Assembly: GCA_029959645.1 (NCBI GenBank)
Contig: JASCOJ010000013.1
Span: 1-36,379, forward strand
Source of the DNA: Microbacteriaceae bacterium PS02332
Lineage (GTDB): Bacteria; Actinomycetota; Actinomycetes; Actinomycetales; Microbacteriaceae
Length of the DNA stretch: 36,379 nt
Direction of reading: 5' to 3'
Position 1 is the stretch's first letter, and each line of letters opens with the position of its first letter. Both the position numbers and the translations under genes were made by a program. This document shows, piece after piece, positions 1 to 36,379 of this stretch. Under the pieces are notes generated by a model that did no database searches, had not been told where the DNA came from, and saw nothing but the letters and a program-made list of their open reading frames with translations.

Positions 1-1
1 C

Positions 2-229
2 GGGGGGGCCGCCCGCATGCCGCGGAGGGGCCCCCGCCGCGACGCCCGGGGCGGCGAGGAGGACGCCGGCGCCGGACGGCGCGCCGTCGTCACGGCCGAC
101 GGCGCGGTGCCCATCCCCGAGCACCTCCGCGGGCTGTTCCCCACGGGGACGCTCGTGCACGTCGAGGCTGACGGCGCCGGCGGACTCCGGGTCCGTGCAG
201 CCGAGGAGACCGAGGAGGTCGTGTCATGA
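2..229 (+). CDS. 3' end of a cut gene, AbrB-like C-terminal stretch
   Basis: The frame is open from the first base of the window to a TGA that overlaps the next ATG by 4 bp (ATGA), so this is probably the tail of the upstream gene of the same operon. The last 45 or so residues (VTADGAVPIPEHLRG..., then a Gly-rich hairpin) resemble the strand-IP-helix-strand pattern of SpoVT/AbrB-like domains. That likeness is only a visual judgement. The first 30 codons are Arg/Gly low complexity and lie in suspect contig-end sequence, so a frame error there is possible. An internal ATG at 17 has no convincing ribosome binding site. The product cannot be named; a transporter subunit partnering the next gene is possible. 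Confidence 0.4.
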   Translation, partial: GGAARMPRRGPRRDARGGEEDAGAGRRAVVTADGAVPIPEHLRGLFPTGTLVHVEADGAGGLRVRAAEETEEVVS

Positions 230-921
230 GCGGACTCCGGTTCCAGGACTTCACCGTGACGGTGGAAGGCCGGCTCCTGGTCGCCATGACCGTCTCGGTG
301 CCCGCGGGCTCGACCGTGCTGTTCACCGGACCGGCCGGCACCGGGACCTCGGCGGTGCTCGCCGCGGTCGTCGGGGCCCTGACCGGCGAGGCCGAGCCCG
401 GCGTCGGGACGAGCGGGTCGGTCACCCTCGACGACGAGGACACCGACGGCACCGACACCGCCGACGTTGCGGATCCCCGGCACCGCGTCGGCCTGGTCAC
501 CCGGGAGCACGAGCTGCTCGGCGGCCTCACCGCCGCCGAGAACGTGCTCGTCGGGGTCCTCGCCCGACGCCGACCGACCACGGCGGACGACGAGCGGGTC
601 GTGCGCGCCCTCGACGCGCTCGCGATGCCCGTCGCCACCCGCGGCAACCTCGTCGAGCAGCTGTCCGGCGGGCAGCAGCAGCGGGTGGCGGTGGCGCGCG
701 CGATCGCCACCGGGGCCCCCGTGCTGGCGCTCGACGACCCGGTCAGCGAACTCGACGACCGGACGACGACCGTCGTGCACGACGCGCTCGCCGAGGTCGC
801 CCGCGGCGGCACGGTCGTGCTCGTCGCGGTGCCGGACGGTGCCGCGGCACCGGCGGCCGACCTCGTCGTCCGCGTGGGTGGCCGGGGTCGTCACGTCTCC
901 GACGCGCCGCCGGCCGGATGA
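226..921 (+). CDS. ABC-type ATP-binding protein with degenerate catalytic motifs
   Basis: A 231-residue protein with the ABC ATPase layout. The signature LSGGQQQRVAVARA (146-159) and a D-loop-like SELDD (174-178) are intact. The catalytic motifs are not. Walker A at 35-42 reads GPAGTGTS, with Thr41 in place of the invariant Lys. The Q-loop Gln is Arg93, Walker B ends LALDDP with Asp171 instead of Glu, and the H-loop His is replaced around Pro203 (VAVPD). The ATG overlaps the preceding stop and GAGGAG lies upstream, so it is translated with the cut gene before it. The family norm is ATP-driven transport with two ATPase subunits. By inference this chain is a degenerate partner in a heterodimer or a non-hydrolysing regulatory protein. 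No permease is visible in the window. Confidence 0.8.
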   Translation: MSGLRFQDFTVTVEGRLLVAMTVSVPAGSTVLFTGPAGTGTSAVLAAVVGALTGEAEPGVGTSGSVTLDDEDTDGTDTADVADPRHRVGLVTREHELLGGLTAAENVLVGVLARRRPTTADDERVVRALDALAMPVATRGNLVEQLSGGQQQRVAVARAIATGAPVLALDDPVSELDDRTTTVVHDALAEVARGGTVVLVAVPDGAAAPAADLVVRVGGRGRHVSDAPPAG

Positions 922-977
922 CCCGACGACGGACTGGAGGCGCGGTGGCGGACCGGCACCGGGCCTCCCGTCCGCAC

Positions 978-983
978 TACGGT
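978..983 (+). promoter_or_regulatory. -10 hexamer TACGGT of a leaderless promoter
   Basis: TACGGT fits TANNNT and lies exactly six bases before the ATG at 990, with no Shine-Dalgarno sequence between. Transcription would start at or next to the A of the start codon. No clear -35 box is seen. Confidence 0.5.
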
Positions 984-989
984 TGCGTC

Positions 990-1997
990 ATGCGCGCGAC
1001 CGTGCGGGACGTGGCCGCCCTCGCCGGGGTGTCCCCGAAGACCGTCTCCAACGTCATCACCGGCACCGTCGCGGTGCGCCCGGAGACCCGGGCCCGCGTG
1101 GAGGCGGCACTCGCCGAACTCGACTACGTGCCGAACCTGTCGGCCCGGAGTCTCCGCAACGGCCGCTCCGGCGTGATCGCGCTGACGCTCCCGGAGCTGA
1201 GCAGCGCGTACTCGGCGGACCTGGCCCGCTGGTTCGTCGAACTCGCCCGGGAGCGGGGTCTGGTCGTGCAGCTCGAGCAGACCGGCACCGACCCGGAGCA
1301 GGAGCGCACGCTGGTCTCCCGGGCGCGGGCGCACCTCGTGGACGGGCTCGTGCTCAACCCGGTGTCGCTCAGCGCGAGCGTCCTCGCGTCGACCGCGGGG
1401 CTGCCGCCGACCGTGGTGATCGGCGAGGTCGAACCGGAACACGTCGACCAGGTGCACGTCGACAGCCGGGCCGCGGCGCGGGAGCTGACGGACCTGCTGC
1501 TCGTGCACGGGCACCGCCGGATCGCGCTCGTCGGCGCGGCGCTGCCGGGGGCCGCCACCGCGACGAGCCTGCAGCGGCAGCGGGGTCACGAGGACGCCCT
1601 CGGTACCACGGGGCTGACGCCCGACCCGGCGATGCACGTCCCGTTGCCGGCGTGGACGACCTCGGTCGCGGCGACGACGTTCGACGCCTGGCTGGACGGA
1701 CGGGACCTGCCCGACGCGGTCTTCGCGTTCACCGACTCGATCGCGTTCGGGGTGCTGCACGTCCTCGCCGCCCGCGGCGTCCGCGTACCGGAGGACGTCA
1801 GCGTCGTGGGGTTCGACGACGTGGACGGTGCCGCCTACGCGATCCCCGCCCTCACGACCGTGTCCTTCGACCGCCGGGCCTTCGCCGGCGCCGCACTGGA
1901 CCTGCTCGAACGGCGGATCGCGGACCGGTCCGTGCCGCCGACGACGACGGTCGTGCCGCACCGGGTCGTCGCGCGCGCGAGCGTCGCGCGGCGCTGA
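990..1997 (+). CDS. LacI-family transcriptional regulator
   Basis: 335 residues, the usual LacI/GalR length. The N-terminal helix-turn-helix (TVRDVAALAGVSPKTVSNVI, about 4-23) is followed by the hinge helix NLSARSLR and a periplasmic-binding-protein-like effector domain ending in the typical DVSVVGFDD and PALTTVSFD segments. The ATG at 990 is chosen because the HTH begins at residue 4; the frame extends far upstream, but only as a shadow of the ABC gene. It starts 68 bp after the ABC gene and probably has its own leaderless promoter. Family members repress sugar-uptake or glycosidase genes and are released by a sugar. The target is unknown: no sugar operon adjoins it, and the sugar operon at 21.2 kb is a candidate only by distance-independent reasoning. 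Confidence 0.93.
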   Translation: MRATVRDVAALAGVSPKTVSNVITGTVAVRPETRARVEAALAELDYVPNLSARSLRNGRSGVIALTLPELSSAYSADLARWFVELARERGLVVQLEQTGTDPEQERTLVSRARAHLVDGLVLNPVSLSASVLASTAGLPPTVVIGEVEPEHVDQVHVDSRAAARELTDLLLVHGHRRIALVGAALPGAATATSLQRQRGHEDALGTTGLTPDPAMHVPLPAWTTSVAATTFDAWLDGRDLPDAVFAFTDSIAFGVLHVLAARGVRVPEDVSVVGFDDVDGAAYAIPALTTVSFDRRAFAGAALDLLERRIADRSVPPTTTVVPHRVVARASVARR

Positions 1998-2061
1998 CCG
2001 CGCCCCTTCCGCTGCTGCACCCCGCCTGTCATGCTGGGCGGGAGGACGGGGAGGTCCGACC

Positions 2062-2208
2062 GTGCGGACGATCACACTGCTGGCGCGGGGCGCAGCCTGG
2101 CTGCTCGTCACCGCCGCGAAGACGCTGGGGTCGATGCACGGCGCGAAGCCCTTCGCCGACGAGCACGCGGCGCAGCAGCACCGCCGCCGGGCCGATTACC
2201 GTCCCTGA
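2062..2208 (+). CDS. small hydrophobic-N-terminus protein, 48 aa
   Basis: GTG at 2062 is preceded by a good ribosome binding site (GGGAGGT, 2048-2054). The 48-residue product begins RTITLLARGAAWLLVTAAKT, a short hydrophobic segment followed by a basic and polar tail (HRRRADYRP). It lies between the LacI gene and the end of the convergent hydrolase gene. The start resembles small single-pass proteins of actinobacteria that open with a similar hydrophobic stretch, but I cannot assign a family. GC at third positions is high, as in its neighbours. Function unknown. Confidence 0.5.
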   Translation: MRTITLLARGAAWLLVTAAKTLGSMHGAKPFADEHAAQQHRRRADYRP

Positions 2209-2262
2209 CCCGGCCGGCCCGTCTCGCGCCGTGACCTGACCTGACCGTGCCCCGCGAGCCCG

Positions 2263-2979
2263 TCAGGACCCGTCGGCCGCCTGCAGCACCGCGACGGCCG
2301 TCCGCCGGTCGGCGAGGATCCGGAAGTGCCCGCCGACGTCGAGGCGCATGTTCCGGGCTCCGGCGAGCTCGCTCCCGCCCGGGATGAGCGTGTCGAACAC
2401 CCCGTACACCGACGTGATCCGCGCGTTCGCGTCGAGTTCGCGCGCGAGGCCGGCGATCACCGGGTCGGTCGCCCGGAACGCCCGCAGGTGCCGCACCGGC
2501 GCGAGCTCCGCGTAGACCGACCCGCCGAACGGCGTCGACACCGCCACCATCCGGTCGATGCGCCCGTCGGGGTCGAGCCGGGTCATCGCGTACTTCCCGA
2601 TGAGGCCGCCCTTGCTGTGCGCCAGGACGAGGACCCCGTGCAGGTCGTGCTCGCGCAGGTACGCCATGACGTCCTCCGCGCTCACCGGGACCGGTCGGAC
2701 GTTGTGCCGCAACCCGGTCAGCACGTGCACCGGGTGGCCGCGGTCGTGCAGGACGTCCATGAGCGGGCGCATGAAGTGCCAGGTCTCGTAGACGCCCGGG
2801 ATCACGACGACGGCCTGCCGGTCGCCGGTCAGGTAGTCGTCAGCGGTCGTCGGCCCGAGGCTGCGGACCTGCCAGCGGATCGCGTAGGCCCAGTCGAGGA
2901 GTGCCCACCGGACACGACGGAGCAGGCCGGGAGGCGCGGCTACCGTCGACGGCGTCCCTTCAGCTCGGTCCGGGGTCAC
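2263..2979 (-). CDS. alpha/beta hydrolase, esterase/lipase-like
   Basis: 238 residues from the GTG at 2979. The frame is open further upstream, but only inside the preceding gene. The fold is shown by VVVIPGVYETW (oxyanion region), the nucleophile elbow LAHSKGGLIG with the catalytic Ser, the STPFGGSVYAEL segment common in lipases and PGAP1-like esterases, an acid in GVFDTLIPG and the final His in GGHFRIL. It follows the other hydrolase gene after only 4 bp, and GAGGTG lies near the end of that gene, so the two are probably cotranscribed. A short basic N-terminus without a clear signal peptide suggests a cytoplasmic or membrane-peripheral enzyme. Substrate unknown. Confidence 0.85.
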   Translation of the reverse strand: MTPDRAEGTPSTVAAPPGLLRRVRWALLDWAYAIRWQVRSLGPTTADDYLTGDRQAVVVIPGVYETWHFMRPLMDVLHDRGHPVHVLTGLRHNVRPVPVSAEDVMAYLREHDLHGVLVLAHSKGGLIGKYAMTRLDPDGRIDRMVAVSTPFGGSVYAELAPVRHLRAFRATDPVIAGLARELDANARITSVYGVFDTLIPGGSELAGARNMRLDVGGHFRILADRRTAVAVLQAADGS

Positions 2980-2983
2980 GGCG

Positions 2984-3772
2984 TCACCGCGGCACCTCGT
3001 CGCGCGTGGCCTCGAGCGTCTGGATACGCCGGAACTCGTCGACGAGTCGGGCGACCGCCACCGGTTGCCGCTCCTGCACGTGGTGCCCGCCGGGCAGTTC
3101 GACGAGCGCGGCACGGTCGGCTGCGGCGACGACGCGCTCCGCCCACTCGTGCACGGCCAACGGGTCGTGCTCACCGCGGATGACGAGGACGGGGACCGTG
3201 AGCTGCCGCACCCGGTCGAGCATCGGGAACCGCTGCATGGGGCGCACCTCGTGGAAGTACTGCCGGAGGCTGCGGACGTAGTCGCTGAAGACCACGACGT
3301 TCATCCGGGTGCTCTCGAACCGACGGTCGAGGCCGAGGCCCAGACCGAGCCGCGGGAGCGAACCCCGTCGGGGGTCGACGACCGGACCGACCAGGACGAC
3401 CGACCCGACGACGTCCGGGTGCCGGAGGGCCGCCTCCACGGCGATCTGGGCACCCATCGACTGCCCGAGCACGACCAGGTCCGAGGCCCCACGGGTGGCG
3501 ACGGCCCGGACGACGAGGTCGGCGTACTCCGCCGGCTCGACCCGGCGGCCGACGGGCGGGAGGCCGCCGAACCCGGGGAGGTCCACGGCGATGGTGCGGT
3601 GCGTGCGGGACAGCGCGCCCTGGAGCCGGTGGAACGAGCGGTGGGACATGCCGATGCCGTGCACGAGGACGACGGTTGGGGCGAAGGCATCACGGACCCG
3701 GCCGGCGGGTGCCATCGTGTGCAACCGGACGGGGAGACCATCGACCGTGACGGTCTCGACGAGGGCACGCAT
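2984..3772 (-). CDS. alpha/beta hydrolase
   Basis: 262 residues. HGIGMSHRSFH (oxyanion hole), LGQSMGAQIA (nucleophile elbow GQSMG), an acid in IRGEHDPLA and the catalytic His in LPGGHHVQE give a complete alpha/beta hydrolase triad. The ATG at 3772 is preceded by TACGCT exactly six bases upstream and no ribosome binding site, consistent with a leaderless transcript that continues into the second hydrolase. It is divergent from the DHFR-fold gene with 90 bp between start codons. The family includes esterases, haloperoxidase-like and C-C hydrolases; the sequence does not fix the substrate. Confidence 0.9.
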   Translation of the reverse strand: MRALVETVTVDGLPVRLHTMAPAGRVRDAFAPTVVLVHGIGMSHRSFHRLQGALSRTHRTIAVDLPGFGGLPPVGRRVEPAEYADLVVRAVATRGASDLVVLGQSMGAQIAVEAALRHPDVVGSVVLVGPVVDPRRGSLPRLGLGLGLDRRFESTRMNVVVFSDYVRSLRQYFHEVRPMQRFPMLDRVRQLTVPVLVIRGEHDPLAVHEWAERVVAAADRAALVELPGGHHVQERQPVAVARLVDEFRRIQTLEATRDEVPR

Positions 3773-3862
3773 CCGTCGAGCGTATGCCGCCGGTCGCTGC
3801 CCGCTGACAGGTCCACCAGATCGCCCCTGGTGCCGGACCGGGTGCGCCGGTACTGTGCGGCC
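3773..3862. promoter_or_regulatory. divergent promoter region with two leaderless -10 boxes
   Basis: On the minus strand TACGCT (3784 to 3779) is six bases before the hydrolase ATG at 3772. On the plus strand TACTGT (3851-3856) is six bases before the ATG at 3863. I see no clear inverted repeat between them. Confidence 0.5.
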
Positions 3863-4420
3863 ATGCGCAAGGTCACGGCAGGGCTGTTCACCTCGGTCGA
3901 CGGGGTCGTGCAGGACCCGTTCCGGTTCCAGTACGACAGCTTCGACGACGAACTGGGCGCCGGCATGGGTGCCTTCATGGCCGCGACCGACACCGTGCTC
4001 CTCGGCCGGAACAGCTACCAGGAGTGGTCGACGTGGTGGCCGGCCCACCCCGATGACCCGTTCGGGCAGTGGATCACCCCGATCGAGAAGTACGTCGCCT
4101 CCACGACCCTCGGCGACGACCTGACGTGGGAGAACAGCACCCGCATCACCGGCGACGTCCCGACGTTCGTCCGCGAGCTCCAGGCGCGCGACGGTGGGGA
4201 CATCGCGGTCTGCGGCAGCGTGACCCTGGTGCGCAGCCTGCTCTTCGCCGGCGTGCTCGACGAGTTGCAGCTCATGGTCCACCCGGCCGTCGCGGGCGCG
4301 GGCCGGAAGCTGTTCGAGCCGACCGACCCGCCCACGCGTCTCCGGCTCGTCAGGAGCACCGTGACGAGCAAGGGGAACGTGCTGAGCACCTACGGGCCGT
4401 TCGCCGGGTCGGCGGGCTGA
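3863..4420 (+). CDS. dihydrofolate reductase-fold (RibD C-terminal-like) protein
   Basis: 185 residues. The N-terminal TAGLFTSVDGVVQDP, the LLGRNSYQEW segment, the central GGDIAVCGSVTLVRSLL and the final LRLVRSTVTSKGNVLSTY are the usual landmarks of the actinobacterial dihydrofolate reductase-family (RibD_C) proteins, which bind NADPH. Most members have no proven reaction, and true DHFR or riboflavin-pathway activity should not be assumed. The ATG at 3863 follows TACTGT by six bases, so a leaderless message is likely. It is a single-gene unit, closed by a possible hairpin at 4421-4452. Confidence 0.88.
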   Translation: MRKVTAGLFTSVDGVVQDPFRFQYDSFDDELGAGMGAFMAATDTVLLGRNSYQEWSTWWPAHPDDPFGQWITPIEKYVASTTLGDDLTWENSTRITGDVPTFVRELQARDGGDIAVCGSVTLVRSLLFAGVLDELQLMVHPAVAGAGRKLFEPTDPPTRLRLVRSTVTSKGNVLSTYGPFAGSAG

Positions 4421-4452
4421 ACCCGCGCCTCCCGGCTGCCCGCACCGCGGGT
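4421..4452 (+). terminator. possible hairpin terminator
   Basis: ACCCGCG directly after the stop codon pairs with CGCGGGT at 4446-4452, a 7-bp stem with a long loop and no T-tract. Weak evidence. Confidence 0.3.
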
Positions 4453-4477
4453 GGACCGCAGGTGCGCGCGATCGGCG

Positions 4478-4483
4478 TACCCT
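4478..4483 (+). promoter_or_regulatory. possible -10 box of the NADH dehydrogenase gene
   Basis: TACCCT fits TANNNT and stands 37 bp before the ATG at 4521. That leaves room for a leader with the ribosome binding site GGAG near 4514. No good -35 box is seen. Confidence 0.3.
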
Positions 4484-4520
4484 TCTGGGTGGCCCAGACC
4501 GCACGACCCCGGAGCTCACC

Positions 4521-5819
4521 ATGCCGCAGGACACCCGCCCGCACGTCGTCATCGTCGGAGGTGGGTTCGCCGGCATCGCCGCCATGCGCGAGCTGAAGGA
4601 CGCACCCGTCCGCGTCACCCTCGTCGACCGCCACGTCTACAACATGTTCCAGCCGCTCATGTACCAGGTGGCGACCGGCGGGCTCAACGCCGGCGATGTG
4701 ACGTACTTCCTCCGCAGTCTCCGCGCGCGGCAGGCGAACGCCGACTTCCGGCACGGCCTGCTCACCGGCATCCGGCACGACGAGCGCATCGCCGAGATGT
4801 CCGACGGCGAGCACCTGCACTACGACTACCTGATCCTCGCCAACGGCGTGAACACGAGCTACTTCGGCACCCCGGGCGCCTACGAGTACGCGTACTCGAT
4901 GTACTCCCGGTCGCAGGCCCTCCGCATCCGCGACGAGCTCTTCACGCGCCTCGAGCAGGCCGCGGCGAAGCAGGGTCCGGACGAGATCCGCGTCGTCATC
5001 GTCGGCGGCGGGGCGACCGGCGTGGAGATGGCCGGCGCGCTCGCCGAGCTCCGCGACCAGGCCCTCGTCGGCGCCTACCCGGAGATCGAGCGGGGCAACA
5101 TCTCGATCACGCTCGTGCACCGCAGCGGCGAGCTCCTCAAGCCGTTCGCCCCGCGCCTGCGTCGGTACGCGGCGAAGATCCTCCGGAAGCGCGGCGTCGT
5201 GCTGCGCCTGAACGCCGGTGTCGAGGAGGTCATGCCCGACGGCGTGCGCCTGGCCGGCGGTGAGGTCATCCCGGCCTCGCAGGTCATCTGGGCGACCGGT
5301 GTCTCCGCCCACAAGGAGGTCCGCAACTGGGGCCTGCCGCAGACCCACGGCGGACGCATCCAGGTGAACGACGACCTCAGCGTCAAGGGTGTCGAGCGCA
5401 TCTTCTCGGCCGGCGACATCGCCGCGCAGGACGACGCCCTCGCGCAGCTCGCCCAGCCGGCACTGCAGGGCGGCAAGCACGTCGCCGAGCAGATCAAGCG
5501 GCGCCTGGCCGGCAAGCCCACCGAGCGCTTCAAGTACTTCGACAAGGGCACGATGGCGACGATCGGCACGAACGCCGCCGTCGCGCAGCTCCGTGGCGGC
5601 ATCACCATGGTCGGCCCCGTCGCGTGGGCCGCGTGGGTGTTCGTGCACATCACGAGCCTGCTCGGCAACGGCAACCGGATGTCGACGCTGACCCACTTCT
5701 TCGTCCGCTACGTCTGGTTCATGCGGAAGCGCTCGATCCCGATCGTCGGCGACGTCCGCCCGGTGCGCCCGAACGGCGACCGCGAGCCGGAACCCTGGCA
5801 GCTGCAGAAGGCGGAGTAG
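4521..5819 (+). CDS. ndh: type II NADH dehydrogenase / NAD(P)-FAD oxidoreductase
   Basis: 432 residues with the two-Rossmann layout of NDH-2. The FAD site is VIVGGGFAGIAAM (about 11-22). NMFQPLMYQVATGGL is the conserved segment after the second strand, the NAD(H) site is VIVGGGATGVEMAG (about 159-172), and the second FAD contact is FSAGDIAAQDD (Asp299). The C-terminal region (GPVAWAAWVFVHITSLLGNGNRMSTL) is amphipathic, as expected for a membrane-peripheral enzyme. NDH-2 oxidises NADH and reduces menaquinone without pumping protons. A GGAG site stands before the ATG. It is monocistronic and ends at a strong bidirectional hairpin. Ferredoxin-type or carotenoid-type FAD oxidoreductases are less likely given the NDH-like core. 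Confidence 0.93.
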   Translation: MPQDTRPHVVIVGGGFAGIAAMRELKDAPVRVTLVDRHVYNMFQPLMYQVATGGLNAGDVTYFLRSLRARQANADFRHGLLTGIRHDERIAEMSDGEHLHYDYLILANGVNTSYFGTPGAYEYAYSMYSRSQALRIRDELFTRLEQAAAKQGPDEIRVVIVGGGATGVEMAGALAELRDQALVGAYPEIERGNISITLVHRSGELLKPFAPRLRRYAAKILRKRGVVLRLNAGVEEVMPDGVRLAGGEVIPASQVIWATGVSAHKEVRNWGLPQTHGGRIQVNDDLSVKGVERIFSAGDIAAQDDALAQLAQPALQGGKHVAEQIKRRLAGKPTERFKYFDKGTMATIGTNAAVAQLRGGITMVGPVAWAAWVFVHITSLLGNGNRMSTLTHFFVRYVWFMRKRSIPIVGDVRPVRPNGDREPEPWQLQKAE

Positions 5820-5832
5820 CCGCCACCACGGA

Positions 5833-5879
5833 ACGGACGGGAGGCCCACCCACCAGCTGGTGGTGGGCCTCCCGTCCGT
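5833..5879. terminator. strong bidirectional hairpin terminator
   Basis: Bases 5833-5850 pair perfectly with 5862-5879 (18 bp, ACGGACGGGAGGCCCACC on the left arm). The centre CACCAGCTGGTG is itself palindromic. It sits between the convergent NADH dehydrogenase and SDR genes and can serve both. There is no T-tract, which is common in high-GC actinobacteria. Confidence 0.8.
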
Positions 5880-5898
5880 CGTCGGGTCCGGCAGGACG

Positions 5899-6801
5899 TC
5901 AGGCGCGCGGCGCCGTGTAGGCGCCGTCGGCGATGTCCTCCAGCAGCGTCGGACCGGTCGGCTGCCAGTCGAGCAGCTCGCGGGTCGCGGTCGACGTCGC
6001 CGCCATCGGCGCCCCGAAGAACCGACCGACGAATCCGTAGTGGGCGACGGCGTCCGCGGGGTCGATCGTCGTGACCGGCACACCGACGGCGTCGCCGATG
6101 GCCTGCGCGATCGCGCGGGTGGGGACGGCGTCCTCGCCGGTGACGTGCATCCGGGTGCCCGCCGGGGCGCTCTCGAGGCCGAGCCGGACGAGTCGCGCCG
6201 CATCGGTGCGGTGCACCGCGGCCCAGCCGTTCGTCCCCTCGCCGACCACCGCGGCGGCCCCGTGGCGTCGTGCCGCGGCGGTGAGGACGGCGACGAAGCC
6301 GGAGTCGCCGTGCCCGTGCACGGTGGGGGCGAACCGCGCGATCACGGTGCGGACGCCCTGGTCGACGAAGTCCAGCGCGCGGTTCTCGCTGCCGCCGCGC
6401 ATCGAGTGCAGGCCGACGGCGGGGCTCGGGTCGTCCTCGGTCGCCGGGCGGTCGGCGGCGAGCCGGGCGAGGCCGGATGCGACCACGAACGGCCGGTCGC
6501 TGCCGACGAGCACCTGGCCCAGGGTCTCGACGGCGGCGCGCTCAGCGGCGTCGCTCACCTCGGGGTGCGCGAAGTCGTGCTTGTTGGCGAGGTGGACGAC
6601 CCCGTCGGCCGCGTCGGCGCCGCGGCGGAGCGCGTCGAGGTCGTCGAGGTCCCCGCGGAGGACCTCGGCGCCCTTCGCCTGGACGGATGCGGCGGAGGCG
6701 TCGGACCGGGCCAGCCCGGTGACGCGGTGGCCGGCGGCGAGGAGCTCGTCGACGGTGGCTGAGCCGATCCAGCCGGAGGCTCCGGTGACGAACACGTGCA
6801 T
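5899..6801 (-). CDS. atypical SDR / NAD-dependent epimerase-type oxidoreductase
   Basis: 300 residues. The N-terminal FVTGASGWIGS is the nucleotide-binding GxxGxxG loop of extended and atypical SDRs. VVHLANKHDFAHP and the RFAPTVHGHGD segment match the YwnB/WcaG-like NAD(P)-dependent epimerase group. I do not see a clear YxxxK pair, so the catalytic mechanism is uncertain. GAGAAGGG lies 8 bases before the ATG. The gene is divergent from a TetR regulator whose likely operators lie in the 84-bp gap, so it is very probably the regulator's target. The role may be detoxification or redox stress, which is inference only. Confidence 0.87.
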   Translation of the reverse strand: MHVFVTGASGWIGSATVDELLAAGHRVTGLARSDASAASVQAKGAEVLRGDLDDLDALRRGADAADGVVHLANKHDFAHPEVSDAAERAAVETLGQVLVGSDRPFVVASGLARLAADRPATEDDPSPAVGLHSMRGGSENRALDFVDQGVRTVIARFAPTVHGHGDSGFVAVLTAAARRHGAAAVVGEGTNGWAAVHRTDAARLVRLGLESAPAGTRMHVTGEDAVPTRAIAQAIGDAVGVPVTTIDPADAVAHYGFVGRFFGAPMAATSTATRELLDWQPTGPTLLEDIADGAYTAPRA

Positions 6802-6818
6802 GGTGGTGCCCTTCTCGA

Positions 6819-6839
6819 TGATGTCAGTTGCTGACATCA
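6819..6839. promoter_or_regulatory. TetR operator 1 (perfect inverted repeat)
   Basis: Half-sites TGATGTCAG and CTGACATCA are separated by TTG, a perfect 9+3+9 palindrome. It lies 18 bp upstream of the SDR start codon, between that gene and its TetR regulator. Confidence 0.85.
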
Positions 6840-6851
6840 GACCGTAGCACG

Positions 6852-6872
6852 CGATGTCAGTCGCTGTCATCA
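6852..6872. promoter_or_regulatory. TetR operator 2 (one mismatch)
   Basis: Half-sites GATGTCAG and CTGTCATC around TCG repeat operator 1 with one mismatch, centred 33 bp (about three helical turns) from it. It abuts the -10 box TAGACT (6874-6879), so binding would block the regulator's own promoter. Confidence 0.8.
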
Positions 6873-6873
6873 G

Positions 6874-6879
6874 TAGACT
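6874..6879 (+). promoter_or_regulatory. leaderless -10 box of the TetR gene
   Basis: TAGACT lies six bases before the ATG at 6886 with no ribosome binding site between. It directly follows operator 2. Confidence 0.55.
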
Positions 6880-6885
6880 CGGGGA

Positions 6886-7449
6886 ATGGCACGATGGCGG
6901 ACCGGCACCCGGGAGCGGCTCCAGGCGACCGCCCTGGACCTCTTCCGCGAGCGCGGGTTCGAGGGGACGACCGTCGCGGACATCGCCGCGGCGGCCGAGG
7001 TCACCGAGCGCACGTTCTTCCGGCACTTCACCGACAAGCGCGAGGTGCTCTTCAGCGGGCAGGAGGACTTCGTGCGCCTGTTCGTCGAGCCGATCGAGCA
7101 GGCGCCCGCGGAGAGCACGCCCTCAGAGCTCATCCGCCGCGCGCTCGACGGTGCCGCGACGTTCTTCCCCGAGGAACGCCGGGCGTGGTCGCGGCGCCGC
7201 CAGCCGGTCATCGACGCCGACCCCGCGCTGCAGGAACGTGAACTCGCCAAGCTCGCAGGGCTGGGCAGCACCCTCGGCGCGGTCCTGCGCGACCGCGGGG
7301 TACCGGAACCGACGGCGACCCTCGCAGCCCAGACCGCGGTGACCGTGTTCCACCTCGCGTTCACGCAGTGGATCGCCGCCGACGAGGACCGGACGATGGT
7401 CGCGTTGTCCCACGAGCGGCTCGCGGCCCTGGCGACCCTGGTGCCCTGA
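6886..7449 (+). CDS. TetR-family transcriptional regulator
   Basis: 187 residues. The N-terminal domain (about 5-55) has RERLQATALDLFRERGFEGTTVADIAAAAEVTERTFFRHFTDK, the standard TetR helix-turn-helix with FFRHF recognition helix. The rest is a helical ligand-binding domain without a recognised signature. It is divergent from the SDR at 5899-6801, and two copies of a near-identical palindrome lie between the genes. Repression of both genes, relieved by a small molecule, is the likely mode. The ligand is unknown. A GC-rich hairpin follows the stop codon. Confidence 0.93.
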   Translation: MARWRTGTRERLQATALDLFRERGFEGTTVADIAAAAEVTERTFFRHFTDKREVLFSGQEDFVRLFVEPIEQAPAESTPSELIRRALDGAATFFPEERRAWSRRRQPVIDADPALQERELAKLAGLGSTLGAVLRDRGVPEPTATLAAQTAVTVFHLAFTQWIAADEDRTMVALSHERLAALATLVP

Positions 7450-7490
7450 CCCTGCTGGTCCGGGGGACGCGGACCTGTCCGGACCCAGGG
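7450..7490 (+). terminator. hairpin terminator after TetR gene
   Basis: GGTCCGG (7457-7463) pairs with CCGGACC (7479-7485), extended by CCCTG (7450-7454) with CAGGG (7486-7490) across a small bulge. Confidence 0.5.
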
Positions 7491-7598
7491 GCACCACCGA
7501 GCCGGTTCATGGGTGCGGAGGGCACACTGGAACGCGATCAGCAGCTCCGCCGCGGTGCCGCCCGACGTCGGCGCGCCGGACCCGACCGGGAGGACGAC

Positions 7599-8804
7599 TT
7601 GGCCACGACCGCGACATCGGCGACCGCCCGCGCGCAGGCCGCCCCCGCTCCGGCGACGACCGCCCCGACCCCGAGCCGTGCACACGGCGACGCGCTCGGT
7701 GCACGCTCCGTCGCGCTCGACGGGCTGCGCACCCTCGCGATCGCCCTCGTGGTCCTCTACCACCTGCACGTGCCGCAGTTCGAGGGCGGGTGGATCGGCG
7801 TGACGGTGTTCTTCGTCCTGTCCGGCTACCTCATCACGACACTGCTGCTCCGGGAGCGCCGGACCACCGGCACGATCCGGCTCGGCTCGTTCTGGGTCAA
7901 GCGGCTGCTGCGGCTCTACCCGGCGCTGATCGCCCTCGTCGTCGTCGGACTCCTGCTCTGGAACTGGGTCGGCGACTACAAGGGCGCGTCGTTCTCCGCG
8001 AGCGAGGCCGCCTTCATCGCGCTGAGCTACACCGGCAACCTCTACCGCTCGTTCTGGGACACCACGCAGGGCGTCTTCGCGCACACGTGGAGTCTGTCGA
8101 TGGAGGAGCAGTTCTACCTGGTGTGGCCACCCGTGCTGCTCCTGCTGATGGCCGTGCGGTCGCGCCGCCGGGTGCTGCTCGCCGGTCTCGCGGTCGTGGT
8201 CGTCGGGGCGTCGGTGGCGTCGTGGCTCAGCTACCGCACGCCCTCCGGCAGCGCCACCCCGGACGTGTACTTCTCCCCCGTGCTCGGTGTCGTGCCGCTC
8301 GCGACCGGGTGTCTGCTCGCCCTGCTGCTCGACGTCGACCGGGTGCGTGCCGTCGCCAGCGGCGTCGCCGGTCACGTCGCCACCTGGCTCGGGATCGCCG
8401 CGGTCCTCGGTGTGCAGTTCTGGATCGACGACGACTGGACGCAGCACGCCTGGACCTTCGGCCTGCTCATGCCGCTGACCGGCGTCCTGTCGGCCCTCCT
8501 CATCGGCGGGCTCGTCTCGGTCCGCACCCCGGTCTCAGCGGCGCTGTCATGGCAGCCGATGGCCTGGTTCGGGCGCCGGGTGTCCTACGCGGCGTACCTC
8601 TGGCACCCGCTCGTCTTCGCGCTGCTCGGCACCTTCGCGATCGGCTGGTTCGGCGACGTCTGGCTGTCCGCCGCCGCGGTCGTCGTGGCGATCGGTGCCG
8701 CGTACGCCGTCGAGGTGCCGGTGGAACGGCTCCGCAAGCGTGTCCGGGAGGCCCGGAAGCTCGTGGCCGCCGACCGTGCGGCCCGCGGCACCGCAGCACA
8801 CTGA
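7599..8804 (+). CDS. acyltransferase-3 family integral membrane protein
   Basis: About 401 residues from the TTG at 7599, chosen because GGGAGG (7588-7593) sits five bases upstream. An ATG at 7509 in the same frame has no such site. A 35-residue Ala/Thr/Pro-rich cytoplasmic leader is followed by ALDGLRTLAIALVVLYHLHV with the family His (His55), VFFVLSGYLITTLLLRER, and HTWSLSMEEQFYLVWP. These are the hallmarks of the OafA/WecH acyltransferase-3 family. These proteins have about ten transmembrane helices and O-acylate cell-surface polysaccharide, peptidoglycan or small molecules. There is no SGNH esterase domain at the C-terminus. It stands alone, with no surface-polysaccharide genes nearby, so the acceptor is unknown. 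Confidence 0.9.
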   Translation: MATTATSATARAQAAPAPATTAPTPSRAHGDALGARSVALDGLRTLAIALVVLYHLHVPQFEGGWIGVTVFFVLSGYLITTLLLRERRTTGTIRLGSFWVKRLLRLYPALIALVVVGLLLWNWVGDYKGASFSASEAAFIALSYTGNLYRSFWDTTQGVFAHTWSLSMEEQFYLVWPPVLLLLMAVRSRRRVLLAGLAVVVVGASVASWLSYRTPSGSATPDVYFSPVLGVVPLATGCLLALLLDVDRVRAVASGVAGHVATWLGIAAVLGVQFWIDDDWTQHAWTFGLLMPLTGVLSALLIGGLVSVRTPVSAALSWQPMAWFGRRVSYAAYLWHPLVFALLGTFAIGWFGDVWLSAAAVVVAIGAAYAVEVPVERLRKRVREARKLVAADRAARGTAAH

Positions 8805-9108
8805 CTCCGCGCTTCCTCCAGCCCCGTCCGCTCCTGTCCCGAGGCGGATCGCCCGGTGGTCGATGCGTCGCGACGCGGTGATCAGCACTCGAGCACCGGC
8901 TACGCCGGCAGCCGGGAGGACCGGGCGCGGTGGTGCCGCCTCGTCGTCGTCCGGGACACGGACCTCCGTGAGCATGGTTCGACGGTCCAGAGCCGGGACG
9001 CACGAGATCGATGTCACCCGCTCGGAGGACCCGAGATCGACCCGTCGTCGCACAGGACCGCACCGCGCGAGGGACGATCGGCGAGCGACCGGTCAGCAGG
9101 CTGGTCGC
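8805..9108. other. 304-bp gap without a recognised gene
   Basis: Open frames cross this stretch on both strands, as expected at this GC content, but none has a convincing start, ribosome binding site or family resemblance. It presumably carries the promoter of the MmpS-like gene. A CAGGCT hexamer six bases before the ATG at 9109 is a one-base variant of the leaderless -10 box. Confidence 0.5.
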
Positions 9109-9555
9109 ATGTCCGAACGCAACCGCCCCACCGTCCGTCTCGTCGCCGCCGCCGTCGTCGCCGGCTCCGTCGCCGTGCTCGCGACCGGGTGCAGCTTCGT
9201 CCAGCAGCAGACCGGCGACGCCTGGTCCGTGACCTACGAGGTGCGGGTCGACCAGCCCAGGGGGGCCGAGCTCACCGACGTGCGCGTCGAAGGTGCCGAG
9301 CGGCGCGGCGAAGCGCCCGGAGTGCACCGGCTCGGCACAGAGGAGACCGGGGCCACGGACGGCGACGGGTCGCACTGGGAGCACGAGACGATCGTCCTCG
9401 CCGAGCAGCAGGCGTCGGTGCGAGCCACCCCGGGTGCCGGGGCGACGGCGACGTGCCGGATCCTGCTCGACGGGAAGCGCGAGATCGCGAGCGAGACGTC
9501 CGCGCGGCCAGGTGCGGCGGTCCGGTGCTCGGCAGACACCCCGGCCTTCGGCTGA
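9109..9555 (+). CDS. MmpS-like lipoprotein
   Basis: 148 residues. A basic start, a hydrophobic stretch and the lipobox-like VLATGC (Cys28) mark an exported lipoprotein. The mature part matches the MmpS pattern: WSVTYEVRVD near the start, a central variable loop, then ASVRATPGAGATATCRILLDGK and a final Cys (AAVRC). In mycobacteria MmpS proteins accompany RND-type MmpL exporters. No MmpL gene is adjacent here, so this is an orphan copy. The two Cys residues in the beta domain (CRILLDG and AVRC) could form a disulfide outside the membrane. The next feature is a strong hairpin shared with the convergent gene. Confidence 0.72.
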   Translation: MSERNRPTVRLVAAAVVAGSVAVLATGCSFVQQQTGDAWSVTYEVRVDQPRGAELTDVRVEGAERRGEAPGVHRLGTEETGATDGDGSHWEHETIVLAEQQASVRATPGAGATATCRILLDGKREIASETSARPGAAVRCSADTPAFG

Positions 9556-9672
9556 CGAGGGAGACACCGATCGGGCGGTCGTGCCGGTTCCGCGCTCCGT
9601 GGGCCGGCGACGTCCTCCAGCGCGTGCGCAATCGGCCACCGGACAGTGTGACGCCGTCTTCTCGAACTGGTG

Positions 9673-9704
9673 ACGAAGGGACCCGGTCTTCCGGGTCCCT
9701 TCGT
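9673..9704. terminator. bidirectional hairpin terminator
   Basis: ACGAAGGGACCCGG (9673-9686) pairs perfectly with CCGGGTCCCTTCGT (9691-9704) around a TCTT loop. It lies between the convergent lipoprotein and tautomerase genes. Confidence 0.88.
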
Positions 9705-9723
9705 CTGCGTGTGGTCAGTGGAC

Positions 9724-9930
9724 TCAGACGCGGCCGAGCATCGCCTCGTTGAGGATGGTGCCGCCGAGCATCCAACCGCCGTCGGCGACCTCGTCGAGGA
9801 TGACGAGGGTGGTCGGGCGCGCTCGCTCCCCGTAGACGTCGACGATGGCGTCGGTGACGGCGTCCTGCAGCTTCTTCTTCGACTCGGCGGTCAGGGTGTC
9901 AGCGGGGACCTTGATGTTGGCGAAGGGCAT
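9724..9930 (-). CDS. 4-oxalocrotonate tautomerase-like domain, possible separate product
   Basis: 68 residues starting MPFANIKVPADTLTAESKK, so Pro1 would be exposed as the catalytic base after Met removal, as the tautomerase superfamily requires. Length is normal for the family (about 60-75 residues). GAGAGGAA lies upstream of this internal ATG at proper spacing, so it can be made as a free tautomerase even though the upstream SDR frame reads into it. In the fused form the Pro would be internal and unable to act as the N-terminal base. The family interconverts enol and keto acids in aromatic degradation, and many relatives have other roles. Confidence 0.8.
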   Translation of the reverse strand: MPFANIKVPADTLTAESKKKLQDAVTDAIVDVYGERARPTTLVILDEVADGGWMLGGTILNEAMLGRV

Positions 9931-10872
9931 GGTGTTCCTCTCGGTGGGGTTTCCCGGGCGGTCCGGGGGTCGAAGTGCGGCGTCGGAGGACAGCAGGTCC
10001 TCGATGCCGACGCGGTGGTAGAACTCGGACCGGATACGGTCCGCGACCGCTGAGACGACCTCGCTGCCGTCGTGCGAGGGGTCGACGTGTGTCCGGTAGG
10101 GGCGGGTCCCATCTGGGAGGCTGACCACGCGGACGATCTCGTCGGCGACGTCCTGCACGTCGGCGTCCACCGGGACGATCGCGGCGAGGCGGTCGGTGAG
10201 GTCCTGCCGGAGCGCCCCGTACTCCTCGTCGTGTGCAGCGACTCGGGCGGCGTCCGTCGGGACCGCAGCGTTCGTGAAGTGGTTCGTCCCCGAGGTGAAG
10301 GCTCCCGGGACCACGATGGTGGTGTCGATGCCGAAGCGGACGAGCTCCGCTGCGTAGCTCTCGGCCAGGGCGTCCATGCCGGCCTTCGCCGCGAAGTACG
10401 GCGCGAGGAACGGCGGGTGCCCGCCGCGGGTCGACGAGCTGCCGACCCACACGACCAGTCCTGAGCGGCTGACGCGCATGTGCGGCAGGACGGCGCGGGC
10501 GACGCGTTGTGCGCCGACGACGTTGACGTCGTAGAGGGCCGTGAACTGCTCGGGCGTGAACGCTTCGGCAGGGCCGTAGGCCATGTGGCCGGCGTTCTGT
10601 ACGAGGACGTCGATCCGCCCGTGCGAACGGACGACCGCGTCGACGGCGTCATCGACGGACTGTTGTGACTGGACGTCGAGCTCGACGGCGCTGAGCTGCA
10701 AGCCATCGCGGCTGGCGAGGTCCTCGAGCTCGGTGCGAGCCGTCGCGTTCCGACGGTCGACCGCGCGCATCCCCGCGACGACCACGTTGCCCGCCCGCGC
10801 GAGCGCCTCAGCCGTCAGCCGACCGAAGCCGCTGGACGCACCCGTGACGAGGACGACCCGTGGAGCGGTCAT
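9724..10872 (-). CDS. SDR oxidoreductase fused in frame to a 4-oxalocrotonate tautomerase
   Basis: From the ATG at 10872 the frame runs 382 codons with no stop through two enzymes. Residues 1-300 are a classical SDR: VTGASSGFGR cofactor loop, LVQNAGHMAYG, catalytic Ser in WVGSSSTRGG and the YFAAK pair. Residues 315-382 are a complete tautomerase. The 14-residue linker (RPPDRPGNPTERNT) is Pro-rich and looks like translated spacer. Codon 301 (CGA, plus-strand bases 9970-9972) is one C-to-T change from TGA, which would give a normal-length 300-residue SDR. This is therefore either a true fusion, a stop-loss in this strain, or a sequencing error. The ATG overlaps the stop of the upstream SDR (TGATG), so the genes are coupled. 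The SDR probably reduces a carbonyl with NAD(P)H; the substrate is unknown. Confidence 0.8.
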   Translation of the reverse strand: MTAPRVVLVTGASSGFGRLTAEALARAGNVVVAGMRAVDRRNATARTELEDLASRDGLQLSAVELDVQSQQSVDDAVDAVVRSHGRIDVLVQNAGHMAYGPAEAFTPEQFTALYDVNVVGAQRVARAVLPHMRVSRSGLVVWVGSSSTRGGHPPFLAPYFAAKAGMDALAESYAAELVRFGIDTTIVVPGAFTSGTNHFTNAAVPTDAARVAAHDEEYGALRQDLTDRLAAIVPVDADVQDVADEIVRVVSLPDGTRPYRTHVDPSHDGSEVVSAVADRIRSEFYHRVGIEDLLSSDAALRPPDRPGNPTERNTMPFANIKVPADTLTAESKKKLQDAVTDAIVDVYGERARPTTLVILDEVADGGWMLGGTILNEAMLGRV

Positions 10873-11612
10873 CAGACCATCCCGCCGTTGGCGCGGATGG
10901 TCTGGCCGTTGACCCAGTGCCCGTCGGGTCCGGCGAGGAACGCCACGACCGCCGCGATGTCTTCCGGCGTGCCGAGCCGCTCCAGGGGAGGGACCTTCGA
11001 CAGCGTGTCGATCTGCTCCTGGGTCTTGCCGTCGAGGAACAGCTCCGTCGCCGTCGGTCCTGGGGCCACCACGTTCGCCGTGACGTCCCGGCCGCGGAGC
11101 TCCTTGGCCAGGATCAGCGTCATGCCTTCGACGGCGCTCTTGCTCGCGACGTAGGCGCCGTAGGTCGGGAACTGCGTCCCGACCACCGAGGTCGACATGC
11201 CGACGAACGTGCCACCGGCCCGGAGCCTGCGCGCCGCCTGCTGCGCGACGACGAAGGTCCCGCGGATGTTCGTCCGGTGCAGTGCATCGAGGACGTCGAG
11301 GTCCTGGTCGGCGATCGTCGACAGTGCGAGTCGTCCGGCGGAGTGCACGACGACGTCGACGCCGCCGTGGTCGGCCTCGACCCGATCGAACATCGCGGCG
11401 ACGGCGTGCTCGTCGGCGACGTCGGCCTGCACGGCGACGGCGCGACCGCCTGCTTCCTGGATCTGCTCGACGGCGGCGGCGGCCGCGGCCGTCCCGCTGG
11501 CGTGGTTCACGACGACCGTGAAGCCGTCGGCCGCCAGCCGGGTCGACACCGCGCGGCCGATGCCACGTGAGCCTCCCGTGACGACTGCGACGCGTTCTGG
11601 AGTGCTGCTCAT
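10872..11612 (-). CDS. SDR-family oxidoreductase
   Basis: 246 residues, the classical SDR length. VVTGGSRGIGRAVS is the NAD(P) loop. VVVHSAGRLAL stands where NNAG is usual. The catalytic Ser is in GMSTSVVGTQ, and YVASK holds the Tyr and Lys. The C-terminal GPTATELF and PEDIAAVVAFLAGPDGHWVNGQTIRANGG are typical of FabG-like members. A ribosome binding site (AAAGGAAG) precedes the ATG at 11612. It is the first gene of a two-gene operon with the SDR-tautomerase gene, whose ATG overlaps its stop, and it is divergent from a TetR regulator. Confidence 0.93.
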   Translation of the reverse strand: MSSTPERVAVVTGGSRGIGRAVSTRLAADGFTVVVNHASGTAAAAAAVEQIQEAGGRAVAVQADVADEHAVAAMFDRVEADHGGVDVVVHSAGRLALSTIADQDLDVLDALHRTNIRGTFVVAQQAARRLRAGGTFVGMSTSVVGTQFPTYGAYVASKSAVEGMTLILAKELRGRDVTANVVAPGPTATELFLDGKTQEQIDTLSKVPPLERLGTPEDIAAVVAFLAGPDGHWVNGQTIRANGGMV

Positions 11613-11708
11613 CGTGCTTCCTTTCGCTGATACGCGTTTTTGATTTCAACGCTACGCCGAAGCTAGCACAGATACGATCACCGATACCACCTGCGCTACG
11701 ATCGTGCT
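11613..11708. promoter_or_regulatory. divergent promoter region, SDR operon and TetR
   Basis: An AT-richer stretch separates the two starts. TACGAT (11697-11702) is exactly six bases before the GTG at 11709, so the TetR message is probably leaderless. On the minus strand, TAGCGT and TAGCTT are possible -10 boxes for the SDR operon. GATAC recurs several times, but I cannot define a clean palindromic operator. Confidence 0.45.
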
Positions 11709-12434
11709 GTGGCCCGATCTGATGAAGCACTCCGGAGCGCGCTGCTCCGCGCGGCGGAGGAGCAGCTCGTCGCAGCTCCCGACGGCGACATCGCCACCCG
11801 TGCTGTATGCGAAGCAGTCGGCGTCACCCAGCCGGTGCTCTACCGCGTCTTCGGCGACAAGCGCGGGCTGCTCGACGCCCTCGCCGACGTAGGTCTCGAG
11901 CGGTACGCGGGCAGGAAGGCCGAGCTCGCGGTGTCCGACGACCCGTCGGCGGACCTGCGACGCGGCTGGGACGACCACTTCGCGTTCGCGCGCGAGCACG
12001 CCGCGCTCTACCGACTCATGTTCGCTCCTCGGCCGTGGGCCAGCAGCTCGGCGCGCGACGGCGTGACCGCGCTCCTCGAGCGGACGCTGACCCGCTGTGC
12101 AGCCGCCGGCATGCTCCGTGTCGACGTCAGGGTCGCGGCGACGATGCTGCTCGCCGCGAACGTCGGGCTCGCACTGCACGAGATGAGCGCGAACCGCCAG
12201 GACGACTCCGACGAGGTCGCTGACGCGCTCCGGGACGCGGTCCTCGGCGCCGTCCTCGTGCAGCCGTCCAGCCCGGAACGCGGTGACGTCGACGCGGCCT
12301 CCCGTCATCAGCTCCGCGCGCGACTCGAAGCAGGCAGATCGAGCCCGTTGCTCCCGGAGGAGTCCGCACTCATGCGGGTGTGGCTCGACCGACTCGACCA
12401 CCACGCCGACCAGGACTCGGACGGCTCCGAATGA
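11709..12434 (+). CDS. TetR-family transcriptional regulator
   Basis: 241 residues from the GTG at 11709. The DNA-binding domain (IATRAVCEAVGVTQPVLYRVFGDKRGLLDALADVG, about 28-62) is clear. The effector domain includes LRRGWDDHFAFAREHAALYRLMFAPR, and there is a C-terminal extension ending SALMRVWLDRLDHH. The same arrangement and similar wording occur in the TetR at 27788, so the two are probably paralogues. It is divergent from the SDR operon and overlaps the VanZ-like gene by 4 bp (ATGA), so it is the first gene of a two-gene unit. Autorepression and repression of the SDR operon are likely but inferred. Confidence 0.92.
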   Translation: MARSDEALRSALLRAAEEQLVAAPDGDIATRAVCEAVGVTQPVLYRVFGDKRGLLDALADVGLERYAGRKAELAVSDDPSADLRRGWDDHFAFAREHAALYRLMFAPRPWASSSARDGVTALLERTLTRCAAAGMLRVDVRVAATMLLAANVGLALHEMSANRQDDSDEVADALRDAVLGAVLVQPSSPERGDVDAASRHQLRARLEAGRSSPLLPEESALMRVWLDRLDHHADQDSDGSE

Positions 12435-12931
12435 TCTCCACGTTCCTCATCGAACACGCACCCCTGGTCCGAGCGGCATTCTGGGTGGCACTCGCCGCCG
12501 CCGCCGTCCTCGCCTGGTTGCTCAACCACCTGCGGCTCCGCGGCATCCTGCTGGGCCTGTCCGCGGTGTCGCTCGTCGCGGTGCTCGTGCTCACCCTGTT
12601 CCCCGACGGCATGCGACCCGGCGGCGTCACCTGCACCGTGCAGTTCTCCGTCCCGTTCCAGGGCCTCGAGACGCTCGCCAACGTCGCGCTCCTGCTGCCG
12701 CTCGTGCTCTTCCTCGGGACCGTCACGAACCGACCACTCACGGTCCTCGCCGGTGCGGTGGCGCTCTCCGCCGCCATCGAGGTCGTCCAGGCCCTCGCGC
12801 CGGCACTCGGTCGTCGGTGCGACACGAACGACTGGTTCATGAACACGGTGGGAGCGCTCCTGGGTGCCGTCGTCGCTCTCGTCGTTCGCAGGATCGAACG
12901 ACGTCGGGAGACCACCGCCGTCGCCGGGTGA
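12431..12931 (+). CDS. VanZ-like membrane protein
   Basis: 166 residues, starting at an ATG that overlaps the TetR stop. It has several hydrophobic segments: FLIEHAPLVRAAFWVALAAAAVLAWLL at the N-terminus, then ILLGLSAVSLVAVLVLTLFP, LANVALLLPLVLFLG and the C-terminal NTVGALLGAVVALVVRR. The family landmarks are LTLFP, the IEVVQ motif and the CDTNDWFMNTVGALLG block, matching the E..Q, R..D.ND and N..G pattern of VanZ. VanZ gives low-level teicoplanin resistance in enterococci, but most family members have no proven role. Coupling to a TetR gene suggests regulated expression. Confidence 0.87.
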   Translation: MISTFLIEHAPLVRAAFWVALAAAAVLAWLLNHLRLRGILLGLSAVSLVAVLVLTLFPDGMRPGGVTCTVQFSVPFQGLETLANVALLLPLVLFLGTVTNRPLTVLAGAVALSAAIEVVQALAPALGRRCDTNDWFMNTVGALLGAVVALVVRRIERRRETTAVAG

Positions 12932-13131
12932 CCGACGGGCGGAACGCGGAGGACGAGATGCAGGCCGTCGCGCTGCGCCGCGAGGCCCTGGGAGTCCTCC
13001 GCTTCAGCGACGTAGCGCTCGAGCGCCCTCAGATGATCCATCGGTGTGCAGCCCGAGGCGACGACCGGCGTCCGGGTCTGACCGACCTCGGACGCGGGGT
13101 TGCCACGGCGGGTCCTCACGCTCGACACTGA
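12928..13131 (+). other. ambiguous short frames on both strands between two genes
   Basis: On the plus strand a GTG overlapping the VanZ stop (GTGA) opens a 67-codon frame. On the minus strand the same DNA reads MDHLRALERYVAEAEDSQGL and onward in protein-like fashion, but that frame has no stop before it enters the VanZ gene. Neither has a ribosome binding site I trust. Third-position GC of the plus frame drops after the first 30 codons. This may be noncoding or the remnant of a gene. Confidence 0.2.
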
Positions 13132-13134
13132 GCC

Positions 13135-13605
13135 ATGACCACCGAGCACGCCGGGCCGACGACGCAGCGGACCGACGACCCAGCAGGCACCCCCGCCGGG
13201 CGGCACGCCACGCGTCGGCACCGGATCGAGCGGGTCGTATCGACGATCACGTTCGCGGTCGCCGCCGTCCTGCTCACGAGCGGCTTCGCGACCGGAGCCC
13301 GCGCGACGGGCACGTCCGAGGTCGCGACGATCGAGACGCACCCGACGGTCCCGGCCCTCGTCGTGTCGGCCCTGACGCTCGCGGTGCTCCTGGTCACGCA
13401 GCGCCGGTCCGACACCGGCGACGCCCGCGCACGGTCCCGGGCGATCCAGACGGCCGCCGTGGTCTTCCTGGCCGTGACCGTGCTGACCACGGCGTACCTC
13501 GGGGTGCAGGTGCAGTCGGCTCTGCTCGGCTGGCCCGGGAGCGGGGCGAGCGGTCCGGCGCCGTGGTGGAGCGACGCCGTCGTCGACTCGTTCGAGGTGC
13601 ACTGA
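13135..13605 (+). CDS. small membrane protein of unknown function
   Basis: 156 residues. A 35-residue polar N-terminus rich in Thr, Pro and Arg is followed by three hydrophobic segments: VSTITFAVAAVLLTSGFATGA, VPALVVSALTLAVLLVT and IQTAAVVFLAVTVLTTAYLGV. A Gly/Pro/Trp-containing tail follows. I recognise no family. No ribosome binding site is seen. GACACT five bases before the ATG is a partial match to the leaderless -10 box. The gene stands alone and ends at a multi-hairpin terminator shared with the convergent PRC-barrel gene. Confidence 0.6.
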   Translation: MTTEHAGPTTQRTDDPAGTPAGRHATRRHRIERVVSTITFAVAAVLLTSGFATGARATGTSEVATIETHPTVPALVVSALTLAVLLVTQRRSDTGDARARSRAIQTAAVVFLAVTVLTTAYLGVQVQSALLGWPGSGASGPAPWWSDAVVDSFEVH

Positions 13606-13637
13606 CCGAGAGGCTTCCGCTCGCGGCACACACGACG

Positions 13638-13705
13638 GACGGGAGGCTCCCCTCCGGGCACGGCCGGAGGGGGCCCAGGTGCCAGCTGGCACCGGGCCTC
13701 CCGTC
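13638..13705. terminator. compound bidirectional terminator with nested hairpins
   Basis: An outer stem GACGGGAGGC (13638-13647) pairs with GCCTCCCGTC (13696-13705). Inside it are two more hairpins: CCCCTCCGG (13649-13657) with CCGGAGGGG (13664-13672), and the 16-bp palindrome GGTGCCAGCTGGCACC (13678-13693). It lies between convergent genes. The outer arm repeats part of the terminator at 5833-5879. Confidence 0.8.
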
Positions 13706-13720
13706 TCGGAGTCAGTCCGA

Positions 13721-14611
13721 TCAGCGGCGGGCGTTGCCGTCCTGGTCGAGCTCGATCTCCTCGTGCGCGACGTCCTCGTTCACCGTGTGCTGCTCGGTGA
13801 CGGTCTCGGTACCGAGGCGGACGCGCTCGACGGGCACGGTCTCCTTGTCGACGACGACGTGCTCCTCGTTCAGCGTGACCTCGTGCTCCTCCTCCGACAG
13901 CGCCGGGCCGTCAGTGGCTGCGCCGACGTTGCCGTCGGTGATCGGCTCGCTCTCGAGGCGGACCTCCTCGTGCGACACCGGCACGGTGACCGACTGCTGC
14001 TCGGTGACGACGTGCTTGCGGAGACGCGCACGGCCGGCCTGGACCTGCTCGGTGCCGACGTGGAGCTGCTCCTCGGAGCGGGTCATCGCCTCGTCCGTGT
14101 TCGGGCCCGACGTGTCGTGCCCGGCGGAACGGGTGGTGTCCGAGTCGGCGAAGCCGGCGGTGGCGCCCTGTGCGGTGCCGTTGCCGACGGTGCCGGTGCC
14201 CGTGGTGAGGTCGGGGTCGGTGCCGGCCGGGTCGGTCAGGTCGCTCGGGACGCCGTTGGTCGAGACGGAGTCGTCGACCGTGGTGTGCTGCGTCGTGCCG
14301 TGGCCGAGGCCGTAGTGCTCGAAGATGCGGTCCTGCTCGTCGTCGCTCAGGTCGCCGTCGGCGTCGATGCGCGGGGCGTCCTTGATGCGGTCCTTGTCGT
14401 AGCCGACGCGGAGCTCGTCGCCGGTGAGCGAGGCACCCTCGAGCGGGACGAAGGACTCGGACGTGCCGAACAGGCCGGTCGTGACGCTGGCGAACAGCGG
14501 CGAACCGTCGGTGTTGTCGACGTAGACCTGCTTGACGGTGCCGACCTTCTCGCCGTCAGGGTCGACGACCTTCGCGCCGAAGACACTGTCGATGGAGTTG
14601 GTGTCGATCAT
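13721..14611 (-). CDS. PRC-barrel and DUF2382 domain protein
   Basis: 296 residues. The N-terminal third (DSVFGAKVVDPDGEKVGTV... to VGYDKDRIKDAP) is a PRC-barrel. A Thr/Gly/Asp-rich linker with no predicted structure follows (about 105-170). The last 120 residues hold the DUF2382 repeats, seen as REE-type pairs such as LRKHVVTEQQSVTVPVSHEEVRLE and LNEEHVVVDKETVPVERVRLGTETVTEQHTVNEDVAHEEIEL. The protein is acidic and has no signal peptide. Similar proteins are associated with general stress in actinobacteria and Deinococcus, but no activity is established. GAGAGGAA precedes the ATG. It lies 80 bp downstream of the membrane protein gene on the same strand, and the two may form a stress unit. 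Confidence 0.9.
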   Translation of the reverse strand: MIDTNSIDSVFGAKVVDPDGEKVGTVKQVYVDNTDGSPLFASVTTGLFGTSESFVPLEGASLTGDELRVGYDKDRIKDAPRIDADGDLSDDEQDRIFEHYGLGHGTTQHTTVDDSVSTNGVPSDLTDPAGTDPDLTTGTGTVGNGTAQGATAGFADSDTTRSAGHDTSGPNTDEAMTRSEEQLHVGTEQVQAGRARLRKHVVTEQQSVTVPVSHEEVRLESEPITDGNVGAATDGPALSEEEHEVTLNEEHVVVDKETVPVERVRLGTETVTEQHTVNEDVAHEEIELDQDGNARR

Positions 14612-14691
14612 TGTGTGGTTCCTCTCGTGGTGGTGCACGTTCTGGGCCGCGGAGCGGGTCCCCGGGCCCGTCAGGGGGGAGGTCTGTGGGG

Positions 14692-15558
14692 TCAGCGCCC
14701 GAGGCCGACGCGGTCGACCCTGCGGTGGTACCGCATGCCGGTCAGACCGCCGAGGACGGCGCCGACCAGGCTGATCAGGGCGACGACGACGAGCGTGATG
14801 ACGCCGGTCGCGGTCAGGGTGCCCTCGTCGACCGGGATGCGCGGGAAGCTGTTGAGCCGCCCGAGCACGTTGAACTGGGCGCCCGCGACGGCGGTGACGA
14901 TCGCGACGACGATCGCGATGACGACGGCCCAGATCCAGACCGCGACGCCCTGCTTGGCGCCGGAGAACCGGGCCATGCGGCCGGCGACGTAGCCGCCGGC
15001 GAAGTAGGCGACGAAGAGGATCACGGCGAGGGCGATCGCACTGACGATGCCGACGACGTCGCCGTTCTCCGCCGCGTCCTCGGCGGCGCTGTCCGCGTTG
15101 CCGCCGTTCTGGCCGAGGCCGACCCCGGCGCCCACGGCGGCGAGGATCGCCGTCAGGATGACCGCGGTGCCGGTGGCGGTGAGCCAGCCGAAGAACGCCG
15201 AGCCCCACTTGAAGCCAGCGAACTCGTCCTTCTCGCGCTGGAGGACGGCCTCGCGCTGGGTCGTGCCGTGCTCGTGCTGCGCTGCGCCGTGCTCGGCGGT
15301 GCCGTGCTCGGCCGTGCCGTGCTCGGCGGGGACCGCGGACGCTACGGCGGTCCGGTCGGTGCCGGTCCGGTCGGCGTCGAAGCGGTCGGTGCCGGACCGG
15401 CCCGCATCGAACGGGTCGGTGCTGTCGGTCTGCGTCCGGTCGGCGTCGAAGCGCTCGGTCCGGTCGCCATCGCGAGCTGCGTCGCGGAGGTCATCGTCGT
15501 GCTGCGCCGCGGGTACGGCGTCGTGGTCGGGTCGGGTGTGGTCGTTCGGTGTGCTCAT
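14692..15558 (-). CDS. membrane protein with repetitive acidic N-terminus
   Basis: 288 residues. The start is the ATG at 15558, preceded by GGAGG. The first 105 residues are hydrophilic and repetitive: RFDADRT-type units, then three AEHGT-type pentads encoded by 15-bp DNA repeats. From about residue 115 there are at least four hydrophobic helices (TATGTAVILTAILAAVGAGVG, IVSAIALAVILFVAYFAGGYVAG, WIWAVVIAIVVAIVTAVAGA and ITLVVVALISLVGAVLGGL). The FAGGYVAGR motif resembles YrzE/TIGR04086-type membrane proteins, which I offer only as a likeness. It lies directly upstream of the PRC/DUF2382 gene and pairs naturally with it. Function unknown. Confidence 0.75.
   Translation of the reverse strand: MSTPNDHTRPDHDAVPAAQHDDDLRDAARDGDRTERFDADRTQTDSTDPFDAGRSGTDRFDADRTGTDRTAVASAVPAEHGTAEHGTAEHGAAQHEHGTTQREAVLQREKDEFAGFKWGSAFFGWLTATGTAVILTAILAAVGAGVGLGQNGGNADSAAEDAAENGDVVGIVSAIALAVILFVAYFAGGYVAGRMARFSGAKQGVAVWIWAVVIAIVVAIVTAVAGAQFNVLGRLNSFPRIPVDEGTLTATGVITLVVVALISLVGAVLGGLTGMRYHRRVDRVGLGR
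15286..15330. repeat. 3 x 15-bp tandem repeat in coding sequence
   Basis: Three near-identical units of GCCGTGCTCGGCGGT encode the AEHGT pentads of the membrane protein. They are in frame, so changes in copy number would keep the protein intact. A 20-bp direct repeat also occurs at 15365-15384 and 15434-15453 in the RFDADRT region. Confidence 0.85.
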
Positions 15559-15706
15559 GGCCGGCCTCCAGGTGTTTCGTCGGTCCGTGCGGAACACAAC
15601 TCCGCGGTCGATGCGCAGACGGACATGCTGCGTTCCGGGGACACTCGCGCGGCGCTCCTCCGCACACTCATCCGCGGTGCCTGGACGCGATGCGCGCCGC
15701 GCTCCC

Positions 15707-15712
15707 TAGGCT
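15707..15712 (+). promoter_or_regulatory. leaderless -10 box of the FAD monooxygenase gene
   Basis: TAGGCT lies exactly six bases before the GTG at 15719, with no ribosome binding site between. Confidence 0.5.
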
Positions 15713-15718
15713 CGGGTC

Positions 15719-16912
15719 GTGACCACGGACCGCACGGACGTCCTCGTCGTCGGGGGTGGCCCCGTCGGCCTGTTCCTCGCCGCACTCCTCGCCGCCCGCG
15801 GCATCGACGTCCGCGTGTGGGAGCGCCGCACGACGCCGCCCACCGGCTCCCGGGCGATCGGCATCCACCCTCCGTCGCTCGACGCCTTCGGAGCGATCGG
15901 CCTCGACGCGCCGGTCCTCGCCGAGGCGGCCCTCGTCCGCTCCGGCGTCGCCCGCAGCCGCGGTCGGGCCCTCGGCACGCTGTCGTTCGCCCGTGCCTCG
16001 GACACCCACCCGTACGTCGCCGCGCTCGACCAACACCGCACCGAGACGTTGCTCCGCGAACGCCTGGCCGCCGACCTGCCGGACGCGCTGCGCACCGGCA
16101 CGTCGATCACCGGCCTCCTGCGCCACCGCGACGCCGTCGACGCCACCGGCACCGGACCGGACGGCGAGCCCGTGACCCTCCGGGCGACGTTCGTCGTCGG
16201 CGCCGACGGTGCCCGGAGCGTCGTCCGCGACCTGCTCGGCATCGGCACCACCGGCCGCGACTACCCGGACCGCTACGTGATGGGCGACTTCGCCGACCCC
16301 GAGGACCCCGACGCCCGGGACGCCGCGCTCGTCGACGTCGGCCCGGCCGGGGTCGTCGAGTCGTTCCCCCTGCCGGACGGTCGCCGCCGCTACGTGGCAC
16401 TCGTGCCCGACGACGACGCGTTCGCCGGTGCCGAACGCGGTGTCACCGACGCGCCGGACGGAGCTCTGGCCTCCCGGCTGGCCGCCGTCGTCACCGAACG
16501 CACCGGCATCGCGCCCGACCCGACCACCTGCTCCATGCTCAGCGGGTTCCGCGTGCGCCGCCGCGAGGCGGACCGCATCGGCGTCGGCCGCGTCGTCCTC
16601 GTCGGCGACGCCGCCCACGAGATCAGCCCGATCGGCGGGCAGGGCATGAACCTCGGCTGGTTGGACGCCGCAGAGCTCGCGCCGCTGCTCGCCGGCGCCG
16701 TGCGCTCGGGGGCCGTCGGACCGTGGCCCGAGCACGCCCGTCGTCGGCAGGCCGCCGCGCGTCGCGCAGCCCGCCAGGCCGAGGCGAACATGGCGATGGG
16801 CCGCCCGGTCCGCGGGCTCGGCACGCTCGGCCGGGAGGCCCTGCTCCGGACCGCCCTGTCCCTCCCGACCGCGCACGGGCTGGCCCGGCTCTACGCGATG
16901 GCCTGGGCCTAG
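15719..16912 (+). CDS. FAD-dependent monooxygenase (PHBH/UbiH family)
   Basis: 397 residues from the GTG at 15719. DVLVVGGGPVGLFLAALLA (about 7-25) is the FAD Rossmann loop. GADGARSVVRDLLGI is the DG motif, and VVLVGDAAHEISPIGGQGMNLGWLDA (about 293-318) is the GD/GQGxN motif that closes the FAD site. Enzymes of this family hydroxylate aromatic or polyketide substrates using NAD(P)H and O2. The C-terminus is short, with no thioredoxin-like extra domain. It is monocistronic and convergent with the UbiA gene 88 bp away. The substrate cannot be read from the sequence. Confidence 0.92.
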   Translation: MTTDRTDVLVVGGGPVGLFLAALLAARGIDVRVWERRTTPPTGSRAIGIHPPSLDAFGAIGLDAPVLAEAALVRSGVARSRGRALGTLSFARASDTHPYVAALDQHRTETLLRERLAADLPDALRTGTSITGLLRHRDAVDATGTGPDGEPVTLRATFVVGADGARSVVRDLLGIGTTGRDYPDRYVMGDFADPEDPDARDAALVDVGPAGVVESFPLPDGRRRYVALVPDDDAFAGAERGVTDAPDGALASRLAAVVTERTGIAPDPTTCSMLSGFRVRRREADRIGVGRVVLVGDAAHEISPIGGQGMNLGWLDAAELAPLLAGAVRSGAVGPWPEHARRRQAAARRAARQAEANMAMGRPVRGLGTLGREALLRTALSLPTAHGLARLYAMAWA

Positions 16913-17000
16913 GAGCCCCGCGGCACCGCGACCGAGGCCGGGCCCCGCGCACCGCGCGGCGCAGGTCGGACAGAGTGCCCGACCAGGCGCGCCGCCCCGG

Positions 17001-17870
17001 TCACGCGACGAGCGCGGCGCCCGCGAAGCCGAGTTCGACGACGAGCACGAGCGACGACGCGATGACGAGCCGGAACAGCGTCCGGGTCGGCGGCCCGGTC
17101 AGGACGAGCCGGACACCGACCGCGGCGAGCACCACCACCACGAGCGCCCCGACGACGGCCAGGACGGCACCGGCACCGCGCACCGGGTCGTCCCCGCCGA
17201 GCTGCCCGACGAGCACCAGGACCGCCGCGACGACGAGCGACCCGAACGCGACGGCGCCGGACGCGTGCAGTCCGAGCCGGTGCGGGAAGCCCCGGACACC
17301 GGTGGCCGCGTCGTCGACCAGGTCGGGCAGGACGTTCGTGCAGTGGATCGCGACGCCGAACACCGCACCGGTCGCGATCGCCCACGGCGCCGGCCACCCG
17401 CCGTCCGGCCCGGCGGCGACGGCCACCACCGGCAGCAGGCCGAACGCCACGACGAACGGCGCGACGGACCACACGCTCCGCTTCAGGCCCGCGTCGTAGG
17501 CCCAGCCCGCGGCGACGAGCACCACGTGCGCGACCGCGGCGACCGGCCCGAGGAAGAGCGAGAGCACGACGGCGACCGCGGCCGTCGCGAAGGCCGCCGA
17601 CCGGACCGTACCGACGGCGATGAGCCCGCGGGCGACCGGCTTGTCGCTCCGCCCCACCGCCCGGTCGCGGTCGGCGTCGATCCAGTCGTTCGCCAAGCCG
17701 ATGGACAGCTGCCCGGCGACCACGGCGAGCGCCACGAGCACGACCACCCGGAACGGGTGCCCGACGGCGGTGGCGATCACGGTCGCGAGGACCGTCACGG
17801 TCACCGTCGGCCCGGGGTGCGACGACGCGAACAGCAGACGGACGGTCGAGGGCCTGCGGGGGGAGGTCAC
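17001..17870 (-). CDS. UbiA-family prenyltransferase
   Basis: 289 residues from the GTG at 17870. The first Asp-rich motif is NDWIDADRDRAVGRSDKP (Asn61, Asp62, Asp65, Asp69), and the second is NVLPDLVDD (Asp183, Asp187). These bind the Mg2+-diphosphate of a polyprenyl donor. Multiple hydrophobic helices run through the rest, as in the family. It resembles the SCO3242-like actinobacterial group rather than MenA or COX10, which is a visual judgement. TACGCT stands exactly six bases before the GTG. The acceptor is unknown. A link to the nearby flavin monooxygenase (convergent) or to the mevalonate operon is possible but unproven. Confidence 0.88.
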   Translation of the reverse strand: MTSPRRPSTVRLLFASSHPGPTVTVTVLATVIATAVGHPFRVVVLVALAVVAGQLSIGLANDWIDADRDRAVGRSDKPVARGLIAVGTVRSAAFATAAVAVVLSLFLGPVAAVAHVVLVAAGWAYDAGLKRSVWSVAPFVVAFGLLPVVAVAAGPDGGWPAPWAIATGAVFGVAIHCTNVLPDLVDDAATGVRGFPHRLGLHASGAVAFGSLVVAAVLVLVGQLGGDDPVRGAGAVLAVVGALVVVVLAAVGVRLVLTGPPTRTLFRLVIASSLVLVVELGFAGAALVA

Positions 17871-17876
17871 TCCGCC

Positions 17877-17882
17877 AGCGTA
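17877..17882 (-). promoter_or_regulatory. leaderless -10 box of the UbiA gene
   Basis: On the minus strand TACGCT is followed by GGCGGA and then the GTG at 17870. The rest of the gap to 18130 shows no gene. Confidence 0.5.
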
Positions 17883-18130
17883 CGGAGCGAGCGGGACCGC
17901 TGCCGCCGCCGGACGAGCGGCGGCGGTCGGCCAGGACGCCTGTCGACGACGAACCTGTGGGTGTCCGCATCCGTGGGAGCGGAGCGTGAGGCGGAGCGCG
18001 GTCCTGTCCTGATCCCCGGGACGGGCGACACGCGCAGGGACCCGGCGGAGGACGCCGGGGCTCCCGGTGGGTCGGAGTCGAGCAACCAGCTCTCCCAACT
18101 CCACCGCGCGCCGATCGAAGGAGACACCTC

Positions 18131-18340
18131 GTGTCCGACACCTCGACGCACGTCACCCTCAACCCCAGCGGCGCGCTCCGCTCGCTCTTCCTCCAGGAGG
18201 AAGGCGTCGCCGACATCGCCTTGACCGTCCGGGGCATCGCGCCCGAGCGCCTGCGCTACATGGGGCGGATGTGGGCGGCGACCCACGCTCGCCTGCACCG
18301 TCCGATGACCGCGGACGGCTACATCTACCGGATCGAGTAG
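18131..18340 (+). CDS. small protein of unknown function, 69 aa
   Basis: GTG at 18131 has a strong ribosome binding site (AAGGAG, 18117-18122). The product is soluble and compact: SDTSTHVTLNPSGALRSLFL, then a helix-like VADIALTVRGIAPERLRYMGRMWAATHARL, ending in DGYIYRIE. There is no signal peptide or Cys. Third-position GC is high and the start signal is convincing, so it is very likely a real gene. It is divergent from the UbiA gene and convergent with the EamA gene. I recognise no family; it may be a lineage-restricted small protein. Confidence 0.7.
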   Translation: MSDTSTHVTLNPSGALRSLFLQEEGVADIALTVRGIAPERLRYMGRMWAATHARLHRPMTADGYIYRIE

Positions 18341-18386
18341 GCGCGTCGGGCGACGACGGCCGCGCGTGCCACGGCCTCGTTGCCGC

Positions 18387-19295
18387 TCAAGCGGCGGCCC
18401 CGGCCGCCGCCCGGCGCCCCGATCCCCGCATCCCCCCCGCCCACCCGATCCCCGCCAGCACGACGAGTCCGCCCACGGGCTCGTTCCACCGCAGCGGCTC
18501 CCCCAACACGAGGACCCCGAGCGCGACCCCGACGACCGGCGTCAGGTAGGTCACGGTGGAGGCCCGCCCGGCTCCCCACGCGCCCACCAGCCGCGTGTTC
18601 CACGCGTAGGCCAGCCCCGTGCCCACCGCACCGAGCGCGACCATCGCGGCCCCGATCCTCCAGTCCAGCCGCACCGGGCCGGTCGCGATGACGGGCGCGA
18701 CCAGGAGCATGAGCACCGCGGCGAGGGTGAGCTGCACGGTCGCGACGGTGGTCGGGTCGATCCCGCCACCGACCCCGAAGCGGCGGAGCCAGGCGAGCCC
18801 GACGCCGTAGGACGCGGTCATCCCCAGCAGTGCGACCTGACCGGGGACACTCGCCAGGACGGCCGGGTCGCCGAGCACGTCCCAGGGCCCCACGAGCACC
18901 AGGACCCCGACGATGCCGAGGACGATCCCGCCCACCTGCCGACGGTTCAGGCGCTCGGTCGGGACCAGGACGGCGAGGGCGAGCAGCGTCATGATCGGCG
19001 TCGTCGCGTTGTAGATGCTGGCCAGGCCCGACGGCACGGTCTGCTCGGCCCACGCCATGAGCGACGACGGCACCGCGTTGAGGAACACCGCGACGACGAG
19101 CAGGTGCCCCCACACCCGGCGCTCGCGCGGCCACCGTCGACGGGTGACGAGCAGCACGACGACGAGCGTCAGCGCGCCGAGCACCGTGCGGACCGTGGCG
19201 ACCTGCTGCGGCGCCAGGCCCTCGAGCCCGATCTTCGCGAAGAAGAAGCTCGAGCCCCAGGTGAGGGCGACGAGCAGGTAGAGGAGGGCGTTCAT
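18387..19295 (-). CDS. EamA/DMT-family transporter
   Basis: 302 residues with about ten hydrophobic segments in two homologous halves, the layout of EamA drug/metabolite transporters. Landmarks are LVALTWGSSFFFAKIGLEGLAPQQVATVRTVLG at the N-terminus, WAEQTVPSGLASIYNATTPIMTLLLA in the first EamA domain and TVTYLTPVVGVALGVLVLGEPLRWNEPVGGLVVLAGI in the second. The ATG at 19295 is the first Met before TM1. The usual role is export of amino acids, metabolites or toxic compounds. It is divergent from a LysR regulator with a T-N11-A box in the 71-bp gap, the standard arrangement for LysR-controlled exporters. The stop codon lies in a small hairpin (18382-18395). Confidence 0.92.
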   Translation of the reverse strand: MNALLYLLVALTWGSSFFFAKIGLEGLAPQQVATVRTVLGALTLVVVLLVTRRRWPRERRVWGHLLVVAVFLNAVPSSLMAWAEQTVPSGLASIYNATTPIMTLLALAVLVPTERLNRRQVGGIVLGIVGVLVLVGPWDVLGDPAVLASVPGQVALLGMTASYGVGLAWLRRFGVGGGIDPTTVATVQLTLAAVLMLLVAPVIATGPVRLDWRIGAAMVALGAVGTGLAYAWNTRLVGAWGAGRASTVTYLTPVVGVALGVLVLGEPLRWNEPVGGLVVLAGIGWAGGMRGSGRRAAAGAAA

Positions 19296-19321
19296 GTCGC
19301 TTAGTCTCGGGACAGGCGTCC

Positions 19322-19340
19322 ACATGCGGCAAACGCATGT
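19322..19340. promoter_or_regulatory. LysR box (T-N11-A inverted repeat)
   Basis: ACATGC and GCATGT flank a 7-bp spacer as a perfect inverted repeat containing T19325-N11-A19337, the consensus for LysR-type binding. It lies 26 bp before the transporter start and 26 bp before the LysR start. Confidence 0.8.
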
Positions 19341-19372
19341 CGCTCATGTATCCATGAAGGAGACGCATGTCG
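19333..19372. repeat. direct repeats ACGCATGTCG in the LysR promoter
   Basis: The 10-mer ACGCATGTCG occurs at 19333-19342 and 19363-19372, exactly 30 bp apart, with CATGTATCCATG between. The second copy spans the LysR start codon, so LysR binding there could block its own translation start or transcription. Confidence 0.65.
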
Positions 19373-20215
19373 GTCTCGCTCCCGCAGCTCCGTGCCTTCG
19401 TCGCGACCGTCGACGCCGGTTCCTTCACCGCGGCCGCGCTCGCACTGGGGGTCGGACAGTCGGCGGTGTCGCACGCCGTCGCGGGGTTCGAGCGCGAGGT
19501 CGGCGGCCCCGTCGTGCTCCGCGGCACCGCTGCCGCCGCCACCCCGCTCGGCGAGCGACTCCTGGCCCACGCCCGCAGCGTGCTCGCCTCGGTGGACGCC
19601 CTGGAAGCCGTGGTCCGGCCCGCAACGGCGCGCGGTACGGTGCGGCTCGCCGCCGTCCCGACGGTGTGCCAGGGACTGCTCCCCCGCCTCCGCGAGGTGT
19701 GGGCGGTGACACTGCCGGACGTCGACGTGCAGGTCTACGAGGGCGACGACGACGAGATGCCGGAGTGGCTCGAGGCGGGGACGGTCGACGCCGCCGTGCT
19801 CGTCGACCCGACCGTGGTGCCGGACGGCGGGGTCGTCGTCGCGCAGGACGAGATGGCCGCCGTGGTCCGCCGGGACCACCCGCTCGCCGAGCTCCCGGCA
19901 CTGACCCTCGACGACCTGCACGAGGACGGCCTGGTCGCGGGCGGTGGCGGGTGTGAGCACCAGATTCAGCTCATGCACGAGCGGGCCGGGCAGCCCTTCC
20001 GGTACGCCCACCGCGTGCGGGAGATGAGCACGATGTTCGGGATGATCCAGCGCGGCGAGGGCGTCTCGATCGTGCCGACGCTGGGGCGCGTCATGCTGCC
20101 GGGCGACCTCGTCATGGTGCCCGTCGCCCCGAGCTACCAGCGGACCCTCGTGCTGAGCGGGCCGTCCTCGCGGCCGTGGCACCCCCTCGCCCGGGCCCTG
20201 GTCGACGCCGTCTGA
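19367..20215 (+). CDS. LysR-family transcriptional regulator
   Basis: 282 residues. The winged helix-turn-helix (LPQLRAFVATVDAGSFTAAALALGVGQSAVSHAVAGFEREVG, about 5-45) is followed by the substrate-binding domain starting GTVRLAAVPTV. The domain includes LEAGTVDAAVLVDP, MAAVVRRDHPLA and GMIQRGEGVSIVPTL. AAGGAG precedes the ATG closely. It is divergent from the EamA exporter gene and likely activates it when bound to an exported metabolite. A T-N11-A box and direct repeats lie between them. The ligand is unknown. Confidence 0.93.
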   Translation: MSVSLPQLRAFVATVDAGSFTAAALALGVGQSAVSHAVAGFEREVGGPVVLRGTAAAATPLGERLLAHARSVLASVDALEAVVRPATARGTVRLAAVPTVCQGLLPRLREVWAVTLPDVDVQVYEGDDDEMPEWLEAGTVDAAVLVDPTVVPDGGVVVAQDEMAAVVRRDHPLAELPALTLDDLHEDGLVAGGGGCEHQIQLMHERAGQPFRYAHRVREMSTMFGMIQRGEGVSIVPTLGRVMLPGDLVMVPVAPSYQRTLVLSGPSSRPWHPLARALVDAV

Positions 20216-20249
20216 ACCACCGGTCGTGCGCGGTCGGCAGGATGGGTCG

Positions 20250-21062
20250 ATGGCCGCGACGCACACGAAGACGTTCACCGACCCGGACGAGGCCGCTGCC
20301 GAGGCGGCGGGACTCGAGTGGCTGGCCGAGGCCGAGGAGTCCGGCGGCACCCGGGTCGCGCGGGTGCTGGGCCGCCCGCACCCGACACTGCTCGACCTCG
20401 AGCTCATCGCCGACGGTTCCCCGACCCGGGCACAGGCGGCGCGCTTCGGCCGGTCGCTCGCGCACACGCACGCTGCGGGCGCATCGCACTGGGGCGCCCC
20501 GTCGCCCGGGTTCCCCGCGAACGGCCCGCTGCGGATGGGACGCTCGCGGACGCCGTTCGTCCCCGCTGCCGAGGCACCGGCGTCGTGGGGAGCGTTCTTC
20601 GCCGAGTACCGGATCCGGGACTTCGTCGAGCGCATCGTCGACGCCGGGGGCTACGACGGCGCAGAGGCCGCCGTGTTCGAGCGGGTGTGCGACCGGCTCG
20701 AGGACGGCACGCTCGGGTCCCCGCAGCCGGCGCTCGTCGGGGACGGCCCGGCCCGGATCCACGGGGACCTGTGGGCCGGCAACGTGCTCTGGCCACGCGA
20801 GGCCGACGCCCCGACCGGCGCCGTGCTCATCGACGCGACACCGCACGGCGGGCACGCCGAGACGGACCTCGCGCTCCTGGCGCTGTTCGGTCTGCCCGAG
20901 CTCGGCACCGTGCTCGCCGCGTACGACGCCGAGTCGCCGCTCGCACCGGGGTGGCAGGACCGCGTCGCCCTGCACCAGCTCGCCCCGCTTCTGCTGCACG
21001 TGTTCCTGTTCGGCGGCTCGTACACCGACGCCGCACTCCGCGCCGCCCGCCGGTACGCCTGA
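20250..21062 (+). CDS. fructosamine kinase family protein
   Basis: 270 residues. The diagnostic block is ARIHGDLWAGNVLWP (HGDLWxGN, the catalytic loop of fructosamine-3-kinases and related APH-fold kinases), followed by VLIDATPHGGHAETDLALLALFG, which holds the metal-binding Asp. GASHWGAPSPGFPANGPLRMG matches the phosphate-loop region of the family. These enzymes phosphorylate ketoamines such as fructosyl- or ribulosyl-lysine and so allow deglycation of proteins. The ATG at 20250 has no ribosome binding site; a CAGGAT box six bases upstream is a one-mismatch leaderless -10. It follows LysR by 34 bp and ends at a strong terminator. Confidence 0.88.
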   Translation: MAATHTKTFTDPDEAAAEAAGLEWLAEAEESGGTRVARVLGRPHPTLLDLELIADGSPTRAQAARFGRSLAHTHAAGASHWGAPSPGFPANGPLRMGRSRTPFVPAAEAPASWGAFFAEYRIRDFVERIVDAGGYDGAEAAVFERVCDRLEDGTLGSPQPALVGDGPARIHGDLWAGNVLWPREADAPTGAVLIDATPHGGHAETDLALLALFGLPELGTVLAAYDAESPLAPGWQDRVALHQLAPLLLHVFLFGGSYTDAALRAARRYA

Positions 21063-21063
21063 C

Positions 21064-21103
21064 CCGTCCGTGCGGGCGGCGGTCCACCCGTCCGCACGGA
21101 CGG
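21064..21103 (+). terminator. 12-bp-stem hairpin terminator
   Basis: CCGTCCGTGCGG (21064-21075) pairs perfectly with CCGCACGGACGG (21092-21103) around a 16-nt loop, starting 1 bp after the kinase stop. It insulates the sugar operon that follows. Confidence 0.75.
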
Positions 21104-21118
21104 CTGCGCCCGGAGGTG

Positions 21119-21147
21119 TTGACCTCCGGTTTACAACGCTGTAAACA
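21119..21147 (+). promoter_or_regulatory. promoter and LacI-type operator of the sugar operon
   Basis: A perfect inverted repeat GTTTACA-ACGC-TGTAAAC spans 21129-21146 with the central CG step typical of LacI/GalR operators. It lies between a -35-like TTGACC (21119-21124) and a weak -10 (TAAACA, 21142-21147) spaced 17 bp. Binding would block RNA polymerase. No other copy of this operator was found by eye in the window. Confidence 0.8.
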
Positions 21148-21180
21148 TGGAGTGCGCGACGGAGCGCGAGGAGGATCGAC

Positions 21181-22506
21181 ATGGCCTGGACCACGAGACC
21201 GGCAGCAACGGCACGGACGGCGGTGAGCCGACGCGGCTTCCTCGCGGGTGCGGTCGGCGGCGTCTCGCTCGGTGCACTGTCGCTCGCCGGGTGCGCAGCC
21301 CCGTCGGCGGCCGGCGCCGGCGCGGCGACGGGGAGCACCACGCTCCGCTTCTACATGCAGAAGCAGGAGGTGATCACGTACTTCGACGACCTGCTGCGGA
21401 AGTTCGAACGCGCTTCCCGCGGCACACGCGTCGTCCACGACAGCTCCGTCGCCATCGCCCCGCAGTTCGTCCGCGGGCAGCCCGCCGACGTGGGCTGCTT
21501 CAACGACAACCTCGAGCTCGCCCGCTACATCGAGCGGGGCGTGCTCCGCGACCTCGGCGACCTGCCCTCGGCAGCGCGGGTACGGAAGAGCATCGACGGG
21601 CTGACGAACCAGTACGCGCAGTACCGGGGGCAGACGACCGTGCTGCCGTTCTCGCTCGCGGCGGCCGGCGTCATCTACAACAAGCAGGTCTTCGCCGACC
21701 AGGGCCTGCCGGTGCCCACGACGTGGAACGAGTTCGTCGACGTCTGCACCGCGCTGCAGAAGGCCGGGATCACACCGATCTACGCGACCGACCGCGACCC
21801 GTGGACGCTCTGGCAGGGCCTCTTCGACTACTCGGTCGGCGGGCTCGTCGAGACGGGGTCGTTCTTCCGGGAACTCAAGGCGCTCGGCACCGACGTCGGC
21901 CCCGACTCCGCCGTGTCGTTCGAGAAGGACTTCGCGGTGCCGATGGAACGCGCGAAGACGATCTCCTCGTTCTTCAACCCGGACCACGCCACCCGCTCCT
22001 ACGCCGACGGCAACCTCGCGTTCGGGCAGGGCAAGGCGGCGATGTACCTGCAGGGTCCGTGGGCGCTCGGGCAGATCGCGCTCGTCGACCCGAAGCTCCC
22101 CGTCGGGACCTTCGTGCTCCCCGTGACGAACGACCCCGCCGACCGCAAGGCCCGCGTGAACATCGACCTCGGCCTCTACATCCCGACCACGACGGCGCAC
22201 CTCGACGAGGCGCAGGAACTCGTCGAGTTCCTCATGCAACCCGACGTGATCAACGCCTACAACCGCGACAACCTGGCCTACGCCACAACCGAGGACGCCC
22301 CCGCCCAGTCCGACGAGCGTCTGGCCGGCCTGCAGCAGTACGTCGACGACGCCGCGTTCGCGCAGGGCGCCGGCACGTTCATCCCCGCGTCGATCCCGCT
22401 CGGCAACTACCTGCAGACCGCGATCCGCAGCGGTGACTTCACCGGGATGCTGCAACGGCTCGACGCCGACTGGCGCCGGCTCGCCGGCCGGTCGGCGACG
22501 GTCTGA
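21181..22506 (+). CDS. ABC sugar-binding lipoprotein
   Basis: 441 residues. The N-terminus has a Tat-type signal (SRRGFLAGAVGG, Arg17-Arg18) ending in the lipobox LAGC (Cys38), so it is a lipoprotein exported folded. The body is a family 1 solute-binding protein: TTLRFYMQKQEVITYFDDLLRKFE at the start, VLPFSLAAAGVIYNKQVFADQGLPVPTTWNEFVDVC and FGQGKAAMYLQGPWALGQI are its conserved blocks. GAGGAGG precedes the ATG. It opens an operon with two permeases and a GH31 glycosidase, so the ligand is probably an alpha-linked oligosaccharide. That is inferred from the neighbour, not seen in the binding site. Confidence 0.92.
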   Translation: MAWTTRPAATARTAVSRRGFLAGAVGGVSLGALSLAGCAAPSAAGAGAATGSTTLRFYMQKQEVITYFDDLLRKFERASRGTRVVHDSSVAIAPQFVRGQPADVGCFNDNLELARYIERGVLRDLGDLPSAARVRKSIDGLTNQYAQYRGQTTVLPFSLAAAGVIYNKQVFADQGLPVPTTWNEFVDVCTALQKAGITPIYATDRDPWTLWQGLFDYSVGGLVETGSFFRELKALGTDVGPDSAVSFEKDFAVPMERAKTISSFFNPDHATRSYADGNLAFGQGKAAMYLQGPWALGQIALVDPKLPVGTFVLPVTNDPADRKARVNIDLGLYIPTTTAHLDEAQELVEFLMQPDVINAYNRDNLAYATTEDAPAQSDERLAGLQQYVDDAAFAQGAGTFIPASIPLGNYLQTAIRSGDFTGMLQRLDADWRRLAGRSATV

Positions 22507-22536
22507 CCGGCGCGACCAGGACCCCCAGGAGCGATC

Positions 22537-23493
22537 ATGACCATGCAGACCCCCCTCTCCCCCGAGACGGACACGGCACGACCCGGACCGGTCACGGCAG
22601 CGACGCGCGTGCACCGCCGAGCCGGCTCGCTGCGCCGGACCGAGTGGGTGTACTACCTGTTCCTCGTCCCGGCGCTCGTGCTGTTCACCGCGTTCGTCGT
22701 CGCGCCGGCCGCCGTCGGCATCTTCTACAGCTTCACCGACTACCTCGGCTTCGGGCGGTGGCAGTTCCTGGGCCTGGCGAACTACCGGGCGCTCGTGTCC
22801 GACCCCGCGGTGCTCGGCTCGTACGGGTTCACGCTCGGGTTCGCCGTCGTCACGGTGATCGTCACGCAGGTGATCGCGCTCGCCCTGGCCATCGCGCTCG
22901 CCAAGCGCATCCGGTTCGCCGCGGGCCTCCGGTCGGTGTTCGTGATCCCGATGGTGGTGTCGGGCATCATCGTCGCCTACGTCTTCAACTACCTGTTCTC
23001 GAACACCTTGCCGGCGCTGGCGACCTCGGTCGGGTTCGCGCCGCTCCAGCAGAGCATCCTCGGCGACCCGAACCTGGCCTGGGTCGCGATCGTGATCGTG
23101 TCGGCATGGCAGACCATCCCCGGCGCGCTCCTCATCTACACCGCCGGGCTCACCTCGATCCCCGCCGACGTCTACGAGGCGAGCTCGCTCGACGGCGCCG
23201 GGCCGTGGAAGCAGCTCCGGTCGATCATCCTGCCCCTGCTGAGCGGCTTCGTCGTCATCAACACCGTGCTCGGCGTCAAGGGCTACCTCGGCGCGTACGA
23301 CGTCATCGTCGGTCTGACGAACGGCGGCCCGGGCTCGGCGACGAGCAGCGTCGCGATGACCATCTTCAGTGGATTCACCGGCGGCGACTACGCGTACCAG
23401 ATGGCGAACGCGACCGTGTTCTTCATCATCACCGTCGTGATCTCGGTGCTCCAGCTCGCCGTGACCCGTGGAAGGAACCTGCGACTCGCATGA
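22537..23493 (+). CDS. sugar ABC transporter permease (MalF-type)
   Basis: 318 residues with six predicted helices, beginning YYLFLVPALVLFTAFVVAPAAVGIFYSFTDY. The LGFGRWQFLGLANYRALVSDP segment is typical of carbohydrate permeases. The EAA loop, which docks the ATPase, is YEASSLDGAGPWKQLRSIILPLL. AGGAGC precedes the ATG, 30 bp after the binding-protein gene. The final codons overlap the next permease by 4 bp. Confidence 0.92.
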   Translation: MTMQTPLSPETDTARPGPVTAATRVHRRAGSLRRTEWVYYLFLVPALVLFTAFVVAPAAVGIFYSFTDYLGFGRWQFLGLANYRALVSDPAVLGSYGFTLGFAVVTVIVTQVIALALAIALAKRIRFAAGLRSVFVIPMVVSGIIVAYVFNYLFSNTLPALATSVGFAPLQQSILGDPNLAWVAIVIVSAWQTIPGALLIYTAGLTSIPADVYEASSLDGAGPWKQLRSIILPLLSGFVVINTVLGVKGYLGAYDVIVGLTNGGPGSATSSVAMTIFSGFTGGDYAYQMANATVFFIITVVISVLQLAVTRGRNLRLA

Positions 23494-24386
23494 CCGCCCT
23501 CGACACCCGCTCCCCCGCCACCGCGGCGGCGCGCACCGATCCCACCGGACACCGACGACGTCGTCTCGACCGAACGAACTGGCCGCTGACGATCGTCCTC
23601 GCGCTCGCCTCCCTCACCGTGCTCGTCCCGCTGTACGTCACGGTCTCGATGGCCTTCAAGACGAGCAGCCAGTCCGCCGACGGCAACGCGCTCTCGCTCC
23701 CGCTGCCGTTCAACCCCGCCAGCTTCGCCGAGGCCTGGCAGCTCACGCGCTTCCCGGTGTCCTTCAGCGTCTCGCTCGGCGTCGCCGCCCTGACCGTCGT
23801 CGCGACCCTGCTGCTCAGCTCGTTCGCCTCGTACGCGATCGTCCGGAACTGGCACCGCCGGTTCTTCCGCTGGTCGTTCGTGTACCTGCTCGCGGCGATG
23901 TTCCTGCCGTTCCCAGTCGTCGCCCTGCCGCAGATCAAGCTCACCGCGATGGTCGGCCTCGACAACCCGCTCGGCGTCGGCATCCTGCACGCCATGTTCC
24001 AACTGTCGTTCAGCGTGCTGCTCTACTCGGCGTTCCTCCGGTCGATCCCGATCGAACTCGAGGAGAGCGCCCGCATCGACGGCGCGTCGACGTGGCAGAT
24101 CTTCTGGCGGATCATCCTGCCGCTGCTCGCCCCGATGAACGCCACGGTCGGCATCTTCGCCTTCCTGGCGTCCTGGAACGACTTCATGATGCCGTCGCTC
24201 ATCACCGCCGACCCCGGCCTGCAGACGCTGCCGGTCGTGCAGAACATCTTCCAGAGCAAGTTCGGCACGAACTACAACGTCGCGTTCGCCTCGTACCTCA
24301 TGGCGATGGCCCCGACGGTCGTCGTCTACCTGTTCGCACAGCGCTGGGTGATCAGCGGTGTGACGCAGGGCGCCGTCAAGAGCTGA
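23490..24386 (+). CDS. sugar ABC transporter permease (MalG-type)
   Basis: 298 residues. The ATG at 23490 overlaps the stop of the first permease (ATGA). A 30-residue cytoplasmic leader precedes WPLTIVLALASLTVLVPLYVTVSMAFKTS, the usual MalG start. The EAA loop is ELEESARIDGASTWQIFWRIILPLL. It pairs with the first permease to form the channel. No ATPase gene is found in the operon or anywhere nearby, so the transporter presumably uses a shared ATPase encoded elsewhere, as is known for MsiK-type systems in actinobacteria. Confidence 0.93.
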   Translation: MTALDTRSPATAAARTDPTGHRRRRLDRTNWPLTIVLALASLTVLVPLYVTVSMAFKTSSQSADGNALSLPLPFNPASFAEAWQLTRFPVSFSVSLGVAALTVVATLLLSSFASYAIVRNWHRRFFRWSFVYLLAAMFLPFPVVALPQIKLTAMVGLDNPLGVGILHAMFQLSFSVLLYSAFLRSIPIELEESARIDGASTWQIFWRIILPLLAPMNATVGIFAFLASWNDFMMPSLITADPGLQTLPVVQNIFQSKFGTNYNVAFASYLMAMAPTVVVYLFAQRWVISGVTQGAVKS

Positions 24387-24438
24387 GCCGAGCCTCCAGA
24401 CCGACCCCGGCCGGAACGGCCGAGACAGGACCCACCCC

Positions 24439-26817
24439 GTGACCGCACCCGCGACCGGCCCCCTGCCCACCATCCGCCCCTTCCCCGGCTCCGACCCGGT
24501 CGCGTCCGACGACGCGGTCGTCACCGGCGACCACTGGCGCATCACCGTCCTCCGCGACGGCCTGTTCCGGGTGGAGTGGAGCGAGGACGGCGGGTTCGAG
24601 GACCGCGCGTCCACCTTCGCGATCCGCCGGCGGCTCGACGTCCCCGAGTACACGGTCACCCGCCGTGGCGACGGCGTCGAGGTGACCACGGACCGCGCGA
24701 CGCTCCGCTACGACGGCCGACCGTTCTCGTCGGCCGGCTTGGTCGTCGAGACCTCCGGTCCGGACGCGAACCGCTGGCGGTACGGCCAGGAGGCCCGCGA
24801 CCTCGGTGGCACCGGACGCACCCTCGACGACGTGGACGGTCGGATGCCGCTCGAGTCCGGCATCCTGGCGCGCGACGGGATCGTCGCGCTCGACGACGGC
24901 GAGTCGTTCCTGTTCGAGGACGACGGGTGGGTCGGCAGCCGGGTCCCCGGTCGTCGGGACCTCAGCGTCTTCGCCTACGGCCGCGACTACGCCGAGGCAC
25001 TCCGTGCGTTCCATGCCGTCTCCGGACCGCCGACGCGGATGCCACGGTGGGCGCTCGGGAACTGGTGGAGCCGGTACCACCCGTACTCGGACGCGTCGTA
25101 CCTCGCCCTGCTCGATCGGTTCGACGAGGAGCGGCTGCCGTTCTCCGTCGCCGTCATCGACATGGACTGGCACCGGGTCGACTCGGTGCCGTCCCGCTTC
25201 GGCAACGGCTGGACCGGGTACTCGTGGGAGCCGTCGCTGTTCCCCGACCCGGCGGCGTTCCTCGCCGAACTGCACCGCCGCGGTATGCGCACCACGCTGA
25301 ACCTGCACCCGGCGGACGGCGTGCGCGCGTTCGAGGACGCCTACCCGGCCGTGGCCGCCGCGATGGGGATCGACCCCGACTCCGAACAGACGGTCGCCTT
25401 CGACCCGACCGACCGACGGTTCCTCGAGACCTACTTCACCGACCTGCACCGCCCCCTCGAGGCGCAGGGCGTCGACTTCTGGTGGATCGACTGGCAGCAG
25501 GGCCGGACCTCCTCCGTCCCGGGGGTGGACCCGCTCTGGGTGCTGAACCACTTCCACCTGCTCGACTCCGCCCGCGACGGCGGTGCCGGCATGACGTTCT
25601 CCCGCTACGCCGGCCCCGGCAGCCACCGGTACGCCGTGGGGTTCTCCGGCGACGCCGTGGTCTCGTGGGCGTCACTGGCGTTCCAGCCGGAGTTCACCGC
25701 GACCGCCGCGAACATCGGCTACCCGTGGTGGAGCCACGACATCGGCGGGCACACCCGAGGCGTCCGCGACGACGAGCTCGCCACCCGGTGGGTGCAGTTC
25801 GGCGTGTTCTCCCCGATCATGCGGCTGCACTCCGCGAACAACCCGTTCATCCGCAAGGAGCCGTGGGTCTTCCCCGCCGAGCCCCGGGCGGCCATGGGCG
25901 ACGCCCTGCGCTTCCGCCACCGGCTCGTGCCCTACCTGCACACGATGAACCACCTCGCCGCCACCGGCACCGCGCTCGTCCGGCCGCTGTACCACCTGGA
26001 GCCGCACCGCGACGAGGCGTACCGGGTGCCGAACGAGTACGCCTTCGGCACCGAACTCGTCGTCGCGCCGATCGTCGAGCCGCGCGACCCGGTCACCCTC
26101 CGCGGTCGCGCGCGGGCCTGGCTGCCGCCGGGCTCCTGGACGGACGTCTTCACCGGCACCACGTACGCCGGTGACCGGTTCGTCGACCTGCACCGGACGC
26201 TCGACACGATCCCCGTGCTGCTGCGCGCGGGCGGGATTCTGCCGCTGGCCGCCCCCGAGGAGGTCGACGCGACCGTGAACCCGGCCGCCCTGGAGGTCCT
26301 GGTCGCGCCCGGCGCGTCGGGCGCGTTCACGCTCGTGGAGGACCGGGAGGGGGCCGCCGACGGCGCCGGGCCGGACGGCGGAGTCTGCCGGACGACGCTC
26401 ACCTGGGACCGGGACCGGGCCTCCTTCCGGATCGCCCCGGCGGACGGCGACCTCGGCAGCGTGCCCGCGCGGCGCCACTGGCGGGTGACGTTCCTCGGCG
26501 CTGCCGCCGAGGGCCAGGAGACGGATGCCGTGGCGGCCGACCGGTTCTCGGTCGACCTCGACGTCGCCACCGCGGACGGCGCGGAACTCGTCCTGGCGGG
26601 GGTCCCGACCGTGGGCGTCGACGCCAGGGACGCTGCGCGGGAGCTGCTCGAGCGCGCGCAGGCCGGCAACGCCGAGAAGCTCGCCGCGTGGCAGGTCGTC
26701 GACCGGGACGTTCCGCGCGCGGACCGGATCGCCGAGCTCGAGACGGTCGACGTGCCGCAGTCACTGCGGAGCGCGCTCGTGGAGCTGCTGGGGACCGTGC
26801 ACCCGGCGGGCTCCTGA
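24439..26817 (+). CDS. glycoside hydrolase family 31 protein
   Basis: 792 residues from the GTG at 24439. The N-terminal beta domain leads to the (beta/alpha)8 barrel, with RWALGNWWSRYHPYSDASY, VIDMDWHRVD, the nucleophile Asp351 in FWWIDWQQG and the likely acid/base Asp405 in FSGDAVVSW. The SHDIGGHTRG block (432-441) and C-terminal beta domains follow. GH31 enzymes are retaining alpha-glycosidases or alpha-transglycosylases. Substrate cannot be told from these motifs: alpha-glucosidase, alpha-xylosidase or isomaltose-type activity are all open. There is no signal peptide, so it acts in the cytoplasm on what the preceding transporter imports. It is the last gene of the operon, 52 bp after the permease. 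Confidence 0.92.
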   Translation: MTAPATGPLPTIRPFPGSDPVASDDAVVTGDHWRITVLRDGLFRVEWSEDGGFEDRASTFAIRRRLDVPEYTVTRRGDGVEVTTDRATLRYDGRPFSSAGLVVETSGPDANRWRYGQEARDLGGTGRTLDDVDGRMPLESGILARDGIVALDDGESFLFEDDGWVGSRVPGRRDLSVFAYGRDYAEALRAFHAVSGPPTRMPRWALGNWWSRYHPYSDASYLALLDRFDEERLPFSVAVIDMDWHRVDSVPSRFGNGWTGYSWEPSLFPDPAAFLAELHRRGMRTTLNLHPADGVRAFEDAYPAVAAAMGIDPDSEQTVAFDPTDRRFLETYFTDLHRPLEAQGVDFWWIDWQQGRTSSVPGVDPLWVLNHFHLLDSARDGGAGMTFSRYAGPGSHRYAVGFSGDAVVSWASLAFQPEFTATAANIGYPWWSHDIGGHTRGVRDDELATRWVQFGVFSPIMRLHSANNPFIRKEPWVFPAEPRAAMGDALRFRHRLVPYLHTMNHLAATGTALVRPLYHLEPHRDEAYRVPNEYAFGTELVVAPIVEPRDPVTLRGRARAWLPPGSWTDVFTGTTYAGDRFVDLHRTLDTIPVLLRAGGILPLAAPEEVDATVNPAALEVLVAPGASGAFTLVEDREGAADGAGPDGGVCRTTLTWDRDRASFRIAPADGDLGSVPARRHWRVTFLGAAAEGQETDAVAADRFSVDLDVATADGAELVLAGVPTVGVDARDAARELLERAQAGNAEKLAAWQVVDRDVPRADRIAELETVDVPQSLRSALVELLGTVHPAGS

Positions 26818-26832
26818 CCGCGCGCTGCGGGC

Positions 26833-27702
26833 TCAGTGCGCCTGCTCGCCCGCGACCAGCCCGGCGACGACCTCGCGCGCGGTGACCGGCTCGCGCCCCA
26901 GCAGGTCGCGCAGCAGCGGGTCGGTGCCCGCGAAGTAGCCCTGGGCGGCCGCTTGGTACATGCCGAGCAGGAACCGCACCATCCGCTCCGGCTGCCCGCC
27001 CTGCACGGCGCGCGCGACCCACTCCTCCTCGTCGAGGACCTCGAGCGTGACGGGCCTCCCCGTCTCCTCGGACGCGATCCGGGCGAGCTCGGTGAAGGTC
27101 GGTGCCTCGCTCGCGGTCAGGGTCACGGGCCCGTCGAACGGTTCGTCGGCGAGCAGGATGACGGCCGCGGCCGCTGCCGCGTCCTCCCGCGCCGTCCACG
27201 ACACCGGGCCGTCGGCGGGCACGGACACGGTGCCCGTCGTCTGCCACGGTCCGAGGAGCCACTGCAGACTGTGCGCGTAGAACCCGTTGCGCAACGAGGT
27301 CCACGGCAGCCCGGAGGCGTCGAGCAGTTCCTCGGTCGCGAGGTGGTGCCGTGCCGGGAAGAAGGGTGACGCCGCTGCCACCCCCTGGTGGCTGGTGTAC
27401 AGCACGCGGCCCACACCGGCGGCGACCGCTGCCTCCACGGCATTCCGGTGCTGGGTGACGGTGTCGCCCGCCGGGTCGTTCGAGGAGACGAGCAGGAGCT
27501 GGTCGGCGCCGGCGAAGGCGTCGCGCAGCCCGGTCGGGTCGTCGTAGTCGCCCTGGCGGACGGCGACGCCACGGTCGGCGAAGCGAGCTGCCTTCGCGGG
27601 GTCGCGCGTGACGACGGTGAGCTCACTGGCGGGGATCCGCTCGAGCAGGTGGTCGGCGGTCGCGCCGTTGAGCGCGCCGGTGGCTCCGGTGATCGTGATC
27701 AT
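26833..27702 (-). CDS. NmrA-like NAD(P)-binding protein (QOR2/YtfG-type)
   Basis: 289 residues. ITITGATGALNGATADHLLE is an atypical-SDR cofactor loop in which the usual GxxGxxG reads GATGALNG. RVLYTSHQGV, WTSLRNGFYAHSL and the FTELARIASEETGRPV segment match the NmrA/quinone oxidoreductase 2 group, which reduces quinones with NADPH or senses the NADP(H) ratio. No YxxxK pair is seen, as expected for atypical SDRs. GAGGAG precedes the ATG. It is divergent from a TetR with repeated operator-like sites in the 85-bp gap, and convergent with the GH31 gene (15 bp apart), which it does not join. Confidence 0.87.
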   Translation of the reverse strand: MITITGATGALNGATADHLLERIPASELTVVTRDPAKAARFADRGVAVRQGDYDDPTGLRDAFAGADQLLLVSSNDPAGDTVTQHRNAVEAAVAAGVGRVLYTSHQGVAAASPFFPARHHLATEELLDASGLPWTSLRNGFYAHSLQWLLGPWQTTGTVSVPADGPVSWTAREDAAAAAAVILLADEPFDGPVTLTASEAPTFTELARIASEETGRPVTLEVLDEEEWVARAVQGGQPERMVRFLLGMYQAAAQGYFAGTDPLLRDLLGREPVTAREVVAGLVAGEQAH

Positions 27703-27723
27703 GGGTGTCTCCTCGGGTTATCG

Positions 27724-27759
27724 CTGGTAACACCAGGAAGGTAGCACTGGAAACACGGT
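27724..27759. promoter_or_regulatory. two operator-like repeats between NmrA and TetR genes
   Basis: CTGGTAACACCAG (27724-27736) is an inverted repeat (CTGGT and ACCAG arms). A related copy, CTGGAAACACGGT (27747-27759), matches it at 9 of 13 positions and lies 23 bp downstream. They are the likely binding sites of the divergent TetR. Confidence 0.6.
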
Positions 27760-27775
27760 GCTCACAACGGCTTGT

Positions 27776-27781
27776 TACCAT
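27776..27781 (+). promoter_or_regulatory. leaderless -10 box of the second paralogous TetR
   Basis: TACCAT is exactly six bases before the GTG at 27788. This supports the GTG over the in-frame ATG at 27758, which lies inside the operator-like repeat. Confidence 0.55.
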
Positions 27782-27787
27782 CGTTCC

Positions 27788-28543
27788 GTGCCCGATTCCC
27801 CGACCAGCCGCGACGACGTCCGCACCAGGATCGTCACCGCCGCTGCCGAGCTGCTCCGGCAGGACGGTGCCGCGGGCGTCACGACCCGAGCCGTCGCCGA
27901 GCGGGCCGGCGTGCAGGTCCCGACGATCTACCGCTCGTTCGGGGACAAGGACGGGCTGCTCGACGCCGTCGCCGAGCACGCGATGACCGAGTTCAGCCGG
28001 ACGAAGGCCGCCGCCGCGCGCGACGCCGCCGAGCGGGACGCCGACCCGGTCGCCGACCTCCGGGACGGGTGGGACCGCACGATCGGGTTCGGCCTCGCCA
28101 ACCCCGACCTGTTCGTCATCATGAGCGACCCACGGCGCGGCCGTGGGTCACCCGCCGTCGCCGCCGGGCTGCGTCTGCTCGAGGAACGTCTGCGACGCGT
28201 CGCCGCGGTCGGGAGGCTCATGGTCCGCGAGCAGGAGGCGGTCCGGCTCATGCACGCAGCCGGCACCGGCGCGGTGCTCGCCGTCCTCGACGAGCCCGAG
28301 GACGAGCGGGACCCGACACTGGCGGACGCCGTCTTCGACGCGGTGATGTCCCGGATCGTGACGCCCGCCCCCGGCGACGAGCGCGCCCCGGACGTCCCGC
28401 CGGTCCGGACGGCCGCACTCACCCTCCGGGCCGTCGCGGCGGACCTCCCGGCGCTCACCCCGGCCGAACGCATGGTCCTCGCCGAGTGGCTCGACCGCAT
28501 CGTCGACGACGAGACGGATCGTCCGCCCGGGTCCCCCGACTGA
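27788..28543 (+). CDS. TetR-family transcriptional regulator
   Basis: 251 residues from the GTG at 27788. The helix-turn-helix is VTTRAVAERAGVQVPTIYRSFGDKDGLLDAVAEHA (about 33-67). The effector domain contains LRDGWDRTIGFGLANPDLFVIMSDPR, and the C-terminus carries an extra segment ending LTPAERMVLAEWLDRIVDDE. This architecture, including the extra C-terminal segment and the DLRDGWD block, is shared with the TetR at 11709, so they are paralogues. It is divergent from the NmrA-type gene and convergent with the LacI gene (17 bp). Its target is likely the NmrA-type oxidoreductase, parallel to the SDR operon controlled by its paralogue. Confidence 0.92.
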   Translation: MPDSPTSRDDVRTRIVTAAAELLRQDGAAGVTTRAVAERAGVQVPTIYRSFGDKDGLLDAVAEHAMTEFSRTKAAAARDAAERDADPVADLRDGWDRTIGFGLANPDLFVIMSDPRRGRGSPAVAAGLRLLEERLRRVAAVGRLMVREQEAVRLMHAAGTGAVLAVLDEPEDERDPTLADAVFDAVMSRIVTPAPGDERAPDVPPVRTAALTLRAVAADLPALTPAERMVLAEWLDRIVDDETDRPPGSPD

Positions 28544-28560
28544 CGACGAACCCCGGCCGC

Positions 28561-29586
28561 TCAGTCCACGGAGCCGTCCGGGTACGGCGCGCTCTCCCCC
28601 ACCCGGACGCGGTGCCCCACGGTGACCGCCCGTCCTGCGCCGGCGGTGCCCGCGATCCGCTCGAGCAGGCGACCGAGCGCCTCCTCGGCCAGGGCCACCG
28701 TGTCCGGCGCGACCGACGTCAGGCTCGGCGCCAGGCTCGCGGCCAGACCGATGGCGTCCCAGCCGACCACGGCCACGTCACGCGGCGCCTCCAGTCCGCG
28801 GAGTCGCATCGCCCGGAGTGCACCGACCGCGGCGAGGTCGTCCCGGCAGAGCAGACCGTCGATCGCGAGACCGTCGTCGAGGGCAGCGCCGAACGCGACC
28901 TCGGCACCGCGGGCGTCGCCGACCGCGCGCGGGACGCAGAGCGACGGGTCGAGCGGCAACCCGGCGGCTGCCAGGCCCTGACGGTACCCCTCGAGCCGGA
29001 CGGCGGAGGTCCGGGACGACGGCCCGACCTCGTGGCCGAGGAACCCGATCCGTCGACAGCCGAGGGCGACCAGGTGTGCGACGGCCTCGGCCGCGGCCGC
29101 CACGTTGTCGATCGCGACCTGGTCGGCGTCCGGCGGTCGGACGTCCTCGCCGAGGTAGACCACGGCGGTGTCGCCCCGGACGTGCTCGATCTCGTCGGGC
29201 GTGAGGATCTGCGGGTGGATGAGGACGCCGTCGACGAGCCCGGCCTCGCGCCCGCGAACGGCCGAACGCTCCCCCTCGGACGAGCCCGCGGTCTCCTCGA
29301 GCAGCAGCTGGTAGCCGTGGTCGGCGCAGACGCGGGACAGCACGTGCGCGAGTTCGGCGAAGTACGGCCGCCGGAGGTCGGGGAACGCGAAGGCGAGCAT
29401 GTTCGTCCGACCGGTCGCCAGGGACCGACCCGAGACGTTCGGGCGGTACCCGAGCTCGTCGACGGCGTCCTGCACGCGCGAGCGCATGCTGTCGCTGACG
29501 TGCCGGTAGCCGCGCACGACGTTCGACACCGTCTTCGTCGAGACGCCCGCGTGCGCGGCGACGTCGTGCAGTGTGACCCGGCCCAC
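28561..29586 (-). CDS. LacI-family transcriptional regulator
   Basis: 341 residues from the GTG at 29586. The frame stays open upstream for 85 codons, but the helix-turn-helix (VTLHDVAAHAGVSTKTVSNVVRGYRHVSDSMRSRVQDAVDELGYRPN) begins at residue 4 of this start. The hinge SGRSLATGRT and the periplasmic-binding-like domain with IDGLLCRDD and DVAVVGWDAIGLAASLAPSLTSV follow. TACGGT lies six bases before the GTG. It is the nearest LacI to the sugar operon (about 1.7 kb beyond the GH31 gene) and the best candidate for the operator at 21129-21146, although two unrelated genes stand between. The effector sugar is unknown. Confidence 0.93.
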   Translation of the reverse strand: MGRVTLHDVAAHAGVSTKTVSNVVRGYRHVSDSMRSRVQDAVDELGYRPNVSGRSLATGRTNMLAFAFPDLRRPYFAELAHVLSRVCADHGYQLLLEETAGSSEGERSAVRGREAGLVDGVLIHPQILTPDEIEHVRGDTAVVYLGEDVRPPDADQVAIDNVAAAAEAVAHLVALGCRRIGFLGHEVGPSSRTSAVRLEGYRQGLAAAGLPLDPSLCVPRAVGDARGAEVAFGAALDDGLAIDGLLCRDDLAAVGALRAMRLRGLEAPRDVAVVGWDAIGLAASLAPSLTSVAPDTVALAEEALGRLLERIAGTAGAGRAVTVGHRVRVGESAPYPDGSVD

Positions 29587-29592
29587 CCGCTC

Positions 29593-29598
29593 ACCGTA
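29593..29598 (-). promoter_or_regulatory. leaderless -10 box of the LacI gene
   Basis: On the minus strand TACGGT, GAGCGG and the GTG at 29586 follow one another. The hexamer is identical to that of the other LacI gene (978-983). Confidence 0.5.
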
Positions 29599-29967
29599 CC
29601 GTCGCGCCTTGGGCTGCGTCGCCTCCAGCGGGTCGGAGAAGCCGGTGGGGCGACGCGACGGGAAGTGACCCGGTGCGGATGCGGTCGGCAGGGGCAGGAG
29701 GACCCGAACCTCCGTTCCCGCACCCCGCACCAGCACCGGGTCTCCCGGAGCCCCGGGACGCCCTGATCCGGACTTCCCGTCGGGACGCCCACCGTCCGTG
29801 CCGACTCGCTCGAACCGGTACGCAGGTGGTCGTCCTGCCACTCCTCGACCGTCCGGTCGACCTCGTCGGCTCCCTGATGCCGAGCGCGATCGGGAACCCG
29901 AGCGATACTCGCACGGTACGCCTCCTGGGTCCGCGTGGGTACCCCTTGACCGAGAGCGGGCTCGCTG
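29599..29967. other. 369-bp gap without a recognised gene
   Basis: The stretch lies between the LacI promoter and the end of the DUF7882 gene. Frames are open on both strands but show no start signals or known motifs. A perfect palindrome TCGACCG-TC-CGGTCGA lies at 29845-29860. A hairpin GGAGG/CCTCC around 29697-29713 resembles a tRNA T-arm, but no matching acceptor or anticodon arms exist, so it is not a tRNA. Confidence 0.5.
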
Positions 29968-30339
29968 CTAGCGGTGACCCTGCGGTGGTTCGTCGGGCGC
30001 CACGGCGTCGCTCCACCGCGAGTCCGGCGCCGTACTGGTGTCATCCGGCTCCCGGGTGAGGACGAGGCCGGCCCCCGAGGACGCCGACGCGTACAGCGCC
30101 TCGAGCCAACTCCGGTTGACGGAGGGGACACGGCCGCCCGAGAACTTGAAGTGCAGGGTCGCGTTCGGGTGCAGCCAGATGCTGCTCCGCCCGTCACCGT
30201 GCGTGGCGTCGTCCCGCCACGAGAACGCGAACCGGTGGTCGCGGCGCAACATGTTGACGATGACGATCTGGAGGTGCGTCAACGCACGGTCGTCGATCCG
30301 GAGGTCCAGCACCTCGCCGCCGTAGATGAGCTGTCCCAT
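29968..30339 (-). CDS. DUF7882-type small protein
   Basis: 123 residues starting MGQLIYGGEVLDLRIDDRALTHLQIVIVNMLRRDHRFAFSWRDD, with SSIWLHPNATLHFKFSG and VNRSWLEALYASASSGAGLVL. This matches a small-protein family widespread in Microbacteriaceae (DUF7882), whose function is unknown. The core ends near residue 97, and the last 25 residues are polar and probably flexible. AAGGA lies just before the ATG. It begins 51 bp after the last mevalonate gene on the same strand, so it may be transcribed by read-through from that operon. A functional link is not established. Confidence 0.8.
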   Translation of the reverse strand: MGQLIYGGEVLDLRIDDRALTHLQIVIVNMLRRDHRFAFSWRDDATHGDGRSSIWLHPNATLHFKFSGGRVPSVNRSWLEALYASASSGAGLVLTREPDDTSTAPDSRWSDAVAPDEPPQGHR

Positions 30340-30390
30340 GCATCCTTCTACGCTCCGGTGGACGCCGACGTCCAGATGCCGCGCACCGTG

Positions 30391-31569
30391 TCAGCGCTGG
30401 TGGTCCGTCACCTCGTACTGGCGTGCCCCGCCGGCGACCCCGGCGAACCGGAACGGCCCCGTGGTGACCCGCGGGCGCTCGACGTCCGCGCTCGTGGCGG
30501 CACCCGCGGCGTGCAGCTCGCGGTAGTCCGCCACGGTCAGCGGCACGCGCGCCGCGAGCAGTTCACGGACGCGCCCGTCGCGGCGGTGCTCCCGGTAGCC
30601 CTCGCGCACGATGCCGGTCATGAGCTCCCCGACGCTGCCCGAGCCGTAGCTGAACATGCCGATGCGCGCCCCGGCGAGGTCGTCGTCGAGGTCGAGCAGG
30701 GCGCCGAGCGCGATCCAGAGCGACGCCGTGTAGGTGTTGCCGGTCTGCCGGTTGTAGGTAAAGCCGACCGCGAGCTCGGTCTCCTCGAAGGTCACGCCCA
30801 CGTGCTGGGCGAGCTTCCGGTGCGCCTTGATCGCCATCTTCGTGAACGGCTGGTGGTGCACGAAGCGGTCGATCGACGCGATGTCGGGGCCACCCCGCGC
30901 GGCGAGGTCGTCCCACGCGCCGATGAAGGCGTCGACGTAGGCGGTGACCGACAGGCGGCCGTCGACGAGTGCCGTCGAGCGGTCGTTGGGCCGCCAGAAG
31001 TCGTCGACGTCGGCGGTGAACAGGCCGGACTGCGGCTCCAGCTCGATCAGGTCGGGGTCGGCGGCGATGAGCATCGCGACGGCGCCGGCGCCCTGGGTCG
31101 GCTCGGCCGCGGTGTCGACGTCGTACCGGGCCACGTCCGCGGTGATGACGAGCACGCGCTCGGACGGGTCGCGGGCGATGATGCCGAGCGCCATCTGGAC
31201 CGCCGCGGTCCCGCCGTAGCAGGCCTGCTTCAGCTCGACGACGCGCACGTTGCGCGGCAGGCCGAGCAGCCCGTGCACGAACACGCCGGCGGCCTTCGAC
31301 TGGTCGATGCCGGACTCGGTGGCGAACAGCACGGTGCGGATGCCCTCGACGCCGTGGCGAGCGAGAACCTCTGCGGCGGCGGCGGCCCCCATCGTGACGA
31401 TGTCCTCGTCGGGCGCCGGCACGCTGAAGGCGTCCTGGCCGATGCCGACGTGGTACTTGGCAGGGTCCACCCCGGTGGTGGCGGCGAGGTCGTCGAGCTC
31501 GAGCACGTGGTGCCCGGTCGCGATCGCGAGGTCGTGGATGCCCACCGAGAGCGGGTGCTGCGCGGTCAT
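30391..31569 (-). CDS. mvaS: hydroxymethylglutaryl-CoA synthase
   Basis: 392 residues. The three catalytic residues are in place: Glu85 (LFATESGID), the acyl-accepting Cys117 (ELKQACYGGTAA) and His239 (VHHQPFTKM). GIGQDAFSVPAPDEDIVTM near the start and MFSYGSGSVGELM near the end are typical HMG-CoA synthase blocks. It condenses acetyl-CoA with acetoacetyl-CoA, the first committed step of the mevalonate route. Its ATG overlaps the HMG-CoA reductase stop by 4 bp (ATGA), making it the last of five coupled pathway genes. No acetoacetyl-CoA thiolase gene is in the cluster. Confidence 0.96.
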   Translation of the reverse strand: MTAQHPLSVGIHDLAIATGHHVLELDDLAATTGVDPAKYHVGIGQDAFSVPAPDEDIVTMGAAAAAEVLARHGVEGIRTVLFATESGIDQSKAAGVFVHGLLGLPRNVRVVELKQACYGGTAAVQMALGIIARDPSERVLVITADVARYDVDTAAEPTQGAGAVAMLIAADPDLIELEPQSGLFTADVDDFWRPNDRSTALVDGRLSVTAYVDAFIGAWDDLAARGGPDIASIDRFVHHQPFTKMAIKAHRKLAQHVGVTFEETELAVGFTYNRQTGNTYTASLWIALGALLDLDDDLAGARIGMFSYGSGSVGELMTGIVREGYREHRRDGRVRELLAARVPLTVADYRELHAAGAATSADVERPRVTTGPFRFAGVAGGARQYEVTDHQR

Positions 31570-32663
31570 GCCGACGCTCCTTCCGGTCGGTTGCCCGATC
31601 GTTCCATGGCGACGTGTGCCGCCATCAGCTCCCCCGGGTTCGTCTGCGCCGCGAGCAGGGACAGCTCACCGCAGAGCACGGTCGCGGCGCAGAGCCCCGC
31701 GAGCCGTCGTGCGTTCGCGCCGGGTTCGCGGTCCTCGCGGCAGCCGAGGCGCACGAGGGCGTCCTCGACGACGGGCAGGTCGTTGCCCTTGCCGTTGCCG
31801 ACCGTGCCGATGATGAGGTGCGGCAGCGAGCACGAGAAGTACAGGTCGTCGCCGCGGGCCTCGGCGAACGTGATGCCCTGGGAGCCCTCGACGATGTTCG
31901 CGGCGTCCTGGCCGGTGGCGAGGTAGAAGCCGAGGAGCATGTTCGCGTAGTGGGCGTTCGCGGAGCGCAGGGCGCCGGCGATCGTCGACCCGACCAGGTT
32001 CTTGGCGGTGTTGAGGTCGACGATCCGCTCGGTCGACGACTTGAGGAACCGCTCGACGACGGCGCCGGGCAGCACGATCTCGGCGATCGTGTGGCGTCCG
32101 CGGCCGCGGATGCCGTTCACGGCGGTGGCCTTCTTGTCGGAGCAGAAGTTGCCCGAGATCGACACGTACGACAGCTCCGGCTCCCACGCGAGGATCGCCG
32201 GCAGCAGGGTGTCGGCCGCCTGCGTGACCATGTTGTGGCCCGAGGCGTCGCCCGTGGTGAACGCGAAGCGCAGGAACAGCAGGTCCCCGACGATCTCCGG
32301 GTGCACCTCGACGAGCTTCGCGAACCGGCTCTGGCCGACGACGATCTGCTCGAGTTCCGCCTGGCGCGCGAGGATCCGGCCGGTGGCCATGTGCGCGGCG
32401 GCGGCACTCGTGGCGCGCACGACGACCGAGCGGGTCATCCGCTCGTCGACGACGGTCGCGACGATGCCGCCCTCGACCATCCGGGAGATGCGGGCACCGC
32501 GGCCGACGGACGGCCACAGCGGTGACTCGTACGTGGCGAGGGGCACCTCGTGCTCACCCTCGACCGCGTTCCCGCTCACCCGGATCGGCCCGACCCAGCG
32601 GGTCGGGATCGGGGTCTGCGTGATCGTCTTGTCGGTGCTGGTCCGCTGCTCAGGGGCGCTCAT
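31566..32663 (-). CDS. mvaA: hydroxymethylglutaryl-CoA reductase
   Basis: 365 residues. Recognisable sites are the catalytic Glu46 in ATYESPLWPSVG, the cofactor-binding TTGDASGHNM (about 137-145), SDKKAT (Lys177/Lys178, active-site Lys) and the final IGTVGNGKGND. It reduces HMG-CoA to mevalonate with two NAD(P)H. The protein is soluble and has no membrane anchor. The DASGHNM wording is like the Streptomyces-type enzymes, as far as I can judge. Its ATG lies inside the end of the phosphomevalonate kinase gene (14-bp overlap), with GGAAGG upstream. The type 2 isopentenyl-diphosphate isomerase gene that occupies this junction in the Streptomyces CL190-type cluster is absent. Confidence 0.95.
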   Translation of the reverse strand: MSAPEQRTSTDKTITQTPIPTRWVGPIRVSGNAVEGEHEVPLATYESPLWPSVGRGARISRMVEGGIVATVVDERMTRSVVVRATSAAAAHMATGRILARQAELEQIVVGQSRFAKLVEVHPEIVGDLLFLRFAFTTGDASGHNMVTQAADTLLPAILAWEPELSYVSISGNFCSDKKATAVNGIRGRGRHTIAEIVLPGAVVERFLKSSTERIVDLNTAKNLVGSTIAGALRSANAHYANMLLGFYLATGQDAANIVEGSQGITFAEARGDDLYFSCSLPHLIIGTVGNGKGNDLPVVEDALVRLGCREDREPGANARRLAGLCAATVLCGELSLLAAQTNPGELMAAHVAMERSGNRPEGASA

Positions 32664-33738
32664 CGAGGGGGCCTTCCGGGGGTTGCACGGCGATGGTGAG
32701 GTGCCGGATGTCGTGCGCCTCCCACTCACGGAGGATGCTGGGGATGTCGCCGTCCGCGGGGACGAGCGCGATGCCGCAGTCGCCGCCGCCGGCGCCGGAC
32801 GGCTTGGCCGCACCGCCGGCCGACTCGACGACGTCGCAGAGCGTGGTCAGACGGTCGGTCTCGATGCGGGAGCCGACGGAGTCGCCGAGGCGCTGCATCA
32901 GGCCGCGGGCCCGACGGAGCGCGCCGAGCGTGCGCTCCGCGTCGCCGGTCTGGAGGCCCGTGGTCAGGTCGTCGACGCAGGCCCGGCTGTCGTCGAGGAA
33001 CGACGCGTACCCGCCGTCGCGGTGCCGCCGCACGACGCCGACGAGCTTCGTGGTCGACGCCGGGGAGCCGGTCCACCCGACCAGGAGGCGCAGGTCGGTC
33101 GGCGCGGGCAGGTGCTCGACGTCGAAGCCCGCCCAGGCGTCGGCGTCGTCGAGGACCTCCGACACGGGCCGGGTCGCGAGGGCCTCGGCGAGCACCTCGC
33201 GGTCGGGGGCGCTGTACCGGAGCCACCCGCCGAAGGTGCTCGCGGCGAGGTCACCGCCGGACGCCCGCGGGTTCACCCGGATGGTGGCCAGCAGCGCGAG
33301 CATGAACCGGCGGCGCTGCGTCAGGCCGAGGCCGTAGAACCGGTCGAGGGCGCCGACGGTCGCGACGGTCACCGCGGCGGAGGAGCCCAGCCCGAACTTC
33401 CGCCCGCTGGCGTCGTCGAGCTGGCTCGAGATGCGGAGGTCGTGGAAGCGCGGTTCGATGCCGAGCTCGCCGCGGAGCTTCTCGACGACGTCGATGGTCT
33501 CCATGACGTAGTCGTAGGGGTGGTGCTCACGGTCGAGGGCGAGGCCGTCCTCGGCGCGGGTCCAGGTCAGCGGCAGGTTGCCGTACTCGGCGGAGTGCAC
33601 GCTGCCGGCGCCGTGGCCCTCGGTGACCTTGGCCGTGATGGCCCGGTCGAGGGCGATGAGGACGGACGGCTGCCCCGGCTCGACGACGGCGTACTCGCCG
33701 GCGACGAAGAGCTTCCCGTGCGCACGGAACTCGGTCAC
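32650..33738 (-). CDS. mvaK2: phosphomevalonate kinase
   Basis: 362 residues from a GTG that overlaps the previous stop (GTGA). It is a GHMP kinase: the N-terminal FRAHGKLFVAGEYAVVEPGQPSVLIAL, the phosphate loop FGLGSSAAVTVA (115-126), and the C-terminal KPSGAGGGDCGIAL. PYDYVMETIDVVEKL and the RVNPRASGGDLAASTFGGWLRY segment, which resembles phosphomevalonate kinase rather than mevalonate kinase, support the assignment. It phosphorylates mevalonate 5-phosphate to the diphosphate with ATP. Its end overlaps the reductase gene by 14 bp. Confidence 0.93.
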   Translation of the reverse strand: MTEFRAHGKLFVAGEYAVVEPGQPSVLIALDRAITAKVTEGHGAGSVHSAEYGNLPLTWTRAEDGLALDREHHPYDYVMETIDVVEKLRGELGIEPRFHDLRISSQLDDASGRKFGLGSSAAVTVATVGALDRFYGLGLTQRRRFMLALLATIRVNPRASGGDLAASTFGGWLRYSAPDREVLAEALATRPVSEVLDDADAWAGFDVEHLPAPTDLRLLVGWTGSPASTTKLVGVVRRHRDGGYASFLDDSRACVDDLTTGLQTGDAERTLGALRRARGLMQRLGDSVGSRIETDRLTTLCDVVESAGGAAKPSGAGGGDCGIALVPADGDIPSILREWEAHDIRHLTIAVQPPEGPLDERP

Positions 33739-34754
33739 GCTGTGGTCTCCACGGTGTCGGTCTCCTCGTCGGGTCGGGTGGTGGTCCCGGTCCCTTCGGA
33801 GCCGACGAGCCGAGCGGCTGGTCCGGTGCCGGACTCGATGACCGACCCCTCGGACGCGAGCGCGGTGGCGACCGCCGACCGGTCCTCCGGACGGCAGAGG
33901 ACGACGACGTTCGGGCCGGCGTCGGCGGTGGCGTACGCCTCCAGCCCGGCGGCGCGGAGCTCGGCCACGGCGTCGAACACGGCGACGCTGCGGGCGGTCA
34001 GGTAACGGATCGGGGGGAAGGCACCCTCGATCGTCGCGTGCATGCGGAGCGCGTTGCTCTCGGTGAGCTCCCCGATGCGGGTGAAGTCCCCGCTCGCGCA
34101 CGCGGCGAGCATGTCCTGCACGGTCTTGGTCGTCGAGGTGACCCATGCGGGGTAGAACGGCGAGGTCGCGATCGTGCGGCGCATCGCCTCGCGGCTGCCG
34201 ATCGGCTTCGGACCGTCGTCGATCGTCACCACGACCATGGCCATCGGCGGCGCGTCGATGCGCTCGGCGAACGAGGCCGCGTCGTCCCCGGCGTGCCAGA
34301 CCGACACACCCCCGGGGATCGACCGGGTGGCCGAGCCGGACCCGCGACGGGCCAGCCGGGACAGGTCGCGCTCGGAGAGGTCGAGCCCGTAGGCCGCACT
34401 CGCGGCGGTGGCGAGGGCGGCGAAGCCGGAGGCGCTCGAGGCGAGCCCGGCGCCGGTCGGCACGGTGTTCTCCGAGACGACCGCCGCGCGGTCGTCCGAG
34501 CCGGCGAGCTGCCGCACGAGGTCGAGGAACCGCTCGACCCGCACCAGCGCATCGTCCTCGACGTCGTACCCGTTCAGGCGGAACGTGTCCCGGGCCTCCC
34601 GGCCGGACCCCGTCAGCGTGACGGACGTCGTCGTCGGGAAGACGTCGAGCCCCATCGAGACGCTGCCCGTGGCGGGCAGCGCGAGGTCGGCGTCCGCCTT
34701 GCCCCAGTACTTGACGAGGGCGATGTTGGGGTGCGCGACGGCGGTTGCGGTCAT
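33735..34754 (-). CDS. mvaD: diphosphomevalonate decarboxylase
   Basis: 339 residues. AHPNIALVKYWGK (7-19) is the diagnostic start of this GHMP member. TVPTGAGLASSASGFAALA is the phosphate loop, SGSATRSIPGGVSVW aligns with the GSACRS block containing the catalytic Arg/Ser, and ADAGPNVVVL holds the C-terminal substrate loop. The enzyme decarboxylates mevalonate diphosphate to isopentenyl diphosphate with ATP. The ATG overlaps the mevalonate kinase stop (TGATG). The last 25 residues (EGTGTTTRPDEETDTVETTA) are an unusual acidic Thr-rich tail of probably no catalytic importance. Confidence 0.95.
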   Translation of the reverse strand: MTATAVAHPNIALVKYWGKADADLALPATGSVSMGLDVFPTTTSVTLTGSGREARDTFRLNGYDVEDDALVRVERFLDLVRQLAGSDDRAAVVSENTVPTGAGLASSASGFAALATAASAAYGLDLSERDLSRLARRGSGSATRSIPGGVSVWHAGDDAASFAERIDAPPMAMVVVTIDDGPKPIGSREAMRRTIATSPFYPAWVTSTTKTVQDMLAACASGDFTRIGELTESNALRMHATIEGAFPPIRYLTARSVAVFDAVAELRAAGLEAYATADAGPNVVVLCRPEDRSAVATALASEGSVIESGTGPAARLVGSEGTGTTTRPDEETDTVETTA

Positions 34755-35749
34755 CAGGCGCGGTCTCCGATCCGAGTGGTCCAGGTGGCGGTGGCCCCCG
34801 CCTCGCGGAGTGCCGCCGCGATCCGGGTGGCGTGTCCGCCGTCGGTGGCGAGAGCCAGGACGCAACCGCCCCGTCCGCCGCCGGTGAGCTTCGCGCCGAG
34901 GGCGTCCGCACTGCGTGCGGCGCCGACGAGCCGGTCGAGGTCGTCGCTCGACACGTCGAGGGCGGCGAGCAGTTCGTGCGCGGAGTCCATCGTGGCACCG
35001 AGGCCCTGGGCATCGCCGTCGACCAGCGTGGCCCTGGCCCGTCGGGCGAGGGCGCCGATCCGGTCGACCACCGCGTCGACCTCCTCGGGGGCGCGGTCGT
35101 GACGGGCGCGCACGGCGGCGACGGCTTCGCGGGTGTGCCCGGGGACACCGGTGTCGGCGACGACGAAGGTGAAGGCGCCGGTCACCGCGACTGGTCCGAT
35201 CCGGCCCTCCTCGAACCAGACCGGCGCGTCGGCGACCACACCGCGGGCGTCGAGGCCGGACGGTCGGCCGTGCGCGATGCGCTCGCACTCCTGGATGAGC
35301 ACGTGGTGGGTCTCGTCGTCGAGCTGCACCCCGAGGGCGTCCGCGACCGCCGCGGTGACGGCGGCGGCGACCGCGGCACTGGAGCCCATGCCGCGGGCGG
35401 TGGGGACCTGACTGTCGACGCGCACGTGGAACCGGGCGTCCGCGGCCTGCGGGGTCCCGGTCTCCGCCAGGTGCCGCAGCGTCGCGGTGACGGCGGTGAC
35501 CGTGGGGAGCACGGCGGCCGGTGCGGTGTCGAGCGGGCCGGTGTGCACGGACGACTCGAGGGCGTGCCCGGCGTCGGGTGCGAGCGGCGTGGCCGTGGCG
35601 GTGACCCGGACGTCGGTGACGGGGAGCACGAGTGCGGGTACGCCGTACACCACGGCGTGCTCGCCGATCAGGATCGTCTTGCCGTGCGACGTGGCGGATC
35701 CGACCCGGAGGGTCGTCGGCTGTGCTGCGGCTGGGTCGTTGCTGGTCAT
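34754..35749 (-). CDS. mvaK1: mevalonate kinase
   Basis: 331 residues. The signature blocks are SHGKTILIGEHAVVYGVPALV (21-41), the phosphate loop TARGMGSSAAVAAA (117-130) and KLTGGGRGGCVLAL near the C-terminus. SGLDARGVV carries the Asp expected in the active site. It phosphorylates mevalonate to mevalonate 5-phosphate. It is the first gene of the operon, which has the order MK, MDD, PMK, HMGR, HMGS. A weak -10 (TAGGCT) lies 13 bp before the ATG, giving a short leader. It is divergent from the OhrR-type regulator with 120 bp between start codons. Confidence 0.94.
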   Translation of the reverse strand: MTSNDPAAAQPTTLRVGSATSHGKTILIGEHAVVYGVPALVLPVTDVRVTATATPLAPDAGHALESSVHTGPLDTAPAAVLPTVTAVTATLRHLAETGTPQAADARFHVRVDSQVPTARGMGSSAAVAAAVTAAVADALGVQLDDETHHVLIQECERIAHGRPSGLDARGVVADAPVWFEEGRIGPVAVTGAFTFVVADTGVPGHTREAVAAVRARHDRAPEEVDAVVDRIGALARRARATLVDGDAQGLGATMDSAHELLAALDVSSDDLDRLVGAARSADALGAKLTGGGRGGCVLALATDGGHATRIAAALREAGATATWTTRIGDRA

Positions 35750-35762
35750 CGTGGGTGCCGCC

Positions 35763-35768
35763 AGCCTA
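35763..35768 (-). promoter_or_regulatory. possible -10 box of the mevalonate operon
   Basis: On the minus strand TAGGCT lies 13 bp before the ATG at 35749, so the leader would be only about six bases. The -35 region is unremarkable. Confidence 0.4.
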
Positions 35769-35833
35769 ACGGGCCCCACAGACGGTGGCACGGTGTGCGG
35801 AACTGGGTGCCTGCTGCGGACACCAGGTGATGA

Positions 35834-35859
35834 GTTGTGCACAACCGGGTTGCGTGCAA
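35834..35859. promoter_or_regulatory. paired inverted repeats, likely OhrR operator
   Basis: GTTGTGCACAAC (35834-35845) is a perfect 12-bp palindrome. TTGCGTGCAA (35850-35859) is a second, related palindrome whose end overlaps the -10-like AATGCT (35858-35863) of the regulator gene. The layout suits autorepression. Confidence 0.65.
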
Positions 35860-35869
35860 TGCTCGTGCC

Positions 35870-36379
35870 ATGCCCGTGACCGACGAGATGGTGTGCTTCT
35901 CCCTCTACGCGGCGACGCGGGCGACCACCCAGGCGTACCGCACGCTCCTCGAGCCGTGGGGCCTGACGTACCCGCAGTACCTCGTCCTCGTGACGCTGTG
36001 GGTGGAGGGCGACCAGACCGTGTCCGGGCTCGGCGACCACCTGCAGCTCGACTCCGGCACGCTCTCCCCGCTGCTGAAGCGCATGGAGCAGGCCGACCTG
36101 GTCCGCCGCGAGCGTCGGAGCACCGACGAGCGGGTCGTCACCGTGACGACCGGCGACCGCGGTCGTTCCCTCCGCGCCGAGCTCGCCCACGTCCCCACAC
36201 GTATCGCGGCCGGCACGGGCCTCCCCGACGCAGCCGCAGCGGCCGACCTCATCGCAACCCTCCACCGCCTGACGGAGACCATGCACGCCGCCGCCACCAC
36301 CCCAACCGTGCCCCGCGACTCGGCCGGCGCGCCACCACCCGGGGTGCCGCCCCCCCGGCGGGTGGGCCCCCCCCCGGGG
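35870..36379 (+). CDS. ohrR: OhrR-type MarR regulator, cut by the window end
   Basis: The frame runs from the ATG at 35870 to the last base without a stop (170 codons). MVCFSLYAATRATTQAYRTLLEPWGLTYPQYLVL has Cys9 in the OhrR redox position. LGDHLQLDSGTLSPLLKRMEQADLVRR is the winged-helix recognition region, and DERVVTVT lies in the wing. OhrR senses organic hydroperoxides through that Cys and usually represses the peroxidase gene ohr. No ohr is in the window; it may lie just beyond. OhrR proteins are usually about 140-150 residues, and the last 30 codons here (Pro/Gly/Arg low complexity) come from suspect end sequence, so the true stop was probably lost. Confidence 0.85.
   Translation, partial: MPVTDEMVCFSLYAATRATTQAYRTLLEPWGLTYPQYLVLVTLWVEGDQTVSGLGDHLQLDSGTLSPLLKRMEQADLVRRERRSTDERVVTVTTGDRGRSLRAELAHVPTRIAAGTGLPDAAAAADLIATLHRLTETMHAAATTPTVPRDSAGAPPPGVPPPRRVGPPPG
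36325..36379. other. low-complexity contig end
   Basis: The final bases are runs of C and G (for example ten C in a row just before the last GGGG). Such runs look like assembly or base-calling error rather than biology. The first 20 or so bases of the window look similar. Confidence 0.6.

Follow-up and report, generated by a model that had tools for sequence, protein, structure and literature searches.

TANNNT elements at gene starts in the window

In a 36,379-nucleotide stretch of the genome of Microbacteriaceae bacterium PS02332 (contig JASCOJ010000013.1, positions 1 to 36,379; hereafter the window), several genes, most of them for transcriptional regulators, begin with ATG or GTG exactly six bases downstream of a TANNNT hexamer, raising the question of whether these genes have leaderless promoters and whether regulators are systematically arranged in this manner. 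When both strands were scanned, TANNNT-N6-[AG]TG was found exactly nine times, and all nine copies fall on starts among the 36 genes called; at spacings of 0 to 20 bases, nine matches occurred at 6 bases and zero to two at each other spacing. All nine sites proposed in a preliminary description were recovered. On the forward strand, TACGGT (978..992) precedes the ATG at 990 of a LacI-family regulator gene (990-1997), TACTGT (3851..3865) the ATG at 3863 of a gene for a RibD C-terminal-domain protein (3863-4420), TAGACT (6874..6888) the ATG at 6886 of a TetR-family regulator gene (6886-7449), TACGAT (11697..11711) the GTG at 11709 of a second TetR-family gene (11709-12434), TAGGCT (15707..15721) the GTG at 15719 of a gene for a FAD-binding (FAD_binding_3) protein (15719-16912), and TACCAT (27776..27790) the GTG at 27788 of a third TetR-family gene (27788-28543). 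On the reverse strand, TACGCT (3770..3784) precedes the ATG at 3772 of an alpha/beta hydrolase gene (2984-3772), which lies head-to-head with the gene starting at 3863; TACGCT (17868..17882) precedes the GTG at 17870 of a UbiA-family prenyltransferase gene (17001-17870), and TACGGT (29584..29598) the GTG at 29586 of a second LacI-family gene (28561-29586). The starts at 3863, 11709, and 17870 are in-frame alternatives to those picked by coding score. The head-to-head neighbours of the TetR genes at 11709 and 27788 have their starts at 11612 (as taken here) and 27702, with AAAGGA and CGAGGAGA, respectively.

The regulators carrying the site are those at 990 and 29586 (LacI) and at 6886, 11709, and 27788 (TetR), whereas the LysR gene at 19367 and the MarR gene at 35870 lack it. 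The count of five of seven regulators given previously was reproduced by a Pfam scan of 30 of the 36 window proteins, and four of the 29 other genes carry the site (Fisher p 0.006, with the six genes outside the scan, 21223-22506, 22648-23493, 23490-24386, 31566-32663, 32650-33738, and 33735-34754, counted as non-regulators). A match of at least 4 bases to the ribosome binding site is missing from eight of the nine site-bearing genes and from 9 of the 27 other starts. The claims that the nine genes lack ribosome binding sites and that the others have clear ones therefore held for eight genes and for 18 of 27 starts, respectively, but not for the gene at 29586, where a GGTGA stretch overlaps the putative -10, nor for the remaining nine starts. 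For the nine window genes, start codons and promoters are thus suggested from sequence alone.

Spacing, start codons, and conservation

A sample of 474 genes with 1115 candidate starts, enriched for regulator loci, was drawn from the same Curtobacterium-like genome; genes and starts were called with a simple script of our own rather than a standard annotation. The element was found at spacing 6 in 68 genes and at spacing 7 in 34, compared with a mean of 2.3 and a maximum of 8 at 29 control spacings. A spacing of exactly six, as first described, therefore applies to the window sites but is not special genome-wide, spacing 7 being used as well. In total, 102 of the 474 genes (22%) were of the leaderless type, against 5.1 expected by chance, as were 75 of the 408 non-regulators (18%). 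The earlier estimate of less than one chance match in a few hundred starts was about right, the control spacings giving approximately 1 in 490. Genome-wide enrichment, proposed as a check, was also found: TANNNT-N6-ATG-NC occurs 113 times in the whole genome and the reversed pattern 16 times.

Raw counts at spacings 6 and 7 were 48 and 29 for ATG and 37 and 17 for GTG, respectively; TTG starts showed no spacing peak in the 474-gene sample, with 2 and 2. Sites are rare in tight operons: among non-regulator genes in co-directional arrangement with a gap of <20 bases, 4 of 101 have one. A conserved -35 element was looked for and not found, matches of at least 4/6 to TTGACA being present in 12 of the 102 leaderless-type genes and in 7.7% of shuffles, which agrees with the lack of a conserved -35 in Mycobacterium tuberculosis.

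The element is kept in relatives. TACGGT-N6-[AG]TG is present in all 17 Curtobacterium orthologues of the LacI gene at 29586, in which the spacer bases and the choice of ATG or GTG vary, and TATCGT-N6-[AG]TG in both orthologues found of the TetR gene at 27788. Among 1214 genes of 80 related loci (17 from Curtobacterium), 108 had the element at spacing 6 and 46 at spacing 7; this profile includes two loci that are not actinobacterial (L133 and L139), which were left out of the regulator tallies. The upstream DNA was inspected in 34 of the 80 loci. Ten other actinobacterial genomes were sampled at the best-scoring TetR matches among those listed (30 loci and 60 stretches), and the 603 genes around these comprised 49 at spacing 6 and 43 at spacing 7.

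Bias towards transcriptional regulators

Among Pfam-defined regulators of the genome, leaderless-type genes accounted for 18/36 in the TetR, 21/42 in the MarR_2, and 5/10 in the LysR family, the two largest regulator families of the genome thus being about half leaderless-type. The proportions were lower for LacI (6/18) and GntR (3/15), and none of the five MerR genes was of this type; GntR and MerR showed no enrichment for the site. Three TetR, three GntR, and nine MarR_2 rows under the Pfam cut-off and two second-fragment MFS rows were excluded from this tally (18/39 for TetR with all 39 rows kept), and regulators outside the six searched families were counted as non-regulators. Overall, 53 of 126 regulators were leaderless-type versus 5 of 41 MFS transporters (p 3e-4). 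The proposal that regulators may be systematically leaderless is therefore correct as to a real bias, but its strong form was rejected, since the site is missing in 73 of the 126. The bias is a tendency rather than a rule, and it has already been published. Around the best-scoring TetR loci listed in the ten other genomes, 36 of 114 regulators and 56 of 489 other genes were leaderless-type; one of five genomes tallied singly, G008, showed no bias (1/8 versus 7/50). The GntR and MerR profiles used for these genomes and for the related loci were built on four and two sequences, respectively.

Allocation within head-to-head gene pairs

The bias could be a by-product of position, with compact head-to-head gaps leaving one gene leaderless for lack of room. 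In this genome, 24 of 46 divergent regulators were leaderless-type versus 30 of 139 divergent non-regulators (p 1.5e-4), whereas co-directional regulators were not enriched (3/20 versus 41/260 in the genome sample). Around the best-scoring TetR loci listed in the ten other genomes, the corresponding figures were 30/74 versus 31/206 for divergent genes and, with little enrichment, 5/36 versus 25/270 for co-directional genes. The number of leaderless-type genes per head-to-head pair, moreover, was about equal whether or not the pair included a regulator (27 in 45 and 27 in 46 pairs, respectively, here), and likewise 32 in 70 and 28 in 68 around the best-scoring TetR loci listed in the ten others. 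These results favour a positional origin.

The choice of side, however, is left unexplained by position. Among regulator/non-regulator pairs with a single leaderless-type gene, this gene was the regulator in 21 and the neighbour in none in this genome, and the regulator in 27 and the neighbour in one around the best-scoring TetR loci listed in the ten other actinobacteria, i.e. 48 against 1. The neighbours of regulators were depleted in leaderless-type genes, with 3/45 in this genome compared with 27/94 non-regulators facing non-regulators (a figure obtained by subtraction; p 0.004) and 3/70 compared with 28/136 around the best-scoring TetR loci listed in the other ten (p 0.002), but not in the orthologous Curtobacterium loci (5/21 versus 5/28). 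Position also fails to account for the excess of regulators over MFS transporters among divergent genes only (40/79 versus 2/18) or for the enrichment of co-directional regulators in the non-Curtobacterium related loci (11/30 versus 54/620). Gap length as the source of the asymmetry was rejected as far as the sample shows, the regulator being ahead across all distance bands to 300 bases, though least clearly below 60 bases (7 versus 3 in 11 pairs). Position as a full explanation of the bias is thus possible but rather doubtful.

The non-leaderless neighbours frequently had a ribosome-binding-site match of at least 4 bases (24/42 here, and 51/67 around the best-scoring TetR loci listed in the ten other actinobacteria), compared with 7/24 and 9/29 of the leaderless regulators, respectively. 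It is about an even bet, judged from these counts, that an allocation rule holds across Actinobacteria, whereby a head-to-head pair contains about half a leaderless gene on average with or without a regulator, but in pairs with a TetR/MarR/LysR/LacI-type regulator the leaderless gene is almost always the regulator, the neighbour retaining a leader with a ribosome binding site. No earlier description of this one-sided allocation was found in the literature searched. If the rule is true, a regulator and its target would share an operator stretch but differ structurally in how they are translated, so that a change in ribosome state could alter the ratio of regulator to target. The disputed published bias would then have two components, a position effect common to head-to-head pairs in general and the one-sided preference for the regulator.

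Codon adaptation, operator-like dyads, and the nature of the hexamer

Lower codon adaptation is a property of regulators in general; leaderless and other non-regulators differ little (p 0.14), and the idea that leaderless genes are weakly expressed, as judged by codon usage, was not borne out, only regulators as a class standing apart. The preliminary description suggested that translation of leaderless regulators would respond differently to stress. Such regulators might form a tuned stress switch, in which leaderless mRNAs are favoured during starvation and regulators rise as a result. Leaderless transcripts of M. tuberculosis do rise in starvation, as described in part of PMC3898074, but protein levels in Mycobacterium smegmatis are almost equal with and without leaders according to the portion of PMC5741613 consulted, and such a switch seems improbable.

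Two putative operator stretches lie between the TetR gene at 6886 and its head-to-head neighbour (start chosen at 6801; the gene call began at 6870): the dyad TGATGTCAG-TTG-CTGACATCA (6819..6839) and, just upstream of the 6886 -10, GATGTCAGTCGCTGTCATCA (6853..6872), which has 80% complementarity to the first. Of 53 leaderless divergent regulators, 27 had a dyad exceeding the 95% level of shuffled sequences (2.7 expected, with shuffling of single bases, not dinucleotides), and in 18 of the 53 the dyad is centred from -45 to -15 relative to the start codon. Dyads as a mark of leaderless regulators were rejected, since they are above chance also in non-leaderless divergent regulators (20/62) and leaderless non-regulators (12/55).

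Dyads overlap or touch several sites, including those of 6886 and 27788, and a stretch resembling a ribosome binding site precedes 16 of the 53 leaderless-type divergent regulators (the other 37 have none), as would be expected if the hexamers were parts of operators rather than -10 elements and the real transcripts started further upstream with leaders. Such a reading is nevertheless very unlikely, because 75 of the 102 leaderless-type genes are not flagged as regulators and yet show identical spacing, and one would not expect operators of different regulators to have TANNNT in common at a constant distance from the start codon. Chance matches in AT-rich upstream DNA, or an artefact of the several candidate starts tried per gene (1115 in 474 genes), can be dismissed with near certainty given the spacing controls (2.3 on average against 68 and 34), the reversed-pattern control (113 against 16), the recurrence of the peak in the 80 related loci and around the best-scoring TetR loci listed in ten actinobacteria, and the retention of the element in orthologues.

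A proposed model of leaderless regulator promoters

The presence of leaderless promoters is supported by the fixed spacing, the use of ATG and GTG only, the rarity in tight operons, the conservation in relatives, and the literature. TANNNT would represent the -10 of a promoter of the housekeeping (sigma-70/HrdB-like) type, and transcription would start 7 or 8 bases past its last T, exactly where the start codon begins. The mRNA would thus open with AUG or GUG, and its translation would proceed with neither a leader nor a ribosome binding site. Approximately a fifth of the sampled genes appear to be so arranged, with TetR, MarR, and LysR regulators favoured, and in compact head-to-head pairs the leaderless side would be that of the regulator, its neighbour mostly having a ribosome binding site. 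About a third of such leaderless regulators have an operator-like dyad on the promoter, and the regulator would therefore probably bind beside or over its own -10, repress its own transcription, and control the leadered neighbour from within the gap that the two genes share. The account as a whole (housekeeping -10, leaderless start, regulator bias, regulator-side allocation, and operator-like dyads) is highly probable in light of features demonstrable in the DNA itself, namely the spacing and choice of start codons, the conservation in relatives, the bias among families, the asymmetry of pairs, and the dyads.

Comparison with known leaderless systems

These sites are best read as housekeeping-type -10 elements that drive leaderless transcription, as is known from Actinobacteria (Zheng et al. 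2011). In the parts covered of that study (PMC3160421), 86 of the 89 actinobacterial genomes were reported to have leaderless genes, at approximately 20%, a frequency that the 22% of the sample and 18% of non-regulators fit; such genes were likelier in the transcription category (K) and less so in translation (J), and TA-led genes had the same TANNNT approximately 12 bases upstream of the start. The parts covered contain no comparison of head-to-head pairs, unlike the present analysis. In Streptomyces coelicolor, mapped 5' ends showed 21% of primary starts to be leaderless, with a regulator bias reported for TetR (Jeong et al. 2016, PMC4895711); that work is experimental, concerns another genus, and is without pair allocation in the parts covered. 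Other actinobacterial studies report no regulator bias among leaderless genes. Both the -10 and leaderless mRNAs also appear in published 5'-end maps of Actinobacteria, as far as covered (PMC3898074, PMC4895711, PMC3890552), and leaderless mRNAs of M. smegmatis are robustly translated according to the part consulted of PMC5741613. The sections consulted of two mycobacterial studies (PMC3898074, PMC4633059) describe the same restriction to ATG and GTG, no conserved -35, and likewise a TANNNT, 7-12 bases ahead of the transcription start; the bias that they stress is towards toxin-antitoxin pairs, unlike the TetR-type regulators here. The motifs of the crtR promoter in Corynebacterium glutamicum were not easily found by its authors, unlike the -10 here, but CrtR, a MarR-type regulator, is reported to be leaderless, autorepressed, and head-to-head with an operon under its repression, and represents, in the portion covered of PMC5401885, one published, single case of the pair layout.

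Leaderless-type starts in the window

The nine TANNNT-N6-[AG]TG sites listed in the preliminary description are all present and are the only ones in the window on either strand; a both-strand scan of the other TANNNT spacings from 0 to 20 never gave more than two sites each. In the proposed model, RNA polymerase would read TANNNT and start transcription at the start codon, and the mRNA would have AUG or GUG as its 5' end. All nine sites fall on genes in our own calls, three of them at an in-frame start codon other than the one that coding score ranks first. Five encode regulators according to Pfam, as had been claimed (LacI 990, LacI 29586, TetR 6886, TetR 11709, and TetR 27788, named by family and start coordinate), and the remaining four encode an alpha/beta hydrolase, a RibD C-terminal-domain protein, an FAD-binding protein, and a UbiA prenyltransferase. 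The Pfam scan, covering 30 of the 36 window proteins, detected two further regulators outside this set, LysR 19367, which is preceded by AAGGAG, and MarR 35870. The reported lack of a ribosome binding site holds for eight of the nine genes (no 4-base Shine-Dalgarno match) and fails for one, and the clear sites ascribed to the other well-placed genes are missing, by the same 4-base match, from 9 of the 27 other starts.

The divergent hydrolase 3772 (minus strand) and RibD-C protein 3863 (plus strand) are both leaderless-type (positions 3770-3865), with 90 bases separating the first bases of their start codons. MarR 35870 is preceded by AATGCT-N6-ATG (positions 35850-35872), a single base away from TANNNT, and four of its Curtobacterium orthologues contain AACAGT at spacing 6 or 7; this may be a weak leaderless promoter outside the reach of the motif. 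Elsewhere, the gene run at 30391-35749 is bounded by an HMG-CoA synthase and a GHMP kinase/diphosphomevalonate-decarboxylase-like protein (Pfam), with three genes in between; judging from these two scanned ends, it looks like a mevalonate pathway cluster. A short-chain dehydrogenase and a tautomerase domain are joined in a single reading frame at 9724-10872 (minus strand).

Genome-wide extent and regulator bias

The source genome is a 3.52-Mb draft of 339 contigs, one of which is the window. Our sample, with the window as one of its 61 stretches, covered 578,766 bases; many stretches were picked for LacI or TetR genes. Of its 474 genes whose 5' end was closed, TANNNT preceded a candidate ATG or GTG at spacing 6 in 68, well above 29 control spacings (mean 2.3 genes, maximum 8). 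The spacing is not exactly six, however, as 34 of the 474 genes have spacing 7. TTG starts showed no spacing peak in this sample. Over the whole genome, TANNNT-N6-ATG-NC occurs 113 times versus 16 for the reversed pattern. The signature was found in 102 of the 474 genes (22%; chance expectation, 5.1) and in 75 of 408 non-regulators (18%), close to the share of ~20% given for Actinobacteria in the relevant passage of Zheng et al. (PMC3160421).

Among regulators identified by Pfam in the whole genome, leaderless-type genes account for 18/36 TetR, 21/42 MarR_2, 5/10 LysR, 6/18 LacI, 3/15 GntR, and 0/5 MerR members, and the six families combined (53/126) exceed MFS transporters (5/41; Fisher p = 3e-4). 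The suggestion that regulators are systematically leaderless thus stands as a real bias but only a partial one, given the GntR and MerR families. In samples built around regulators and not random, leaderless-type regulators versus other genes numbered 27/66 versus 75/408 in the source genome, 28/100 versus 83/839 in LacI-centred loci from actinobacteria other than Curtobacterium (LacI itself being low, 10/59), and 36/114 versus 56/489 (p = 8e-7) around TetR genes of ten further actinobacterial genomes, one of which lacked the bias (G008; 1/8 versus 7/50). In the source-genome sample, the excess was seen among head-to-head genes (24/46 versus 30/139; p = 1.5e-4), and co-directional genes showed none (3/20 versus 41/260).

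Asymmetry of head-to-head pairs

When a regulator and a non-regulator lie head to head and only one of the two is leaderless-type, that one is nearly always the regulator. The source-genome sample contained 21 pairs with the regulator only, 3 with both, 0 with the neighbour only, and 21 with neither; the corresponding counts were 27, 2, 1, and 40 in the ten other genomes, 13, 4, 0, and 53 in LacI-centred loci outside Curtobacterium, and 10, 5, 0, and 6 in Curtobacterium loci, which are orthologous and therefore not independent. Neighbours of regulators were leaderless-type in 3/45 (source genome) and 3/70 cases (ten genomes), a depletion relative to non-regulators facing non-regulators (27/94 by subtraction or 27/92 in the pair table, p = 0.004; and 28/136, p = 0.002, respectively) that was not seen in Curtobacterium loci (5/21 versus 5/28). 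The regulator was ahead of its neighbour in all distance bands to 300 bases, most weakly below 60 bases. Ribosome-binding-site matches at the chosen start were found in 24/42 and 51/67 non-leaderless neighbours and in 7/24 and 9/29 leaderless-type regulators of the source genome and the ten genomes, respectively.

The number of leaderless-type genes per pair is nearly equal with and without a regulator, namely 27 in 45 regulator pairs versus 27 in 46 others (source genome) and 32 in 70 versus 28 in 68 (ten genomes). A position effect may therefore lie behind much of the regulator bias, but position does not account for which side is leaderless, given the one-sided counts.

Operator-like dyads

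Dyads were searched from 80 bases upstream to 30 bases downstream of each start, with expectations from base shuffles. Of the 53 leaderless-type regulators in head-to-head position, 27 had such dyads (2.7 expected), and in 18 of the 53 the dyad centre lay from -45 to -15. Because dyads also exceeded chance in non-leaderless regulators (20/62) and leaderless non-regulators (12/55), they support putative autorepression in general but no special link with leaderlessness. The clearest case in the window is TetR 6886, where a dyad at 6819-6839 is followed by a related one at 6853-6872 that nearly touches the -10 of this gene; the start of its neighbour was taken as 6801, with GAGAAGG. By eye, region 27700-27790 contains the dyad GTTATCGCTGGTAAC near the start of the neighbour of TetR 27788 and a similar GTTACCATCG that includes the -10 of TetR 27788, which suggests paired operators. 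L299 and L300, two regulator loci from a single genome (G003, which lies behind a Streptomyces locus), have the dyad GGCGAGTCAAGTGACTCGCC in common.

Conservation in relatives

The best matches of LacI 29586 among named genomes were in Curtobacterium (17 loci, 72-85% identity). TACGGT-N6-[AG]TG is kept in all 17 orthologues, while the six spacer bases and the choice of ATG or GTG vary. Within the 45 upstream bases examined, the full palindrome TTTACAGCGCTGTAAA is centred ~34 bases upstream of the LacI start codon in eight of them (L061, L065, L066, L067, L069, L070, L071, and L085); it is absent from the 50 bases upstream of LacI 29586 itself. In 17 of the 63 non-Curtobacterium LacI loci, inspected by eye, TANNNT at spacing 6 or 7 is kept in nine, and six of the other eight, including Cryobacterium and Arthrobacter, have a ribosome-binding-site-like stretch instead. 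TATCGT-N6 is kept in the two TetR 27788 orthologues found, and AAGG-type sites in the three of LysR 19367.

Comparison with known systems

The window observation is a correct case of a known actinobacterial feature, and the regulator bias, real but partial, has been reported before. The passages concerned describe a higher share of category K among TANNNT-led genes (Zheng 2011; PMC3160421) and tie leaderless mRNAs to the membrane and to transcriptional regulation, TetR regulators in particular (Jeong 2016; PMC4895711). Passages of the studies on C. glutamicum and P. acnes report no functional preference of leaderless genes, a passage on mycobacteria (PMC4633059) likewise points to its absence, and one on M. 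tuberculosis describes toxin-antitoxin enrichment (PMC3898074). For the pair asymmetry, we recognised no earlier report from titles and abstract openings in searches mostly on leaderless genes in general, and this is the part that deserves follow-up. One published regulator, CrtR, is described in its report (PMC5401885) as leaderless, autorepressed, and head-to-head.
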